From: Prevotella nigrescens | GTDB lineage: Bacteria; Bacteroidota; Bacteroidia; Bacteroidales; Bacteroidaceae | DNA: 64,000 nucleotides | Direction: 5' to 3' | Assembly (NCBI RefSeq): GCF_031191185.1 | Contig: NZ_CP133465.1 | Span: 492,001-556,000, forward strand | Shown here: one piece after another, positions 1 through 64,000 of the stretch | Layout: each line of letters opens with the position of its first letter | Position numbering within the stretch: the stretch's first letter is position 1 | Translations under genes and position numbers: made by a program | Notes under the pieces: generated by a model | What the model was told of the DNA's origin: nothing | The model's input: only the letters and a program-made list of their open reading frames with translations | The model's database searches: none

Positions 1-706
1 CTATATGGAAATATACAATGCTTCGGAGGGCTTCTTTGGAATACAAGACGATCCGAACGACAAGAGTATGTTGCTAATGTTAGATTATGGCGTGTACTAC
101 GAATTTTTACCAATGGACGAGTTTGAAAATGAAAAGCCAAATATTGTTCCATTAGAGGGGGTAGAAGTAGGGCGCAATTACGCAATGATTATCAGCACAG
201 TTTGTGGATTGTGGCGTTACGAAATAGGCGATACAATTCAGTTTACATCTGTTCGTCCCTACAAGTTTGTTATTACAGGTCGTACAAAATATTTTATCAA
301 TGCTTTCGGCGAAGAACTTATCATGGACAATGCCGAAAAAGGAATAGAAGCTGCCTGCAAAGCTACTGGTGCGCAGATATCCGATTATACAGCAGCTCCT
401 ATTTTTATGGATTCGAATGCCAAATGTCGCCATCAATGGTTAATAGAGTTCACGAAGATGCCTGACAGCATAAGCGATTTCGAACGCATATTAGACAGCA
501 AGTTGCAGGAAATAAATTCCGACTACGAGGCAAAACGCTTTCACGATGTAACTTTGCAACAATTGGAAGTAGTAGTAGCACGGAAAGATTTGTTTAACGA
601 TTGGTTAAAATCGAAGGGTAAACTTGGTGGTCAGCACAAAATTCCACGACTATCGAACAGTCGTAAGAATATAGACGAGATGTTGGCAATGAACATAAAT
701 CAATAA
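1..706 (+). CDS. GH3 auxin-responsive-promoter family protein, C-terminal part
   Basis: The reading frame is open from the window edge, so the N-terminal half is missing. What remains is about 234 codons. It contains an ASEG motif near the start, then a YEIGD-type segment and a KYFINAFGEEL-like stretch, which match the C-terminal part of GH3-family acyl-adenylating enzymes. Plant GH3 enzymes join amino acids to acyl acids through an adenylate; the substrate of the bacterial members is not known. The stop lies 13 bases before the next gene on the same strand, so the two are probably cotranscribed. The family call rests on remembered motifs; the role is open. Confidence 0.75.
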   Translation, partial: YMEIYNASEGFFGIQDDPNDKSMLLMLDYGVYYEFLPMDEFENEKPNIVPLEGVEVGRNYAMIISTVCGLWRYEIGDTIQFTSVRPYKFVITGRTKYFINAFGEELIMDNAEKGIEAACKATGAQISDYTAAPIFMDSNAKCRHQWLIEFTKMPDSISDFERILDSKLQEINSDYEAKRFHDVTLQQLEVVVARKDLFNDWLKSKGKLGGQHKIPRLSNSRKNIDEMLAMNINQ

Positions 707-719
707 GATTACTAAAGTT

Positions 720-2717
720 ATGAACATACAAAGCATAAAGAAAAAAAGTTGGAAAGCAGGAATATTCAGTCTACTTTTACTAACCGTATTTTCGTGTGCA
801 AGAATGGGAAGTCCTGACGGTGGTTGGTACGACGAAACACCGCCAAAAATACTTGGAACATCGCCTGCAAATGGTTCTGACGATGTAAATAGTAAGAAAG
901 TTACCATTCTGTTTAATGAGTTTGTAACACTCGACAATCCAACCGAAAAGGTTGTTGTATCGCCACCACAATTAGAAGCACCTGAAGTAAAGGTAAATGG
1001 AAAGCGAATTACAGTGGCTTTGCAAGACACTTTAAAGCCAAACACAACTTACACCATAGATTTTTCTGACGCCATTGCCGATAATAATGAGGGAAATCCA
1101 TTAGGCAATTACACTTATTCGTTCTCTACGGGCAACCATATAGACACGATGGAAGTGGCAGGATATGTGTTGGAAGCACAAAACTTAGAGCCAATAAAAG
1201 GTATATTGGTGGGACTTTACCGTAATCTTAACGATACAGCTTTCCAACACGAACCTATGATGCGCATTGCTCGTACCGATGGAAACGGACACTTTGTGAT
1301 AAAAGGTGTAGCAAAAGGCGATTATCGCATCTATGCCTTACAAGACATGGACGGCAATTACAAGTTTAATCAGGCGAGCGAAAAAATAGCATTTACCCCA
1401 GAAATTATAATGCCTTCGTTTAAACCCGATGTACGACAAGACACTATTTGGCGCGATTCGCTCCATATTAACGATATAAAACAAGTGCCTTATACACACT
1501 TTCTGCCCGACGATGTGGTACTTTCAGCCTTTATCCAAATACAAACCAACCGATATTTTTTAAAGGCAGAACGCAAAGAACCCGACCATTTCACCTTGTT
1601 TTATAGTTACGGCAATGCCGAATTGCCCGAAATAAAAGGTCTGAACTTTAACGAAAAGAACGCTTTTATAGTAGAACCCAGTTTAAATCAAGACACAATA
1701 ACCTACTGGCTTCGCGATACAACGCTCGTAAATCAAGATACATTGCACATGCAAGTATCTTATTTGGCAAGCGATTCGTTAGGAAAATTGGTAAGACAAA
1801 CCGACACATTAGAAGTCTTGTCGAAAGTTCCTTATGAAAAGCGTTTGAAACAATACAAGGAAGAATACGACAAATGGAAAAAACAACAAGAGAAAAATAA
1901 AAAGAAAGGCGAACCTTATCAGACGGAATACCCCACGACACCATTAGAAGTAAGAATAAAAAACGGAACACAAATAGCACCCGACGAAAATCCAACCTTT
2001 ATTTTACCGTCGCCAGTAGCTGTTTGCGACACGTCTAAAATACATCTTTACGAAAAGGTAGATACACTTTGGCAACGTGCTAAATATCAGTTTGGCAGTG
2101 TTCCTGGTATTCCTCGGCAATATAAAATTGTGGGCGCATGGAATCCAGGGCACGAGTACAGTCTCGAATTAGATTCTGCCACCTTTATTGATATATATGG
2201 CAAGGCATCACGAAAGATAAAACAGAGCATAAAAGTGAGTTCGCTCGACGAATTTAGTACACTAATTGTGTCGCTTCAACGAATGGAAGGCAAAAACTGT
2301 TTGCTGCAACTGCTCAACGAAAGCGATAAACCCATAAAAGAAGTAGTAGCAAAAAACAACGAAGCTACTTTCTATTATGTAAAACCAGGCACATTCTATC
2401 TGCGCCTAATAGTAGACGAGAACGATAATGGCGTTTGGGACACCGGACTTTACAATACTCGACAGCCCGAAGCTGTTTACTATTACACAAAAGAAATAGA
2501 TTGTAAAGCCAAACGCGATGTGAGAATAACGTGGAATCCACGCCAAACTCCACTTTATTTGCAGAAACCGGCAAAGATAACCAAACAGAAAGCTGACGAG
2601 AAACAAAAAATAAAACGTCGAAACTACGAACGCGCCAAGAAACTCGGCTTAGAATATAACCCGAAAAGTGGTGTAGCTGAGAAAGTAAAGAAAAGTAAAA
2701 AGGCTCATCGTAAATAA
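720..2717 (+). CDS. Large Ig-like-domain lipoprotein
   Basis: The 665-residue protein begins with a lysine-rich n-region and a hydrophobic core, and ends its signal in a lipobox (TVFSC, Cys26), so it should be lipid-anchored outside the inner membrane. Residues about 40-135 read like a bacterial Ig-like (Big_5) domain (PANGSDDV, TYTIDFSDAI). A carboxypeptidase-regulatory-like beta domain follows at about 145-215 (GYVLEAQNLEPIKG). A long central part carries a Lys/Glu-rich segment, and the C-terminus is very basic. Proteins of this type are common in Bacteroidota and are usually annotated only by domain. It follows the GH3 gene closely. A strong hairpin lies 32 bases past the stop. The function is unknown. 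Confidence 0.8.
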   Translation: MNIQSIKKKSWKAGIFSLLLLTVFSCARMGSPDGGWYDETPPKILGTSPANGSDDVNSKKVTILFNEFVTLDNPTEKVVVSPPQLEAPEVKVNGKRITVALQDTLKPNTTYTIDFSDAIADNNEGNPLGNYTYSFSTGNHIDTMEVAGYVLEAQNLEPIKGILVGLYRNLNDTAFQHEPMMRIARTDGNGHFVIKGVAKGDYRIYALQDMDGNYKFNQASEKIAFTPEIIMPSFKPDVRQDTIWRDSLHINDIKQVPYTHFLPDDVVLSAFIQIQTNRYFLKAERKEPDHFTLFYSYGNAELPEIKGLNFNEKNAFIVEPSLNQDTITYWLRDTTLVNQDTLHMQVSYLASDSLGKLVRQTDTLEVLSKVPYEKRLKQYKEEYDKWKKQQEKNKKKGEPYQTEYPTTPLEVRIKNGTQIAPDENPTFILPSPVAVCDTSKIHLYEKVDTLWQRAKYQFGSVPGIPRQYKIVGAWNPGHEYSLELDSATFIDIYGKASRKIKQSIKVSSLDEFSTLIVSLQRMEGKNCLLQLLNESDKPIKEVVAKNNEATFYYVKPGTFYLRLIVDENDNGVWDTGLYNTRQPEAVYYYTKEIDCKAKRDVRITWNPRQTPLYLQKPAKITKQKADEKQKIKRRNYERAKKLGLEYNPKSGVAEKVKKSKKAHRK

Positions 2718-2749
2718 CACTTCCAGACGCTGTTATTGAAGAAAATAAA

Positions 2750-2786
2750 AAACGTAATTATGTTCTGCAAAAACATAATTACGTTT
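2750..2786 (+). terminator. Perfect 15-bp hairpin, copy 1 of a repeated terminator
   Basis: AAACGTAATTATGTT pairs perfectly with its reverse complement across a 7-base loop (CTGCAAA). It follows the lipoprotein gene. The same stem and the same loop recur at 3671-3713, on the far side of the next gene. Confidence 0.75.
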
Positions 2787-2882
2787 AAGTTAGAAATATA
2801 ATGTTTGGCATAGAAAAATATCACCCTCAGAGAAGAGTATTTAATCTATGAGCAAAGATACTCAATTTATACTTCCACACGC

Positions 2883-2912
2883 TTGATATTCCAATAAAAA
2901 ACACTATATTTG
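2883..2912 (+). promoter_or_regulatory. Bacteroidota-type promoter for the small secreted protein
   Basis: TTG at 2883-2885, a 19-base spacer, then TATATTTG at 2905-2912 fit the -33/-7 consensus of the Bacteroidota primary sigma factor. Transcription would start near 2917-2920, giving a leader of about 105 bases before the ATG at 3026. Confidence 0.65.
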
Positions 2913-2914
2913 CA

Positions 2915-2936
2915 TTGTGTTTCTTCGGAAACACAA
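2915..2936 (+). promoter_or_regulatory. 5' stem-loop with TTCG tetraloop at the predicted mRNA start
   Basis: TTGTGTTTC and GAAACACAA pair over nine bases around a TTCG loop closed by C-G, the very stable cUUCGg type. It sits at or immediately after the predicted transcription start. A 5'-terminal hairpin of this kind usually protects an mRNA from decay; that role is inferred here. Confidence 0.55.
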
Positions 2937-3025
2937 GACATTGTTGGAAAGAAAGAGCATCATCCAATGACTTGGACATTGTAGATTTTGAACAATCATC
3001 ATATAATTATTAAAATAACAAACTT

Positions 3026-3412
3026 ATGAAGAAAATCTTTATTACCTTATTATTTTTCTTTTGTGTAATTGTATCCTTTGCGCAAAGTGAAAGTGTTAAA
3101 CCTACATATGGGGTTGTATTAGACAGAGAAGTGGCGATTGCCACAATAGAAAAAGAGAAATACGAAGATGTAATAGTCGAATTAAATTCTGCAGATCTTG
3201 GAGATTTTTTTACGGGAGTGAAGATAATTATAACAGATACCAAAACAGGAAAAAAAATATATAAAAAACGTTTTTCAAACTCTTATCTTTATGCTTTTTC
3301 TGATGGTACTATTCAGGTGGGTAAAGGAAATGCGTTAACTCAACTCACTCTTTACAAATCCAAAGAGTATGGTGTCTGGTTAATGAAAGTAAGAGAAAAA
3401 GGAATCTACTAA
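3026..3412 (+). CDS. Small secreted protein of unknown function
   Basis: The 128-residue protein has a clear Sec signal peptide: two lysines, a hydrophobic core and cleavage likely after SFAQ near residue 19. The mature part is about 108 residues, mixed beta-like, with a lysine-rich middle (KTGKKIYKKR). I do not recognise a family. It has its own promoter, a stem-loop leader and matching hairpins on both sides, so it forms a self-contained transcription unit. Base composition is very AT-rich, like its surroundings. The signal peptide and promoter make it a believable gene; its function cannot be read from the sequence. Confidence 0.7.
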   Translation: MKKIFITLLFFFCVIVSFAQSESVKPTYGVVLDREVAIATIEKEKYEDVIVELNSADLGDFFTGVKIIITDTKTGKKIYKKRFSNSYLYAFSDGTIQVGKGNALTQLTLYKSKEYGVWLMKVREKGIY

Positions 3413-3670
3413 ATGAAAAATTATGTATCCTCACGATAATGTTTTCAATATTTATTATAACATAAGCAAGTGAACTACATTCTTAGTTAAAAGATGTGAG
3501 TTAGGCTTGGCTAAGTCATCAATTGAAGAAAGGCATATAGACCCTTTTTAGAGAGAGGGTAAAGCCGCATAGTAAATACAGAGTAAGTGTTTTGTAAATG
3601 GTAAAACTGATAATAGATAATATAAACATGAATTAGTCCAGCAAGTAATACTTTCAGATACGATTATAAT

Positions 3671-3713
3671 AAAAAACGTAATTATGTTCTGCAAAAACAT
3701 AATTACGTTTTTT
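3671..3713. terminator. 18-bp hairpin, copy 2 of the repeated terminator
   Basis: AAAAAACGTAATTATGTT pairs with its exact reverse complement across the loop CTGCAAA, with A-runs on one side and T-runs on the other, so it could stop transcription from both strands. It lies between convergent genes (3026-3412 plus, 3764-4147 minus). Apart from this, the 350 bases between those genes show nothing I can identify. Confidence 0.8.
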
Positions 3714-3763
3714 AATTTGGTAATTAAATATTCTTATTCTTTAATTTTATATTTGGAAGAAGC

Positions 3764-4147
3764 TTAAGTTCCTTTTTGTTTAGTATCTTTAGAACTTTGT
3801 TCTAAATAGATATTTCCTAAGTCCAAAAAAATTATAACTATCCAAAAATTTAGTAGTTCACCTTTATATATATAGTATATAACTAACCCTAACAATGAAG
3901 CTAAAAGATATCCATAAGATATTTTCCCTTCGTTTATAAGATTATTCTTTATTGGTATCTTTTTTATGAATATACCTAATATAAAGCCAATGAAAATTAA
4001 AAAGACTATACTTGCTGATACTGCCAAAAGATACCAATATATATTAGACGAACTTAATATAGGTTCAAAAGCAAATAAAAGAATGAAAAATAGTATTCCT
4101 TTATTAATCCATTGCATTCTATTTAGTTTCTTATTTAATAGCTTCAT
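3764..4147 (-). CDS. Small integral membrane protein of unknown function
   Basis: The 127-residue protein has about four hydrophobic segments (near residues 15-30, 38-60, 78-92 and 97-112) separated by short basic loops. This fits a small inner-membrane protein with a charged C-terminal tail (SSKDTKQKGT). No family is recognised. A TATCTTTG element on the minus strand (4190-4197) lies upstream at a suitable distance, but I see no convincing -33 box. The gene converges on the hairpin at 3671-3713. The region is very AT-rich, which makes chance open frames more likely, but the regular membrane pattern supports a real gene. Confidence 0.6.
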   Translation of the reverse strand: MKLLNKKLNRMQWINKGILFFILLFAFEPILSSSNIYWYLLAVSASIVFLIFIGFILGIFIKKIPIKNNLINEGKISYGYLLASLLGLVIYYIYKGELLNFWIVIIFLDLGNIYLEQSSKDTKQKGT

Positions 4148-4328
4148 CTTTTTCTATTTGATTAAGTTGAATATTTTATTTTTCATTTGCAAAGATACAA
4201 TTTTTTTTCAAACTTTTTTTTATTTGAATTGATTTATATCGCAGTCTTTTGAAAACATATAAAAATTCCCAATCATTGTAATGCTAAGAGTATACACTTT
4301 TCCTTTAATAGAAGTGTAATTTGTATTT

Positions 4329-4757
4329 TCATTTATCGTTACTATATACAATATTGGGATTTATAGATTGTAGATTCTTTATGAAACCATTTTTGTCTTT
4401 TGGTGAAATAATAAGAGGTGTTTTTTGTTGGATGAAATATATTGCTATTCGATCTAGCGAGGCTGCCGGTGCAGCAAGAATAGAATTTGTGTCTTTTATT
4501 TTTCTTATTTGATTTATGTCATAATTGGTGGTTGATAACATACCGCATTTAACAGAGAGGATGTTATTATGGATAGTATAGCGGATATCAAAAAGAGAGA
4601 AAAGAGCAAAAAAGAGAATTAATGCTACAATTGTTACTACAATCCACGAAAAATCGTATACTAATACGGGTATTATAGGAATTACAGTGAATCCTATAAT
4701 GGCACATATTAGCCAAATTGCAATTTTTGTTTTATAAACTTTTTCCATCCCGTTCAA
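4329..4757 (-). CDS. Membrane protein with bacterial PH-like domain
   Basis: The 142-residue protein has two N-terminal transmembrane helices (about residues 10-30 and 36-55). A soluble part follows whose pattern (RYTIHNNILSVKCGMLST, then I..I..I..T.S, then DRIAIYF and SPKDKNGFIKNLQ) matches bacterial PH domains of the bPH_6 type. That family includes immunity proteins such as SunI and many orphans. The PH call is from the pattern. No partner gene lies next to it. About 240 bases between this gene and the ATPase end at 5001 hold nothing recognisable. Confidence 0.6.
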   Translation of the reverse strand: MNGMEKVYKTKIAIWLICAIIGFTVIPIIPVLVYDFSWIVVTIVALILFFALFSLFDIRYTIHNNILSVKCGMLSTTNYDINQIRKIKDTNSILAAPAASLDRIAIYFIQQKTPLIISPKDKNGFIKNLQSINPNIVYSNDK

Positions 4758-5000
4758 TAATTATATGGTCATATTAAATCAATCTGCATTTTTTGTTAGT
4801 TGATAACATGGTTATTTTTTTGTATTTTTACAGTCTTGACCGTTCAGACACTCCAGCATTACTTTCATTATATCTATTTTTCTGTAAGTTAAATTCATAT
4901 GAAACGGTGTTTCCCGGAAGCATATTCTAATGGAGAATAATATTCTACGTTAGATCTAAGTTCTTGATAGTTTGGTCTACGTATTTTCTTTATTTTATAG

Positions 5001-6134
5001 CTAAAGCATTATTTTTCTTTTTAGCCATTTTGCAAAAATAGGGTCGGTTATAACCAATCCTGTGTTTTGTTTTTCTATTAAGTCGCGTTCTAAGAGAGCT
5101 GTTTTCAGTCGAGTTATATTCGAATAGCTGCCTAAGTTATATTCTTCTCGCACTTCAGAAAGTCCGAAATCTTTTTTAATTCCCAATGCTATTGCACGTA
5201 GGAAATTTAATTGAAATTCAGATAATGGTTCAATCATCTGCATAAAAAGAATATCGTTTGTAGCCAATAAGTCGTTTTTGGCTTGTCTTACATCGTCTTC
5301 AGTTACAGTTTCTCCTTCTTCTTTTAATGTAAAGACCAACCAAGCGAGTTGTTGTACGTAGGCAGAATAATTCTCGGTAAATTTGCAAATTTCTTCTGCC
5401 AAAGCGTGGCTAATGGTTCTTTTTCCATCGGCAAAATGCGAAACAATATATTCAACCCAATCTTCTGTTGCTATTTTGTTTAACGAAATAGTATCGCCAA
5501 ACTGGAAAAAAGGCATACTTCTATGGAGAAATATAGTGCTCATTAAGTGGTGTTTACTTCCAAAAAGACAATAAGATACGTGTTTTTGGTGTTGCCAAAC
5601 AGTTCTTAAACGTGCCTGAATTTGTTTGCTATTGGACATTTCTCCTATTTGCTGAAACTCGTCTATGCATATAACAATGCGTTTTTTTCGTTTTATAGCA
5701 ATTGTTTCAGCCATCTGTAAAACCTCTTCTGGCGTGTGTGTTTTTGGAGTAATACCTAAAGAAATGGAAAAATCGGAATTAGGTTCAGGACTAAAAGATA
5801 TTTTAGGAGTGAGACGGTAAAGAAACTCTTTTGCTTCTTCAAACCATAATTCGCTTTTAGAAGCAGTTTGTTTTAATACCTCTGCGGTTAATTTATTGTA
5901 GAAATCGTATTCGCTTTTGCAACCAAATATGTCTAAATAAACTGTAATTATATCTTTATTGTCGAGCTTATTACATACGTGTTTCACTAAAGATGTTTTT
6001 CCTAATCGTCTTGGCGACATTAGAATTACGTTTATTCCACCTTTAAAATTATCTAAAAGCCGCTTTGTTTCTCGTTCTCTTCCTATGAAGTTATAGTCGG
6101 AGACAGCTACTCCATAAACAAATTTCTTGCACAT
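5001..6134 (-). CDS. P-loop ATPase, archaeal-ATPase-like family
   Basis: The 377-residue protein has a Walker A motif (SPRRLGKTS, residues 40-48) and a Walker B/sensor stretch (RIVICIDEF, about 152-160). The C-terminal third (about 300-377) looks like a winged helix. This layout fits the STAND-related AAA ATPases often annotated as ATP-binding protein or ATPase domain predominantly from Archaea. Bacteroidota carry many paralogues, often single-gene units, and their cellular role is poorly defined. The length is complete for the family. The promoter region carries a perfect 54-bp palindrome, which suggests specific regulation. Confidence 0.8.
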   Translation of the reverse strand: MCKKFVYGVAVSDYNFIGRERETKRLLDNFKGGINVILMSPRRLGKTSLVKHVCNKLDNKDIITVYLDIFGCKSEYDFYNKLTAEVLKQTASKSELWFEEAKEFLYRLTPKISFSPEPNSDFSISLGITPKTHTPEEVLQMAETIAIKRKKRIVICIDEFQQIGEMSNSKQIQARLRTVWQHQKHVSYCLFGSKHHLMSTIFLHRSMPFFQFGDTISLNKIATEDWVEYIVSHFADGKRTISHALAEEICKFTENYSAYVQQLAWLVFTLKEEGETVTEDDVRQAKNDLLATNDILFMQMIEPLSEFQLNFLRAIALGIKKDFGLSEVREEYNLGSYSNITRLKTALLERDLIEKQNTGLVITDPIFAKWLKRKIML

Positions 6135-6164
6135 AATTTAATGCTTTAATTCATCTTACAAGTG

Positions 6165-6195
6165 CAAATATAATAAGAAAAAAGTAATAACACAA
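6165..6195 (-). promoter_or_regulatory. Promoter of the ATPase gene
   Basis: Read on the minus strand, TTG (6193-6195), a 20-base spacer and TATATTTG (6165-6172) fit the Bacteroidota consensus. The start would be near 6158, about 25 bases before the ATG. The -33 element lies inside the palindrome at 6185-6238. Confidence 0.6.
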
Positions 6196-6238
6196 GTATG
6201 TATCACACAAATTTGTGTGATACATACTTGTGTTATTA
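6185..6238. repeat. Perfect 54-bp palindrome without spacer
   Basis: Twenty-seven bases starting TAATAACACAAG are followed directly by their exact reverse complement. It lies between the stop of the PAP2 gene and the promoter of the ATPase gene, and its left arm covers the predicted -33 box. It could be the terminator of the upstream gene, although it has no T-run on the minus strand, or an operator for a dimeric or tetrameric regulator, or a remnant of a small mobile element. Confidence 0.8.
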
Positions 6239-6321
6239 TAAATAAACTAAAATATAGGTGGTTGTAATGTGCTTGATAGATATTAATGCTTTACTATATA
6301 ACATAGTAAGACACTGTGTTT

Positions 6322-7296
6322 TTATCGTCCTTTTTTTACCATTCTTTTTGAAAAATAGAAGAGTGTAAGGTAAACTAAAATAGCCGAAATAACACCTGCG
6401 ATAGCATCTATAAGATAGTGTGCTTGAATATAAACAGTGGCACAACAAAGGAAAAAATAAAATGGGGCAAGCACCATAAGTAATTTGTAATTTCGTGTAT
6501 GCCATACTAAAAACATACATATAGTACTTATTCCTACATGCGAACTTGGGAAGGCAGCTGTAGGACGTTCTCCTGCAGCTTTAGCATCTTCTACTAAATT
6601 ATAAAAGAAACCATTGGTGAAACCAGGGCTGGGCAAGCAGTCTTTATGCAAATTAAAATAATCGTGTACGTTCGGGAATATACCCGCTGCAATAGTTTTT
6701 AAGCCAACTGCCTTATAATAGAATGTAGGACCAGCCACTGGAACAAAAATAAATACTACATAATAGATAAAAAATGAAGCCAATAATATGAAACTTACTC
6801 GTTCAAATTCTTTGTAGCGCCATATAAAATAATAGAACACAGTGAGTGCAATCATTGGATAATAAGCTGCATATCCCATATCGAAAAGTTCGCTGAAAAA
6901 GGCATCTGGTAATTCTTTAGAGAATAATAGTGCTGGCTGACAGCTAAATATATTTTGTTCCCATTGTGCAAACACATGGTCGAGGTTAGGTAAAAGTCTA
7001 TTAAACTCGTAAGTATCGGGATACCACCATGCAAGTAATCCTAATTGGGCGGATACTCTTGCTAAACGAGTAAACTTACAAGGGAAAATTCTATATACCA
7101 ACCATAAGGCAGCCGTCATGGCAATGATGCGTAATCTGCCGTAAATCATGGTTTGGGGAGCTTCCATTTTTGTGTAAAAGAACATTATTAACACGAAAGT
7201 GAAAAGCATATATGCTGCTGCTGCCCATTCTATTGGCAATAATCCTTTTAAAGGTTTCTTCTCTATTTTAAAAAGATCGAGTACAAATTTTACCAT
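6322..7296 (-). CDS. PAP2-family membrane phosphatase/phosphotransferase
   Basis: The 324-residue protein is rich in membrane segments. It carries the PAP2 signature in its C-terminal third: RP in ERPTAAF, then PSSHVG with the catalytic-type histidine, then HYLIDAIAG. The family removes or transfers phosphate on lipid substrates such as phosphatidate, undecaprenyl pyrophosphate or sphingolipid precursors. The length and N-terminal extension resemble the inositol-phosphorylceramide-synthase-like branch seen in Bacteroidota, but the substrate cannot be told from sequence. It lies 29 bases downstream of the epimerase gene on the same strand, so a shared role in envelope lipid or glycan metabolism is a reasonable inference. 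Confidence 0.8.
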   Translation of the reverse strand: MVKFVLDLFKIEKKPLKGLLPIEWAAAAYMLFTFVLIMFFYTKMEAPQTMIYGRLRIIAMTAALWLVYRIFPCKFTRLARVSAQLGLLAWWYPDTYEFNRLLPNLDHVFAQWEQNIFSCQPALLFSKELPDAFFSELFDMGYAAYYPMIALTVFYYFIWRYKEFERVSFILLASFFIYYVVFIFVPVAGPTFYYKAVGLKTIAAGIFPNVHDYFNLHKDCLPSPGFTNGFFYNLVEDAKAAGERPTAAFPSSHVGISTICMFLVWHTRNYKLLMVLAPFYFFLCCATVYIQAHYLIDAIAGVISAILVYLTLFYFSKRMVKKGR

Positions 7297-7325
7297 TTTA
7301 TTTCTACTATCAGTTATCCTTATTT

Positions 7326-8336
7326 TTAAATCCAGCCATTATTTTTATACCAATCCATTGTTTCTTTTACGCCTCGCTCTAAGTTATATTCTGGTTTATA
7401 GCCAAGTTCTTTTACAATGGGTTGTATGTTGCATCGCCAATTTCGTTGTTTCAAAATTTGATATTTATCGTTGTTCAGCGGCGAAAGCTTGCCCGTTATG
7501 CGTCCTAAGATATCGCCAAAGAAAGTAACAATACGCAACAAAGCAATAGGGGCTTTGATTCTTATCCACCAAGGGTTGCCCAATTCTGTGTGAATAAGAT
7601 TGCTGAATGTGGTGCTTTGATATACTTCTCCATCGGTAAGAAAATAAGCTCTTCCAGTTTTAGCCTTATCAATTGCAAGAAAAACAGCCTGGACAAGGTC
7701 TTTTACATAAATAAAAGTAATGTCTTGACGCTGAAAACCCACCGAAAAGTCTATATGCCCTTTTATGGATTTAGCCATTAAAAAGTAGTCTTTTTCTCTT
7801 GGTCCGTACACACCCGTAGGACGAAGAATAACGTAAGGCAATGTTTTTCCATTGTAAACAGTGTTTGCCAAAACTTTTTCTGCCTTTAGTTTACTCTCTC
7901 CGTAAGCTGTGTTTGGTCGAGGAATATCGGTTTCGTCAATATCTTTATAAGGAAGTTGTTCGTGAATAGCACCATAAACGCTGAGGCTCGATATAAAAAC
8001 AAAGCGTTCTATGGGCATATTCAGCGCTAAAAGTGCATTAACAAAATGTTGCGTTCCTTGTGTGTTTATGCGGAAAAAATCGTCTCTCTTTGTACATTTT
8101 GTGGCTCCCGCAGCATGAACAACATAATTAAAGCTGTAAGATTGTAGCTGCTTTTTAAGTTTTTCTTCCGAAGAAAAGTCGAGTTCTATAAAGTGAATGC
8201 GCTCGTCTTGCAAGTATTTTTTCGACGAAGTTGCACGGATTGCCGCCCAAACTTCCATATCGTGGCGCAATGCTTCTGCTACGATAAACGAGCCAATGAA
8301 GCCCGAAGCTCCTGTTATTAATATTCTTTTTTTCAT
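7326..8336 (-). CDS. NAD-dependent epimerase/dehydratase (extended SDR)
   Basis: A Rossmann fold begins at once after the chosen start (KKRILITGASGFIG, glycine-rich loop). The extended-SDR catalytic pair follows as YGESK, with a conserved RPTGVYGPREKDY segment after it. Length is 336 residues. An upstream in-frame start would add 23 residues, but these precede the Rossmann strand and lie across the promoter, so the ATG at 8336 is preferred. Members act on nucleotide sugars or related hydroxy-keto substrates; the exact one is not evident. It is divergent from rnr across about 75 bases and probably cotranscribed with the PAP2 gene. Confidence 0.85.
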   Translation of the reverse strand: MKKRILITGASGFIGSFIVAEALRHDMEVWAAIRATSSKKYLQDERIHFIELDFSSEEKLKKQLQSYSFNYVVHAAGATKCTKRDDFFRINTQGTQHFVNALLALNMPIERFVFISSLSVYGAIHEQLPYKDIDETDIPRPNTAYGESKLKAEKVLANTVYNGKTLPYVILRPTGVYGPREKDYFLMAKSIKGHIDFSVGFQRQDITFIYVKDLVQAVFLAIDKAKTGRAYFLTDGEVYQSTTFSNLIHTELGNPWWIRIKAPIALLRIVTFFGDILGRITGKLSPLNNDKYQILKQRNWRCNIQPIVKELGYKPEYNLERGVKETMDWYKNNGWI

Positions 8337-8357
8337 TAAAATACTGTGAAACGCTTG

Positions 8358-8365
8358 CAAAGGTA
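8358..8365 (-). promoter_or_regulatory. -7 element of the epimerase promoter
   Basis: On the minus strand this reads TACCTTTG, a perfect TAnnTTTG. A weak TTTAC about 19 bases further up may be the -33 element. The start of transcription would fall close to the ATG at 8336. The same 75 bases must also hold the divergent rnr promoter, for which TTACTTTG at 8378-8385 is a near match. Confidence 0.5.
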
Positions 8366-8411
8366 CGAACTTTTTCGTTACTTTGTAAACACAATCAAAG
8401 CGCAAATAACA

Positions 8412-10682
8412 ATGGGAAAGGAAAAAAAGAGTAGAAAACGATTGACTAAGGTAGAATTAGCAGAGAAGATTAGAGGTTTCTTTCAGACACAACCAGACAA
8501 TACTTTTAGCCTAAAACAAATATTCAAAGCATTAAAACTAACCACGCATCCGCTAAAAATGCTTGCTATCGATGTGATGGAAGAAATGGCGTGGGACGAT
8601 TTTCTTGCTAAAGTTGGCGAAAATGCTTATACACTTAACACCAAAGGACAGGTACAAGAAGGTGTTTTTGTAAGAAAATCGAACGGAAAAAACTCTTTCC
8701 TTCCCGACGATGGTGGTACTCCCATTTTTATTTCTGAACGCAATTCTATGTCGGCTCTTAATGGAGACAGGGTGAAAGTGCAGTACTTTGCGCGCCGTCG
8801 TAATCATATTAAAGAAGGAATGGTTATTGAAATTCTGCAGCGGAAGAAGGAAACATTTGTAGGACGTTTGCAAGTAGAACCCGAAATAGCATTCCTTATT
8901 ACGCAAGAAAACCTTTTTGTTCACGATATTCTTATTCCGAAGAAGGCTTTGAATGGTGGTAAAACTGGTGACAGAGCAGTAGTAAAAATAACAAAGTGGC
9001 CAGATGCTGCCCATAAAAATCTTGTAGGAGAGGTGATTGACATACTCGGACAGGCAGGAAATAACGATGTAGAAATGAATACTATTCTTGCGCAATATGG
9101 TCTGCCTTATAAATATCCGAAGAAAGTCGAGGAAGCGGCAGAGAGAATTAATGCCGAAATTACTGCGCAAGATATTGCCGAACGCGAAGATTTTCGCAAA
9201 GTCTGGACTTGTACTATTGATCCTAAAGATGCAAAAGACTTTGACGATGCTCTTTCCATACGTAAGCTGGAAAATGGTTTATGGGAAGTGGGCGTACATA
9301 TTGCCGATGTTTCCCACTATGTTAAAGAGAACGATATAATTGACAAGGAAGCACAAAAGCGTGCTACATCTATTTACCTTGTAGACAGAACTATTCCAAT
9401 GCTGCCCGAAAGGTTGTGTAATTTTGTTTGTTCCTTGCGCCCTGACGAAGAAAAATTAGCATACAGCGCAATCTTCCAATTAGACGATAATGCCGAAGTT
9501 AAACATTTCCATATTGCACATACTGTTATAAAAAGTAATCGTAGATATGCTTACGAAGAGGTGCAACAACTATTGGAAGACAATGGAGTGATAGACGGAA
9601 CTGGTGAACCTGCACCAGAAAAACAAGAATATAAAGGCGAATTTGCCGATAAACTTATAATGCTCGACCGTTTGGCAAAACGACTTCGTGCCGAAAGAAT
9701 AAAGAAAGGCAGTGTAAAGTTCGACTCGGAAGAGTTGCATTTTGATATAGATGAGCATGGAAAACCCCTTCGCTGTTACTTTAAACGCTCAAAAGATGCC
9801 AACAAACTCATAGAAGAGTTTATGTTGCTTGCCAATAAATATGTTGCAGAACACGTAGGAAAAGTAGCACGCGGCAAGAAAGCAAAGACATTGCCCTATC
9901 GTGTTCACGATAATCCTGACCCACAAAAGTTTGAAAACCTCAGACAGTTCTCTGCAAAGTTCGGATATAAACTGAAATCGTCAGGTACGAAAGGAGCAAC
10001 GGCACGAGCCTTGAATGCCTTAATGGACGAGATAGAAGGCAAGAACGAGCAGAAAGTCATTCAAACTGTGGCTTTGCGCTCTATGATGAAGGCGAAATAT
10101 ACTACACACAACATAGGACACTTCGGACTTGCCTTCGATTATTATACTCATTTTACATCACCCATACGTCGTTATCCCGATACTATTGTGCACCGTTTAC
10201 TTACTCGATATGAAAATGGAGGACGTTCGGCTAATAAAGAACATATAGAAGAGCTTTGCGAACACAGTTCTGACATGGAACAAGTGGCACAGAATGCAGA
10301 ACGCGATTCTATTAAATATAAAATGGTGGAATTTATGGGCGAACATCTTGGCGAATGTTATGATGCGCACATAAGTGGTATTCAGAGTTATGGAATTTAT
10401 GCTGAGATTGACGAAAATCATTGTGAAGGAATGATACCAATGCGCGACCTTGACGACGATTATTACGACTTTGACGAGAAGAATTATTGTCTTGTCGGGC
10501 GTCGTCATCATCATAAATATCAGTTAGGAGATCCTATCCGCATACAAGTTGCAAATGCAAATTTAGAACGAAAGCAACTCGACTTCACTTTAGATGAAGA
10601 TAAAAGTAGAAAAGTTTCGCAAAAGGTTTCTACAAAAACAAAAGCAGGAAAAACTGTAAAGGCACGCAAAAAGCACCGATAG
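8412..10682 (+). CDS. rnr: Ribonuclease R
   Basis: This is a processive 3'-5' exoribonuclease that can degrade structured RNA. From the ATG at 8412 (MGKEKKSRKR) the protein has 756 residues, normal for RNase R. In order it has an N-terminal winged helix (about 20-75), two cold-shock domains, the RNB catalytic domain with its aspartate cluster (DPKDAKDFDDA, from Asp270), a C-terminal S1 domain (about 660-740) and a lysine-rich tail. A longer frame starting at 8346 would add 22 residues across the divergent promoter and is less likely. A small secreted-protein gene follows after 13 bases. Confidence 0.95.
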   Translation: MGKEKKSRKRLTKVELAEKIRGFFQTQPDNTFSLKQIFKALKLTTHPLKMLAIDVMEEMAWDDFLAKVGENAYTLNTKGQVQEGVFVRKSNGKNSFLPDDGGTPIFISERNSMSALNGDRVKVQYFARRRNHIKEGMVIEILQRKKETFVGRLQVEPEIAFLITQENLFVHDILIPKKALNGGKTGDRAVVKITKWPDAAHKNLVGEVIDILGQAGNNDVEMNTILAQYGLPYKYPKKVEEAAERINAEITAQDIAEREDFRKVWTCTIDPKDAKDFDDALSIRKLENGLWEVGVHIADVSHYVKENDIIDKEAQKRATSIYLVDRTIPMLPERLCNFVCSLRPDEEKLAYSAIFQLDDNAEVKHFHIAHTVIKSNRRYAYEEVQQLLEDNGVIDGTGEPAPEKQEYKGEFADKLIMLDRLAKRLRAERIKKGSVKFDSEELHFDIDEHGKPLRCYFKRSKDANKLIEEFMLLANKYVAEHVGKVARGKKAKTLPYRVHDNPDPQKFENLRQFSAKFGYKLKSSGTKGATARALNALMDEIEGKNEQKVIQTVALRSMMKAKYTTHNIGHFGLAFDYYTHFTSPIRRYPDTIVHRLLTRYENGGRSANKEHIEELCEHSSDMEQVAQNAERDSIKYKMVEFMGEHLGECYDAHISGIQSYGIYAEIDENHCEGMIPMRDLDDDYYDFDEKNYCLVGRRHHHKYQLGDPIRIQVANANLERKQLDFTLDEDKSRKVSQKVSTKTKAGKTVKARKKHR

Positions 10683-10695
10683 AAACATTTGAAAA

Positions 10696-11502
10696 ATGAA
10701 ACAAATAGGAATATTGCTCGCTTTCTTGCTTACAACCATTGTAGCACAATCGCACGAACAACAATATATAAGGTTGAAAGGATACTACCGTGTATATCAG
10801 TCTACAAATTTTATGCTTAGCTATTTCGTAGATGGTATGATGGAATTGTATGTTCCATTAGATACAACTTCGAAAAAAACAACTTTCGTAGACCGAAAAT
10901 TTCTTGGCGAAAGGCGCAGAAAAGCCAAACAAGCTAATGGAGACGAAACTTTTGTTCGTATAAATATGCCTGCATTAGAGTCTACACCTCTTATAGAAAG
11001 CATTAAAAGCGAAGAATATTCCACCCGAAACAATGGCGACGTTTACCGATGGGCTGACAAATGCGGTACAATTTCAAAGCATAAGTTTCCTAATCAAAAA
11101 ATAGCAACTACTGGAATAACCATTAACATGGATAATTTGATGGGACAAGAAAACCATGAAATTGAAATGAACCAACTAAAAATGTATGGTATCATAGCAC
11201 GTATGACGCAATTTGATGAACAAGAAACTTACGTAGAACATGCAGGAACCTATACATTAAAAGATTTATATTCGGCACATAAACACCAAACTTTTATGGC
11301 ACATTATAGGGGAGAAGATACAGACGAACAAATAGATGTATGGTCGGACTTGTTTATTACCGATAGAGCTATCATTTCGGAAAGTGAAATGAAAAAAATA
11401 AAGAAAGAAAAACCTCGCACACTTACTTTTGAGATACCATCTTCAGTACCACAATTAGACAATAATATTCTGCAAGCATGGTTACAAATGGTAGAATATT
11501 AA
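10696..11502 (+). CDS. Secreted protein of unknown function
   Basis: The 268-residue protein starts with a typical Sec signal peptide (one lysine, hydrophobic core, cleavage near AQS at about residue 19). The mature part has no motif I recognise; it is mixed and moderately charged with a short run of Lys/Glu near residue 235. It follows rnr by 13 bases and is probably read with it, ending at the hairpin at 11591-11633. It is likely periplasmic or surface-located. No function is assigned. Confidence 0.7.
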   Translation: MKQIGILLAFLLTTIVAQSHEQQYIRLKGYYRVYQSTNFMLSYFVDGMMELYVPLDTTSKKTTFVDRKFLGERRRKAKQANGDETFVRINMPALESTPLIESIKSEEYSTRNNGDVYRWADKCGTISKHKFPNQKIATTGITINMDNLMGQENHEIEMNQLKMYGIIARMTQFDEQETYVEHAGTYTLKDLYSAHKHQTFMAHYRGEDTDEQIDVWSDLFITDRAIISESEMKKIKKEKPRTLTFEIPSSVPQLDNNILQAWLQMVEY

Positions 11503-11555
11503 AAGTATACGCTCTAAACTATTCCTAAATTATTATCTCTTTCGGCGTAATAGAC

Positions 11556-11633
11556 ATTTGGTAGAGTGGTTATTCCAGCCTACTTTTCAAAAAAACGTCC
11601 GTACATTCTTAGAAAAAAGTACGGACGTTTTTT
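11556..11633 (+). repeat. Direct repeat copy 1, containing a hairpin
   Basis: About 75 bases from ATTTGGTAGAG through the ACGTCCGTAC stem align without gaps, with few mismatches, to 18994-19068. The two copies are in the same orientation and bracket the peptide-type operon at 11.8-18.6 kb. Confidence 0.8.
11591..11633. terminator. Bidirectional hairpin terminator
   Basis: AAAAACGTCCGTAC pairs with GTACGGACGTTTTT over a loop of 14 bases. It has A-runs on one side and T-runs on the other. It lies between the stop of the secreted-protein gene (plus) and the end of the minus-strand operon at 11811, so it can serve both. The remaining bases to 11810 show nothing recognisable. Confidence 0.75.
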
Positions 11634-11810
11634 GAGACATTTCGCTGTTTTTGTATATCGCTAATTACCAACCACTTACAAATGTACAAAAAAACGGCTG
11701 AAAACAGTTCAAAATATAGGCCTATACGCCAAATCTACGGCAAACCTGATAGATATCTGAAACGAAAGTAACCAACTTTTTTGACAGACTTTTCTAAGCA
11801 TCTGAGGTAT

Positions 11811-12293
11811 CTACCATAATCTGCCAAGCATTTTTTGCAGTAGATTGCCCGATGAGTGTACTATTTGAAAGTCTAAAGTTTGGTTTTCTACCGATTTTAT
11901 TTCTGATGACTTGAAACGACAGAGGATTTCTTGACGATCCAAAGTATCACGAACTGAGGAAAGATTTTGTATTTGTCCAGTAAATGTACCATTAGGTAAT
12001 TGCAGACAGAGCATTTGTTCAGTTATATTGCCAGGACGTTTGTTATCGAATTTGACAAAAATAGCTATATCTACACTATCGGCTGCTGTATTTGTTATTC
12101 TATGAATGGTTGCTGTTCCTGAATAAACCTGCTTGTAGGGCAAGAAATAACCCACAACAAAGAGACAAAGCAACACAGCCCCAATGGCGGTGATGCCGTA
12201 GCGAATAAGTGAAGAGGGTATTTGCCCCACAATGCTGCGTACTTTTTCGCTACGAAGTTCGTAACTGCGTTCTTGTTTCTTCTCTTCTTCCAT
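11811..12293 (-). CDS. Short HlyD-like membrane-anchored protein
   Basis: The N-terminus (ELRSEKVRSIVGQIP followed by one transmembrane helix, about residues 30-55) matches the start of HlyD-type adaptor proteins that work with Bacteroidota peptide exporters. Those adaptors are usually about 400 residues and carry a long coiled coil. This one has only about 160 and lacks the coiled coil, so it is a short variant or a truncated form. An ATG four codons upstream is also possible. The start codon lies exactly where the C39 exporter remnant ends, so a deletion seems to have fused the two. It is the last gene of the operon. Confidence 0.6.
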   Translation of the reverse strand: MEEEKKQERSYELRSEKVRSIVGQIPSSLIRYGITAIGAVLLCLFVVGYFLPYKQVYSGTATIHRITNTAADSVDIAIFVKFDNKRPGNITEQMLCLQLPNGTFTGQIQNLSSVRDTLDRQEILCRFKSSEIKSVENQTLDFQIVHSSGNLLQKMLGRLW

Positions 12294-12363
12294 AATGTTC
12301 TGCAATCATTGCCAAACAAGATGGACCACAATCCATTGCATTACGTTGTCTGATTATCTTCAT
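12286..12363 (-). pseudogene. Remnant of a C39-peptidase bacteriocin exporter
   Basis: Twenty-six codons from an ATG at 12363 encode the very start of a C39 peptidase domain, including the catalytic-cysteine motif (MDCGPSCLAMIAEHYG). C39 domains normally form the N-terminal 130-150 residues of a roughly 700-residue ABC exporter that cuts double-glycine leaders. Here the similarity stops abruptly at HYGR, and the frame ends after 11 unrelated codons at 12250. The exporter body is missing. The ATG is 19 bases after the stop of the outer-membrane gene, the expected place for the next gene of the operon. Confidence 0.75.
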
Positions 12364-12382
12364 TCGTATCTGCAATAAGTTT

Positions 12383-14695
12383 TTAAAGACGCTGAATTTC
12401 ACTATTAGTTGTATTGCCTTTATATCTCTTACCATTGATAATGTTAGGTAAGTTATATGAAACTTGTATTGTGAATGTACGGGTTTGATAGTTTCTACTA
12501 TAATCCATAGATATATTGTTTCCGTAACAACCTCGTTTTGCATGTAGAGTTGAAAAAATATCTGTACATTCAAGATAGATGTTGAGACGATCTGATAGAA
12601 AAGATAAATTTAATGCCAAATCTACATTCCATGCCTGTGGAATTTTGAATAATCCATTTTCGCTTGCACTCTGATAGGAACCATTTACAAAGCACTGAAT
12701 ATTTTTATTTATGTTGATTGTATTGTTTGCTCTAAAAATGTATCCCTCACCTTTCTGTTTCGTAAAACCTGCAACATTCAACCATTGAGAATGATAGCTC
12801 ACTCTTAATGAACTTTCTAAAATATCTCCCCAATTTATTTGCTGCCCAACCGACAATGAAAGATATTTGTTTGTTCCTGTGTTTTCTGGTCTATATAACA
12901 TTATATTATCAGAATAAAGCGTAGGAACCTGAATAATTTCATCACGAATCGCTGTATAATTGAGCATCAGTGAGCTATTCAAAAACTTCCCAAGAAAAGA
13001 TAATTCATGTCGTGTTTCAGGACACAAATCAGGATTACCACTTTCATACAGATAAGGAGAACTATAACTCAACCCTGCACGTAACTGGTTATAGGTGGGA
13101 TATTCTGTTTTCAAAGAATAAGATAGTTGAGATTGAAAAGCTCCCTTTGTCATAGTTACAGATGCTGACGGATATAGTTTTGAAATTGAAAAGAGTTTGT
13201 TACGTCCTTTCTTTACATCATCTTCTCTATTTATAGACAATGTTTCGTGTCGAAGTCCCAAAGAAAAGGCAAAGTTAGTAATAGCATAATTCAAAGAAGC
13301 ATACTCTGCATAACGATGTTGGTAAGTTTTAATGTCAAATGGGTTTAAAACAGCATGAGCACTATTAACATTATATGCTTGTAAAACAGATGTATGAGCA
13401 TAGTCTGCACCCATTTGAAATTTAATAGATTCAGAAATATTATAGTTTCCTAATGCTTGGAAATAACAAAGGAAGTTACTATCTTCCGAACGTGTATCAA
13501 CATCTGGTTCTACTGTATGATTGGAACTAATTGAAACCATATTCCTTGAACCAATTCCTCTGTAAATATCTGTATTGAAGAAGAACTCTATTTTTTTATT
13601 AGAATAATTATAAAACAAGTTCCCTACCCACTTATGATTTGGACTTGTTGAATGTGATTTTTGTCCATATTCCACATTATTTATATCATCAGTGTAATGT
13701 AATCCATTATCTACATCTGTAGTCCAATTGGAATGTCCATAACTCATAGAGACTCCAAAGCTATTATTTTTATTAGGCGTATAAATTAGGCTGTTACGAA
13801 ACCGTAGATTTCTATATATTTGTTTTTCCGTACTATTGTAATAAACTGATGAAGTATGCTCTTTTCTCATTAGTTGTTCAATCTCAAGGTGTGCAAATGT
13901 TGGATCGTAATCATAAACTAATGAAGTTTGTAAACAAAGAGTAGGAGTATTGTACGAGAAATTTCCTTGATTCCATAATTCAGTAAGTTCACTGTGAATA
14001 ATACCACTGGTTAGTTCAAAGCCCATTCCAGTATTCTTCTTTTTCGTTTTGATTTTTATTACGGCTTTAATATCAGAATTGTATATTATTCCAGGATTAG
14101 GAATTACTTCTACCGATTGAAGTTCATCCATTTTTAGTTCCTTCAGCTCTTTCAAATCTTCTATTCGTCGATTATCAATGTAGAAGACAGCTCTTCCTTT
14201 ACCAACGACAACAAAACTATCACCAGATTTTTCAACAAAAGGCAATTGTGCAATATAATGACTAATATTAGGCAATTGTCTTTGCATTTGAGTGGGAGTA
14301 AACTTAATTCCGTTAGTTGTTATTTTATTCGGAGTTTTTCCAGTAATTGCTACTTCCGTTAGTTCCAAAGGCATAGATTCCATTTTAATAATTAATGAAT
14401 CAGCAAAAGGAGCTTTCAGTAGCACCTTGTCATATCCAATATACTGTGCTCTAATAAGTTTAATTTTCTTTTCTGTAGATAAATGAAACTCGCCAAGACT
14501 ATCAGATATAACAGTCGCAATGGGCTCTGAAGTCTCTGATGACAAAAACATATCTATATGTGCTCCAGATAAAGTATTTCCTTTATCGTCAATGACTTTT
14601 CCAGATAGTGAAGAATTGGATTGAGCAAAACACACTCCCGAAATCCCCAAAAGGACTAATAATGTGATTATAATTTTATTTTGTAATATGATCAT
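12383..14695 (-). CDS. Outer-membrane beta-barrel protein with N-terminal regulatory-like domain
   Basis: The 770-residue protein has a signal peptide, then a carboxypeptidase-regulatory-like domain (SGKVIDDKGNTLSGAHIDM, about 30-110), a plug-like segment (about 120-220, with FYIDNRRIEDL and EVIPNPG), and a long barrel rich in alternating aromatic residues ending in a terminal strand. This is the TonB-receptor-like family often annotated outer membrane beta-barrel protein. It overlaps the SPASM gene by 20 bases and precedes the C39 remnant. It may take up or export a product of the locus, but its substrate is unknown. Confidence 0.8.
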   Translation of the reverse strand: MIILQNKIIITLLVLLGISGVCFAQSNSSLSGKVIDDKGNTLSGAHIDMFLSSETSEPIATVISDSLGEFHLSTEKKIKLIRAQYIGYDKVLLKAPFADSLIIKMESMPLELTEVAITGKTPNKITTNGIKFTPTQMQRQLPNISHYIAQLPFVEKSGDSFVVVGKGRAVFYIDNRRIEDLKELKELKMDELQSVEVIPNPGIIYNSDIKAVIKIKTKKKNTGMGFELTSGIIHSELTELWNQGNFSYNTPTLCLQTSLVYDYDPTFAHLEIEQLMRKEHTSSVYYNSTEKQIYRNLRFRNSLIYTPNKNNSFGVSMSYGHSNWTTDVDNGLHYTDDINNVEYGQKSHSTSPNHKWVGNLFYNYSNKKIEFFFNTDIYRGIGSRNMVSISSNHTVEPDVDTRSEDSNFLCYFQALGNYNISESIKFQMGADYAHTSVLQAYNVNSAHAVLNPFDIKTYQHRYAEYASLNYAITNFAFSLGLRHETLSINREDDVKKGRNKLFSISKLYPSASVTMTKGAFQSQLSYSLKTEYPTYNQLRAGLSYSSPYLYESGNPDLCPETRHELSFLGKFLNSSLMLNYTAIRDEIIQVPTLYSDNIMLYRPENTGTNKYLSLSVGQQINWGDILESSLRVSYHSQWLNVAGFTKQKGEGYIFRANNTININKNIQCFVNGSYQSASENGLFKIPQAWNVDLALNLSFLSDRLNIYLECTDIFSTLHAKRGCYGNNISMDYSRNYQTRTFTIQVSYNLPNIINGKRYKGNTTNSEIQRL

Positions 14696-15008
14696 AGTAT
14701 TTCTCTAGCATTTTATTTCTCATACCTGGTGCTTTTAAAAGGCATTGACACAGGTTAAATTGTCCTCCTTTATATTTGTTTTTTAATTGGTACCATGAAC
14801 ATTTCCCGTTACAAATAGGAAGATAAAAACATTTCTTACAATTAGGATCATTAAAACAAGAGCAACTACTGTGGTAGCGATAGTTAACTGAGGATTTGTT
14901 ATTACAATCTAATGTAGGAGCAACGACTACGCCTAAAGAACTTTTATCATTCTGTGAGGTCTCGCTGATAAATCTCAATTTATCAATAGTCATTATTTTC
15001 AGACTCAT
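14676..15008 (-). pseudogene. SPASM-domain fragment of a radical SAM peptide maturase
   Basis: The 110-residue frame contains a cysteine-rich C-terminal SPASM domain (CSCFNDPNCKKC, then CNGKCSWYQ and NLCQC) and an end (MLEKYYDH) like that of peptide-modifying radical SAM enzymes. The radical SAM core with its CxxxCxxC motif is absent; such enzymes normally have about 400 residues. The start codon overlaps the GLPGLI stop by four bases (ATGA), so translation is still coupled. It is probably an internal or N-terminal deletion remnant. A genuine stand-alone SPASM protein is less likely but not excluded. Confidence 0.65.
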
Positions 15009-15886
15009 CGCTCCATTTTCATTAAATTAGGTATTTCCCACTTAATACTTCCCGAAGTAAGTACTTGGTCTGGCTTTTCAGTAGAACTACATTCTACACC
15101 AAGTGCACTATAGGTTGCTACAGGATCGTTGTAAAGGTTGGTAAGAAAACTAATGGCTTTTTCGCGTGTCATTTTTTGCAGTGGACGTGCAAATGTATAA
15201 ATTTGTTCGTAATTTCTACCTTTTCTAATTCCTATTGCTTGCCAACTTGCGCCTTCTAATTCAATTTTCATAATCAATCCAGGTAATCCCATAAAACAAT
15301 AAGGACCAGCATCGTATGGAAGTTCTTCAGAAAACCATGCAACTACGTTTTTGCCACGATAGGTTGTTGTTGCTTTTGAGCAAACATAACCTAAAATTTT
15401 TTGTTTTTCATCTTCGAAGAAACTCCATTGTAATTCATTGGCTGGTTGGATAAACGATATAATTATATTGTCGAAAGGTACTCGATAACCTATTTCTACT
15501 GTCTTTGCTTGTATATTTGTCCAAACTTCGTATGGAATAGTAGGGTTAGAATAGAGTGATACTCCTTTTGCACCTTTAGCAATGAGTGATGTTGCTACAG
15601 AATCATTTTGATAGAGTGCTTCGTTACGTGAATAGATATGGTTGCGCCCAATTAATAAAGTTCGTTGTTCTGTATGTGGCTGCGAATTGTTAGCATAAGT
15701 CCATGTGAATTGGTAACGCACTTCTAAGAGTACTGTATCAAGCGGTTTTTTATTTTTCATGTCTAATGCCGTATAAGAAGGAGAATTACCAAACACAAAT
15801 GCTTGTGAGAAGGAGGTTTCTGACAGACCAATTAGGAAAAGAAATAGAATTCCTCTGCGTGCAAGGTTTTTAAAAGAAGGTTTCAT
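15005..15886 (-). CDS. GLPGLI-family exported protein
   Basis: The 293-residue protein has a signal peptide (about 1-28) and the sequence GLPGLI itself near residue 203, within GPYCFMGLPGLIMKIE, which names the family (TIGR01200). Members are Bacteroidota envelope proteins. They are often found beside radical SAM peptide maturases and outer-membrane barrels, as here. Their biochemical role is unknown. The gene lies 14 bases after the large barrel gene and overlaps the SPASM frame by four bases, so the block is one operon. Confidence 0.9.
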   Translation of the reverse strand: MKPSFKNLARRGILFLFLIGLSETSFSQAFVFGNSPSYTALDMKNKKPLDTVLLEVRYQFTWTYANNSQPHTEQRTLLIGRNHIYSRNEALYQNDSVATSLIAKGAKGVSLYSNPTIPYEVWTNIQAKTVEIGYRVPFDNIIISFIQPANELQWSFFEDEKQKILGYVCSKATTTYRGKNVVAWFSEELPYDAGPYCFMGLPGLIMKIELEGASWQAIGIRKGRNYEQIYTFARPLQKMTREKAISFLTNLYNDPVATYSALGVECSSTEKPDQVLTSGSIKWEIPNLMKMER

Positions 15887-15900
15887 ATTATCTAATAAGT

Positions 15901-18519
15901 TTATAGGTTGAACTTTAATGAAAGAATCATACTGCGTGGCACAAGAAAAAATGTGTTGCGCTGCTGCTCTTGTGCATTAACTGAAACGATATTCAGTTGT
16001 TGTGCGTTGAACAGATTACGAAGGTTTAAACTCCATTCAACTAATTTTGTCTTATAATACAATTTCGCATTTGCGAGAAAAGTATGTGTATGGTCTTGCT
16101 GCGAATATAAGGTGTTGCAGGCAATACTCCATTTTCTGAACGTTGCCATTATCTTCCCTATTAACATAGCACGAGTTGTAACAATGTCGGTATTTTTACT
16201 GGTGGGTTCTGACATACAGCTACGGTTGATAAACATCTGAATTTCGGTGAGCAAACCTTTTACAGGCGTAATACCTCCCTTCAGAGAGAAACTGCTTTCA
16301 TTGATCTGAAAGGGATAACTAATATCATTTAGCATTTGTGAAGAAGAAAACCGTGTATGACTTATTTTCAAACCAACGTTTGTTTTCTTCCAATAAAAAG
16401 CTTTCGATAACTCGCCACTTAAACTCAATGAATGGGTATCAAAATTCAGTGGAATAAGATAAAGTGCTATGTGATTATTCTTTACCACTTTATTTGTCAT
16501 CATATCGCTGTTCAGATAATTATAGTTTATGCGTAAATTACCAAAGAGTAATTTGAAAGCGTTGGCATAATTGATTTTTGCTGAAAAATAATGATTATTT
16601 GTTGAAGTTATATCGTTTATATTTGCACGAGTCTGCTCGTAGCTGTTACGGATAATAAAAGCTTGCAAAAAATCTTCTGGTTTATTGTCGTGAACCTCTC
16701 TAGACCATTGTAATTGCAGCGAAATATGAGATAACAAAGAGCGTTCTATCGTTAAATTCGGAAGGATATGTAGTGAATGTTTTTTTGGGGTGATATAAGG
16801 AGAATATACGGAGATATGTGAATAAACTAACGGAATATATCCATAGATTCGAAAATGTGCCATAACCGACTGAAACGATAAACCTATTCCAGCTTTCGCA
16901 CGGTTATAATGCATATCGTCACTTAAAGCAAAACTACTTTCTGGAGAAAATAAACCTGAAGAATACAATGCAGTAGTTAGCATATTCTTATCAGCAATGC
17001 CAAACCAATAAGGGTCGAATGTACAATTGCCAAGTCTGATTGTAGAAAGCATCTCTTGTCGCAGTTCTGCGTAATAGAATTTTTGCTTTACTTCTTGCCG
17101 TGCTGTGGGCTGTGGCAAAGAGTTGATTCTCGCTTCTTGTGCTAAAAAGAGCAGCTCACGACTATTGGTAAATTGTAAGTTGAACTGCGTATCCAGTCCA
17201 TTTACTTCGTTCCATTTGTATATTAACCTTAATTTATTATCAAGTGCAAATTCTCTTTGGTTGAGACTTTCGTCAAGTTGTGCAGTTTTTATAAGTTGTT
17301 GTACGAATGGCAACTCTCTATTACAAGTTCCAACCAATTTGTTCATAAAAAAATATCGCGATTTATTTTGTTCGTATTTGAGAAGGAAATCTATATTTCG
17401 GTAATTATTTCCAAATTCAAAACTTCGTTTATGCGTTTTCTCTTGTTGGTTAATATGATAAGTATATTCCATACTTGCGCACCCTTCGGTATTTTCGTTC
17501 ATTGCTATTATTGCATAATTCCATTTGGAATCAGGAGTTTTATTGTATAGTCCGTTTATTGACAATGCCTCACTCTTATTTGTCATATAATCATTCTTGT
17601 TGAGCATACCACTTTGTGGTGTGGGAGAAGAAAGTAAATTACTGGATAGCGAGGTTAAAGGCACGGCATAAATATCTCTTAATTGTTCGCCGCTATTATT
17701 TGCCGAAGCAGTGACAAAAATTTGATGTTTGGCATTAAATAAACCTCCATATAATCGTGCGGTATAAGCTAAATTATCTTTGTTGCCTTCTCTATAACCA
17801 CCACCAACTTCCATTTTTCCAGTCAAAGTGTTTTTTGAATTTGGAGAAAGTTTCACATTAAGTGCTACATCATCTGTAATACGGCTACCCTGCAAAGCAC
17901 GTATGGGCTGATGGTGTTGCATTATGTCTACTGCAATAATATCTTTTGGGTCTATACGTTCAAGTGCTATAGAATATTTTCCCTCAAAAAGATTGCCCCC
18001 TTCTATCTGAAATTCTGTAATTTCCCTACCATTATATAATACTCTTCCTGCATCGTTTATGGTAATTCCTGGTAAACGTTCTAAGGTTTCTCGGAGCTTT
18101 CTGTCATTTTTATCTCTAAAATGAGAAAGATGATAGGTCAGCGTATCGCCTTTGGCATTTATAATCGTCGGTTTTACATATACTTCCTCTAATTCTATGT
18201 TTTGCGATTCTGCAACAAAGTCTAAAGTTTGAGAAATATTGGCTATTTCCTTTCGAATGGGTTTGATATTGAAGTTGGAAATATATAAAACAATTTGCGG
18301 ACTGCTATTTGAAAGTGTAAAAGCATAGTGTCCTTGTTCATCGGTTCTTGTATTGGCAACAATACGTTCTCCTTTTTCTGATGGAATTTTAGCTATAATA
18401 ATGGCACTTTCAACAGGACTTCCATTATGTAATTTTACGCTACCTATAAATTTAACTTGTGCATTACAGATGGTACACAAGCACAAATAGAACAATATGA
18501 TAGTAATGAATTTCATCAA
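15901..18519 (-). CDS. Large outer-membrane barrel protein (TonB-receptor-like)
   Basis: The 872-residue protein has a signal peptide, a carboxypeptidase-regulatory-like domain (about 22-110) and a plug-like region (LERLPGITINDAGRVLYNGREI, about 140-215). A large barrel rich in Tyr/Asn/Ser strands follows and ends in a hydrophobic terminal strand (SLKFNL). It leads the operon and has its own well-formed promoter. The order barrel, GLPGLI, maturase, barrel, exporter, adaptor points to a peptide-related locus, in which this protein may be the surface receptor or translocator. That role is inferred. Confidence 0.8.
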   Translation of the reverse strand: MMKFITIILFYLCLCTICNAQVKFIGSVKLHNGSPVESAIIIAKIPSEKGERIVANTRTDEQGHYAFTLSNSSPQIVLYISNFNIKPIRKEIANISQTLDFVAESQNIELEEVYVKPTIINAKGDTLTYHLSHFRDKNDRKLRETLERLPGITINDAGRVLYNGREITEFQIEGGNLFEGKYSIALERIDPKDIIAVDIMQHHQPIRALQGSRITDDVALNVKLSPNSKNTLTGKMEVGGGYREGNKDNLAYTARLYGGLFNAKHQIFVTASANNSGEQLRDIYAVPLTSLSSNLLSSPTPQSGMLNKNDYMTNKSEALSINGLYNKTPDSKWNYAIIAMNENTEGCASMEYTYHINQQEKTHKRSFEFGNNYRNIDFLLKYEQNKSRYFFMNKLVGTCNRELPFVQQLIKTAQLDESLNQREFALDNKLRLIYKWNEVNGLDTQFNLQFTNSRELLFLAQEARINSLPQPTARQEVKQKFYYAELRQEMLSTIRLGNCTFDPYWFGIADKNMLTTALYSSGLFSPESSFALSDDMHYNRAKAGIGLSFQSVMAHFRIYGYIPLVYSHISVYSPYITPKKHSLHILPNLTIERSLLSHISLQLQWSREVHDNKPEDFLQAFIIRNSYEQTRANINDITSTNNHYFSAKINYANAFKLLFGNLRINYNYLNSDMMTNKVVKNNHIALYLIPLNFDTHSLSLSGELSKAFYWKKTNVGLKISHTRFSSSQMLNDISYPFQINESSFSLKGGITPVKGLLTEIQMFINRSCMSEPTSKNTDIVTTRAMLIGKIMATFRKWSIACNTLYSQQDHTHTFLANAKLYYKTKLVEWSLNLRNLFNAQQLNIVSVNAQEQQRNTFFLVPRSMILSLKFNL

Positions 18520-18604
18520 TTAGCGAGGTTACAATTGTTTATAAGTTAATGTAAGAAACTCTATATTAAAAAATAGAGAAATACACTATGGACTAAAGTT
18601 GCTG

Positions 18605-18636
18605 CAAATGTAAAAGAAAAAAACGTTACGTCCAAA
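18605..18636 (-). promoter_or_regulatory. Promoter of the 18.5-11.8 kb operon
   Basis: On the minus strand: TTTG (18633-18636), a 20-base spacer, TACATTTG (18605-18612). Both boxes match the Bacteroidota consensus exactly. Transcription should start near 18598, about 80 bases before the first ATG. Confidence 0.75.
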
Positions 18637-18993
18637 TTTATCCAAAATATTTTCCATTTTATCTTTCTTTTACCCTTATTCTCTCTTGTTTTCTTATATT
18701 AAAAGTGAGAAATGCTGGTTATGCTCAAAATAATAATAAGAAATTGAAAAATATTAATTACATTTCTCTTCATTCCTTATTAATATTCATCTGTGTTTTA
18801 ATGAAAAAATTTTTAGTGGGTAATTCTGTTTGGTTGTGTTGTGAAGGAAGTGTAAAACAACTTATGAATAAGAGGTAGGAAAGATATTGAGGTTGTAGAT
18901 GATGCGAATTGCACCGCAGGCAAGAAATGTAAATTTCCGCTGCATTTTATTCTTTTTCCATTGGCTTAATTTATAGATAGTGGCACAATGAAT

Positions 18994-19090
18994 ATTTGGT
19001 AGATTGGTTATTCCATCTTACTTTTCAAAAGAACGTCCGTACATTCTTAGAAAAAAGTACGGACGTTTTAGAGGAAAAGTACGGACGTTT
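18994..19090 (+). repeat. Direct repeat copy 2 with an extra hairpin arm
   Basis: Positions 18994-19068 align without gaps to 11556-11630. Here the right arm (GTACGGACGTTTT) occurs twice, at 19048-19060 and 19078-19090, so two alternative hairpins can form. The rest of the 820 bases between 18519 and 19339 holds the operon promoter and no convincing gene. Confidence 0.8.
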
Positions 19091-19338
19091 TTGGGAAAAG
19101 AATAATAGTTTCGTAAATACCTGAATACTATCTATTTATACTTTCAGTAAAAAATACGTTTTTTCTGTGTATTTTTGGTATGAAAAGATGGTATGTGGTG
19201 GGTGATTCCTGCCAACGAATGATGTTGGCAGGTGGGTGTTGCAGTTTATTTTTGTATAATAAAAGTTTATAATGGTTTTGTTGACAGGTATGGGTTTCTG
19301 TGTAGTTTTATTTGTTTCTGCAAGATGGTTGCGTTTTT

Positions 19339-20124
19339 TTATTCTACCGTTATGGTACCGTCTTTGCCTACTTTTAGCTTTCCTTTCTTTGCGGGTTTGG
19401 GTGTATTTTCTATTTTTATGAAGCTTGGTAAGGTTTGGGTATTTCTTTGCTTGCCTGTTTTTTGCTTTTTTGTATATTTTGTTGCCATAGAATTGCGTTT
19501 GCCTTTTGCGGTTTGCTGCCTTTGCGCTGCCGTGTTGCTTCCGTTTCCACGGGCATGTCCGGGCATTGTCCGGGCAGTTTCGATGGTTTCATAATAATAT
19601 TCGTCGTCCGGGTCGGAGGCATCGGCATCATGTTTTCTTGAAGTGTTATAGACGGTATTTCCATCGTAGACGGTTTCCGATGCCATCATTCCGTTGTCGA
19701 ACGTGCGTTTTTTTATGATTGCTCCATTCCGGTCGTATGTATATTTTGTGCCTACCGGCTCTCCGTTCCGGTAGGTTGTCCGTGCATAAAGGGGCAGTCG
19801 TCCCTTATTGTCGGGCGTACTGTAGTATTGCAACATTGTTCCATGGAGCATTCCGTTGTGGTAAGTTTCCATGATGTATATGCGCCCTTTCTTGTCGTAG
19901 ACGTAATACTTGCCTTCTTTTTCGCCGTTCTTGTAGTCGAACTCTTCGAACTTCGTGCCGTCTTGCCTATAAGTAACCCAGTGTCCTTGACGTTTACCCG
20001 TGTCCTTGTTTATGAATCCTGCTGTTTTCAGTTTTCCGTCTGCATAGTGTTCTTTGTATGCTTCCTGGGCTTGCAATGCTGTTGCAGCGAGGAAAGTGAG
20101 CAGAAGTGCCAATATCTGTTTCAT
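19339..20124 (-). CDS. Exported MORN-repeat-like protein
   Basis: The 261-residue protein has a signal peptide (cleavage near LQAQ, residue 20). A run of MORN-2-type repeats follows (YADGKLK, YKNGEKEGKYYVYDKKG, YRNGEPVGTKYTYDRNG, FDNGMMASETVYDGN; about 25-160). The low-complexity tail is rich in Lys, Thr and Ala. Such repeats resemble the YwqK antitoxin-like family but are widespread and give no fixed function. It ends a compact four-gene operon, two bases after the zinc-ribbon gene. The exported location together with cytoplasmic partners is curious. Confidence 0.75.
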   Translation of the reverse strand: MKQILALLLTFLAATALQAQEAYKEHYADGKLKTAGFINKDTGKRQGHWVTYRQDGTKFEEFDYKNGEKEGKYYVYDKKGRIYIMETYHNGMLHGTMLQYYSTPDNKGRLPLYARTTYRNGEPVGTKYTYDRNGAIIKKRTFDNGMMASETVYDGNTVYNTSRKHDADASDPDDEYYYETIETARTMPGHARGNGSNTAAQRQQTAKGKRNSMATKYTKKQKTGKQRNTQTLPSFIKIENTPKPAKKGKLKVGKDGTITVE

Positions 20125-20126
20125 TT

Positions 20127-21509
20127 TTATTTAGCCTTTATCTTGTATTCCTCTTGCAGGGTATTGTATATTTTATATTTTCCGTCTTTTAAATCGAAGC
20201 CGTAAATCTGTAGTATGTCTCTACCTTCGGAACTATCTAATGCTCCACAGAACCATAATTTATTATTGTAAAGCATGACACTCCTGAATTCTGAGAATTT
20301 GTTTAATGCTTGTGTCCATAATGTATTTCCGTAAGCATCGTGCAATTGGAATACTGAACTTGCATCTTCAGAAATCGTGGGTCGGAAAGTAATAAATATA
20401 TAGTTTGAATCGCGATAGAGTATTTTGCCTCCAAAGCCCGTGAACCATGAAGTGAGAGGAGTGGCGCTGACAAGTCGTTCTCCACGTTCTTGGGTGAAAG
20501 TTTTTTGTATCCAATTGTAAAAGCCAAAGTCTTGAGGGTCTCCAAGATGGAATTTTGCATGTATTTTCCATAACCGCAACATTCCACCTTTGCTTGACGT
20601 TTCGCTGACGTTCTCCTCTTGAAGTTCAAGATAAGTAGTGTCTCTTATCTCTCCGTTTAGCTGGTTCGGTGTTAATTCTCTGGCGTATTTAAAAGCCTCT
20701 TCAGTATAAAGCCTATTTGTTGCGGGGAAATAATAGTAGGTTGCCGAAAGATTATTATTAATTATAAATCCTTCTCCATAATCCCTATCTAAGTATTTAA
20801 CCTCCGATATTCCTACATTCATTGCCTCTTTCCCTTTGAACAGCGTTTTAGAAACATCGGTATAAGTTAATGTTTTTGGATCCATCTCGTAAATCGACTT
20901 ATCGTTTAAGATGGAAAAATATCTATGTGCCTGATAGAAAAAGAGGGGCGGCGACTGATCAAAATTCACACGAAAATTATGATCTCTAAGTTCTTTTTCT
21001 GAAAATAACAAACGTTCTTTTAGTATTTTCCCTGATTCGACATCGCGAAAACCATAATAATATCCATCAACGTATTTAGGATTATCGTCCCCATATCCTA
21101 AAGAAAAATCTCGATTGAGTATATAAAAGTAGCAAGGTCTCCCATTATAGACAATCAAACGCACACTCTTATAATCGTCTCTTACACTTATGGCATCGTC
21201 TGACATGCCGAGAAAGCCGCTTTTACTATGGTCTGTGGTGAGGGCACTATAGAATAGAATAAAGACAATTGCAACCGGAGCCAGCATAGCTACGATGCCA
21301 ATCTTGGTTCCCGAACTTAAAAGTTTGTTTAACGATGATGAGGATTGGGATTGATATTCGTAGTGATGATTAACATTAATGTTGATATCATCGTCGTCTA
21401 TATAGAATTCAGTCCCACAACTCTTGCACCTGTATCGTTTTTCGTCTAATTGTTCGTGCTTCTCGCTGCCACATTGTGGGCATTTTATCGCCTTAATTTT
21501 TGTTGCCAT
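20127..21509 (-). CDS. Zinc-ribbon membrane protein of unknown function
   Basis: The 460-residue protein starts with a TFIIB-like zinc ribbon (Cys10, Cys13, Cys28 and Cys31 in CPQC..CKSC). An acidic linker (DDDDI) and one transmembrane helix follow (about 75-95). The C-terminal part of about 360 residues should then lie outside the membrane; its repeating pattern of Tyr/Trp/Asp strands suggests a beta-propeller-like fold. No family name comes to mind. It sits in a tight operon with an SPFH protein, a small membrane protein and a MORN-like protein, so it may be part of a membrane stress or surveillance complex. That is inference from context. Confidence 0.7.
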   Translation of the reverse strand: MATKIKAIKCPQCGSEKHEQLDEKRYRCKSCGTEFYIDDDDININVNHHYEYQSQSSSSLNKLLSSGTKIGIVAMLAPVAIVFILFYSALTTDHSKSGFLGMSDDAISVRDDYKSVRLIVYNGRPCYFYILNRDFSLGYGDDNPKYVDGYYYGFRDVESGKILKERLLFSEKELRDHNFRVNFDQSPPLFFYQAHRYFSILNDKSIYEMDPKTLTYTDVSKTLFKGKEAMNVGISEVKYLDRDYGEGFIINNNLSATYYYFPATNRLYTEEAFKYARELTPNQLNGEIRDTTYLELQEENVSETSSKGGMLRLWKIHAKFHLGDPQDFGFYNWIQKTFTQERGERLVSATPLTSWFTGFGGKILYRDSNYIFITFRPTISEDASSVFQLHDAYGNTLWTQALNKFSEFRSVMLYNNKLWFCGALDSSEGRDILQIYGFDLKDGKYKIYNTLQEEYKIKAK

Positions 21510-21518
21510 CTTTAGGGA

Positions 21519-21857
21519 TTAAGCTTCTTTTGAATAATAAACTGCTAAGAACAACAATATACACTGTATGGAAGTAAGCGTAACGACACCTATCAGCCAC
21601 CAGTTGTTTGCCCATTGTTCCGGTGCAAAGAAGCCTGTAAGAAATTCCAAGGCACCAATTGCAGTGAATATGAAACCAAGACTTAAACGGTGTGTACTCT
21701 CGGCACGTCCTAAGAATGACAGTGCCAGCAACAGTCCGTTTATAACAATTGCACTGCTTGTAAAAAGCAGATTAAGCGGAGAATAAGCCGTAACTATCAA
21801 ACCTACGAGAAGGTTTGTTATGAGTACGATGAGGGCAATTATAATTATTCTTTTCAT
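21519..21857 (-). CDS. Small four-helix membrane protein
   Basis: The 112-residue protein consists almost wholly of four hydrophobic helices (about 3-22, 30-50, 58-75 and 83-107) with short loops, and ends in a charged tail. It overlaps the SPFH gene by four bases (ATGA) and precedes the zinc-ribbon gene by nine, so its translation is coupled to theirs. No family recognised. Confidence 0.75.
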   Translation of the reverse strand: MKRIIIIALIVLITNLLVGLIVTAYSPLNLLFTSSAIVINGLLLALSFLGRAESTHRLSLGFIFTAIGALEFLTGFFAPEQWANNWWLIGVVTLTSIQCILLFLAVYYSKEA

Positions 21858-22873
21858 AACGTTTCAAGTATTTCGTTTTTCTTTTTGTTGTATTCTTCTT
21901 CCGTAATAAGCTGTTCGTCGAACAATTGCTTGAGTTGTTTCAAACGAGCAGTAGCATCTGTTGTTGTAGAAGTAGTGGTTTCGTTTGGCTTTGCAGTATT
22001 ATCTTGTGTATTGAAGAACTCTTTTGCCAACTGAACACCTGCTCCAATTTGCATACCGGCACCGGCAAGTCCGCCTTCAGTACGTACGGCATCGCGCAAG
22101 GCAGCCAATTTTTGTACTCCTGCGTAATCGAGATCCACTTCTGTTGCAGCAAGTTTCTCGGCTGTCATGTCTGCTATTCTGCCGATACGCTCCAAAGTTT
22201 CATCGTCGAAAGTAACAGAATCGATACGGAAGTCGGTAAGAATTAACCCTAAACGCTCTAATTCTTCGGTTGTTTTAAGCTTTAAATCTGCCGATAATTC
22301 CATTAAATGTTTATCCACTTCTGTATATGGATAACTCTTTTCTGCGAGGAAAGAGGTCAGTGGAGCAACAATTCTTGATGATACAAGCTGGCGGACATCG
22401 CTTGCAGTATAGTCGTTTACCGTACCTAAAAGTGTACTAAACATAATGGCAGCATCGTCTATTCTTACAGAAAAGTTACCACAAGCCCCTACTGCAACAG
22501 GAAACTTATAGTTTGGTTCCATATATTTTACTGGTGTTGCTGTACCCCAAAGCACATTTACCAACTCGGCTGTACGGAAGAAATAGAAGCGCATTTTATG
22601 TTCGCTTTCCATTCTTTGAGCCAGATTGAGCAGCGTTGTAATAAAAGGATGGTTATCTGTTTGCAGTTCGTAGGTATCAGGTTCGGTCAGCGTTGCTTTT
22701 ACTTTTCCGTCGTAAACAAGTAAACATCCTTGTCCGGGAGCTACTATTAGTTTACTTGAATTCTTTATTTCGTCAGTCGAAGTTTCTAAGCGATGGAACA
22801 ATATATTGGTGTCTTGTTCTTTCCATTCAATGACGGAACGCATCTGATGTTTGAATAGTTTACTTATACCCAT
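21854..22873 (-). CDS. SPFH-domain protein with C-terminal SHOCT motif
   Basis: The 339-residue protein has an SPFH/Band-7 domain (about 25-230) of the YdjI or virion-core-like type, without an N-terminal membrane anchor. An Ala/Gly-rich segment follows (AGAGMQIGAGVQLA, about 270-285), then a short SHOCT motif at the end (LKQLFDEQLITEEEYNKKK). SHOCT motifs often mediate oligomerisation or membrane targeting. In Bacillus, YdjI acts with membrane-stress proteins and a zinc-ribbon partner. The neighbouring zinc-ribbon and membrane genes support a comparable complex here, by inference. It lies 36 bases downstream of ispG, so read-through is possible. Confidence 0.85.
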   Translation of the reverse strand: MGISKLFKHQMRSVIEWKEQDTNILFHRLETSTDEIKNSSKLIVAPGQGCLLVYDGKVKATLTEPDTYELQTDNHPFITTLLNLAQRMESEHKMRFYFFRTAELVNVLWGTATPVKYMEPNYKFPVAVGACGNFSVRIDDAAIMFSTLLGTVNDYTASDVRQLVSSRIVAPLTSFLAEKSYPYTEVDKHLMELSADLKLKTTEELERLGLILTDFRIDSVTFDDETLERIGRIADMTAEKLAATEVDLDYAGVQKLAALRDAVRTEGGLAGAGMQIGAGVQLAKEFFNTQDNTAKPNETTTSTTTDATARLKQLKQLFDEQLITEEEYNKKKNEILETL

Positions 22874-22909
22874 AGTTTTATTGTTTTATAGATAATGTTT
22901 ATAGAACGT

Positions 22910-24832
22910 CTAAGATTCTTTATTATTGTCTTGTCTCTGGTCGTTTTCGATGAGTGCAAGCAGGTGTTCTACGGCATCTTCTTCGGGAATATTCCGCTCG
23001 ATGCATACCTTTTTGCGGTACAGACTCACCTTCTTCATGCCTGCACCCACATATCCGTAGTCGGCATCTGCCATTTCTCCGGGACCGTTTACAATGCACC
23101 CCATGATGCCAATCTTCAGTCCTGTCATTCCCTTTGTGGCTTCTTTTATGCGTGCAATGGTGGTGCGGAGGTCGTAAAGCGTGCGCCCGCAACCGGGACA
23201 AGAGATGTATTCGGTCTTCACCATACGCAATCTTCCAGCCTGAAGAATACCGAAAGCTGTTTGTTCTACATCGTCCTGCGGAATGTTTCCATTGTTCATG
23301 AGCCATAAGCCGTCAGTCAATCCGTCAATCATAAGTGCTCCCATGTCGGCAGCAGCAGACAGTTGGAACTGTTCCTTTGCCGTTGGCTCGTTTGTGTTAT
23401 TATTGTCTTTGTCCACCGAAAATTGGTACATTTGTGCAAAGACGACAGGGTTTTCCACGCCTGCAATCATCATTTGGTGAACCAATGCACGTTGTTCGGC
23501 GAGCTTGTTCTGGTGTGAACTTACGCAGACTATCACTACTTCGGGGTGGTATTTCAGGCAAGCAAGCAACTCTTCTGATGGCGTTCCATACTTCACAACC
23601 AAGAATTTAATCTTCGATTTTACTGTTCCAATGAACGGAATGGCAGGAGTAGGGAAGATGGGGAATACGTTTTCAGTTGGCAATTCTCCCTTTGCAGCCA
23701 GTTCTATATAGGCGTTATAGTCTATAATATACCTTTGCCCATCTTTCAATTTGGCTGGCAACGTGTCTTTTGTGTAGATGTAATCGGGTGCCGGGAGCTT
23801 TGAAACAATGTCTGCATTGTGTTCTGCCGCATCGTGAGTAGCTATTACTATAGGGACATTATCGCCACCAATGTTTTCCACTGCCTTGGTTTTTCTACGT
23901 TCAGGACGCAGATAATCGAAACCTTTAAAGGTTTCGGCAGGAACAATAATATGCCCTTTCTTCTGGCGAATATAGCGTGCCAAGTATTTTGCAACAGGTA
24001 TTTCGCATTCTGGTTCCTCGCTCAGCGACACGCGGATAGTGTCGCCAATGCCGTCGTTCAGCAGTGCACCAATGCCCACAGCACTCTTTATGCGACCATC
24101 TTCGCCCTCGCCGGCTTCCGTAACGCCAAGATGGAGTGGATAGTTCATGCCCTCTTTCTCCATTTCAGCCACCAAAAGGCGTACTGAGCGTACCATTACC
24201 ACCGTGTTGGAAGCCTTGATGGAGATGACAACATCGTTGAAATCGTGCTTTTTAAAGATACGTAAGAACTCCATACAACTCTCCACAATGCCTTCGGGCG
24301 TATCGCCATAACGCGACATAATACGGTCGGAAAGGCTGCCGTGGTTTACTCCTATGCGCACGGCAGTGTGGTTTTCCTTACATATATTAATAAAAGGTGT
24401 AAGGCGTTCTTCTATCTTTTTTAGTTCTTTAGCGTACTCTTCGTCTGTATATTCCAATATTTTGAACGTGCGTCCGGGGTCTACATAGTTGCCGGGATTA
24501 ATGCGGACCTTCTCTGCATACAGTGCTGCCACGTCTGCAACATTCGCATTGAAATGCACATCGGCGCAGAGAGGTGTTGTAATACCTTCTGAACGCAATT
24601 GCGCATTGATATGTCTGAGGTTTTCTGCTTCGCGTTTTCCTTGCGTGGTAAGCCTTACAAGCTCGCCACCAGCAGCTATAATGCGCTTTGCCTGCGCCAC
24701 ACTCGCTTCGGTGTCGTTGGTGTCTGTGGTTGTCATAGACTGGATTCTGACAGGATTGTCGCCACCCATATCCAACGCTCCAACGTGTGTAACAGAGCTT
24801 TTCCTACGTTCGTAATTGAATAAATCTATCAT
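22910..24832 (-). CDS. ispG: 4-hydroxy-3-methylbut-2-enyl diphosphate synthase, large form
   Basis: IspG (GcpE) carries out the penultimate step of the MEP isoprenoid pathway, converting MEcPP to HMBPP with a [4Fe-4S] cluster. The protein has 640 residues, the long three-domain form known from Bacteroidota, Chlamydiae and plants. It has an N-terminal TIM barrel (about 1-280), an inserted domain (about 290-500) and a C-terminal reductase-like domain with the cluster cysteines (CPGCGRT, then MGCIVNGPGE). The start at 24832 puts the conserved RRKSSVTHVG segment near the N-terminus. It follows purE at a distance of 118 bases. Confidence 0.95.
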   Translation of the reverse strand: MIDLFNYERRKSSVTHVGALDMGGDNPVRIQSMTTTDTNDTEASVAQAKRIIAAGGELVRLTTQGKREAENLRHINAQLRSEGITTPLCADVHFNANVADVAALYAEKVRINPGNYVDPGRTFKILEYTDEEYAKELKKIEERLTPFINICKENHTAVRIGVNHGSLSDRIMSRYGDTPEGIVESCMEFLRIFKKHDFNDVVISIKASNTVVMVRSVRLLVAEMEKEGMNYPLHLGVTEAGEGEDGRIKSAVGIGALLNDGIGDTIRVSLSEEPECEIPVAKYLARYIRQKKGHIIVPAETFKGFDYLRPERRKTKAVENIGGDNVPIVIATHDAAEHNADIVSKLPAPDYIYTKDTLPAKLKDGQRYIIDYNAYIELAAKGELPTENVFPIFPTPAIPFIGTVKSKIKFLVVKYGTPSEELLACLKYHPEVVIVCVSSHQNKLAEQRALVHQMMIAGVENPVVFAQMYQFSVDKDNNNTNEPTAKEQFQLSAAADMGALMIDGLTDGLWLMNNGNIPQDDVEQTAFGILQAGRLRMVKTEYISCPGCGRTLYDLRTTIARIKEATKGMTGLKIGIMGCIVNGPGEMADADYGYVGAGMKKVSLYRKKVCIERNIPEEDAVEHLLALIENDQRQDNNKES

Positions 24833-24950
24833 TTTATATTTTTAGCATTCAGCGTTCAGACTTTAAGTCAGGCAGAACTATGTTGGTTTTCGAGTGTTTT
24901 ACCAATCGTAAACTATAGCTTTCGTTCTGTTATACTTTCGTTCTGTCTTC

Positions 24951-25457
24951 CTAACACTTATACTTATAGTCTTTTATTTCAGCCAATTCCTTGTTGGCTT
25001 TTTCTATTTTCTGCCCTAAAGTAGCCTTCCATTGTTCTACTTTCTTGGCAATTTCTTCATCTCCGAGTGCCATCATCTCAGCTGCTAATACGGCTGCGTT
25101 CTGTGCTCCGTTTACTCCTACGGTGGCAACAGGAATGCCAGGAGGCATCTGAATGATGGAAAGCATAGCGTCTAAACCGTCCAACATACCTTTAATAGGT
25201 ACACCAATTACAGGCAAAGAGGTTGAGGCTGCAATGACACCGGGCAATGCTGCCGCCATGCCTGCACCGGCAATAATCACCTTAATGCCACGTTCTTTTG
25301 CTTCTTTGGCAAACTTTTCTACTGCCGCAGGAGTGCGATGAGCCGAAAGTGCATTCACTTCAAACGGTATTTCGTATTGTTCCAACCACTTGCAAGCCTT
25401 TTCCATGATTGGAAGGTCGCTTGTAGAACCCATAATAATGCTGACCAATGGCTTCAT
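24951..25457 (-). CDS. purE: N5-carboxyaminoimidazole ribonucleotide mutase
   Basis: Class I PurE moves the carboxyl group of N5-CAIR to make CAIR in purine synthesis. The 168-residue protein shows the family's active-site segments: MGSTSDLPIM near the start, ALSAHRTP at about 40 and GAGMAAALPGVIAA at about 70, followed by LPVIGVPI. Length is normal. It follows the PAP2-like gene by 25 bases in the rpoN-PAP2-purE-ispG block. Confidence 0.95.
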   Translation of the reverse strand: MKPLVSIIMGSTSDLPIMEKACKWLEQYEIPFEVNALSAHRTPAAVEKFAKEAKERGIKVIIAGAGMAAALPGVIAASTSLPVIGVPIKGMLDGLDAMLSIIQMPPGIPVATVGVNGAQNAAVLAAEMMALGDEEIAKKVEQWKATLGQKIEKANKELAEIKDYKYKC

Positions 25458-25482
25458 ATATCTTTGTTTTTATTTTTTGTTT

Positions 25483-26100
25483 CTATATTAATATGATTGT
25501 AAAAAATGCGCTGATAATGCCTAAGAAAAATCCTGCCGTAACCTGCGTAAGCGTGTGTTGTCGCAATATAATGCGGCTCGAGCCTACTATTCCCGATGCA
25601 ATGACAACAAGACACAGCCACCAGACAGAGTTGAAATTGAGCATGAACGAAAACGCCAACAGTGCTCCCAGCACGCCGCCAATGGCTGCTGTGTGTGTAG
25701 ATATCTTCCACCACACGTTGATAACGGCACAAAGCATTTGTATTACCAGTGCCACTATCAGTATCGACGTTATCAAATGTGGCAGATGCAATAGGTTCAT
25801 GAGGTAGAAACAACTGAAATAGCAGAGTATGGATATGGCGTAAGGCACCATTCTGCGTTCCTTTTGTCCTAATTGCAACAGTGTCCAACCCTGGTATTGC
25901 CTATAAAGATGAATGAGCACTGTTGGAATGAACACCGTAAATAAGTAGACCATTACTACCAATGACACCTTGAACTGCCACGGAAACATACTTAAATACG
26001 AGAAAAAGAATATAGCCAATATGCCCATTACAGGCAAATAGAACGGTGTAAGCAGCATGCTTGCTATTCGTGCTGTCAGTATTATGTTTTTTTCGCTCAT
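25483..26100 (-). CDS. PAP2-like membrane protein
   Basis: The 205-residue protein has about six transmembrane helices. Its C-terminal half keeps a degenerate PAP2 pattern: KISTHTAAIGG in place of PSSH, and SRIILRQHTLTQVTAG, where an arginine and a histidine match the third motif. The family handles lipid-linked phosphates, but the altered second motif leaves open whether this one is catalytic. It lies between rpoN and purE with gaps of 35 and 25 bases, in a conserved-looking operon. Confidence 0.75.
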   Translation of the reverse strand: MSEKNIILTARIASMLLTPFYLPVMGILAIFFFSYLSMFPWQFKVSLVVMVYLFTVFIPTVLIHLYRQYQGWTLLQLGQKERRMVPYAISILCYFSCFYLMNLLHLPHLITSILIVALVIQMLCAVINVWWKISTHTAAIGGVLGALLAFSFMLNFNSVWWLCLVVIASGIVGSSRIILRQHTLTQVTAGFFLGIISAFFTIILI

Positions 26101-26135
26101 ATTTTCAATATGTCATACCTCCCTGCCCGGCTTGC

Positions 26136-27647
26136 TCATTCCTTGCGCAGGCGTGCCACGGGCAGGTTGAGTTGCTCCCGATACTTTGCCACCGTGCGCC
26201 TTGCAATGGGGAAACCTTTTTCTTTCATCACCTTTGCCAGAGCGTCGTCGCTAAGCGGTTTCTGTTTGTTTTCGTTGTCAATGATTTCCCGAAGTGCCAC
26301 TTTTATTTTCCTTGTAGACAGTTCTTCTCCGTCTTCCGTAGTGTAACTGTCGGTGAAGAAGAAGCGGAGCGGAAACGTTCCCCACCTTGTTTGTGCATAT
26401 TTTATGTTGCTTACGCGCGAAATAGTGGATATATCGAGTCCCGTTTTCTCTGCAACGTCTTTCAGAATCATCGGTTTCAAGTCTGCCTCGTTTCCATCTT
26501 GGAAGAACTTCTTTTGTATGTCAATAATGGCTTTCATTGTTACGTACAGCGTATTTCTACGTTGCTTAATGGCTTCTATAAAGCCTTGCGCCTTCTCCAC
26601 CTTACCTTTTGCGTAGAGCAACGCTTCTTTTTCTTGTCGGCTCATGCCCTGCTTGTTGTCCTTATAGGCTGCCAACATGTCGTTGAAGCTTTGCGAAACG
26701 TGCAGTTCGGGCAGATTTCCGTGGTTCAGGGTGAAGCTGATGTTGCCGTTGTCGTCGGTATCGATGATGAAGTCGGGCGTTATCTGCTGCACATTCCTGC
26801 CCATTGTCTCTCCCATAGAGGCTCCGGGTTTCGGGTTCAGCTTGCGAATTTCAGCCTGAAGTGCCTTTACTTGAAGGTCGGACAGCGAGAGAGCCGCTTG
26901 TATTTTGTCCCAGTGTTTCTTTGTAAAGGCATCAAAATAGTCGGTAAAGATGGTTTTCAGATTGCCATAAACCTTGCTGTTGTGTTCCCATTCTCCGTCC
27001 GTTACCTTGCGTTTTATTTGCAGGAGCAGGCATTCTTGCAGCGAGCGTGCTCCAATGCCTGCAGGGTCGAAGTCCTGTAGTTGTTCCAGTGCATCGGCAA
27101 GCTCCTGTTCGTTGCAGTCTATACCATGGTAAATGGCAAGTTCGTCGGCTATTGTGTCCAAGTCTTTTCGTAGCAGACCATCGTCGTCGAGGCTGCCAAT
27201 GAGATATTCCAATATCGTTTTTTGTCGTTCGGTAAGCACTCTTTCGCTTACTTGCTCGTTGAGTTTGTCTATAAACGATGTTGTATCGCCATACACAATC
27301 TCTTCGTAGTCGGCATTGTCGTGTCGTTGCCGTCCGTCGTAAACGGGCAGTTCGTCGTCGTCTCCCATACGTTCGAGTGCGTTGTCGAGCGCATCTTGCC
27401 GCTCTTGCCGCTCCTGCTGTGCATCGAAATCGTCGTTGCTGTTCTCTGCTTCGCTTGTTTCTTCGGTTTGTCCCCCATCTTCTTGTCCCTTTTCCAATGC
27501 GGGATTGTCGTCCAATTCGGCATTAACGCTTTCCTCCAATTCGGTCAATGGCATTTCGAGCAACCTTATCTGTAGTATTTGTTGCTGTGAAAGTCGCTGT
27601 ACTTGCAATTGTCGTTGCTCTTGTATTTGTACTTGTTCCTGTGCCAT
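26136..27647 (-). CDS. rpoN: RNA polymerase sigma-54 factor
   Basis: Sigma-54 directs RNA polymerase to -24/-12 promoters and needs an AAA+ activator. From the preferred start at 27647 (MAQEQVQIQEQ) the protein has 503 residues. It has the glutamine-rich region I with LSQQQILQIRLLEMP, a long acidic region II, the core-binding domain, and a C-terminal DNA-binding part ending in the RpoN box (ARRTVAKYRE). A longer frame to 27692 adds 15 unlikely residues. The gene lies 45 bases after an unknown conserved gene. Confidence 0.95.
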   Translation of the reverse strand: MAQEQVQIQEQRQLQVQRLSQQQILQIRLLEMPLTELEESVNAELDDNPALEKGQEDGGQTEETSEAENSNDDFDAQQERQERQDALDNALERMGDDDELPVYDGRQRHDNADYEEIVYGDTTSFIDKLNEQVSERVLTERQKTILEYLIGSLDDDGLLRKDLDTIADELAIYHGIDCNEQELADALEQLQDFDPAGIGARSLQECLLLQIKRKVTDGEWEHNSKVYGNLKTIFTDYFDAFTKKHWDKIQAALSLSDLQVKALQAEIRKLNPKPGASMGETMGRNVQQITPDFIIDTDDNGNISFTLNHGNLPELHVSQSFNDMLAAYKDNKQGMSRQEKEALLYAKGKVEKAQGFIEAIKQRRNTLYVTMKAIIDIQKKFFQDGNEADLKPMILKDVAEKTGLDISTISRVSNIKYAQTRWGTFPLRFFFTDSYTTEDGEELSTRKIKVALREIIDNENKQKPLSDDALAKVMKEKGFPIARRTVAKYREQLNLPVARLRKE

Positions 27648-27692
27648 AATAGCCTGAATTATGTTTGCAAAATTACGAAAAAAGAAATACAA

Positions 27693-28340
27693 TCATCTGT
27701 AATAGTAGCATAATTCTTCTGTTAAAGCCGAAAGTTCTTTTGTATCGGCGTTGCCATATCGGTCCCAAACGTTCTGGCACGGCAGCAAAAGTGGCGAAAT
27801 CATGAGGTCGGCATGGTTCAGGTAGGGGTCGCAGAAGCGGTAAACGTCCATAATTTCCACAACACGCCTGGTGGTTATGTCCAGTAATCGTGCCACTTCT
27901 TTCACCTCGGGCGTCTCTTCTGTCATTGTGACAGGGGTGAGATGGAAATACAAGTCAAGCACTATAATGAGCGCAACAGGTGTCAGGTCGGTGGCTTTTT
28001 CTATGGGCTTGAAATCTTTTTCAAAGGTTTCTGCTGTCGTTACACCTTCGTAGAACTCCTCGGGTTTCCCAAATCCGCTCATCTTTCTTATGCGTCTGGC
28101 TTCTTTCTGTAGTTTTTTGGGGTTGTTGGCGTATGCTTTCCAAAGTGCTTGAATACTTGGAAGGTCGTTTAAATCGAACTCTTCCATCTTTTCGTGCAGT
28201 ATGTATGGTGGAATATGTAGTTCCAAACTAAGCTCAACCATTGGTCGGGCGTAGGTTCGTTTTATGCCTGCGGGTTTCTTAAAATATATTTGCAAGAGCA
28301 GTATCCAATATTCTTCCGACCATAATGGGTGTGTTGCCAT
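27693..28340 (-). CDS. Conserved cytoplasmic protein of unknown function, upstream of rpoN
   Basis: The 215-residue protein is soluble and helical by eye, with no signal peptide. It contains a helix-turn-helix-like stretch (EVKEVARLLDITTRRVVEIMDVYRF split over about 145-170), so a DNA- or RNA-binding role is possible. I recognise no named family. It is the first gene of the rpoN block and has a consensus promoter directly upstream. Confidence 0.7.
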   Translation of the reverse strand: MATHPLWSEEYWILLLQIYFKKPAGIKRTYARPMVELSLELHIPPYILHEKMEEFDLNDLPSIQALWKAYANNPKKLQKEARRIRKMSGFGKPEEFYEGVTTAETFEKDFKPIEKATDLTPVALIIVLDLYFHLTPVTMTEETPEVKEVARLLDITTRRVVEIMDVYRFCDPYLNHADLMISPLLLPCQNVWDRYGNADTKELSALTEELCYYYR

Positions 28341-28367
28341 AAGTTCAAATACGGTTGATGATTACGG

Positions 28368-28399
28368 CAAAGTTACTTATTTTAAGTGTAATAGCCAAA
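28368..28399 (-). promoter_or_regulatory. Promoter of the rpoN-purE block
   Basis: On the minus strand: TTTG (28396-28399), a 20-base spacer, TAACTTTG (28368-28375). Both boxes match the consensus. Start near 28361, about 20 bases before the ATG at 28340. Confidence 0.75.
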
Positions 28400-28449
28400 T
28401 TTTTGTTTGGCTCATTGCATTGCATGGAAAACAAGACAATCACGGTGGA

Positions 28450-28637
28450 TTTGTAAAAATAATTTTATAGAAAGGTCAAAGGCACGTTTTTACATTATAA
28501 AACTGCCTGTTTTGAGACGTAAAAGAGCCTGTTTTGCACGGTAAAAGGCATACTATTGGTGTGCAAAAGAATGAGTTTTGCAAAGCGTTGGTAATTAGAA
28601 TGTTATGCGAAAGAAATGTTTGCGAGAAATGTTTACA
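28450..28637 (-). repeat. 188-bp element, copy A (22-bp-period quasi-palindromes)
   Basis: Read on the minus strand it starts TGTAAACATTT and reaches CCAACGCTTTGCAAAAC after about 50 bases. Four further units of about 22 bases follow (TTTTGCACACCAA.., TTTTACCGTGCAAAA.., TTTTACGTCTCAAAA.., TTTTATAATGTAAAA..). The AT-rich tail ends TTTACAAA. The head aligns base for base with copy C at 54872, and overall length differs by one. It begins three bases after the stop of the minus-strand gene at 28641. Confidence 0.8.
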
Positions 28638-28640
28638 GTT

Positions 28641-29177
28641 CTAAGGCTCAATTTTTATGGATTTTAGTCCGGCTTTTATAAGCTTATACTCGCTTGCATT
28701 GGCTATGTATTCTTCTTTGTTGCCAGTGTTTAAGGTCTTCTTTGTTGGTGTTGTTGTACTGTTTTTGTTGCTCAATAATACGTACTGTTGTGCTTCGTTT
28801 AAGTTTACTACTGTGGGTTTTATGTCGGCAAAGATGGCAAATGTGATATACGCCTTATGTGTTTGATGATTGTAAAACACATATTTGCTGCCGTCAGCCG
28901 CTGCATTGTAAATGGTGAATACCTCTATTTGCGTTTGCTTGTCCGTGCTCTCCATGCTTTCTAAAGGTTCAATATCGCTCCCGTCAGCGCAGTAAATGCT
29001 TATCAATGTATCTCTTACACCGCCTTTGTTTAGTACTAAATGGCTTATGCAAGAGTCGTCGCTGTTGTTTGTAACAACCACGATCGTGTCCTTTGTTCCT
29101 ATATTCTGTCCGGCGTATGCATAGGTATTGGCTGCGAACAAAAGAAGTGTGATGAAGCTTTTATATAGATGTTTCAT
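28641..29177 (-). CDS. Exported protein of unknown function
   Basis: The 178-residue protein has a signal peptide with likely cleavage after AYA near residue 22. The mature part is rich in Thr, Asn, Asp and Val (DTIVVVTNNSDD, CISHLVLN), and a Thr/Lys-rich stretch lies near 140. No family is recognised. It is the last gene of the minus-strand block that contains the SUKH genes, but as an exported protein it need not share their role. Confidence 0.65.
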   Translation of the reverse strand: MKHLYKSFITLLLFAANTYAYAGQNIGTKDTIVVVTNNSDDSCISHLVLNKGGVRDTLISIYCADGSDIEPLESMESTDKQTQIEVFTIYNAAADGSKYVFYNHQTHKAYITFAIFADIKPTVVNLNEAQQYVLLSNKNSTTTPTKKTLNTGNKEEYIANASEYKLIKAGLKSIKIEP

Positions 29178-29215
29178 GTTCTTTTATAGGTTTATGTTTT
29201 CTGTTTCGTTCCGTC

Positions 29216-29476
29216 TTATTTTGCTGTCGTTCTTGTTTCTTCCTCTTCATAGCATAGTTCGACGGTAGACCAATGGCACGAACACGTAAAAGTAGAGTGG
29301 TTGTTTCGTTGAATTTGAGGTATGTTGATGGTGTCTATTTCGTTGTTATGCTTTCCCGTCATCTTGATATAGAGTTCAGAAAAGTGATAATCGGACACCT
29401 TTTGTTCGATGGTTGTAAAGCCTAAATGGTGTAACGACTGCACTAAAGCGGCAATAGGTTCGCACATTTTACTCAT
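29216..29476 (-). CDS. Small cytoplasmic protein of unknown function
   Basis: The 86-residue frame has no signal peptide or membrane segment. It contains a CSCHW cluster near residue 65 that might bind metal. It lies in line between a SUKH gene and the exported protein, with gaps of 38 and 63 bases. Size and place fit a small immunity protein, but nothing in the sequence shows that. Confidence 0.5.
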   Translation of the reverse strand: MSKMCEPIAALVQSLHHLGFTTIEQKVSDYHFSELYIKMTGKHNNEIDTINIPQIQRNNHSTFTCSCHWSTVELCYEEEETRTTAK

Positions 29477-29539
29477 TGAATAACTCCTTTCGCTTATATC
29501 TTATATTGGGTTCGTACCTTTCTTCTCGTTAAAATAGAC

Positions 29540-30010
29540 CTATTCAAATGCCTCCTCTTCCGTCTTCATACCATTGATAAAGTCGGTTAACGACTTTGCA
29601 ACAAGTTCCATCATATCCTCTTTATTGTCGTAATGTTCCAAGTTAGCAAAGAGAATGTGTCCTGTTTCAGCATCGTAGCAGTAGGGAAAGCCCCCGCCAT
29701 CAATTGCAAAAGGAATATGTTTCTTTTGTATTAAACACTTTTCTACGGTGAAAGTGTGCCATAATTTCTCTACAGTATATTGTGAAGAAGAAACCGAATG
29801 TTTGATGGACGCAATGTATTTCAGTGTATATTCGTTTTCCAAATCGTCTAAGTAAACGCTTCTATCGCCTTCTTCCACCTTTCCGCCGTTATGCTTTAAG
29901 TAGAAGTTTCTTATATCAGCAGGAAGGCAAAAGCCTATTTTGTGTTCTAAATCTAATATATCTGCCTCTGTAATAGGCGGCGCACTGTTCGTAATTTGAT
30001 AGTTTATCAT
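29540..30010 (-). CDS. SMI1/KNR4 (SUKH-1) family protein
   Basis: The 156-residue protein shows the SUKH pattern. The helix-strand start is ADILDLEHKIGFCLPADIRNFY followed by KHNGG. Then comes a central PFAIDGGGFPYCYDAETGHILFANLEH and the terminal helix VAKSLTDFING. SUKH proteins are a major group of immunity proteins that block secreted polymorphic toxins by binding their nuclease or other toxin domains. The target cannot be read from sequence. It is one of a run of such genes without a toxin gene beside it. Confidence 0.85.
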   Translation of the reverse strand: MINYQITNSAPPITEADILDLEHKIGFCLPADIRNFYLKHNGGKVEEGDRSVYLDDLENEYTLKYIASIKHSVSSSQYTVEKLWHTFTVEKCLIQKKHIPFAIDGGGFPYCYDAETGHILFANLEHYDNKEDMMELVAKSLTDFINGMKTEEEAFE

Positions 30011-30153
30011 TTTCGTTTTTTACTTACTTCAATTGCAAATATAGAGTTTATCTCTTATACAAACAAGCAAAGAACAATGTTAAGTTCCTTTTTTGTGCTT
30101 GTTGCACAGACACTTTTTGTATGTTTAAAGTTGTGCTACGTGGCTGTAAAACA

Positions 30154-30804
30154 TTAGTAGGAAAGACCTATTTCTATCCACGAATCAAGGTAATCCCAAA
30201 AGTCTATGTCCATCTTTGGTGCATCGTTGGTCCACCAAATCAGTGCTTTGGGGTTTTCCTTATTCTCTATATTGATGCAAAGAAATCCATTTCCGCCATT
30301 GTGAAGCACGTAGTAAGTCTTGTTTAAGTCGGTAGATTGCAATATCTCTTGGGGCAAACCCCATTCCGATTGGCTTAGGAAACGAACCTTTTCTAAAGGA
30401 AGTAATCCTAAACCACCGCTTATATTCTCGAACCAACCATTATGTAAATGCTTGTAAAAGTGCTGCAACTTGTCGGGCAATATTGCGATATGGCTGTCTG
30501 TTGTGGGCATATTGCCTACATATAGCACGTATTCTTCGTCGACCAACAGTAGGTAAACCATCTTAATTTGTTGCTGATGAACCACCAAAAACACATCTTC
30601 GAGTAGCTCATCCAATAAATGTAGCGTCTTAGGAAGTAGGCTGCTGAAGTCCGACCAGCGTTCTATAACGAGGGCTTTCTTCTTGTCCTTGTTTTCCTCC
30701 GTGAGAAGGAACGACCATGTTTTGGGTATTTTTATTTCATCAGATGCAGATAAAATTCTTGCTTCTGAGAGGTTGTTTTCTTGAAAAATGCTATCTATGT
30801 TCAT
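30154..30804 (-). CDS. Likely SUKH-superfamily protein
   Basis: The 216-residue soluble protein ends in a segment resembling the SUKH core (LPDKLQHFYKHLHNGW, then YYVLHNGGNGFLCINIEN and ALIWWTNDAP, then a closing helix IDFWDYLDSWIEIG). The first 90 residues look like an added domain. Family membership is a pattern judgement and less certain than for its neighbours. It sits 30 bases downstream of another two-domain SUKH-like gene, in the same strand and block. Confidence 0.6.
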   Translation of the reverse strand: MNIDSIFQENNLSEARILSASDEIKIPKTWSFLLTEENKDKKKALVIERWSDFSSLLPKTLHLLDELLEDVFLVVHQQQIKMVYLLLVDEEYVLYVGNMPTTDSHIAILPDKLQHFYKHLHNGWFENISGGLGLLPLEKVRFLSQSEWGLPQEILQSTDLNKTYYVLHNGGNGFLCINIENKENPKALIWWTNDAPKMDIDFWDYLDSWIEIGLSY

Positions 30805-30834
30805 TATGAAATATTGCTTTTACGATGTTGAAAC

Positions 30835-31821
30835 CTATTTAAAGATGTCTTGTCCTTCGAGTTCTATGCACCAATCTATCATTACTTCGTTGAACCAATC
30901 GCAGAAATCGGAGTTCACAACTTCGGGTTTATCTGTTTCAGAATAGTTATAGTTCGATGTGTAGAACACTATCTCGTTGTTTTGTTTGGTATCGAAGCAG
31001 TAGTAATTGCCTCTACCGTCGGGTGCAAATGGAACAATATGGCAGGGCATAGGCATCTGTGTTGCTTCGTGTTCAGTCTTGTATGCCTTTACAATATCAA
31101 AGGGCTTATTGCCTATTCCCAGTACTTCGTCGCCGCAAATACTTATTCCGTTAGAGAAGCGGAGGAGGCTTATGTAATCCTCTGGTAGCTGTATTGGAAT
31201 GTTTTCCTGTGCAAATAGGAGAGCATTGTTACTGATAGGAGCGAAACATTCAACGTATTTGTCTTTGAAAGATTGTATTCTTTGAATAATGGAATCGATG
31301 TTCGGACGGTCTTGTAAGTCGTATAATAGCGGGTTAGCGTCTGCTTCTATGTCGCTGTTTATCCACATTCCTTCGTCCTTTCTATACACATGGAAGCGGA
31401 AATAAATATCTTGTGTATTGGTAATATACACTATAAGGCAATACGGGCGAGGGTAAACGGCATTTAAACGCTGCTTAAACTGTTCTATAAAAGGCAGAAT
31501 ACAACTAAGCGAAAAGCCTTCGAAAGCCGACAAACAAATCTCGTTGAACCACATCTCCAAGCCTGTCCTGTCGCCTTGTTTCTCTATTTGTTCGGATATG
31601 TTGTTAATGAATGAAGTGTTAATATCGTTGTTTGCATCGTATAAAATGCAACATTCTGCCATTTTTATTTTGCTTAAAATGCTCTCGCAAACCTTGCTTA
31701 TCAATTCCTTATTTGCAGGAACCGACTTCTCTAAAAGCATTGCCATGCGTTGGTTTATCTTTCTCATATAGCAATAATTTTGTTCTTTATACTTATAATT
31801 CTTACTGTTATTGCCGTTCAC
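30835..31821 (-). CDS. Two-domain protein with C-terminal SUKH domain
   Basis: The 328-residue protein has an unrecognised N-terminal domain of about 190 residues and a C-terminal SUKH domain from about 195. The SUKH part shows IPIQLPEDYISLLRFSNG, then HIVPFAPDGRGNYYCFDTK, then SDFCDWFNEVMIDW. The start is uncertain; an ATG 18 codons in (MRKINQRM) is also possible. The extra domain may recognise a second toxin or help stability. It is the largest member of the array. Confidence 0.75.
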   Translation of the reverse strand: MNGNNSKNYKYKEQNYCYMRKINQRMAMLLEKSVPANKELISKVCESILSKIKMAECCILYDANNDINTSFINNISEQIEKQGDRTGLEMWFNEICLSAFEGFSLSCILPFIEQFKQRLNAVYPRPYCLIVYITNTQDIYFRFHVYRKDEGMWINSDIEADANPLLYDLQDRPNIDSIIQRIQSFKDKYVECFAPISNNALLFAQENIPIQLPEDYISLLRFSNGISICGDEVLGIGNKPFDIVKAYKTEHEATQMPMPCHIVPFAPDGRGNYYCFDTKQNNEIVFYTSNYNYSETDKPEVVNSDFCDWFNEVMIDWCIELEGQDIFK

Positions 31822-31894
31822 TGCTACGATGAAAGCAATTTGTTCCTGACCGAAAATGGTTGTCTTTCTTGTGCAATGTGTCTTAAAAACAAAT

Positions 31895-32383
31895 TTAAAA
31901 AGCCTCCGACAGCAGCGTTTCTATATCCCAACTCTCTGCCTTGTATATTGCATCGAAGTAGCCTTTTACCGCTACACCAATGCCTTCGCATACGCAATCT
32001 TTGTCGTCTGCAAAGTTCGGCGCGTAAATATCAATGCCTAAAACGGAAGAAGCAAAGCCAACATAGTCTTCTTCTAATAAATTATTATCGTGGGAAGATA
32101 GCTGCTGATAGATGTTTGATGACTTCATTCCGAATAGGTTTTTCCCTTCAAAAATGAGCTTTACTGTAGGTAACGGAACAAAGGTGAGGAAGAATAATCG
32201 TTGGTCGTGCTGATTATAATAGGCCAGAAAGTCTCCATGGTCATCTATAATGAAACTGTTGTTTCCATCGTTTTCTTCTCTGGTAGACTTGATTTTCAAA
32301 CTTGTTTTAGCTAAAATATCCTTCCGATAATCCCCGAAAACAAATTCATTCACGCCAATAAGAGGTTGGATTATATATTCCAT
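31895..32383 (-). CDS. Possible immunity protein, family not recognised
   Basis: The 162-residue soluble protein (start MEYIIQPLIGVNEF) carries a stretch near residue 45 (FIIDDHGDFLAYYN) and a closing region rich in acidic residues. I cannot place it in a family, though its size, lack of export signal and position between SUKH genes fit an immunity protein. It is 73 bases upstream of the next gene in the transcript. Confidence 0.55.
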   Translation of the reverse strand: MEYIIQPLIGVNEFVFGDYRKDILAKTSLKIKSTREENDGNNSFIIDDHGDFLAYYNQHDQRLFFLTFVPLPTVKLIFEGKNLFGMKSSNIYQQLSSHDNNLLEEDYVGFASSVLGIDIYAPNFADDKDCVCEGIGVAVKGYFDAIYKAESWDIETLLSEAF

Positions 32384-32444
32384 GTCTTTGTAAATAGTAA
32401 AGTTTTGTTGATAGATATGCCTGCTTCTGTTCTCAAAGAATAAG

Positions 32445-33053
32445 CTATATATCGTCTCTATTAGGGTCGTTTAGCAGTCTATCCCACTCTTCAAAGGTGA
32501 GAGGAGGCAGGCCTTCCTTTGCTCGCATAGCGTTTCTCAGCTCAACAGACTTAGGGGTAATGGTTACCTTACCGCTTGCAATAGCTCGCTTAATCTCCTC
32601 TTTTGTTGGCAAAGGGGTAGGGGTTAGCTTTTCAATAAAGTCGTTAAGGTTTTCCGAAACCAGCGTTGGGTATTTGTTATTTCCCTCTAATCCCCAATCG
32701 TTTTCTTCGTGAAACCAATAGTAAACCTTACCTGTAATCTTGTTAATACATAGCCAATCGCCCCCATCAACACTTGCAATGGGCATCAATTCCTCTGGCA
32801 TTCTGCCCTCATAGTCGTTGTATGTTGCGATAATATCATCGTTTTTGTTTTCCGAAAATCCAAGAAAATAGTTAATGGTAAACTCTGTTTCCTTATCCTT
32901 ATAATGGTTTTTATGAGGCTTGCAGACATTATTTTGCATCAACAAATCCTTGAGATGAGAAGGCAAAACAGAACCTATTGTATGTTCTAACTCGTTGATT
33001 TTCTCCGCCATAGCATTTGAAGCTAAAGGCTCTAATACATGTATTACATTCAT
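32445..33053 (-). CDS. SUKH-family protein, duplicate copy 1
   Basis: The 202-residue SUKH protein has the motifs ELEHTIGSVLPSHLKDLL, PIASVDGGDWLCIN and GKVYYWFHEE, and a closing helix SENLNDFIEKL. A C-terminal extension contains AKEGLPPLTFEEWDRLL. The start at 33053 (MNVIHVLEP) is chosen because the twin gene at 33735-34352 begins exactly there; a longer frame to 33092 exists. The two proteins differ at only about eight positions before their last few residues, and the DNA is nearly identical. The last residues differ (DPNRDDI here). Confidence 0.85.
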   Translation of the reverse strand: MNVIHVLEPLASNAMAEKINELEHTIGSVLPSHLKDLLMQNNVCKPHKNHYKDKETEFTINYFLGFSENKNDDIIATYNDYEGRMPEELMPIASVDGGDWLCINKITGKVYYWFHEENDWGLEGNNKYPTLVSENLNDFIEKLTPTPLPTKEEIKRAIASGKVTITPKSVELRNAMRAKEGLPPLTFEEWDRLLNDPNRDDI

Positions 33054-33138
33054 ATCCTCTTTATAAGTATTCTTGAAAGCTATTATATGCACATGCTAAA
33101 CTGGTTTTTATTTTATTTCGTTGATAGTTTTTTGCGTG

Positions 33139-33732
33139 CTATTGCTCCAAAGGTGGCAGTCCGTCTTTTATTCTTTTCTCGTTTATTAGCTTCAATAATC
33201 GGGGCGAATAGGTAACACTTACGACTTCCCTTTTGTCTTCTTTGTCTTCTTTTTTAGGCTCAATTCTACTGATAAAGTCGTTTAATGATTTTGCAACCAA
33301 TATTAAATCGTCGCCTATTGGAGTATCGTGCGACCAGTAATAGATATTGCCCAAGCTGCTTTCTTCTAAGGAATAGACTATTAAATCGCCACTTGCACCC
33401 TCGCATAATGGGAAGAACTTTATGCTTATTTGCTCCTTACAATAATACATTTTGATGCTTTTCTCAACACTTCTCTGAGTATTTCCAAAGCCCAAAATAC
33501 CACTAACGTAAAGTAATTCGTCGCTATTCGCCTGCTTTTCCAACGGAGATACCACCATTTCTTCATTGAAATAGGAGAACCCATAGGTAGTAATAAACTG
33601 CAAAACAGTATTATCTGGAATTGCGCCCAACGTCCTTTTTACTTCTTCTAAGAACGAAGTTACATCATAACTCTGGTTTAATTCTCTCTCCTTAGAAAAA
33701 GAAATAAGTTGTTTAAAACCTTGTATATCCAT
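33139..33732 (-). CDS. SUKH-family protein between the duplicates
   Basis: The 197-residue protein has a SUKH layout (FLEEVKRTLGAIPDNTVLQF, then FPLCEGASGDLIVYSLEES, GNIYYWSHDTP and VAKSLNDFISRI). Its tail ends RIKDGLPPLEQ, echoing the AKEGLPPL tail of the flanking duplicates. It is not a close copy of them in the core. Two bases separate it from the following duplicate. A shared tail motif on otherwise different cores suggests exchange of 3' ends within the array. Confidence 0.8.
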   Translation of the reverse strand: MDIQGFKQLISFSKERELNQSYDVTSFLEEVKRTLGAIPDNTVLQFITTYGFSYFNEEMVVSPLEKQANSDELLYVSGILGFGNTQRSVEKSIKMYYCKEQISIKFFPLCEGASGDLIVYSLEESSLGNIYYWSHDTPIGDDLILVAKSLNDFISRIEPKKEDKEDKREVVSVTYSPRLLKLINEKRIKDGLPPLEQ

Positions 33733-33734
33733 AT

Positions 33735-34352
33735 TTAAAAAGCTCCGTTTAACTCCCTATTAGGGTCGTTTAGCAGTCTATCCCACTCTTCAAAGGTGAG
33801 AGGAGGCAGACCTTCCTTTGCTCGTATAGCGTTTTTCAGCTCAACATACTTAGGAGTAATGGTTATCTTACCGCTTGCAATTGCTCGCTTAATCTCCTCT
33901 TTTGTTGGCAAAGGGGTAGGGGTTAGTTTCTCAATAAAGTCGTTAAGGTTTTCCGAAACCAGCGTTGGGTATTTGTTATTTCCCTCTAATCCCCAATCGT
34001 TTTCTTCGTGAAACCAATAGTAAACCTTACCTGTAATCTTGTTAATACATAGCCAATCGCCCCCATCAACACTTGCAATGGGCATCAATTCCTCTGGTAT
34101 TCTGCCCTCATAGTCGTTGTATGTTGCGATAATATCATCGTTTTTGTTTTCCGAAAATCCAAGAAAATAGTTAATGGTAAACTCTGTTTCCTTATTTTTA
34201 TAATGGTTTTTATGAGGCTTGCAGACATTATTTTGCATCAACAAATCCTTGAAATGAGAAGGCAAAACAGAACCTATTGTATGTTCTAACTCGTTGATTT
34301 TCTCCACCATAGCATTTGAAGCTAAAGGCTCTAATACATGTATTACATTCAT
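33735..34352 (-). CDS. SUKH-family protein, duplicate copy 2
   Basis: This 205-residue protein is nearly identical to the product of 32445-33053. The changes seen are single conservative ones (for example Ala16 to Val, Leu33 to Phe, Met to Ile), plus a different end (DPNRELNGAF). DNA identity begins at the ATG and ends a few codons before the stop. That limit fits a recent duplication or gene conversion confined to the reading frame. Its stop is two bases before the start of 33139-33732, and it lies three bases after the stop of its upstream neighbour. Confidence 0.85.
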   Translation of the reverse strand: MNVIHVLEPLASNAMVEKINELEHTIGSVLPSHFKDLLMQNNVCKPHKNHYKNKETEFTINYFLGFSENKNDDIIATYNDYEGRIPEELMPIASVDGGDWLCINKITGKVYYWFHEENDWGLEGNNKYPTLVSENLNDFIEKLTPTPLPTKEEIKRAIASGKITITPKYVELKNAIRAKEGLPPLTFEEWDRLLNDPNRELNGAF

Positions 34353-34355
34353 ATC

Positions 34356-34925
34356 TTATTTGTAATAGCCAACAAAACTTTGCCAAAACTCAACTCCTTT
34401 GGCGTTTACAGACTCTCGTATCATGCTTATGAACTCGCTTTCCTTACCATTCCACACTGCGTATTGCCCTGTACCCATCGCCCGTACAAGCATTTCGAAG
34501 TTGTCGGCTATTAGTATTCGGTCTTCATAAGCGGTCTCGCTATCGATTGCATAGACCTTTCCTGTTGCACATTCCAACAAGATTGTAGATGGATCTCCAT
34601 TAGCAATAATCATCAAATCGTACTGATGCAGAATGTCATAATCGGCATATTCCAAGTTCCTTTGTACTATCCAATTCAGCGTTTCCTCATCGTTTATCCC
34701 GAATTGGTAGCTCAAAAAACCGAAATTTCCCCAGTTGTAGCTAAGTATTAACTCTGTGAATATCTGGCTTAACGTACCAATATGTAGCTTAGTTTGTAGT
34801 TTTACGATTTCCGAACGGGGGATAACGGCTTCCTTTAAAATAAGCCCTTCCGTAATTTCAGGGTCTACATCGCGAGTCTCTTTCATAATAGAAAGCTCGA
34901 TTTCTTGCATTGTTAATAACTTCAT
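34356..34925 (-). CDS. Likely SUKH-superfamily protein
   Basis: The 189-residue protein keeps SUKH-like elements: a helix with TKLHIGTLSQIFTELILSYN, then MIIANGDPSTILLECATGKVYAID, then an ADNFEMLVRAMG helix. A further 30 residues follow. It is soluble and has no signal peptide. The match is weaker than for its neighbours. Only three bases separate it from the next gene, so translation is likely coupled. Confidence 0.65.
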   Translation of the reverse strand: MKLLTMQEIELSIMKETRDVDPEITEGLILKEAVIPRSEIVKLQTKLHIGTLSQIFTELILSYNWGNFGFLSYQFGINDEETLNWIVQRNLEYADYDILHQYDLMIIANGDPSTILLECATGKVYAIDSETAYEDRILIADNFEMLVRAMGTGQYAVWNGKESEFISMIRESVNAKGVEFWQSFVGYYK

Positions 34926-34949
34926 TTGATATGTTTGATATATCTTTTT

Positions 34950-34975
34950 CTATATTTTACCATAGCGTACTGCCC
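34950..34975 (-). repeat. Short copy of the 3' end of the gene at 35632-36060
   Basis: Twenty-six bases match the last codons and stop of the 35632-36060 gene (35632-35657) with three mismatches. In the matching frame they read RAVRYGKI-stop beside AVHYAKI-stop, and an in-frame stop lies just upstream. It looks like the residue of a lost or displaced gene end. Confidence 0.5.
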
Positions 34976-35027
34976 TCTATCGGTGCCATAAACTATGCTT
35001 TTTTTATTTGTTATAGCTCTCTTTATA

Positions 35028-35621
35028 TCAGCAAACACGCCTACCCTTGCTTTCAGAATATATCTTATAATTCTGGTCTTTCTCCGGATTCCAATAGGTA
35101 AATACGTATTTTGAAACACCAAATATGGTGCGATGCTCTCTTTGTTTAAGCTTAAATTGGGTTCTTAAATAGCCAGATAGTTTTTCTAACTCGTATAACT
35201 TGAAGTATTGAGAGAACATAACTAAGGGCATACAAAGCCTTATTCGTTTATCGCTAAATACAAAAACGATAGACGAAGTTATCTTTCCTTGCCCTGCACA
35301 CCTTATATATAACAAGTTGTCTATGGTGTTTGTGTATTTCAGTTTACCTCTTGTATAGAAATTAATAGTGTGGTTATCAACAATCTCAACCCGTTTTTTG
35401 CGAAGCAAACACACTATTATTAAACCACAAATAATATATGGGATAGCACTTTCATAGCGAAAATAGCGATGAGAAGTGCCAAGAAACGAATTAATAATAT
35501 GGTCTATTAGATAACTGAAAACAAGCAATCCTAATATATGGATTATACTTAAAGGCGATGCATAGAAGCTAAATTCCTTCTTCTTCTCCTGTATTTTGGC
35601 TGTTTCCTTTGGTACTGTCAT
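35028..35621 (-). CDS. Membrane protein of the immunity array
   Basis: The 197-residue protein has two transmembrane helices (about 24-45 and 60-76). A soluble C-terminal part (about 80-197) then alternates strands much as a PH-like domain does (KRVEIVDNHTINFYTRGKLKY, SIVFVFSDKRIRLCMP). This is a pattern-based suggestion. Membrane-bound PH-like proteins occur among immunity proteins for membrane-active toxins. It lies 10 bases after the next gene upstream. Confidence 0.6.
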   Translation of the reverse strand: MTVPKETAKIQEKKKEFSFYASPLSIIHILGLLVFSYLIDHIINSFLGTSHRYFRYESAIPYIICGLIIVCLLRKKRVEIVDNHTINFYTRGKLKYTNTIDNLLYIRCAGQGKITSSIVFVFSDKRIRLCMPLVMFSQYFKLYELEKLSGYLRTQFKLKQREHRTIFGVSKYVFTYWNPEKDQNYKIYSESKGRRVC

Positions 35622-35631
35622 TTCCTATTTT

Positions 35632-36060
35632 CTATATTTTTGCATAGTGTACTGCCCCATAATGCTTTACAGAAACTATCCAGTTAAACGATGCATCAAA
35701 TACTTCTATGTCGTCAGCAGCAGGATACCATATATCGCCGAAGTATTTACAGAAGTCTTTGAATAGGAAAACATCAATGCTGTTGAAGCGTTCAAAGTTG
35801 ATGAAAACCTCGTTAGGAACAGGTATTCCTATACTATTGAATACCTTGTTCCAGTCGAAATCCTCGTCTTCAGAATTTATGTCGTCCAACAAAACAAGTT
35901 CTTGTTCTTCCTTTTTAAAGAACTCTTCGAGCGTATTCACGTGCCAATTGCGAAACAAGGAACGGCACACTGCTTCGCATTCGCTACCTTCTATGCTTCT
36001 AACAATAGGCATGTTGGTGTTATACTCATTCTTAAAGTTTACCAGTTTGAAGGCTTCCAT
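35632..36060 (-). CDS. Possible immunity protein, family not recognised
   Basis: The 142-residue acidic protein has a run of charged residues near the middle (DDINSEDEDFDW). It ends with a pattern common in small immunity proteins (WYPAADDIEVFDASFNW, then SVKHYGAVHYAKI). I cannot name the family. Its 3' end is echoed in the spacer at 34950-34975. It lies 23 bases after a SUKH gene. Confidence 0.6.
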   Translation of the reverse strand: MEAFKLVNFKNEYNTNMPIVRSIEGSECEAVCRSLFRNWHVNTLEEFFKKEEQELVLLDDINSEDEDFDWNKVFNSIGIPVPNEVFINFERFNSIDVFLFKDFCKYFGDIWYPAADDIEVFDASFNWIVSVKHYGAVHYAKI

Positions 36061-36083
36061 AGTGTACGAATGGTTCTATTGGC

Positions 36084-36515
36084 TTATTTTAGACTATTTA
36101 TGAATGCTTCGAAAGTATCGGCAAGCAAGTACGTGTTACCATCATCGTCTGACGATTCGAACGTGTAGGCATGGTCGTAGTAGTACACACCCTTGTCGTC
36201 TCCATCAGGAATCAAGAGCAAGAAGCCGCCATCTTGGAAGTCGCCAATAAGCAATGCACCCTCTGGAATATCGTCTTTATACTCTGTATTCCAGTATTCG
36301 AGCGTCAAAGCTCGGTTTAATTGAGGGTCGCTGCCAAACAAAACGTTGAGTAAAGTTTCCTCTTCGATAGCCTCAATCCTGACAATTGTGTTCTCCGTAC
36401 AAATACCATTGTGTTCAATAAGAAACGCTTTGTAGTCGGCAGGAATACTTACAGAGAGTTCTTGTTCTATGGAATGAATGTCTGCTTTTGCTTTAGATAA
36501 TACTTGAAAGTCCAT
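36084..36515 (-). CDS. SMI1/KNR4 (SUKH) family protein
   Basis: This compact 143-residue SUKH protein has SIEQELSVSIPADYKAFLIEHNG at the start, LIGDFQDGGFLLLIPDGDDKGVYYYDH in the middle and a closing LADTFEAFINSL helix. It has no extension or signal. As in other SUKH genes the inferred role is binding and neutralising a toxin; the cognate toxin is not in the window. Confidence 0.85.
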   Translation of the reverse strand: MDFQVLSKAKADIHSIEQELSVSIPADYKAFLIEHNGICTENTIVRIEAIEEETLLNVLFGSDPQLNRALTLEYWNTEYKDDIPEGALLIGDFQDGGFLLLIPDGDDKGVYYYDHAYTFESSDDDGNTYLLADTFEAFINSLK

Positions 36516-36554
36516 ATTACATTTACAAAAAATATATTGTTTATTGGTTTTACG

Positions 36555-37424
36555 TTAGTTTTCTGCTCCGATATATGGCTCAATGTACGATAGAAATTCA
36601 CCGTCGTCGGTATCGAAAACATCGGTTCCGTCTAACATGTAGGCGCGCATCAGTGCATCGACACCCTCTTCTTTGTTGCCTAATTTAATAAGGTTGCGCC
36701 CTTTAACATACCAAACGTATGGGTTCTCTATACCACTACCACGTGTTAAGGACATAGAATAGAACCTGTCGGCTACGATGTATTCGCCCATTTCGTAATA
36801 CGAATCGCCAATGCATATAGCGATAGTGTCGAAGAGAGTCCAGTCCTCTTTTGGCTCGGGCAGACGGTTCATGGCTTCTTCGTAATAGGCTATGGCTTCT
36901 TTATATTTACCTCTTTCCACCAACTCATCGCCTTCGTCTAACAACTTATTGATAGTTTTGTTAAGTTCAGAAGATAGTTCTTCCGTATCATCTTCTGTAT
37001 CTTTATAGTTCTTATAAAACTCCAAATACTCCGGCTTAGCATTTGTAAAGTATCTTAATCCTGTCTCTTTCACCAGAATATCCCAATGCTTAAAGGCTTG
37101 TTTTTTATCTTTTTTCTCATAGCAATACTGGCCCATTAAAAACCGAACTTCCTCGTCTGACAGGTGCAGATTGTTGTTATTGTCTATCAATCTATTCAGC
37201 CATTTCTTGGCTTCGTCGAAGTTTTGATGCTCTAAAGCCTTTCCAAAGAACGACTTTGCATAGTTATATGCTTGGTTCCAACCCTCTACTGGTGCTGGAA
37301 ATTGTGCCCAACCTTGCTCTGCTAATACAAAAGCATCGTTGTATTTTCCATTGTTATACTTTGTAACAGCTTCCTTGCCATATTCAATAACCTTATCAAA
37401 TAGTTCTTGTTCTAATACTGCCAT
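36555..37424 (-). CDS. Tetratricopeptide-repeat protein
   Basis: The 289-residue soluble protein is built of helix pairs of TPR type (for example YNNGKYNDAFVLAEQGWAQF near 20, ERGKYKEAIAYYEEAMNRLP near 170, GEYIVADRFYSMSLTRG near 210). TPR proteins bind partners, so it may be a scaffold or regulator of neighbouring products. Similar TPR genes are found scattered among immunity-gene clusters. It is second in the predicted transcript. Confidence 0.75.
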   Translation of the reverse strand: MAVLEQELFDKVIEYGKEAVTKYNNGKYNDAFVLAEQGWAQFPAPVEGWNQAYNYAKSFFGKALEHQNFDEAKKWLNRLIDNNNNLHLSDEEVRFLMGQYCYEKKDKKQAFKHWDILVKETGLRYFTNAKPEYLEFYKNYKDTEDDTEELSSELNKTINKLLDEGDELVERGKYKEAIAYYEEAMNRLPEPKEDWTLFDTIAICIGDSYYEMGEYIVADRFYSMSLTRGSGIENPYVWYVKGRNLIKLGNKEEGVDALMRAYMLDGTDVFDTDDGEFLSYIEPYIGAEN

Positions 37425-37491
37425 AAATATAATATTGTTTGTTCTTTTCTGTAATTTCTTCTTTACAATGTTGTTTTACGATAGTTTGCAA

Positions 37492-37911
37492 TCAGCAAAA
37501 GGCGACATCTGCACAACCAATTTCAACTATTTCAAACTGTTGGCCGTTGCCTTTCAACTTTATTCCACAGCCATGTTCTACATCGAATTCGGTTCTGTAA
37601 CTCAGTCCAAATAGGTCTGGCTCGTCTTGTTCGAATAGTATAAATATAGCCATTAACTCTATATCGGTATCGGAAACATCTTTAATGCCATACTTACCAT
37701 CGGCATACTGTTTTACAGCATCGATAGTTTTGTTGTACCAAATACTGATTTCTTCAAGAAATTGCACTATCCTTTGTTTGTATTCTTCGCTAAGTTGCTG
37801 TTCAGATGCCTCCAAATCGTCAGACAAAACTAAGCGTACTTTCTTCTTTAAAGCACTAATAAAGACACTTGTTTCCAAGTCTTCATCGAACTGTAAATCA
37901 CATACTTTCAT
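37492..37911 (-). CDS. First gene of the array; possible DUF6985/DUF2004-like immunity protein
   Basis: The 139-residue acidic protein has a middle helix-rich part and an end (EHGCGIKLKG followed by EIVEIGCADVAFC) reminiscent of small cytoplasmic immunity-type proteins with DUF6985 or DUF2004. The family name is tentative. It lies first after the promoter at 38090-38120 with a leader of about 170 bases. Confidence 0.6.
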   Translation of the reverse strand: MKVCDLQFDEDLETSVFISALKKKVRLVLSDDLEASEQQLSEEYKQRIVQFLEEISIWYNKTIDAVKQYADGKYGIKDVSDTDIELMAIFILFEQDEPDLFGLSYRTEFDVEHGCGIKLKGNGQQFEIVEIGCADVAFC

Positions 37912-38089
37912 TGTCCTATCGGTGTTTTAGTTCTGTTATATTACATATAATGTGTAACGCTTTTGATAAATAAGTATGCCAAAGCGCCTGAACTTGTTAG
38001 ACTTTGTCTATTATTTGTACAATAGATAAAAACTGTTTGTAACTGCTTCTCATTCTCTTTGCACTGTAATAGGGCATAGTTAGTGGGCA

Positions 38090-38120
38090 CAAATGTAATG
38101 AATATCTTGTAAACGGACAA
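38090..38120 (-). promoter_or_regulatory. Promoter of the 37.9-28.6 kb array
   Basis: On the minus strand: TTG (38118-38120), a 20-base spacer, TACATTTG (38090-38097). Start near 38083. No other convincing promoter was noted within the array, so one long transcript is possible. Confidence 0.65.
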
Positions 38121-38340
38121 CTAAAAATAACAGATTAGTGTAGTTTAAGTATTGTGTAAACAAAATAAAAAAGAGCTATATGTTGCCAGATTATAACGGA
38201 GATATTTGTTTGTTGCACCTTTAAAATAACTAACTTAGTTGTAAATATAGCCACTATGAATTTGCCTAATATGCCACAATATTTGTTCGTAGCTATATGT
38301 ATGCTGTTGCAACTTTATTGTTTGGCAATGCTGTTCTTAA

Positions 38341-38528
38341 TGTAAATATATTTCAAAGCTATTTAAATCTGTAACGTGCTCTATGTTAATGTGTTACAAA
38401 AGGGTGTATTTTGCATTGTAAAAACCCCATTTTTGCGATGCAAAAATATGGTTTTTGCACTTCAAAAGTATGGTTTTTGCAATGCAAAAACGTACTTATT
38501 GTTTTCCATTAAATTTATATTTACAAAA
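38341..38528 (+). repeat. 188-bp element, copy B (22-bp-period quasi-palindromes)
   Basis: The head is TGTAAATATATTTCA, the first unit is ATGTGTTACAAAAG, then units TTTTGCATTGTAAAA, TTTTTGCGATGCAAAAA, TTTTTGCACTTCAAAA and TTTTTGCAATGCAAAAA at about 22-base spacing, and the tail ends TTTACAAA. Unit positions match copy C to within one base. It stands about 90 bases upstream of the pseudouridine-synthase gene. The rest of the 710-base gap holds the array promoter and AT-rich sequence. Confidence 0.8.
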
Positions 38529-38557
38529 GTAGCACATAGTTTTCGAGTGAAAAGCCG

Positions 38558-38565
38558 TATATTTG
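38558..38565 (+). promoter_or_regulatory. -7 element for the pseudouridine-synthase gene
   Basis: TATATTTG fits the consensus, 57 bases before the ATG. No good -33 box is present at the right distance; the region there is the end of repeat copy B. Confidence 0.4.
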
Positions 38566-38621
38566 CAACTTCTATTTTCATAGCATTAATATGGAATAGA
38601 AGCTAATTAAGTGTTGCGGAA

Positions 38622-40328
38622 ATGGAGGATAAGTGTTTTCATAGGTTGCCAAAGGGCAATGAAAAGGTAGCGATGGGCAAGGCAAAAGTCTTTTCCAATC
38701 CGTTCTATTATGAGCCTTCTCCACTTGCACGCCTTGCAGTTGCGTTGCTGCAACAGTCGCTTCCAGAGCTGAAAGAAGGCAAAATGTTTGGTGTGCTGAT
38801 AGTTGAATACGAGGGAAAGTTAGGCTATCTGCAAGCCTATTCAGGACAATTGGAAGGTGTTAGCACCGAGGGCTTTGTGCCACTTGTATTCGATTACCTG
38901 CAACCCAATGACTATTTCAAGACACATGAAGCCGAGATAACAGTAATGAACCACGAAATAACGGCTTTAAAGCAGTTGGGCGATTACGAAAAAGCAATGG
39001 AAAAACTTACCAAACTCAAGACAGAAGCACAGCAAGTTGTGGCAGAAGCGCAGCAAGCAATGGTTGTTGCAAAGCACTTACGCGACGAACGGAGGAAGGA
39101 AAAAGCCATTGTTTCGGACAACGAACAACGGGAGATGATACGCGAAAGTCAGTATATGAAGGCAGAGTTGCACCGCACAAAGAAGCGATATGCAGCGTTG
39201 TTGCAAGCAGCAGAGGCTGAAGCGGAGGAGTATAATAGAAGAATAGCAGAACTGAAGAGTGCTCGCAAGCGTAAGTCGGACCATCTTCAGCGTTGGCTTT
39301 TCTCGCAATTCATCTTTCAAAATGCACGGGGCGAACGTAAAGACTTACTGTCTATCTTTCGCAATTACTATTTATTGCATAGTCCACAGTCGGTTCTTGC
39401 TACACATTTTGCCACTATGGGAGAGCAGATAACACTGTTCCCACCATCGGGAACAGGCGAATGTTGCGAGCCAAAGTTGCTTCAATATGCCTTTATACAT
39501 GGTATGCGACCCATAGAAATGGCGATGTTCTGGTGGGGGGAAGCACCAAAAACCGAGATACGGCAGCACGGACAGTTCTATCCGGCGTGCAATGGTAAGT
39601 GTAAACCCTTGCTGACATGGATGCTGAAAGGTATGAATGTAGCTGCCAATGCGTTGGAGACAGAAGCCGAACAAAGCATAGAGATTATATACGAAGACCA
39701 TGATTTAGCGGTGATACTAAAGCCAAGCGGTATGCTAACCGTGCCTGGACGAAGTAAAAGACAGTCGGTTGAAACAATATTGCGCCAGCGATGGAACGAA
39801 AACGATACACCAATTATAGTGCATAGGTTGGATATGGCAACCAGCGGACTGCTTGTTGTGGCACGAAATAGGTATGCACACAAGCAATTGCAAGCACAGT
39901 TTAAGGAACGAACAATACAGAAACGCTATGTAGCTTTGCTTTCTACAGACTTGCTTAATAGGGTGGGACTGCCCAAAGAAGGCACAATATCGTTGCCATT
40001 GTGTGCCGATGTGCTCGACCGACCACGCCAAATGGTAGATAGAAACAAAGGAAAAACAGCCATTACACATTATAAAATAATAGGAAAAATACCTTTACAC
40101 GATAGTTATTACAGCGAGGCGGTAAAGGTAGAACTACGTCCTGAAACAGGACGCACCCACCAGTTGCGAGTTCATTGTGCACATTCTGAAGGGTTGGCGT
40201 GCCCCATTCTTGGCGATACACTGTATGGAAAACGGGCCGATAGGCTCTATCTGCACGCCGAATACCTCGAGTTTACACACCCAACAACAGGCAAACGCCT
40301 TCGTTTTAAGAAGAAACTAACAATATAA
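38622..40328 (+). CDS. RluA-family pseudouridine synthase with N-terminal coiled coil
   Basis: The protein has 568 residues. The C-terminal 220 or so are an RluA-type catalytic domain that isomerises uridine in rRNA or tRNA. It has the start YEDHDLAVILKPSGMLTVPG, the HRLDMATSG motif with catalytic Asp404, and the GRTHQLRVH segment. The first 350 residues form an extension with a long coiled coil (about 105-225) and a Cys-containing stretch, a form seen in Bacteroidota. The start could also be a nearby internal ATG at residue 18. The exact RNA target is not evident. It converges with the LysR gene after 34 bases. Confidence 0.9.
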   Translation: MEDKCFHRLPKGNEKVAMGKAKVFSNPFYYEPSPLARLAVALLQQSLPELKEGKMFGVLIVEYEGKLGYLQAYSGQLEGVSTEGFVPLVFDYLQPNDYFKTHEAEITVMNHEITALKQLGDYEKAMEKLTKLKTEAQQVVAEAQQAMVVAKHLRDERRKEKAIVSDNEQREMIRESQYMKAELHRTKKRYAALLQAAEAEAEEYNRRIAELKSARKRKSDHLQRWLFSQFIFQNARGERKDLLSIFRNYYLLHSPQSVLATHFATMGEQITLFPPSGTGECCEPKLLQYAFIHGMRPIEMAMFWWGEAPKTEIRQHGQFYPACNGKCKPLLTWMLKGMNVAANALETEAEQSIEIIYEDHDLAVILKPSGMLTVPGRSKRQSVETILRQRWNENDTPIIVHRLDMATSGLLVVARNRYAHKQLQAQFKERTIQKRYVALLSTDLLNRVGLPKEGTISLPLCADVLDRPRQMVDRNKGKTAITHYKIIGKIPLHDSYYSEAVKVELRPETGRTHQLRVHCAHSEGLACPILGDTLYGKRADRLYLHAEYLEFTHPTTGKRLRFKKKLTI

Positions 40329-40362
40329 TAGTTAGGCAACAGGTAATTTATACAAACTTTTC

Positions 40363-41271
40363 CTACAGCAGATGAGACAACGACGAATACTTCATGATGG
40401 TATGCGACTGGCTTAACAGACGGCAGAACTCGCGCGCAGAGTGCTTTACATAGGTGTTCTTAAGCATGTGAATGCAACCTTCCATATCGGCATTTCCCAT
40501 ATCGAGTGGTACTCCCACGAGTCCTTCCTCGCCGTGCAGGGCAGCTTCGGCAAGTACTGTTACAAGCCTGCTCTGACGCACCAACTTCAGCAGAATGTTC
40601 ATATCGTTTATCTCTAAACGTATGTTGATGTCGCTGGCGGTCGTTTCTGCCATGTTGTCGAATGCGTTGCGGTTTTGCAAGCCATGTGCCGGCATAGCCA
40701 CTTGACAATTTTTCAGGTCTTCTACCGTTATGCTTTTGCGTTTTGCAAAAGGATGAGTAGCGCTCATTGCTGCTACGAGCTTATTGTTGAACAGCATGTA
40801 GCTTTCCACTCTTTCGTTCTTTTCGGTGGGTTTGAATGCCAAAACAAAGTCTACTTCGTGGCGTTGCAGCATATCCATAAGTTCTGCCATCGTCTTATAG
40901 ATAATGTTGAGGCGTACTTCAGGATAGTGTTCCATGAACTTGAGCACGGTTTCGGTGAGTAGCGGACTGAAAGTAAACGTAACGCCAATGTTGAGTTCTC
41001 CCGTCAGCAAATCTTTCAGATCGGTCATCTTCTGTTGGCAGATGTCGGCGTCTATGACTACCTTTTGTGCATATTCCACAAGTTTCTGCCCGGCTTCGGT
41101 GAGCGTAACTTCGTGGCTGTTGCGCTCGAAGAGTGTTGTGTTGAGCTCTGTTTCAAGTTGTTTTATCTGTTGCGACAGTGTGCTTTGCGTTACGTACAGC
41201 ACTTTCGAAGCCTCTGAGAAGTTTAAGAGTTCTGCAACTTTTAAGAAGTAGCGTAGTTGTCTGAGTTCCAT
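40363..41271 (-). CDS. LysR-family transcriptional regulator
   Basis: The 302-residue protein has the LysR winged helix-turn-helix (about 1-60, with FSEASKVLYVTQSTLSQQIKQLE) and a two-lobed substrate-binding domain (about 90-295). LysR proteins usually regulate nearby genes in response to a small molecule. The next genes on this strand are the split ThrE exporter, but they lie upstream of it in the transcript, so it could be the last gene of that operon. The ligand is unknown. Confidence 0.9.
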   Translation of the reverse strand: MELRQLRYFLKVAELLNFSEASKVLYVTQSTLSQQIKQLETELNTTLFERNSHEVTLTEAGQKLVEYAQKVVIDADICQQKMTDLKDLLTGELNIGVTFTFSPLLTETVLKFMEHYPEVRLNIIYKTMAELMDMLQRHEVDFVLAFKPTEKNERVESYMLFNNKLVAAMSATHPFAKRKSITVEDLKNCQVAMPAHGLQNRNAFDNMAETTASDINIRLEINDMNILLKLVRQSRLVTVLAEAALHGEEGLVGVPLDMGNADMEGCIHMLKNTYVKHSAREFCRLLSQSHTIMKYSSLSHLL

Positions 41272-41286
41272 TATCCTTGCCCTTTT

Positions 41287-41784
41287 TTATTTTTCGGATC
41301 TTGTTACTGTGTACGAAATCTTATTTAAGATAAAGATAGGCATAGTTGCCCCCAATACCATTCCAAAGATGTCGAATGCACAGGTAAAGCCATTCGATGT
41401 GCAAAGATACAAATAATGGTCGAATAAATCTTCGTTTTCGGTAAATAAACACATTACCAGCCCTTCTATGGTGCGGTAGGCATACATGCCAGGAATCATG
41501 GGCAGGAGTGACGGAAATGAGAATGTTTCGGGCGGACACTTGGCTTTCCGTGCCATGAACACCGTTAGAAAGCCTATGCTCAGGGCGGCTACGAAGCTGG
41601 CTACAATCAGTCCGAAGTGGTAGTAGCTGTTGTTCATGAGCACGAAACGTATGGCGTGCCCCACAGCCGATATGACAAAGCAGTATTTATAAGCATTCTT
41701 TGGTGGATTGCTGATGCTGGCAAAACCTATTCCTGCCAAGCCTCCGAAGAATGCATCTTGCAGTATTGAAAGAATGAAATCCAT
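41287..41784 (-). CDS. ThrE-type exporter, C-terminal-half protein
   Basis: The 165-residue membrane protein has about five helices and the PSLLPMIPGMYAYR segment typical of the ThrE_2 (DUF3815) half of threonine/serine exporters. In many bacteria ThrE is split into two proteins, and the partner half is encoded immediately upstream with a nine-base gap. Export of threonine or serine is inferred from the family. Confidence 0.85.
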   Translation of the reverse strand: MDFILSILQDAFFGGLAGIGFASISNPPKNAYKYCFVISAVGHAIRFVLMNNSYYHFGLIVASFVAALSIGFLTVFMARKAKCPPETFSFPSLLPMIPGMYAYRTIEGLVMCLFTENEDLFDHYLYLCTSNGFTCAFDIFGMVLGATMPIFILNKISYTVTRSEK

Positions 41785-41793
41785 GACCGAGTG

Positions 41794-42579
41794 TTATGAT
41801 AATAGTTTGAGATTCATGAGAAGGATACCTGCCGCCAAGCCCACGGACAGGCAGAAGGTGAGTATCATGGCGTCCATGAAACGGCTGTATGCCACAAGAT
41901 ATTCGCCTGCCATAAGGTCGCTGATGCTGTTTATGTAGGGTATGCCCGGAATTAGATACAGCACGCACGTTCCAAGGGCTACTTCGGGTTTGTTCCCCCA
42001 GCCGAAGATGTAGCCCGAAGCGGCGATTACAGATGAGAAGAAGGCGCAAATCAGGAAGACGAACTTAACGTTCATACCATCTTCGAGCAGTATCTGCTTC
42101 AGCCGAAAGCCTATGAAAGTGGCAACAAAGACTATCAGCATTGCCGCAAGGTCGCCGCCAAAGACACGGCAGAACGAAAGATTGGCAAGCGATGTCAGCA
42201 GCAACACCAACCATTTGTTGGTGAAAGGTGCTGCACTGACTTCTGTAAGGGTTTTGTTTGCCTCGTCCAAATCTACGTGTCCGTCGGCTATATCCCAGCT
42301 TAACTGGCTTAAATATGTGTTCTTATAGAAGCTGATACCTGTGTGGGGCGCTCTTTTTATAACCACGGAAGATTGTTCCGTGGTGGGGTCGAATACCATC
42401 AGTTCCACGCTACCAGGCATTATCAGAAGGTGACAGTTTATGTTCCACTTATCGGCAATGCGGGCTACATTCTCCTTTATGCGAGTGCATGTAGCACCAC
42501 AACCGTACATCCATGCGGCATATTCAGCGATAAAGGCGCTGGTTTCGTTGGCGAGAGAAACAGATTCCTTATACTTCAT
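41794..42579 (-). CDS. ThrE-type exporter, N-terminal-half protein
   Basis: The protein starts with a cytoplasmic part (ANETSAFIAEYAAWMYGCGATCTRIKENV) typical of the ThrE_1 (DUF1212) family and continues with about five transmembrane helices. The start at 42579 (MKYKESV) is chosen because it gives the usual family length (261 residues) and couples to the stop of a 53-codon gene at 42569-42730. A longer frame to 42633 would lie inside that gene. It works with the neighbouring half, by family knowledge. Confidence 0.85.
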   Translation of the reverse strand: MKYKESVSLANETSAFIAEYAAWMYGCGATCTRIKENVARIADKWNINCHLLIMPGSVELMVFDPTTEQSSVVIKRAPHTGISFYKNTYLSQLSWDIADGHVDLDEANKTLTEVSAAPFTNKWLVLLLTSLANLSFCRVFGGDLAAMLIVFVATFIGFRLKQILLEDGMNVKFVFLICAFFSSVIAASGYIFGWGNKPEVALGTCVLYLIPGIPYINSISDLMAGEYLVAYSRFMDAMILTFCLSVGLAAGILLMNLKLLS

Positions 42580-42730
42580 CTTCGTTCCAATCGTATAGGT
42601 CGAATTCATCGGATACTTCAAAAATCTTTGCATTACCGCTTGTAAGGCGAGCGGTGACGGCTACGCGCAAGATGAAACCAACTAAAAGTAATAACATTAC
42701 TGCACTCCAGATAATAACTTGACTGTTCAT
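42569..42730 (-). CDS. 53-residue single-helix membrane protein upstream of thrE
   Basis: A frame of 53 codons starts at ATG 42730 (MNSQVIIWSAVMLLLLVGFILR) and stops at 42569, overlapping the ThrE start by 11 bases in another frame. The product has one transmembrane helix (about 4-21) and an acidic cytoplasmic-type tail (SDEFDLYDWNEDEV). It lies 40 bases after a consensus promoter, so it is the first gene of the exporter operon. Likely roles are a small exporter subunit or a translational coupler. Neither is shown. Confidence 0.6.
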   Translation of the reverse strand: MNSQVIIWSAVMLLLLVGFILRVAVTARLTSGNAKIFEVSDEFDLYDWNEDEV

Positions 42731-42771
42731 AATTTTTCGATTTTTAAGTTTGCTTGTTTGTTTTTACGTTG

Positions 42772-42802
42772 CAAAGGTAGGTGCATTTCCGCATTTTTGC
42801 AA
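42772..42802 (-). promoter_or_regulatory. Promoter of the thrE operon
   Basis: On the minus strand: TTG (42800-42802), a 20-base spacer, TACCTTTG (42772-42779). Start near 42765, about 35 bases before the small gene. From 42803 to 43076 I see no gene. Confidence 0.65.
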
Positions 42803-43076
42803 CCATTGGTAATGGGTTGTTTCGATAATGGTTATCGTGAAGTTTCGAAAGTAAACTGTTAGAAAGCAACTAAAATCTCCATAATGACAAATATAAGTCA
42901 AGCATATATCTGTTTCTTATTACGGTGTTGCTTGTGTTTTATTTTTTTTCAGATAGCAGCATTCGTTTTTTTATAATTGAGGTATATATTTTTATCCCCT
43001 AATGGTATTGTTGTTAGGGTATGTTTATTAAAATGATTAAGGTTTTACAGTAGGGCGATAGTGTTTCCTTTATATA

Positions 43077-43670
43077 TTATACGTGGCAAATTTCGACGAT
43101 TTTGCGCACGTACTCTTCAAAGTTCTTGTCTGCTGTTCTGCTCCAAATATCGCCCAAAAGTGCGCCGCCGCCAAAGCCGTAATACTTTGTTTTGTCGATG
43201 TTGGCTGCGGTAATACCTCCCAAGGCAACTACTTTTTGGTCGATAACGCCTTGCTTTTTCGCTTCGGAAAGGGCTTTTGGCGTGAATGCAGAGGTATATC
43301 CCAGCTTTGAAATACTATTGAAAACAGGGCTGAGAAAAACATAGTTGCACTTTGTTTTGCAGACTTTCACTTCGTCTAACGTGTGGCACGATTGCGAAAC
43401 CGTGCCTTTGTGGTTTGGCGGCAGCACGCTGTTTCGGCGGTTTAAGTGTAGTCCGTGTAGTGTGAAATGGGTAGCTAAATCGAAATGATCGTGCAGTACA
43501 AGGCGGTTATGGTAGGCTGTGGGAATGGCTTCGATGAGCTTTGCCAATTCGTCGGCACTGCTTTCGGGTTTCCGTAGGTGCATAAGGTCTACGCCCCAAT
43601 GCAGCAGTTGTGCGATAATGGCTGCCTCGTTGTCGGTAAACTGTGGTTCGGTAATTATAATGAGATACAT
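43077..43670 (-). CDS. Thiamine-phosphate-synthase-like protein (ThiE/TenI family)
   Basis: The 197-residue TIM-barrel protein starts at MYLIIITEPQ (43670), where the first strand of the barrel begins; the frame is open for 38 more codons upstream but those are hydrophobic noise. Family signs are WGVDLMHLRKPE, HFDLATHFTLHGLHLN, SQSCHTLDEV, YVFLSPVFNS and VVALGGI. It differs from the true ThiE at 46772-47386 and resembles TenI-like proteins, some of which aromatise the thiazole product instead of joining it. Its position beyond the thi operon terminator means it has separate transcription. Confidence 0.75.
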   Translation of the reverse strand: MYLIIITEPQFTDNEAAIIAQLLHWGVDLMHLRKPESSADELAKLIEAIPTAYHNRLVLHDHFDLATHFTLHGLHLNRRNSVLPPNHKGTVSQSCHTLDEVKVCKTKCNYVFLSPVFNSISKLGYTSAFTPKALSEAKKQGVIDQKVVALGGITAANIDKTKYYGFGGGALLGDIWSRTADKNFEEYVRKIVEICHV

Positions 43671-43743
43671 CGTTTTGTTGTTTATCAAGCATTTTCTCTC
43701 GTAGACTATACATATTATATATATTAGTTGGTTTATTACATAC

Positions 43744-43780
43744 ATTGCTATTCTTTTATTAAGAATAAAAGAATAGCAAT
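43744..43780. terminator. Perfect 17-bp hairpin
   Basis: ATTGCTATTCTTTTATT pairs exactly with AATAAAAGAATAGCAAT over a three-base loop (AAG). It overlaps the last codons of the small membrane-protein frame at 43748-44041, so it would end that transcript, although it lacks a clear T-run. Confidence 0.65.
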
Positions 43781-44041
43781 ACAAACCAAAATCATAGAAA
43801 TGAATCTAACAACTGAAATCATGCGGGACAAAGAGTCACTATCTCTAAAGGTCTTATATAAAGTTATACTTTCAGTTATCGTAATTGTTAATATTAGGAC
43901 ATACGACAAGACATAAAATATATTATATGATATCAATAAAAAGGCATTACCCTTATTATTATAAATAGATAGTAGTTTAGATAACGCCATAATAAAGGCG
44001 TTAATCTCTAAGAGAGATAGAACAATTCTGCTTCCTTTCAT
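43748..44041 (-). CDS. Small membrane protein of unknown function
   Basis: The 97-residue frame has three hydrophobic segments (about 8-28, 34-55 and 76-95) and a basic start (MKGSR). No family is recognised. The hairpin at 43744-43780 overlaps its end, which supports a transcribed unit. The region is AT-rich, so a chance frame is possible. The spacer from 44042 to 44332 holds no further gene. Confidence 0.45.
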   Translation of the reverse strand: MKGSRIVLSLLEINAFIMALSKLLSIYNNKGNAFLLISYNIFYVLSYVLILTITITESITLYKTFRDSDSLSRMISVVRFISMILVCIAILLFLIKE

Positions 44042-44332
44042 ATAGTTGATGATTCAAATACTTCTTAACTATCTTCCAAAAGATAGGTATCTAAGCTGCC
44101 AGACTATTAGCTCATTGTATTTCTTGCTTCATAGCATCATTTAATATTGCGCGATATAATTAAAATAAATGTTAGAATAAAAGATTGAAATACTTGTTCA
44201 TAATTTGTTATATTTAATTGTTTGTAATAATAAAGCACGGGTTCAAAGTTAAATAAATAATATTAAAATAACATTATTTCGATATAGAATTTGAATAATC
44301 TTTCTATTGTTTCCCTATAAAATAGATGATTT

Positions 44333-44376
44333 AACAGGTGGCAACCGTTGCTGTCGTGCAACCGTTGCCACCTGTT
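44333..44376 (-). terminator. Hairpin after the thi operon
   Basis: A 19-base arm (AACAGGTGGCAACCGTTGC) pairs with its complement with a single mismatch over a six-base loop. It starts eight bases past the Thi4 stop. It is GC-rich and strong, with a weak T-run on the minus strand. Confidence 0.7.
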
Positions 44377-44383
44377 TTGCTTT

Positions 44384-45154
44384 CTATTTCAAACGTTCGA
44401 TAATGGCTTCCGCCACCTTCTTGCCAGAAAGAAGCATACCGCCGAAGATGGGTCCCATACGTGGCGTGCCACCAACTGCCGACGATGCCATACCGCAAAC
44501 ATACAAGCCAGGGTATATTTCCTTTGTGCCTTCCACCACTTGGCGTTCGCCTTCCGCCACGTCTAACGAGCGTTCGCCAATCACATCGCCTGTTGCCGTG
44601 TTGAGCTTAATGCCGTTTTTGCGTGCAACCACTTGGCACATCTCGCTGTCGTGGCCTGTTCCGTCTACCACAAACTTTGCCATAATGTTCAAAGGGTCTA
44701 CGTGCAATCCTTCGCGGAGCACGGGTGTCCAGTTCACAACCACACCGCTCACAATGTCGTTCTTAAACACAACGTCCTCGACTGAATAGCAATTGAAGAT
44801 GGTTGCGCCTGCGTGGGTGGCCTTGTAGAGTAGGGCGGAGGTGCTTTCCACCGAGTCGGCAGTGTATAAACCGTCTTCGTAAGGCTCGTAGTTGATGTCG
44901 AAATCCTTGATGATTTCCAAGGCTTCTTCCTGTACAACCAGTTGGTTGAACATCATTGCACCGCCCCACATACCACCGCCCGGCGATAGCTTGCGGTCGA
45001 AGAGTGCCACTTTAAGTCCTGCTTTTGCCATGTAGTAAGCTGCTGCAATGCCCGAAGGACCGCCGCCAACAATGACAACATCGAGTTCGAGACACTTTTC
45101 CATCTTGGCAAAATAGGTGCTGATAATTCCTTTTGAAACTTTTTTCTCAATCAT
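44384..45154 (-). CDS. thi4: Thi4-type thiazole synthase, histidine (sulfide-using) form
   Basis: Thi4 makes the thiazole half of thiamine from NAD, glycine and sulfur. The 256-residue protein starts at 45154 (MIEKKVSKG), binds FAD-type nucleotide through GGGPSGIAAAY (from about residue 30), and has the PGGGMWGGAMM and TGHDSEM segments of the family. The yeast enzyme gives up the sulfur of one cysteine and works once. Here the equivalent position is His151 in GLHVDPL, as in archaeal and some bacterial forms that use free sulfide and turn over many times. No ThiG, ThiH, ThiS or ThiF is present in the operon, so Thi4 probably replaces them. Confidence 0.9.
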   Translation of the reverse strand: MIEKKVSKGIISTYFAKMEKCLELDVVIVGGGPSGIAAAYYMAKAGLKVALFDRKLSPGGGMWGGAMMFNQLVVQEEALEIIKDFDINYEPYEDGLYTADSVESTSALLYKATHAGATIFNCYSVEDVVFKNDIVSGVVVNWTPVLREGLHVDPLNIMAKFVVDGTGHDSEMCQVVARKNGIKLNTATGDVIGERSLDVAEGERQVVEGTKEIYPGLYVCGMASSAVGGTPRMGPIFGGMLLSGKKVAEAIIERLK

Positions 45155-45186
45155 AATATTATAGTTTTTAGGTGTTTTTATTTTGT

Positions 45187-47382
<2,196 letters not shown>

Positions 47383-47386
<4 letters not shown>

Positions 47387-48204
47387 CGTTTTATTAGTTT
47401 TTCAGGACAAAAGAAATGGTTTACCGCTCCGTGTCCGCTGCCAATGCACACGTTTGCCCCCTCTCTTATGGCTTGCGAGATATAGTTTTTAGCCATTGCA
47501 ACGGCTTCTTCGAGCCTTAAACCACGAGCTAAGAAAGCCGCAATCGCCGAAGAGAGCGTGCAGCCTGTGCCGTGTGTGTTGAACGAATCGATGGTTTCGG
47601 TTTCAAAGATTAGCGGTTTGCTGTTGTCGGAAAAGTAAAGACGGTCGGTCTTTGTGCTGTCTTCTATGTGTCCACCTTTTATTAATAGTGCCTTGCAACC
47701 AAGTTTTAGGATTTCTTCAGCAGCCTCGTCAATGTCTGCTACCGTTGCGATTGTACGGCGTGCCAAAACTTCTGCTTCGGCAATGTTGGGCGTCAGCACT
47801 GTCGCCATAGGTAAAAGATGTTGGCAGAAGATGCCAATCGCTTCCTCTTCCATAAGTTTATTGCCCGATGTGGAAATCATTACGGGGTCTATGACGAGTG
47901 GAATATCGTTGTATTCAGCCAATACTTGTGCGATTGTCTTGATGTTTTCGGCACACCCCACCATACCTATTTTAATGGCATCAGGGCGCAAATCGGTGAG
48001 AACGGCACGCAGCTGAGCCTCTACAACCGCAGCTTCGATGTTCTGAATGCAGAACACTTGCTTCGTGTTTTGTGCAGTAACAGCCGTAACAACCGATGAG
48101 GCGTAACACCCTAAAGCCGACATTGTTTTAATATCTGCCTGTATTCCTGCGCCTCCTCCGCTGTCGGAGCCTGCTATCGTAAGAGTTTTTACATAGTGCA
48201 TCAT
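47383..48204 (-). CDS. thiD: Hydroxymethylpyrimidine kinase / phosphomethylpyrimidine kinase
   Basis: ThiD phosphorylates HMP and HMP-P. The protein (273 residues from the ATG at 48204) begins with TLTIAGSDSGGGAGIQADIKT, the substrate loop, and has the anion hole NTHGTGCTLSSA near the end. A TTG six codons upstream would lengthen it; the tandem ATG at 48204/48201 is preferred as it lies nearer to the family's usual start. First gene of the thi operon, below the TPP riboswitch. Confidence 0.93.
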
Positions 48205-48300
48205 AAGCCATGAAAGTAACAAATGGTACTTTTCGGAATAGCCAAAGTATAGGGGGATACACCAATAAGGATAGATAAACGCAAATGTCTGTATATTCGC

Positions 48301-48394
48301 ACTTCCTACGGCAGCATTACCTGCATCAGGTTATACGGGTATAATCTCAGCTCACTCAATGGAGTGGCACCCCTTTTTCGGATAAACCGAAAGT
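48301..48394 (-). promoter_or_regulatory. TPP riboswitch of the thi operon
   Basis: On the minus strand the core is plain: GGGGTGC, then CTGAGA, then ATACCCGTATAACCTGATGCAG and GTAATGCTGCCGTAGGAAG. This is the THI-box aptamer, which binds thiamine pyrophosphate and lowers expression. A closing stem (ACTTTC with GGAAGT) can form if a small extra hairpin (CGG-TTTAT-CCG) is looped out. About 95 bases remain to the thiD start for the expression platform. Confidence 0.93.
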
Positions 48395-48405
48395 CTATCT
48401 GTGTG

Positions 48406-48436
48406 CAAAGGTACGATAATGTTCTGCAATTGCAAA
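48406..48436 (-). promoter_or_regulatory. Promoter of the thi operon
   Basis: On the minus strand: TTTG (48433-48436), a 19-base spacer, TACCTTTG (48406-48413). Start near 48399, so the transcript opens almost directly with the riboswitch. Confidence 0.75.
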
Positions 48437-48505
48437 ATTTAAGTCAAAGTTTTTCCCTATCAACAATTTTTCTTTTATTTTCCCTTTGGTTTGCCAAAAT
48501 TTGCG

Positions 48506-48513
48506 TACATTTG
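48506..48513 (+). promoter_or_regulatory. -7 element of the desulfidase gene
   Basis: TACATTTG, 28 bases before the ATG at 48541. The best upstream TTTG (48485-48488) is 17 bases away, slightly close for the consensus. Confidence 0.5.
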
Positions 48514-48540
48514 CAATCCAACTACTAATTTATAATAGAA

Positions 48541-49839
48541 ATGCTTGAGAAAAACATACGCGAACAAATCATTGATTTGATGCATCGACAGGTTGTTCCT
48601 GCCGTTGGCTGTACCGAACCTATGGCGGTAGCACTCTGTACTGCACGTGCCACAGAGCTGTTGGGGCAGAAACCAGAGAAAATAAGTGCATTCTTGTCTG
48701 CAAACATCTTAAAGAACGCAATGGGAGTGGGTATTCCCGGTACAGGAATGATAGGCTTGCCAATCGCCATTTCGTTGGGTGCGCTCATAGGAAAGTCGGA
48801 GTATCAGCTTGAAGTAATTAAAGACCTGACGCCCGAAACCTTGGAAGAGGGAAAGCAATATGTAAGCGAAAACCGCATAGACATAAAGCTGAAGGAAGGA
48901 ATTACCGAGAAATTGTACATCGAAATGACGTGCGAGGCAGGTGGAAAGAAAGCTACTGCCATTATTTCAAAGACACATACAAACTTTGTCTATGAAGAAG
49001 CCGACGGCAAAGTGCTGCTTGACAAGCAGGTTCCTGCAGAAGAAGGTGCGCCAACTGATAACAAAGACATTCAGTTGAACTTGAAAATGGTGTGGGATTT
49101 CGCAACTACGACACCCATAAACGAAATAGAATTCATTCTCGAAGCTAAGCGTTACAATATGAATGCTGCTGAAGAGGCGTTGAAAGGTAACTACGGACAC
49201 TGTGTCGGTAAAACAATGGACCGCCCATTGAGCCGCGGTTTGTTCGGCAACAGTATCTATTCGCACATACTTTCTAAAACTGCGTCGGCTTGCGATGCAC
49301 GTATGGGCGGCGCAATGGTGCCTGTTATGAGCAACAGTGGTTCGGGAAATCAAGGCATTTGTGCAACAAACCCAGTTGTAGTGTTTGCCAAAGAGAACGA
49401 AAACACACCCGAAGAGTTGGTGCGTGCGCTCACATTGAGCCACCTCACCGCCATTTATATCAAGCAAAACCTCGGTACCTTGTCGGCACTCTGTGGCTGT
49501 ATCGTTGCCTGTACGGGCTCAAGTTGTGGCATTACTTATCTGATGGGTGGCGACTACAACAACATTTGCTATGCTGTAAAGAATATGATAGCCAACCTTA
49601 CAGGTATGGTTTGCGACGGTGCAAAGCCAAGTTGCGCACTGAAAGTTTCGTCAGGCGTATCTACTGCCATACTTTCTGCAATGCTTTCAATGGAAAATCA
49701 CCACGTAACAGAGGCAGAAGGAATCATCGACAAAGACGTCGACAAGTCTATTCGCAACCTTACCAGCTTGGGCAAGGACGCTATGAACGAAATGGATATA
49801 ATGGTCTTAGACATTATGACAAGTAAAGGTGCTTGCTAA
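48541..49839 (+). CDS. L-cysteine desulfidase / serine dehydratase alpha-like protein
   Basis: The 432-residue protein belongs to the UPF0597/CyuA family, related to the alpha chain of iron-sulfur L-serine dehydratase. Evidence: VVPAVGCTEPMAVALC near the start, GTGMIGLPIA, a central NSGSGNQGICATNPV and cysteines in SALCGCIVACTGSSCGITY that fit a [4Fe-4S] site. Known members degrade cysteine to pyruvate, ammonia and sulfide. It is divergent from the thi operon across about 320 bases. Since a histidine-type Thi4 needs sulfide, a metabolic link is possible but is inference. Confidence 0.88.
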   Translation: MLEKNIREQIIDLMHRQVVPAVGCTEPMAVALCTARATELLGQKPEKISAFLSANILKNAMGVGIPGTGMIGLPIAISLGALIGKSEYQLEVIKDLTPETLEEGKQYVSENRIDIKLKEGITEKLYIEMTCEAGGKKATAIISKTHTNFVYEEADGKVLLDKQVPAEEGAPTDNKDIQLNLKMVWDFATTTPINEIEFILEAKRYNMNAAEEALKGNYGHCVGKTMDRPLSRGLFGNSIYSHILSKTASACDARMGGAMVPVMSNSGSGNQGICATNPVVVFAKENENTPEELVRALTLSHLTAIYIKQNLGTLSALCGCIVACTGSSCGITYLMGGDYNNICYAVKNMIANLTGMVCDGAKPSCALKVSSGVSTAILSAMLSMENHHVTEAEGIIDKDVDKSIRNLTSLGKDAMNEMDIMVLDIMTSKGAC

Positions 49840-49860
49840 AACATACACCTAAAAAATATG

Positions 49861-49897
49861 AAAAAGGTTCGCATACAATCCGTGTGCGAACCTTTTT
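49861..49897 (+). terminator. Rho-independent terminator after the desulfidase
   Basis: AAAAAGGTTCGCA pairs with TGCGAACCTTTTT over a loop of about 11 bases and ends in a T-run. It starts 22 bases after the stop. Confidence 0.85.
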
Positions 49898-50005
49898 GCT
49901 AATATTATCAATGAAAAACGTATCCTTAACGTGAGTTCGATGATTTTATCGGTTGTTTCATCGTGTGCGAAACCGCTTTCATACTCCATAAGTAAGGTGC
50001 GTTTA

Positions 50006-50072
50006 TATACCACTCGTGGTATACACTTGCATATCACTCGTGGTATATGCTCATACCCCACTCGTGGTATAC
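50006..50072. repeat. Three units of a 24-bp quasi-palindromic repeat
   Basis: CACTCGTGG occurs at 50011, 50035 and 50059, exactly 24 bases apart. Each is the centre of a small hairpin such as TATACCAC-TC-GTGGTATA. A degraded fourth unit may follow near 50083. It lies between the desulfidase terminator and the 3' end of the TonB receptor gene. Apart from this the 49898-50155 spacer shows nothing. Confidence 0.75.
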
Positions 50073-50155
50073 GTTTGTGTATTACGAGTACAGTATCACC
50101 CTATTTACAAACAATTAAGGGCTGTGAACCTGCATCTTGTCAGCTTGAACTCCCA

Positions 50156-52615
50156 TTAGAGGGTGAAGCTAACGCCTGCATACCATGTTGCACCATATAC
50201 AGGAGCATACATAAATGCTGCGTCGTCGCCATGCTTTTCGTCTTGCAGATAGCTGAAGATGTTCTTTCCGCCACCATAAACGCTGAACGAACCGAAACGC
50301 TTAGCTACACGGAGGTTCCACAAAGTGAAAGTGTCTGTCTTCTTAATCTTAGATGTCTTTGGCGCATCTTCAGAGTTATAGTCGATGTACATCTTGCCTT
50401 GCAGAGAACCTGTGAGTGCAAACGACCAAGTACCAGGAGTGTATTCGAGGTTTAAGTCGCCCGTCATAGCAGGGAAACGAGAGATGTACTTGCTGTCTTT
50501 GGCGTAAGCTAAACGCTGAGGAGCTTCTTTGCATTCGTCTGATTCTGGGTCAGACCATTCTGCGCGTTCATGTTTGAACTTGCCTTGGTTGATTGTCCAG
50601 TTCACACCAGCCTTGAAATCTCTGAATGGATTCCACTTTACGCCAAGTTCAATACCTTGCACGTATGCGTCGTCTACGTTCTCCCACTGGTATGTATAGC
50701 CGAATTTCTTCACTTCATCGCTTGCAGGAGCAAACTGTATCTTGTCCTTCAAGTCGGTGCGGAAAATGTTTGCGCTCAACTGAACGTTTCTTGCATAGTA
50801 GTCGGCAGAGAGGTTGTAGCTGATAGAACGCTCACCCTTGAGACTTGACGACTTCCATACACGTGGCGAACCAGAGCAGAGGTGCAAGTCTTCAGAGAAA
50901 CCGTAAGGAGCACGGAAGCCTGTACCAATATTTGCACGGAGTACGAATGAAGGGCTCACAGAATACTTGATGGCAAGACGAGGACTGAACGAAGTCTTGC
51001 TGAAGTGGGTCTGTGGGAAGGCATAGTCAGACACTTTTTGGCTTGTTGTGTATTCTTCGCCAGAAGAGTGGGTGTCTAAACGCAAGCCAGGCACAACGGT
51101 AAGGTTGGGCAATATGTTCCATTCGTCTTGAACAAAGAAGCCAAATTCGTTGGCGTGCTTCTTACCGATAGATGTGTAAGGAATACCGAAGTATGGGTTA
51201 CCTCTTTCTTCTTCAGCCGAGATAATGTAAAGACCAGTTTCGTTCAAACGGGTAAAGTAGCCTTGAACACCCGCAAGCAAAGTGTGATTTCCACAGTTCT
51301 GGGTCAGCGTAAGCGAAGGAGTGAATGTATTTTCCTTGGCAATGTATGGTCGCATGAGCTCTATATCGGGGTCAATACCGTCAGGATGCGTTGCATCTTT
51401 GGTTGCCTCTCTGTAGTTAGACAGGAAAGTATCGTTGGTTGCGTTGCGCTTATGGTGCACGTAAGCCATTGCAAGGTTCAGTTCCGAGTGCGAACCGAGT
51501 GGCAAAGTGTAGGCCATATCAGTTGAAATGCGGTTGGTTCTGATGTTCTCGGTGCCTGCTGAGAAGGGGTTTAAGAACAGGTTGTCCTTCATGTTTCCGC
51601 CATAACGGAGTTCGTCCATTGCCTTTGCGCGAAGCACGAGCTTGTCGTTCTTTGCAAAGGGACTATACACGTAGATGCTTGCACCGACGTTGTTCATAAG
51701 GCTGTAGACCCTGTCGGAAATCTGGTCCTTATGCTTTACCTCGTCGCGGGTCAGTCCGTCCTGTGTTGCATCGACGGCATCTTCTTCCGTGCGTTGTGCC
51801 GTAACCAGCAAGCCAATATTCCGATAGCGTATAGAACCGGCACCTTTGTAGCTCTTGTGCCCGAAGTTTCCATACTGAATGTCGGCATTTACCGATGGCT
51901 CGAAGGTGGGTTCCTTCGAGATAATGTTGATTGCGCCAGCCACAGCACTACTTCCATAGAGGGCAGAGCCTGCGCCTTTCACCACTTCGAGGCGGTCTAT
52001 GTCGTTCGTACCCATCTGTTGCAAGCCGTAAACACCTGCAAGACCAGAGTACACGGGTTCGCCATCGAGCAGCACCTGTGTGTGTTCGGCACCAAGACCC
52101 TGCATGCGAACCATTGAGAAGTTGCAGAATTGGCATTGCTGTTCTACACGAATACCGGGCACTCCTTCGAGTGCATCGTATAGGTTTAGGGCATTTTTGC
52201 GTTTCAAAGCCTGCGATGTCAGCACTTCCGTGCGGATAGGAACGTTCTTTACAAAGTGCTCGGTACGTGTGCCTGTTACCACAACTTGGCTAAGCTCTAA
52301 AGCGTCCTTGTCCAGTTTAAAGTAGACGGCAGTACCTTTGCCGCTGACCATTTCAACCTCAATTTCCTGTTCCTGATAACCCTCGAGGTTGGCAACAACA
52401 ATTTGTTTTCCTACCGGCAGGTCCGTCATCTTAAAGTGTCCCGAAGCGTCGCACTTGGTTTTTAAGGTCGTACCTTTCACGGTAATGGTTGCATGAGGGA
52501 GGTGTTCACCTGTCTCTTTGGCTTTAACATCTCCAAAAAGCATGGCGTCTGTACCTTGTGCCATGGATATAAGGGCACAAAACAGACTTAATAATAAAAT
52601 AAGATTTCTTTTCAT
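50156..52615 (-). CDS. TonB-dependent outer-membrane receptor
   Basis: The 819-residue protein has a signal peptide (about 1-20), a carboxypeptidase-regulatory-like domain (25-110), a plug (about 115-235; NALNLYDALEGVPGIRV, VKGAGSALYGSSAVAGAINIIS) and a 22-strand-type barrel ending in GVSFTL. It uses TonB energy to import a bound ligand. The plug carries CQFCN (CxxC), a mark of a Bacteroidota subgroup whose ligand is not clear to me; metal, haem or cobalamin are possibilities. It is a single-gene unit with a consensus promoter upstream. Confidence 0.88.
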   Translation of the reverse strand: MKRNLILLLSLFCALISMAQGTDAMLFGDVKAKETGEHLPHATITVKGTTLKTKCDASGHFKMTDLPVGKQIVVANLEGYQEQEIEVEMVSGKGTAVYFKLDKDALELSQVVVTGTRTEHFVKNVPIRTEVLTSQALKRKNALNLYDALEGVPGIRVEQQCQFCNFSMVRMQGLGAEHTQVLLDGEPVYSGLAGVYGLQQMGTNDIDRLEVVKGAGSALYGSSAVAGAINIISKEPTFEPSVNADIQYGNFGHKSYKGAGSIRYRNIGLLVTAQRTEEDAVDATQDGLTRDEVKHKDQISDRVYSLMNNVGASIYVYSPFAKNDKLVLRAKAMDELRYGGNMKDNLFLNPFSAGTENIRTNRISTDMAYTLPLGSHSELNLAMAYVHHKRNATNDTFLSNYREATKDATHPDGIDPDIELMRPYIAKENTFTPSLTLTQNCGNHTLLAGVQGYFTRLNETGLYIISAEEERGNPYFGIPYTSIGKKHANEFGFFVQDEWNILPNLTVVPGLRLDTHSSGEEYTTSQKVSDYAFPQTHFSKTSFSPRLAIKYSVSPSFVLRANIGTGFRAPYGFSEDLHLCSGSPRVWKSSSLKGERSISYNLSADYYARNVQLSANIFRTDLKDKIQFAPASDEVKKFGYTYQWENVDDAYVQGIELGVKWNPFRDFKAGVNWTINQGKFKHERAEWSDPESDECKEAPQRLAYAKDSKYISRFPAMTGDLNLEYTPGTWSFALTGSLQGKMYIDYNSEDAPKTSKIKKTDTFTLWNLRVAKRFGSFSVYGGGKNIFSYLQDEKHGDDAAFMYAPVYGATWYAGVSFTL

Positions 52616-52644
52616 GTAGTGCTACATTAATTGATTTTAGTGTG

Positions 52645-52676
52645 CAAAGGTATTTATTTTTACAATATCCAACAAT
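52645..52676 (-). promoter_or_regulatory. Promoter of the TonB-receptor gene
   Basis: On the minus strand: TTG (from about 52673-52675), a 20-base spacer, TACCTTTG (52645-52652). Start near 52638, about 22 bases before the ATG. No riboswitch is evident. Confidence 0.6.
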
Positions 52677-52971
52677 ACCTAATGTTTAGTAAAAACAATA
52701 AAATTTTATTTTTCTTGCAATATGTTACTATCCTTTAAATGTAAGTATTATTTAGTTGTTTTATTTGTTTAGTATATGTGCATAATAATGCTTAAACTGT
52801 AAAAATGTTTATTTTCATTCATTGTGTTACGAATATTGTTTGCGGAAAACAAGTGCGTTGGCACTCTTTTTGTACATTATGCATACCTAAAAGCAATGAT
52901 TTTTATAGGTAAACCTAATGTTCCTATAGTTGAAGAAGTAGGGTATTTCCTTTCTAATATAGGTATACGCC

Positions 52972-53003
52972 TTTGGCAGTGTGGGGATTTACCGCTATAT
53001 TTG
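52972..53003 (+). promoter_or_regulatory. Promoter of the Gly/Asn-rich lipoprotein gene
   Basis: TTTG (52972-52975), a 20-base spacer, TATATTTG (52996-53003): an exact match to the consensus. Start near 53010, about 42 bases before the ATG. The rest of the 435-base gap to the TonB gene has no convincing gene. Confidence 0.75.
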
Positions 53004-53051
53004 CAGCAGAAATATTGAATAAAAATATAACGGAATAGGAGGAATAAAGTT

Positions 53052-54128
53052 ATGAAACGTCAGAATATAGTCTTTATGAGTGCCATTGCAGCAATGATAT
53101 CTCTCGCTTCGTGCGACAGTTTATTAGCCTTGGACGGAGGTTCTTCTGGTGTCATTTATACGTCAGGCGGCTCTGTTTATAACGCTGGCTACGGACCAGA
53201 CCATGGCGGTGTCTATGCTTATTCGGGCATGCGATACGACGATGCACGCCGTCAGGCACTGTTCTTGTCCGACAAAATGGCTTACGAATTGGGACTTACC
53301 GATGCTCAATACGAAGCTATTTACGAAATAAACTTAGACTATTTGCTCAATATGCGTGGCGAAAACTCTGTTTATGGTAACTACTGGGCACGCCGGAACA
53401 GCGACATTTTCTATGTGTTGAATGCATCTCAATACAATTATTTTGTAAATATGGACTATTTCTATCGTCCAGTCTATTGGTACGATGACACATACGTGTT
53501 CAGCATTTACAACCGTTACGACAATCCACGCTGCTTCTATCGTCCGCGCCCCGTCTACTACGACACTTATAGAGGTGGCAGAAACCTTGGCGAACAAAGC
53601 TATTATGCCGGCAGATTTGGTAGACGAACCGGACAGCCAGTAATAATTAATCGTAACAATGGCAGCTTTGGTAGCTATAGCAATAATAGTCCGCGTATTG
53701 TCCAAACACCACAAAATGGCAACAACGGGAACCGTCCAACGTTTGGAAACCAACGCAGAGGTAATGATGGCATGGACAGAAGAGGGTTCGGAAACGCAAC
53801 AATACAAGGGCGCCCATTCGATGTTCAGCCGCAGCAGGCGCCACAACGTTCCAGCAATAACAGTAGTTTTGGTGGCTCTCGCCAAGGAACAACTTCTCAG
53901 CCGTCCGGTTTCAGTGGCAGCTTTGGCAGGAACAATGGATCGGAGCGTACCTTCTCGTTTGGTTCAGAAAGTCGCCGTCCCGCTACGCAGCCGTCTAACA
54001 GCGGACTCAATAATAATGGCAGCAGCCGTGGTTCGTTTGGCAACAGCACTCCACGTACGAGTATGCAGCCAAACCCAACCATCGAACGTCCTGCACAAAA
54101 CAACGGTTCTTTCGGAGGACACAGATAA
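53052..54128 (+). CDS. Lipoprotein with Gly/Asn/Ser-rich low-complexity tail
   Basis: The 358-residue protein has a lipobox (SLASC, Cys21). A folded region follows at about 55-180, with a helical stretch (DDARRQALFLSDKMAYELGLTDAQYEAIYEIN split over about 62-95) and a Tyr/Arg-rich segment (YRPVYWYDD, FYRPRPVYYDTYRGG). From about 190 the protein is a disordered tail of repeated SFG, NNGS and TQPS motifs. Such tails are common in surface-exposed lipoproteins. No family name is known to me. It is followed after 12 bases by an unknown soluble-protein gene. Confidence 0.75.
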   Translation: MKRQNIVFMSAIAAMISLASCDSLLALDGGSSGVIYTSGGSVYNAGYGPDHGGVYAYSGMRYDDARRQALFLSDKMAYELGLTDAQYEAIYEINLDYLLNMRGENSVYGNYWARRNSDIFYVLNASQYNYFVNMDYFYRPVYWYDDTYVFSIYNRYDNPRCFYRPRPVYYDTYRGGRNLGEQSYYAGRFGRRTGQPVIINRNNGSFGSYSNNSPRIVQTPQNGNNGNRPTFGNQRRGNDGMDRRGFGNATIQGRPFDVQPQQAPQRSSNNSSFGGSRQGTTSQPSGFSGSFGRNNGSERTFSFGSESRRPATQPSNSGLNNNGSSRGSFGNSTPRTSMQPNPTIERPAQNNGSFGGHR

Positions 54129-54140
54129 GAAATAATAGAT

Positions 54141-54845
54141 ATGCGCACGACAACTGTTAGCCGCCACAAGGTGGTGGCAGCAATGACAAGGGGATTTTTC
54201 CAAGCCTTTGTAAGTGGTCAGATAGATGCTACACAGCCCGGGAAGACAGACATAACGCCCTTGGAGTACAAGAAAATAATAGCCGACAACTACGAAAAGT
54301 TGTCGGCTTGTTACGTTTCAGTGATGTTTCCAATTCTCATTCGTCTGAACTATGCTGACGGAGAAGCGGTTGCGGAAGCTATGAAGCGCAGGAACTTCAG
54401 TAATTCAACATCGCCGAAGATGCTTCTCCGCTATGCTTGTGGCTCGAAAGAGCTGTACGATACTGCCATTAAAGAGTATCAGCAACAGATAGCGACCTTG
54501 CTTTCGGGACGATTGCAAACCATTTCGGAGTTCTTTGAAAATTACGAGTGCGGTGCAGAAACGACCGAAGCGGTTGATGTAGCCCTCGCCATTCGCTCTA
54601 TGGTACGCACGCAAATGATGGCGTACAGCACGGTTCTGAAAGCTGCCAACCCAGAGTTGGCAACCCTGCACCAAGCTACCGTCTTCCGTCTGATGCTCCA
54701 CGGCACAATGGCTTTGTTGCACGAAGAACCCATTTCGCTCGAAGGCGACAACTTGGAACTTATCTTTCGCCGTGTGGCACTTAATTCCGACAACTTTGAA
54801 GTGCTGATGAACGAGATGAATCAAGCCTACGAAGATTTGGTGTAA
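54141..54845 (+). CDS. Cytoplasmic protein of unknown function
   Basis: The 234-residue protein has no signal or membrane segment and is helical throughout by eye. I see no motif. It lies 12 bases after the lipoprotein gene, so the two are likely cotranscribed. Repeat element copy C begins 26 bases after its stop and separates it from the convergent kinase gene. Confidence 0.65.
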   Translation: MRTTTVSRHKVVAAMTRGFFQAFVSGQIDATQPGKTDITPLEYKKIIADNYEKLSACYVSVMFPILIRLNYADGEAVAEAMKRRNFSNSTSPKMLLRYACGSKELYDTAIKEYQQQIATLLSGRLQTISEFFENYECGAETTEAVDVALAIRSMVRTQMMAYSTVLKAANPELATLHQATVFRLMLHGTMALLHEEPISLEGDNLELIFRRVALNSDNFEVLMNEMNQAYEDLV

Positions 54846-54871
54846 AAGTAGGAATAATCAGGCAACAAGAG

Positions 54872-55058
54872 TGTAAATATTTTTCACAAGAGTGTCTCTT
54901 GTGTAATCGTCTTGTTATCAACGTGTTGCAAAACCTATTGTTTTGCATTCCAAAAGCGGCTGTTTTGCACGGTAAAAGCGTAGGTTTTGCATTGCAAAAG
55001 AGCCGCTTTCGCAATGCCAAGCGCAGTTATTACTTTTTAACAGAATTATCTTTACAAA
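54872..55058 (+). repeat. 187-bp element, copy C (22-bp-period quasi-palindromes)
   Basis: The head is TGTAAATATTTTTCAC..., the first unit CAACGTGTTGCAAAACC, then TTTTGCATTCCAAAA, TTTTGCACGGTAAAA, TTTTGCATTGCAAAA and a degenerate TTTCGCAATGCCAA at 22-base spacing. The tail AGAATTATCTTTACAAA closes it. It fills the space between two convergent gene ends (stops at 54845 and 55073). Confidence 0.85.
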
Positions 55059-55072
55059 AACAAACGGAAAGC

Positions 55073-56734
55073 TTAATATTTGAACGATGAGCCTCCCAAG
55101 AACTCTCGAAGCAGCGATGTTGGCGGTAAGCTTCGGAAAGGTAAAGAAGCAAAATAGCCCAAAAATTTGCGTAATCGGTAAGCTTCTGCATATTCGTTAC
55201 AGTTTTCCGGCACTTGTTCCAATACGGCTTCGGCTTGTGCTTTTAAAACTGCAACTTCGTAAAGCATGGCTGTATTGAACATTGTGTCGGCATTTTCCTG
55301 ATAAGGGAATATCCATTTTTTTTCTCCGGCACGTACACTTGGCCATCGTCGTATGGTTTCTTGTGCGGAACAGCCACGATATTTATGGTCGCGAACAATA
55401 CGGCGAATAAGTCGGTTGTCGGTGGTTGGAATATAGTTATGGTCGTCCAACAATATAGTTGTTAAGGCAGAGGCATAAATACGGAACTTCTTATTGTCGG
55501 GAATATTTTTTGTCAGCGTAGGATTTAGAGCATGTATACCTTCTACGATAAGTATATTGTCGGAATTTAAACGCAGTTTCTTACCTTTCATTTCGCTTTT
55601 ACCTGTTTGGAAGTTATAGGAAGGCAATTGCACTTCTTCACCACGGAACAATGCCAAGAACTGCTCGTTGACAAGCGGAATGTTCAATGCATACAAGCTT
55701 TCGTAGTCATAATCGCCAGTTTCGTCCTTTGGTGTGTCTACACGATTTACAAAATAATCGTCCAAAGAAATCTGTACGGGTTTTATTCCACAAGTCAATA
55801 ATTGTACGGAAAGTCGCTTACAGAAAGTTGTTTTTCCGCTCGAAGACGGTCCGGCAATCAGCACAACCTTTACATCTTTCTTGTTTGCGATGGTTTCTGC
55901 CATTTGTGAAATCTTCTTTTCTTGCAATGCTTCGCTCACGTTTATAAGATCGTTGGAGAATCCTCGCCTTACTGCTTCGTTGAAATCGCCCACTGTCCGT
56001 ACACCCAGAATATCTTGCCAGCGATGGTGAACTCTGAATACTTCGAACATTTTGTCTTGGTTTATCAAATTATCTAACTTGGCAGGATCTTCTGATGAAG
56101 GTACACGAAGCAATAATCCGTCGAAGAATTTCTCTATTCCAAATAGCTTAATCTGCGATGTATTCGTAAGCATCGCACCATAATAATAGTCTACATAGTC
56201 GTCTAATTTATAATAAGTGGTGTAAAGCGAGCCCATACTTTCAAGGAGTTTTACTTTAGCTTCGTCGCCCAAATTGCGAAACATACTGATAGCCTCCTCG
56301 GTTGTAGTTTCATAACGCTGTATAGGTAAAGCCTCGCCGACAATGGTTTGCATTCGCCGATGTATGTTTTCTATGTCGCTGTCGGTAACCTCACGGTGTA
56401 TATTTATATTGCAATAATAACCGTTTGACACCGGAATGTCAATTACGACCTTGCTTTTTGGATAAAGGTCGTGTACAGCTTTACATAATACCATAAACAA
56501 TGAGCGGGTATAAGCGCGCATTCCTGATGCAGAATAAAGATCGAGAAATTCAACATCTTTATTATGAAATACTCTATAATCTAACCCTTCTACCTTATTG
56601 TTTACTTTTGCACTGACTGGTCCGAAGTACATTTTAAGATTAAATACGTTGTAAATTTCATAAAGTGTACTACCTATTGGGACTTCTAAAGTTTTTTTAT
56701 TATTTTTGCAACGGATTTGTATTACTTGTTTCAT
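55073..56734 (-). CDS. Nucleoside (uridine-type) kinase with TGS-like N-terminal domains
   Basis: The 553-residue protein has a TGS-like N-terminal domain (about 1-70), a middle domain like the second additional domain of threonyl-tRNA synthetase (about 70-220), and a C-terminal P-loop kinase. The kinase has Walker A GPSSSGKTT at about 293-301, DDYFVNR after it and EGIHALNP further on. This fusion is typical of Bacteroidota and Firmicutes and is usually annotated nucleoside kinase; the uridine specificity is by family. It is convergent to the gene at 54141 and separated from it by repeat copy C. Confidence 0.88.
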   Translation of the reverse strand: MKQVIQIRCKNNKKTLEVPIGSTLYEIYNVFNLKMYFGPVSAKVNNKVEGLDYRVFHNKDVEFLDLYSASGMRAYTRSLFMVLCKAVHDLYPKSKVVIDIPVSNGYYCNINIHREVTDSDIENIHRRMQTIVGEALPIQRYETTTEEAISMFRNLGDEAKVKLLESMGSLYTTYYKLDDYVDYYYGAMLTNTSQIKLFGIEKFFDGLLLRVPSSEDPAKLDNLINQDKMFEVFRVHHRWQDILGVRTVGDFNEAVRRGFSNDLINVSEALQEKKISQMAETIANKKDVKVVLIAGPSSSGKTTFCKRLSVQLLTCGIKPVQISLDDYFVNRVDTPKDETGDYDYESLYALNIPLVNEQFLALFRGEEVQLPSYNFQTGKSEMKGKKLRLNSDNILIVEGIHALNPTLTKNIPDNKKFRIYASALTTILLDDHNYIPTTDNRLIRRIVRDHKYRGCSAQETIRRWPSVRAGEKKWIFPYQENADTMFNTAMLYEVAVLKAQAEAVLEQVPENCNEYAEAYRLRKFLGYFASLPFRSLPPTSLLREFLGGSSFKY

Positions 56735-56827
56735 CTTGTGTGAATGTTTAACGATTTTAATCAGGGCATAAAGTTAGCAAGTTCTCATTAAAGAGCAAAA
56801 GAAATCGCATTAGAAAAAGAAATTATT

Positions 56828-58537
56828 ATGACAACAGGTATTTATTTTGCCATTCTATTTAAGATTATTGGCTCGTTAGCATTGCTTATCTATGGCATGA
56901 AAGTAATGAGCGAAGCATTACAGAAGATGGCAGGTTCACAATTACGCCACATTTTAGGCGCAATGACCACTAATCGCTTTACAGGTATGCTTACTGGAAC
57001 ATTTATTACTTGTGCTGTTCAATCGTCTTCGGCTACAACAGTGATGACTGTTTCGTTCGTAAATGCAGGATTGCTAACACTTGCGCAAGCCATTTCGGTC
57101 ATCATGGGTGCCAATATTGGAACTACACTTACAGCCTGGATTATGTCGTTGGGTTATTCAGTCGACCTCACAAGCTTTGTTTTTCCTGCCTTTCTTGTTG
57201 GAATAGTGCTGATTTACACACGAAGAATGCGCTATGTAGGCGACTTCTTGTTTGGTCTTTCCTTTATGTTCTTCAGTCTTGTACTACTGAGCGATGCAGG
57301 AAAAGCACTTCATTTAGATTCTACACCTGCGGTTATAGAGTTCTTCAAGTCGTTCGATGTGAACAGTTATTTCACTATTCTGATATTTCTTGCCATTGGT
57401 TCCGTCATAACTTGCATCGTTCAGTCGTCTGCTGCAGTTATGGCTATCACCATTTTGCTTTGTTCTACGGGCGTTTTACCTATTTACCTTGGTATCGCAT
57501 TGGTCATGGGCGAAAACATTGGTACAACCATTACTGCCAATTTAGCGGCATTAGCAGCAAACACACAGGCACGAAGAGCTGCATTGGCACACTTAATGTT
57601 TAATGTGATTGGTGTTATTTGGGTGCTCGCTGTTTTCTATCCTTTCGTAAACATGGTATGCGGATTTGTTGATTACAACCCTGCCGTTGGCGCAGTTAAT
57701 GCTAACATCAAAGTAAAACTACCTGTTGTCTTAGCTGCTTTCCACACAACGTTCAATGTTGCCAATACTTTCTTACTGATTTGGTTTATTCCTCAACTCG
57801 AGAAATTGGTCTGTTGTATTATCAAACCACGTAAGAGCGAGGCTGAAGAAGACTTCCGTCTGCGTTTCATACAAGCTGGAATTATGAAGACTCCTGAACT
57901 TTCAGTGCTCGAAGCAAGCAAAGAAATACAATCGTTTGCCGAACGCCTGCAACGAATGTTCGACATGGTGAGAGAGCTTTTACATACTACAGAAGATTCG
58001 AAGTTCGTAAAACTGTATTCCCGAATAGAGAAATACGAGGGAATTTCAGATAATATGGAGATTGAAATAGCCAAGTACTTAGACCAGGTCAGCAATGCCC
58101 ACCTTAGCGATGAAACCAAGGAAAAGGTACGCTCAATGCTTAGAGAAATATCTGAACTCGAAAGTATCGGCGATTCATGTTATAACATTGCACGCACCAT
58201 AAACCGCAAAATGTCGGCGAAAGAAGACTTTACCGAGAAGCAATACAACCACATAGAGCAGATGTTTGAACTTACCGACGATGCTCTGACGCAGATGAAT
58301 AGTTTGCTGATTAGCCATAAACACCAAAACGATGTGAACCGTTCGTTCAACATTGAAAACGAAATAAACAACTATCGCAACCAGCTCAGCACGCAGAATA
58401 TCCAGGACGTAAACGAGCACAAGTACACTTATGCTATTGGAACAATGTACATGGACATCATTCAAGAATGCGAAAAGCTTGGCGATTATGTCGTAAATGT
58501 GGTTGAGGCACGCATGGGCGTAAAGCAAAATGCATAA
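56828..58537 (+). CDS. Na/Pi cotransporter family protein with PhoU domain
   Basis: The 569-residue protein has eight or so transmembrane helices in two inverted halves, each with a QSS motif (AVQSSSATTVMT at about 63, IVQSSAAVMAIT at about 200), the mark of NptA/YjbB-type sodium-phosphate symporters. The C-terminal 200 residues are a helical PhoU-like regulatory domain. It would import phosphate, or export it, depending on the member. The gene has no close partner; folP begins 51 bases later with its own promoter. Confidence 0.9.
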   Translation: MTTGIYFAILFKIIGSLALLIYGMKVMSEALQKMAGSQLRHILGAMTTNRFTGMLTGTFITCAVQSSSATTVMTVSFVNAGLLTLAQAISVIMGANIGTTLTAWIMSLGYSVDLTSFVFPAFLVGIVLIYTRRMRYVGDFLFGLSFMFFSLVLLSDAGKALHLDSTPAVIEFFKSFDVNSYFTILIFLAIGSVITCIVQSSAAVMAITILLCSTGVLPIYLGIALVMGENIGTTITANLAALAANTQARRAALAHLMFNVIGVIWVLAVFYPFVNMVCGFVDYNPAVGAVNANIKVKLPVVLAAFHTTFNVANTFLLIWFIPQLEKLVCCIIKPRKSEAEEDFRLRFIQAGIMKTPELSVLEASKEIQSFAERLQRMFDMVRELLHTTEDSKFVKLYSRIEKYEGISDNMEIEIAKYLDQVSNAHLSDETKEKVRSMLREISELESIGDSCYNIARTINRKMSAKEDFTEKQYNHIEQMFELTDDALTQMNSLLISHKHQNDVNRSFNIENEINNYRNQLSTQNIQDVNEHKYTYAIGTMYMDIIQECEKLGDYVVNVVEARMGVKQNA

Positions 58538-58552
58538 TTTTGCTGTTGCCAC

Positions 58553-58583
58553 TTTGCCGTCTAAAGTGCTTTTAGTAACTTTG
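58553..58583 (+). promoter_or_regulatory. folP promoter giving an almost leaderless transcript
   Basis: TTTG (58553-58556), a 19-base spacer, TAACTTTG (58576-58583). The expected start, four to seven bases later, coincides with the folP ATG at 58589. Confidence 0.65.
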
Positions 58584-58588
58584 TCAGT

Positions 58589-59434
58589 ATGGAAAAAGAA
58601 AGTTTTGCATCACGGTTTAATTCTACAGACTATACCATAAACGTAAAAGGACAACTCCTCGACTTGTCTAAACCGTGTGTTATGGGAATTTTGAATGTTA
58701 CGCCAGACTCGTTCTATGCGGACAGCCGCATGCAAACCGAGGCAGAAATATACAATCGCACCAACCAGATAATAGCAGAGGGAGCGAAGATTATAGATGT
58801 CGGTGCATGCTCTACACGTCCCGGCAGCAAGTTTGTAGACGAAGCAGAGGAAAGACGCCGCCTTGCCATGGCACTCCCCATTATAAGGAAAGCACAGCCC
58901 GAAGCCATTATCTCGCTCGACACTTTCCGTGCCTCGATAGCCCGGGAAATGGTAGACGAATTTGGTGTAGACATTGTAAACGACGTGGAAGAAGGCAGCG
59001 ACCCCGACATGTTTCGTACCGTTGCCGAATTAGGAGTACCTTATATCTTAATGTCGAAGGCTCCTGACATGCACGACATGTTGCTCAATCTTGCACGCGA
59101 AGTGCAGGAGTTGCGTGCTTTGGGGCAGAAAGATATCATTTTGGACCCGGGCTTCGGATTTGGCAAAGACCCCATCGACGGCAACTATGCGCTAATGAAC
59201 GCAATGGAACAGCTACACGTCTTGGAGCTTCCCATTCTGGTTGGAATTAGTCGCAAGCGCATGATTCATCAGCTATTGGGCATCACAGCGCAGGAGAGCC
59301 TGAACGGAACGACTGCCCTAAACATGATTGCACTGATGAAAGGAGCAAGCATTCTGCGTGTACACGACGTGAAAGAAGCAGTAGAAACCGTGCGGATTTA
59401 TGGGCGTCTGGCGGCTGCAGCCAGGACTGAATAG
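58589..59434 (+). CDS. folP: Dihydropteroate synthase
   Basis: FolP condenses p-aminobenzoate with dihydropterin pyrophosphate in folate synthesis and is the sulfonamide target. The 281-residue TIM barrel has the two signature segments MGILNVTPDSFYADSR (from about residue 31) and IIDVGACSTRPGS, and later DPGFGFGKD and GISRKRMI. Length is normal. It is followed by cdaA after 40 bases, a common pairing in Bacteroidota. Confidence 0.95.
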   Translation: MEKESFASRFNSTDYTINVKGQLLDLSKPCVMGILNVTPDSFYADSRMQTEAEIYNRTNQIIAEGAKIIDVGACSTRPGSKFVDEAEERRRLAMALPIIRKAQPEAIISLDTFRASIAREMVDEFGVDIVNDVEEGSDPDMFRTVAELGVPYILMSKAPDMHDMLLNLAREVQELRALGQKDIILDPGFGFGKDPIDGNYALMNAMEQLHVLELPILVGISRKRMIHQLLGITAQESLNGTTALNMIALMKGASILRVHDVKEAVETVRIYGRLAAAARTE

Positions 59435-59474
59435 ACTGCCTGTTACGCAAAAGGAATAGCAGAAAGGAAAGAAT

Positions 59475-60251
59475 ATGTTTTTCGAATTTGGCTTAAAGGA
59501 CATCATCGATATCGTGTTGGTGGCACTCATGCTCTACTACACCTATCGCATCATGAAAGAATCGCGTTCGCTCAACGTGTTCGCGGGCATTATGGTATTC
59601 GTCGTTATCTGGCTTATCGTCAGTCAGGTATTGGAAATGCGCCTCTTGGGAAGCATCATGGACAAGCTGGTCTCTGTGGGAGTAATCGGACTTATCGTGC
59701 TCTTCCAAAAGGAAATACGCTACTTCCTCTATAATCTCGGTGCACACCAGAAAGCAAAGAATATACTGAAACTGTTCCGAAGCGACAAGAACAAGAAAGG
59801 CGTAGACCGCGAAGCAATTCTCCCAATCGTCATGGCGTGCATGAACATGGGTAAGGGAAAGGTGGGGGCACTCATCGTAATAGAGCGCAGCGTGATGCTT
59901 CAGGACATTGTAGAAACGGGCGACTACATCGATGCGCGTATCGACCAGCGGCTCATCGAAAACATTTTCTTCAAGAACTCTCCCCTCCACGACGGCGCAA
60001 TGGTAATATCAAAGAAACGCATAAAAGCCGCAGGCTGCATTCTTCCGGTCAGCCACAACCAGGACATACCGAAAGAATTCGGGCTTCGCCACCGTGCAGC
60101 ATTAGGAATTTCGCAGGCATCTGATGCGCTTGCCATAGTGGTTTCAGAAGAGACGGGCAAGATTTCGACAGCCATTCGAGGAGAGTTCCAAGTGCGCTTG
60201 TCGGCAGAACAACTCGAAAGTATCCTTGCAAAAGAACTTTCAGACTTTTAG
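59475..60251 (+). CDS. cdaA: Diadenylate cyclase CdaA
   Basis: CdaA joins two ATP into cyclic di-AMP, a signal for potassium balance and envelope stress. The 258-residue protein has three N-terminal transmembrane helices (about 10-75) and a DAC domain with the catalytic DGA (residues 173-175) and RHR (205-207) motifs. Start MFFEFGLKDIID is normal for the family. It ends a two-gene unit with folP, followed by a hairpin terminator. Confidence 0.95.
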   Translation: MFFEFGLKDIIDIVLVALMLYYTYRIMKESRSLNVFAGIMVFVVIWLIVSQVLEMRLLGSIMDKLVSVGVIGLIVLFQKEIRYFLYNLGAHQKAKNILKLFRSDKNKKGVDREAILPIVMACMNMGKGKVGALIVIERSVMLQDIVETGDYIDARIDQRLIENIFFKNSPLHDGAMVISKKRIKAAGCILPVSHNQDIPKEFGLRHRAALGISQASDALAIVVSEETGKISTAIRGEFQVRLSAEQLESILAKELSDF

Positions 60252-60277
60252 GAACAAAGTACAGCCACCTGCAAGCC

Positions 60278-60320
60278 AAACCTGCCTTGAGTTTCCTTCC
60301 ACGGAACACAAGGCAGGTTT
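60278..60320 (+). terminator. Terminator after cdaA
   Basis: AAACCTGCCTTG pairs with CAAGGCAGGTTT, with a smaller inner pairing (TTTCC with GGAA). It begins 27 bases after the stop. Confidence 0.8.
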
Positions 60321-60392
60321 GTTGCTTTCAGAACCTCTGTTCCGCAAGGCTGCAAAACGCCGTGTTTACCGATGTTCCGCAACGGTGTTTGT

Positions 60393-60450
60393 CGTAACCC
60401 CGAAGCGGCAACTGCCGTAACCCCGAAGCGACAAATGCCGTAACTCCGTT
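60393..60450 (+). repeat. Three units of a 23-bp tandem repeat
   Basis: CGTAACCCCGAAGCG occurs at 60393 and 60416, and a degraded CGTAACTCCG at 60439, each 23 bases apart. Between the terminator and the LOG gene (60321-60690) there is nothing else I can name. Confidence 0.65.
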
Positions 60451-60690
60451 GCTATTTTGGCAGTTGTTCGGAAGGGTCTGTTTCCGGACACACGGCAATA
60501 ATCCTGGAGGAATGTGCAAAGGCAACTGCTGCTTTAAGATGTGCCTTCTCCGTCGTTCATAAACATTAACAACTAAAGCTCTACTTCTAAAAAAAGACAA
60601 AAGTAATCCAAGTATTTGGCTCAACTATCTTAATAGTGTACTTTTGTATTGAAATAATTGCATTCGGTTAGAATATAAATAATGTAAGAT

Positions 60691-61227
60691 ATGAAAATAG
60701 GTGTATTCTGTTCGGCTAACAATAATATAGATCCAGATTTCTTTGAGTGTACAGAAGAGTTGGGAAGATGGATAGGCGAGCACCATTATGCCGTAGCATA
60801 CGGAGGCTGCAACATCGGACTGATGGAGTGCATCGGTCGGTCTGTTCACGAAGCAGGCGGCACAACCATCGGCATAGTGCCACGTATCATAGAGAAAGGC
60901 GGCAAGAAGAGCGACTACATAGACATAGAGTTTCCGTGCGAGAACCTGTCGGACCGCAAAGACCTGCTGATGATGCAAAGCGACATGGCAGTGGCACTCC
61001 CCGGCGGCATAGGCACCATCGACGAGATATTCACGGTTGCGGCATCGGGCTCGATAGGCTATCACGACAAGCGCGTCATATTATACAACGTGAAGGGTTT
61101 CTGGAACAAACTTGTTGCAGTGCTGGACGACTTGCAGGCACAAGGATTCATACGCGGCGACTACCATCGTTATATCGACGTAGCCAACAACTTTGAGGAA
61201 CTTACGAAAAAGATAATGCAGGGATAA
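60691..61227 (+). CDS. LOG-family (TIGR00730) protein
   Basis: The 178-residue Rossmann-like protein carries the family motif PGGIGTIDE (about 107-115) and an early GVFCSANN and YGGCNIGLM. LOG proteins are phosphoribohydrolases: some release cytokinin from its nucleotide, while many bacterial ones act on other nucleoside monophosphates. The older annotation lysine decarboxylase is wrong for this family. It has a free-standing position before a DUF3332 gene. Confidence 0.9.
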   Translation: MKIGVFCSANNNIDPDFFECTEELGRWIGEHHYAVAYGGCNIGLMECIGRSVHEAGGTTIGIVPRIIEKGGKKSDYIDIEFPCENLSDRKDLLMMQSDMAVALPGGIGTIDEIFTVAASGSIGYHDKRVILYNVKGFWNKLVAVLDDLQAQGFIRGDYHRYIDVANNFEELTKKIMQG

Positions 61228-61289
61228 ATTAACTATTCCACGAGAATACAACGCATTTATACATAAACAACAGTAAAATTTTATTCATT

Positions 61290-61844
61290 ATGAAAAGAAA
61301 AGAATTGAAAGTGGCTGTATGCCTCCTGGCAGGCACAATGTTGGCAACCTCTTGTGTAGGTTCGTTCACGATGTTCAGCAAATTGGCTAAATGGAACAGA
61401 CGTGCCACCGACTCTAAGTTCCTAAACGAACTCATCTTTATTGTCATCTCTCCGGCTTATGCCATTGCCGGCACAATCGATGTCCTTGTTCTTAACACTA
61501 TCGAATTCTGGACAGGCGACAACCCAATGGCAAAGAACATAGGCAAGACCAAGAACATTAAAGGCGACGACGGCCTGATGTATGCCGTGAAGTATCTTAA
61601 GAATGGCTACGAGATAACCCGTCCGGACGGAAGTGTCTTCTACCTAACCTACAACAAGGAAGAGAACAACTGGTACATGAATGAGAACGGCAAGGAAAAC
61701 AAGCTCATACATTTCAACGAAAACGGCACGATAAAGGCATTCCTGAACAACGGAATGACCATGGACGTTACCCCAGACGCAGCCGGCGTGTACGAACTTC
61801 GCCAGGCAGTAGCAGGCACAAGCTACTTTATGGCAACACGCTAA
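61290..61844 (+). CDS. DUF3332-family lipoprotein
   Basis: The 184-residue protein has a signal ending in a lipobox (LATSC, Cys22) followed by VGSFTMFSKLAKWN, the hallmark of DUF3332. A hydrophobic stretch follows (FIVISPAYAIAGTIDVLVLN, about 50-70). Then comes a soluble region with a GxxYE and RPDGSVFYL pattern. Function is unknown; it is presumably envelope-associated. It is a single gene with a terminator 12 bases beyond its stop. Confidence 0.85.
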   Translation: MKRKELKVAVCLLAGTMLATSCVGSFTMFSKLAKWNRRATDSKFLNELIFIVISPAYAIAGTIDVLVLNTIEFWTGDNPMAKNIGKTKNIKGDDGLMYAVKYLKNGYEITRPDGSVFYLTYNKEENNWYMNENGKENKLIHFNENGTIKAFLNNGMTMDVTPDAAGVYELRQAVAGTSYFMATR

Positions 61845-61855
61845 GACAAAATAGA

Positions 61856-61891
61856 CGAGGTAAGCACTATGCTTGTAGCACTTACCTCGTA
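61856..61891 (+). terminator. Hairpin after the DUF3332 gene
   Basis: ACGAGGTAAG pairs with CTTACCTCGT around a partly paired loop, with T-rich sequence after it. Confidence 0.7.
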
Positions 61892-62099
61892 TTTCTTAGC
61901 TTTCTTTCTAATACCCATATTACACTTGTTGTCCGATTTATAAGAATTTTGTTACCTCATGTCGGACATTCTTTCTGTGCATCTTAATAGTTTCAATAAT
62001 ACACTCCTCTCTTTTATTTATTGCATGTCATATAGTAAGCCAATAGACTGCTTTCCTAACAATTGACGAACGAAATACACGAGAAAGGCATATGAAAGC

Positions 62100-62130
62100 T
62101 TGCATATTCATGAAATTAACGTTATTTTTG
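62100..62130 (+). promoter_or_regulatory. Promoter of the BspA-like gene
   Basis: TTG (62100-62102), a 20-base spacer, TATTTTTG (62123-62130). Start near 62137, about 42 bases before the ATG. The 330-base gap otherwise holds only the terminator. Confidence 0.6.
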
Positions 62131-62178
62131 CGAAGTCTAATGACACTTAAATCATTTATTCACTAATATCATTGTGTT

Positions 62179-64000
62179 ATGAAACAAAAACTATTTACCA
62201 ACGGAAACTTTAGGGGTTTCATCGCATTAGTATGTATGTTGCTATCGGCATCGGTAGCTTTTGCACAGAAAACGGTGCACGTAGAAGAAGCAGGAACATT
62301 GAAAGACAAGCTGACGGAAGAGGAAATGCTTTCTCTTACGGAACTTACGCTGACAGGAAACCTAAACGGCACGGACATTCTCTTTATTCGTGCCATGGGT
62401 GGAAGCACCATTGCGGGCGGAAAGACCGACGGAAAACTGCAGGTGCTCGACCTTTCGGGGGCGAACATTGTGGCAGGTGGCGACACTTATTATTATGTCA
62501 ATGAAGATTTGGAATACGGCACAAAGGATAACACCCTCTCGATTAATATGTTTTGCAAGTGCGAGCAGTTGCGCAAGATAACGGTGCCCAATAGCGTTAC
62601 ATCTATTGAGAAGAACGCTTTCTTGCTATGCGACAATCTTACAGAAATTATTGTAAAGCCTGAAAACAAGAACTTTAAGACGGCAGAGGGTGTGCTTTTC
62701 GACAAGGATATGACTACCTTGATGAAGTGCCCCGACGGAAAGACGGGTACGTACACCATTCCTGAAGGCACGGTAAAACTCTTAGGCGACGCTTTCTCGA
62801 ACACCGAAAAGCTTGAGAAACTTGTTATTCCTGCATCGCTTGACGATATCGGCAGCAGCGGTTCGGTGCCTTTCTACATCTGCAACGCTATGAAAGCGTT
62901 TGAGGTTCATAAGGATAATAAGACCTTTGCGTCTGTAGACGGCGTGCTTTTCGATAAGAACATAGAAACGCTTTTGAAGTATCCGAAGGGCAGAAGCGGC
63001 GAGTATGTGGTGCCCGAAACGGTGAAGAAGATTGACAAATATTCGTTCTATGAGGTTTACGAGCTTACGAAGATAACCTTGCCGAAGTCGCTCACCGAGA
63101 TAGCAAGCTCGGCATTTGCACACATAAAGAAATTAACGACCATTACCTTGCCCGAAAATCTTGAGCAGATTGGCTTTGGCGTGTTTATGAATTGTACGGG
63201 ACTGACCGAAGTTCACGCCCTTGCTGCTGCGCCTCCCTATTGTGGTTCGATGGCGTTCTATAACGTGGACTTCGACCAATGCAAGCTGTTTGTTCCTCAC
63301 GGAAAGCTGAACGTTTACAAAATATCTACGCCTTGGTCGTCGTTCAAGCATATTGAAGAAGCTGCAGAGAAGGCTTATGTAACCTTTACGACCAGCAAGA
63401 ATATTGGCAGCGAGGTTGTTTTCCATATTGTCGGCGAGGATATGACGTTCGACGGAATTAAGTTCTTGAAGACGGAAGATGTATTGGGCGAGAAGTTTGA
63501 CTACTATCAGGTTACGAAGAAAGATGTAAGAATCGAAGGCAGAATTACGGATATGAGTGTCGATAACTTTGAAGTGGAAGCCCTTGATGTAAGCCATTGT
63601 CCTATGCTGAAGGTACTAAGTTGTAAGAACGGCAAGTTGGAGAAGTTGGAATTGTCTAATAACAAAGACCTCGACACTTTGATTTGCAGCTACTGCGGAC
63701 TGAAGGAATTGGATATTACGCAGTGCGGAAAGCTTGTTTTCGTGGATTGCGACGAGAACGAACTTACGAAACTCGATGTCAGCAAGAACCTTCTTCTGAA
63801 CTTCCTTTCAGCAAACAAGAACAAGATTGGCAGCATTGACGTGAGTGCGCAGAAGTATCTTGAAACGCTTTCGCTGAACGGTACAGACATAGAGAAGCTG
63901 AACGTAACGAACAATCCATATTTGCAGAACCTGTTTGCGAACGAGAATAAACTCTCCGAACTCAATCTTACGAAGAATACCAACATACAGGAATTGCAGT
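62179..64000 (+). CDS. BspA-like leucine-rich-repeat surface protein, truncated by the window end
   Basis: The frame starts at ATG 62179 and stays open to the last base, so the C-terminus is missing; 607 codons are visible. A signal peptide (cleavage near AFAQ, about residue 30) is followed by LRR_5 repeats of the BspA type (TVPNSVTSIEKNAF, LPKSLTEIASSAF, LPENLEQIGFGVF; up to about 380). Then come repeats of the L..LDVS.N..L..L kind (LKVLSCKNGKLEKLELSNN, LDVSKNLLLNFLS) from about 470. BspA-type proteins of Bacteroidota and Tannerella bind host matrix or other bacteria. A T9SS signal at the end would be expected but is outside the window. Confidence 0.85.
   Translation, partial: MKQKLFTNGNFRGFIALVCMLLSASVAFAQKTVHVEEAGTLKDKLTEEEMLSLTELTLTGNLNGTDILFIRAMGGSTIAGGKTDGKLQVLDLSGANIVAGGDTYYYVNEDLEYGTKDNTLSINMFCKCEQLRKITVPNSVTSIEKNAFLLCDNLTEIIVKPENKNFKTAEGVLFDKDMTTLMKCPDGKTGTYTIPEGTVKLLGDAFSNTEKLEKLVIPASLDDIGSSGSVPFYICNAMKAFEVHKDNKTFASVDGVLFDKNIETLLKYPKGRSGEYVVPETVKKIDKYSFYEVYELTKITLPKSLTEIASSAFAHIKKLTTITLPENLEQIGFGVFMNCTGLTEVHALAAAPPYCGSMAFYNVDFDQCKLFVPHGKLNVYKISTPWSSFKHIEEAAEKAYVTFTTSKNIGSEVVFHIVGEDMTFDGIKFLKTEDVLGEKFDYYQVTKKDVRIEGRITDMSVDNFEVEALDVSHCPMLKVLSCKNGKLEKLELSNNKDLDTLICSYCGLKELDITQCGKLVFVDCDENELTKLDVSKNLLLNFLSANKNKIGSIDVSAQKYLETLSLNGTDIEKLNVTNNPYLQNLFANENKLSELNLTKNTNIQELQ

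Follow-up and report, generated by a model that had tools for sequence, protein, structure and literature searches.

The 188-bp repeat found three times in a stretch of DNA from the oral bacterium Prevotella nigrescens is built on a lattice in which AAAA and TTTT tracts alternate every 11 bp. Its length is fixed, its tracts and ends are constrained, the words between the tracts turn over at sites shared with another genome, and lattice relatives are found elsewhere in Prevotella. The best explanation, to which we give about an even chance, is a non-coding dispersed chromosomal repeat acting at the DNA level, as a curved or putatively protein-bound lattice under selection. The repeat itself was named in 2015: by description it is all but certainly PINSR, which Naito et al. 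(PMC4755523) called the "188-bp repeat", the published consensus being available as a figure only. The lattice anatomy and the constraint pattern appear to be new.

The three copies in the window

The window is the whole stretch of 64,000 nucleotides that was analysed. A preliminary description had reported three copies in it with a common architecture; all three are genuine members of one family at the coordinates listed below (mean column identity of the alignment 75%). Their core is the lattice AAAA-N7-TTTT-N7, in which A and T tracts alternate at 11-bp intervals. When at most 2 mismatches are allowed, the pattern (AAAAN7TTTTN7)x3 occurs 8 times in the window, always within the three copies, and never in 100 dinucleotide shuffles.

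28450..28637, minus strand: copy A (188-bp element, PINSR-type); model positions 1-188, 116.7 bits; sequence decayed, lattice kept
28477..28579, minus strand: lattice of copy A, with A4/T4 tracts at 11-bp intervals; three overlapping pattern matches with 1 mismatch each
38341..38528, plus strand: copy B; 100.9 bits; divergent words; single long hairpin fold, z -6.2
38398..38500, plus strand: lattice of copy B; two exact pattern matches and one with 1 mismatch
54841..55073, plus strand: probable full extent of copy C, including outer stretches of 31 and 15 bp with weak conservation (column information, 48 copies)
54872..55058, plus strand: copy C; 188.8 bits; near the family consensus; fold z -5.6
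54872..54885, plus strand: TGTAAATATTTTTC, the left end of copy C; near-invariant across the family
54886..54929, plus strand: head of copy C; sequence variable, length fixed
54930..55010, plus strand: copy C lattice; AAAA-N7-TTTT block present four times with a 22-bp period; words CCTATTG, GCGGCTG, GCGTAGG and GAGCCGC
55011..55058, plus strand: copy C tail; GAATTATCTTTACAAA is its right end

In the consensus, the two ends are short, imperfect inverted copies of each other (TGTAAATATTTTTC and TGTAAAGATAATTC, 11/14 positions), with near-invariant TGTAAA and TTTACA. Weaker conservation extends about 31 bp leftward and 15 bp rightward in 48 copies, so the unit may be nearer 234 bp. Copy C is flanked by two convergent ORFs, 54141-54845 on the plus strand and 55073-56734 on the minus strand. 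One flank of copy A also adjoins copies in two other genomes (G403:C1:281323-281510 and G017:C52:7366-7555). A candidate dyad in the head, GTAAC-N4-TGATNATCA-N4-GTTAC, was rejected, having no match in the window (central T fixed, at most 3 mismatches) and turning up in a single one of 198 genomes from the order.

Copy number, length and known repeats

A sequence-only model located about 107 distinct loci in the P. nigrescens genome, a lower bound with 150 of 2150 candidates scored; 95 of these loci were analysed and 12 low-scoring ones left out. G403, a related two-chromosome genome that is probably P. intermedia, has at least 150 loci, and 107 copies among the 150 best-scoring were fetched and 106 used, lower-scoring copies lying outside this sample. 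Length is 188 bp in 40 of the 51 P. nigrescens copies with both ends (187 in six, 189 in five) and in all 106 analysed G403 copies, drawn from the 150 best-scoring; the latter are free of indels, although head and tail together have 17.6 mismatches per copy. The 22-bp period and the common length, on which the preliminary description had based the family, thus both hold in these further copies.

Unit length and copy number agree with PINSR, which was described as an intergenic 188-bp repeat present 177 times in one P. intermedia strain and 184 times in another, was also found in P. nigrescens and was credited with a role in rearrangement (PMC4755523). On this point the preliminary description, which knew of no named family, was mistaken. 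The paper describes PINSR as having no terminal inverted repeat (PMC4755523), whereas an imperfect one of 14 bp is present here; we take this to refine what was published, because absence of such a repeat does not define PINSR. Section 3.4 of that paper makes no mention of a 22-bp period, a lattice or constraint (PMC4755523), and no published description of the lattice anatomy was found.

Other intergenic repeats show partial likeness. The BrickBuilt MITE of Porphyromonas gingivalis, with 19 copies in one strain, is described as having a leader, an array in which short units (23 nt) are repeated in tandem, a tail, small inverted-repeat ends and an intergenic location (PMC4596501). By contrast, its copies range from 84 to 991 nt according to repeat number and its ends resemble those of the IS5 family (GAGACC; PMC4596501), whereas the Prevotella element has TGTAAA ends, a 22-bp unit and a fixed length. 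REP/BIME sequences are also intergenic palindromes, mostly 3' of genes, for which roles with gyrase and in termination have been proposed, but REPs measure 20-40 bp and most bear GTAG or CGTC tags (PMC3733652), in contrast to the 188-bp unit with an 11-bp tract lattice seen here. The element consensus has no GTAG or CGTC end tag. BOX, RUP and Correia elements resemble the Prevotella element in being modular and intergenic, and enzymes acting in trans may move them; to our knowledge, none has an 11-bp A4/T4 lattice.

Constraint on the tracts

In G403, the lattice tracts contain 1 mismatch in 3392 cells (106 copies from the 150 best-scoring), against 720/3074 in the head, 317/2226 in the tail and 220/1590 in the spacers at A/T columns (14-23%). 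Constraint is weaker in P. nigrescens, where the tracts have decayed to 114/1760 mismatches (6.5%), against 470/1594, 261/1154 and 265/825 in the head, tail and spacers at A/T columns; these counts come from 55 of the 95 copies, namely the 51 with both ends and 4 added by name. At the 12 sites common to both genomes, two of which have unequal flank distances (L340-L034 and L361-L026), tracts differ at 15/384 positions and spacers at 141/588 (words 79/336, linkers 62/252), with 138/528 in the head and 99/419 in the tail; the difference between tracts and words plus linkers gives a Fisher p of 3e-19. Variable columns are interleaved with invariant tracts, a pattern that plain homogenisation fails to explain. 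The tract and spacer counts, the 12 shared sites and the 106 equal lengths strongly support the earlier suggestion that conserved geometry with drifting sequence reflects selection.

Among 60 relatives, before the addition of G403, close copies (E 1e-46) occur only in the P. nigrescens genome itself and in G017, the next best match having an E of 7e-16. PINSR is described as limited to the intermedia/nigrescens group (PMC4755523); the 11-bp lattice filled with other spacer words is present in 17 of 100 genus genomes, the own genome included. A lattice re-spaced to 12 bp was found in none of these 100, and 295 other Bacteroidota genomes gave no match to the pattern as given; one of them, G196, has two places where a lattice begins at TTTT.

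Competing explanations and the proposed DNA-level lattice

That the element is a MITE-like mobile repeat is possible but rather doubtful. The lattice and ends would then be candidate sites for a transposase or a helper acting in trans, only intact copies would spread, gene conversion between copies would preserve old ones, and tract constraint would reflect selection on the element and not on the host. Such selection, together with gene conversion, could likewise keep tracts intact, which speaks against a DNA-level function. The short imperfect terminal inverted repeat is consistent with mobility, as are the near-identical arrays common in G403, where 32 of 47 carry one of two word sets. Some copies are embedded in a MITE: a 347-bp insertion in G017 has AACAAT on both sides, its site being empty in G403 and lacking the element in the window, a MITE-derived left flank is common to 8 of 47 G403 copies by flank BLAST, 9 of 106 G403 left flanks match that of P. 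nigrescens copy L068, and by strict text matching the MITE box is present in only 3 of 106 G403 copies. However, this clean insertion is a MITE-borne composite, one end of which lacks a MITE terminus, and not the plain element; no target duplication was met for plain copies, in a survey that was not systematic; and 22 of 106 G403 copies occupy sites that have one or both flanks in common with a P. nigrescens copy and are no less intact than the others. In the account of Naito et al., moreover, most strain-specific conjugative elements lack PINSR and about 3/4 of the regions are common to strains (PMC4755523). Movement by other enzymes, raised in the preliminary description, was seen for MITE-embedded copies and not for plain ones. 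Phage or plasmid carriage was rejected (no phage match; the plasmid matches are two P. nigrescens records).

A structured RNA or two-way terminator at gene ends is unlikely. In that case the transcribed array would form hairpins with A-rich and U-rich sides, and copies B and C do fold far better than shuffles. An inverted word pair is present in 50 of 83 P. nigrescens copies, against 22.6 ± 3.6 expected (12 of the 95 lacked four readable blocks and were dropped), and a microbiome RNA survey reports palindromic Bacteroidetes candidates, many of them predicted terminators (PMC8040213). Of the P. nigrescens copies that could be classified (78 of 95), 31 lie in convergent gaps, as do 15 of those in G403 (49 classified of 89), whereas 4 of 19 window gaps are convergent. 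Looser ORF calls place 41 of 93 copies in convergent gaps, and a 98 kb annotated record with 9 copies has 2 in convergent, 4 in tandem and 2 in divergent positions and 1 inside an annotated hypothetical gene. Strong gene-end placement was dropped and a modest trend retained. Against an RNA, copy A folds like its shuffles (z -0.6), pairing partners vary between copies, the tracts are under more constraint than the would-be pairing words, and the would-be loops are also free of indels. No strand bias of the wobble kind is seen among the mismatches (GT 9 vs AC 7), no Rfam match in the window exceeds the curated threshold, and a fixed fold was rejected since covariation across 87 copies is led by tail sub-family markers and not by base pairs. 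A fixed RNA structure fits worse than a DNA-level element; of the options first listed, a candidate protein-binding array agrees best with the sequence.

Mostly neutral old repeats, in which hairpin-driven template switching makes or repairs palindromes and copies words inverted without any function, are very improbable: the excess of inverted but not direct word repeats in P. nigrescens, the 325-bp palindrome around copy L025 (outer 100-bp arms 99% identical) and the G017 array at the site of copy C, shorter by 44 bp, would suit them, but they fail to yield such intact G403 tracts beside the mismatches elsewhere, or equal length in all 106 analysed G403 copies, and the inverted excess is missing in P. 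histicola, P. bivia and Hoylesella. Its absence from these three taxa also led to universal inverted word pairing being dropped.

In the DNA-level explanation that we prefer, the working part would be DNA geometry, with alternating AAAA/TTTT tracts 11 bp apart at a fixed distance from the near-invariant ends. Tracts on one helix face would curve the DNA, and the lattice would present evenly spaced half-sites, in either direction, to a dimeric or polymerising DNA-binding protein, the spacer words being freer to change. Selection may see curvature or a protein, the putative partner may be a nucleoid or chromosome-architecture protein, and the palindromes may turn copies into recombination sites. 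Some copies do mark junctions of rearrangement between species. Some observations sit less well with a DNA-level element. Along the G403 chromosomes, copies are neither evenly spaced nor ordered by strand (gaps random to clustered, strands random), unlike an architectural grid; a simple tract-binding model does not need the inverted word-pair excess; the P. nigrescens tracts decay; the 106 G403 copies come from the 150 best-scoring only; and the outgroup genome G196 has its two TTTT-first lattice places.

More tentatively, PINSR could be one species group's form of a Prevotella-wide element class, in which a putative protein would read, at 100-200 loci, an A4/T4 lattice of fixed 11-bp spacing and each species would fill the lattice with its own few 7-letter words, in either orientation and changed in concert genome-wide. 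A repeat published in 2015 shows an unusually sharp pattern of constraint, on exact length and tract spacing with freer letters between, which makes its function testable by simple binding, curvature and footprint assays. The element can serve as bait for a putative Prevotella DNA-binding protein, and it offers a case where helical geometry, and not sequence, appears to be conserved.

Identity, number, and anatomy of the repeat

The three copies of the repeat in the window are as follows.

28450-28637, minus strand: copy A
38341-38528, plus strand: copy B
54872-55058, plus strand: copy C

They were found where the preliminary description had placed them, with a mean column identity of 75% in the alignment. 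That description knew of no named family of this kind, but the element matches PINSR in length, host, copy number, and placement. Naito et al. (2015, PMC4755523) describe PINSR as an intergenic 188-bp repeat without coding sequence or terminal inverted repeats, counted at 177 copies in one P. intermedia strain and 184 in another, and also present in P. nigrescens. Because these features agree, the element is treated here as PINSR, a match by description and not by letters, the published consensus being a figure. By title, this is the sole paper about the repeat among the matches listed, and no title listed from the literature on 188-bp repeats or on Prevotella A-tracts, REP sequences, and dispersed repeats describes the lattice presented below. 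One of the listed papers reports candidate RNAs in Bacteroidetes that are palindromic (PMC8040213).

The ends, TGTAAA and TTTACA, are close to invariant, and in consensus they make up a 14-bp inverted repeat that is imperfect (11/14). A variable head and an array fill the space between them, and conservation extends about 31 bp to the left and 15 bp to the right of the 188 bp (48 full copies). Each block of the array consists of AAAA, a 7-base word, TTTT, and a 7-base linker, which gives one A or T tract per 11 bp. Three such blocks, (AAAA-N7-TTTT-N7)x3 with at most 2 mismatches, match 8 times in the window, always inside copies A, B, or C, and never in 100 dinucleotide shuffles of it. Further copies, for which the preliminary description had proposed a search, were indeed found. 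BLAST with copy C returned at least 74 matches in the P. nigrescens genome, both strands counted (best 40 of 126 candidates scored), and a sequence-only model built from 27 copies returned at least about 107 distinct loci after merging of both-strand duplicates (best 150 of 2150 candidates scored), 95 of which were analysed. G403, a relative whose inferred name is probably P. intermedia, carries at least 150 copies.

Constraint on length, tracts, and words

The common length seen in the first three copies is kept: all 106 usable G403 copies (107 fetched, from the best 150 listed) are exactly 188 bp and gap-free. Head and tail together average 17.6 mismatches per copy, and only 1/3392 tract cells differ. 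For A/T columns the corresponding figures are 720/3074 (heads), 317/2226 (tails), and 220/1590 (words and linkers). Since as many as half of the copies vary at certain columns flanked by invariant tracts, homogenisation of whole arrays alone fails to account for this pattern. Score selection is an unlikely source of the constraint, because the 150th copy still reaches 146 bits and one tract change costs, by our estimate, a few bits. The contrast is weaker in P. nigrescens (55 copies) but still plain, with 114/1760 tract cells differing against 470/1594 A/T columns in heads, 261/1154 in tails, and 265/825 in words and linkers.

Flank comparison identified 12 sites shared by G403 and P. nigrescens on both flanks, 2 of them with unequal flank distances; further sites match by one flank. 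At the 12 sites, differences affect 15/384 tract cells, 79/336 word cells, and 62/252 linker cells (Fisher p 3e-19, tracts vs words plus linkers), as well as 8/168 positions of right ends, 20/168 of left ends, 138/528 of the head, and 99/419 of the tail. In G403, 22 copies have one flank or both in common with a P. nigrescens copy, and these have stayed intact to the same degree as the remaining 84. Several shared sites carry different words in P. nigrescens, including loci L018 and L081 (both flanks) and L071 and L082 (one flank used).

Reverse-complement word pairs (6 or 7 of 7) occur in 50 of 83 parseable P. nigrescens copies, vs 22.6 ± 3.6 expected from within-slot shuffles (0/1000 reach 50), and direct repeats show no excess (14 vs 15.5 expected). 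The excess of inverted pairs is not general. With 300 shuffles each, inverted pairs number 5 vs 1.7 expected in P. disiens and 7 vs 3.4 in the three-genome pool SRR2134673, with a weak surplus in P. falsenii (18 vs 14.3) and P. pallens (3 vs 1.4), and none in P. histicola (29 vs 34.7), P. bivia (3 vs 4.5), or Hoylesella (5 vs 7.5). Bacteroidales RGIG6215 has 3 inverted pairs vs 1.0 expected and 9 direct repeats vs 1.6; Prevotella sp. RGIG4852 and Bacteroidales RGIG9171 have direct repeats in place of inverted ones. Both orientations were found for 15 of the 16 commonest words checked in P. histicola, P. falsenii, P. bivia, and Hoylesella, and the commonest words are mainly in a single orientation in P. 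pallens and RGIG9171. Word CCGTAGG is common to named P. falsenii contigs and a second relative, G017, which is therefore probably P. falsenii.

REARRANGEMENT and movement

In G403, the left flank of copy C adjoins a copy at C1:218391, and the right flank adjoins one of opposite orientation at C1:196423, the arrangement expected after an inversion between two copies. Likewise, L082 and L016 each join the flanks of two different G403 copies. Next to the gene that copy B accompanies, the element of G403 and that of G017 have the opposite orientation, in neighbourhoods that are also rearranged. Another P. nigrescens copy, L025, has its array at the midpoint of a 325-bp palindrome (L025:1400-1724, C2 ~243,117-243,441) whose outer 100-bp arms are 99% identical and take the place of parts of head and tail; the palindrome has the appearance of an inverted duplication made by fold-back, or of a fault in the assembly.

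A MITE left flank is common to 8/47 G403 copies. L281, L284, L285, L296, L300, L301, L304, and L326 lie in or beside a MITE. The MITE at G403 and G017 copies has ACGTGAGTTCG-type ends, near the published ends of Porphyromonas ISPg3 and MITE239. In G017, a 347-bp unit of MITE parts and element (L154:12611-12959) has AACAAT on both sides, a 6-bp duplication; it ends in ACGTGAGTTCGG on one side and in a truncated MITE part on the other. G403 has an empty site at this place, and in P. nigrescens the site lacks the element. For the plain element, the sites compared showed no clean insertion. That selection acts on a mobile element appears rather improbable.

Other repeats were observed in the window. 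Positions 6185-6238 form a loop-free perfect 27-bp inverted repeat, with G403 copy L304 at a roughly corresponding place. Three 24-bp repeats around ACCACTCGTGGTATA (50005-50085) are kept in G403 and replaced in G017 by a MITE composite with PINSR. Other repeated hairpins (ACGTCCGTAC..., ACGTAATTATGTT...) lie at 11583-11632, 19028-19100, 2744-2786, and 3668-3710, and a 300-bp duplication with 97% identity (32455-32754 vs 33754-34053) lies within two nearby ORFs.

Range of the lattice and its possible role

The exact three-block pattern occurs in 17/100 genomes of the genus, P. nigrescens included, most often in G403 (up to 229) and G017 (144); re-spaced to 12 bp, it occurs in 0/100. Among 296 genomes of the phylum, the pattern as given was found in P. 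nigrescens only, and its reversed control (TTTT first) at two places in one genome, G196. A scan of named genomes gave at least 80 lattice loci by our count: 57 in Prevotella (P. histicola, P. falsenii, P. disiens, P. pallens, P. bivia, P. brunnea, and MAGs), other Prevotellaceae, Hoylesella, or Xylanibacter; 17 in Bacteroidales MAGs; and 6 in others, e.g. Treponema, Clostridia, Odoribacter, and Saprospiraceae. Several Bacteroidales MAG arrays show longer A runs and may be unrelated. The 23 distinct arrays read in P. bivia keep the lattice with other words; by eye, TATCA stands shortly left of four (L398, L407, L421, L422), as in PINSR, and TTTACA right of several.

No regular spacing of copies was found. 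Convergent-gene gaps are modestly commoner among copies than among window gaps, a trend absent in a small annotated sample. One copy (L396:3180-3366, NZ_CP082843.1, P. nigrescens FDAARGOS_1486) falls inside a gene annotated as hypothetical, which is probably spurious.

A structured RNA, one option of the preliminary description, finds support in the strong folding of copies B and C (z -6.2 and -5.6 vs shuffles), but copy A does not fold strongly (z -0.6), the 25 single mismatches show no wobble bias (GT 9, AC 7), and no fixed-column covariation led by base pairs was found. By hand arithmetic at 10.5 bp/turn, the bending directions of ten tracts sum to about 6.7 of 10 at 11-bp spacing and about 2.2 at 12-bp. 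We see an even chance that PINSR-type elements are host-level DNA elements. Their role would then be played at the DNA level, through curved DNA or a protein touching each tract on one helix face, which fits because length and spacing are fixed and the letters are freer.
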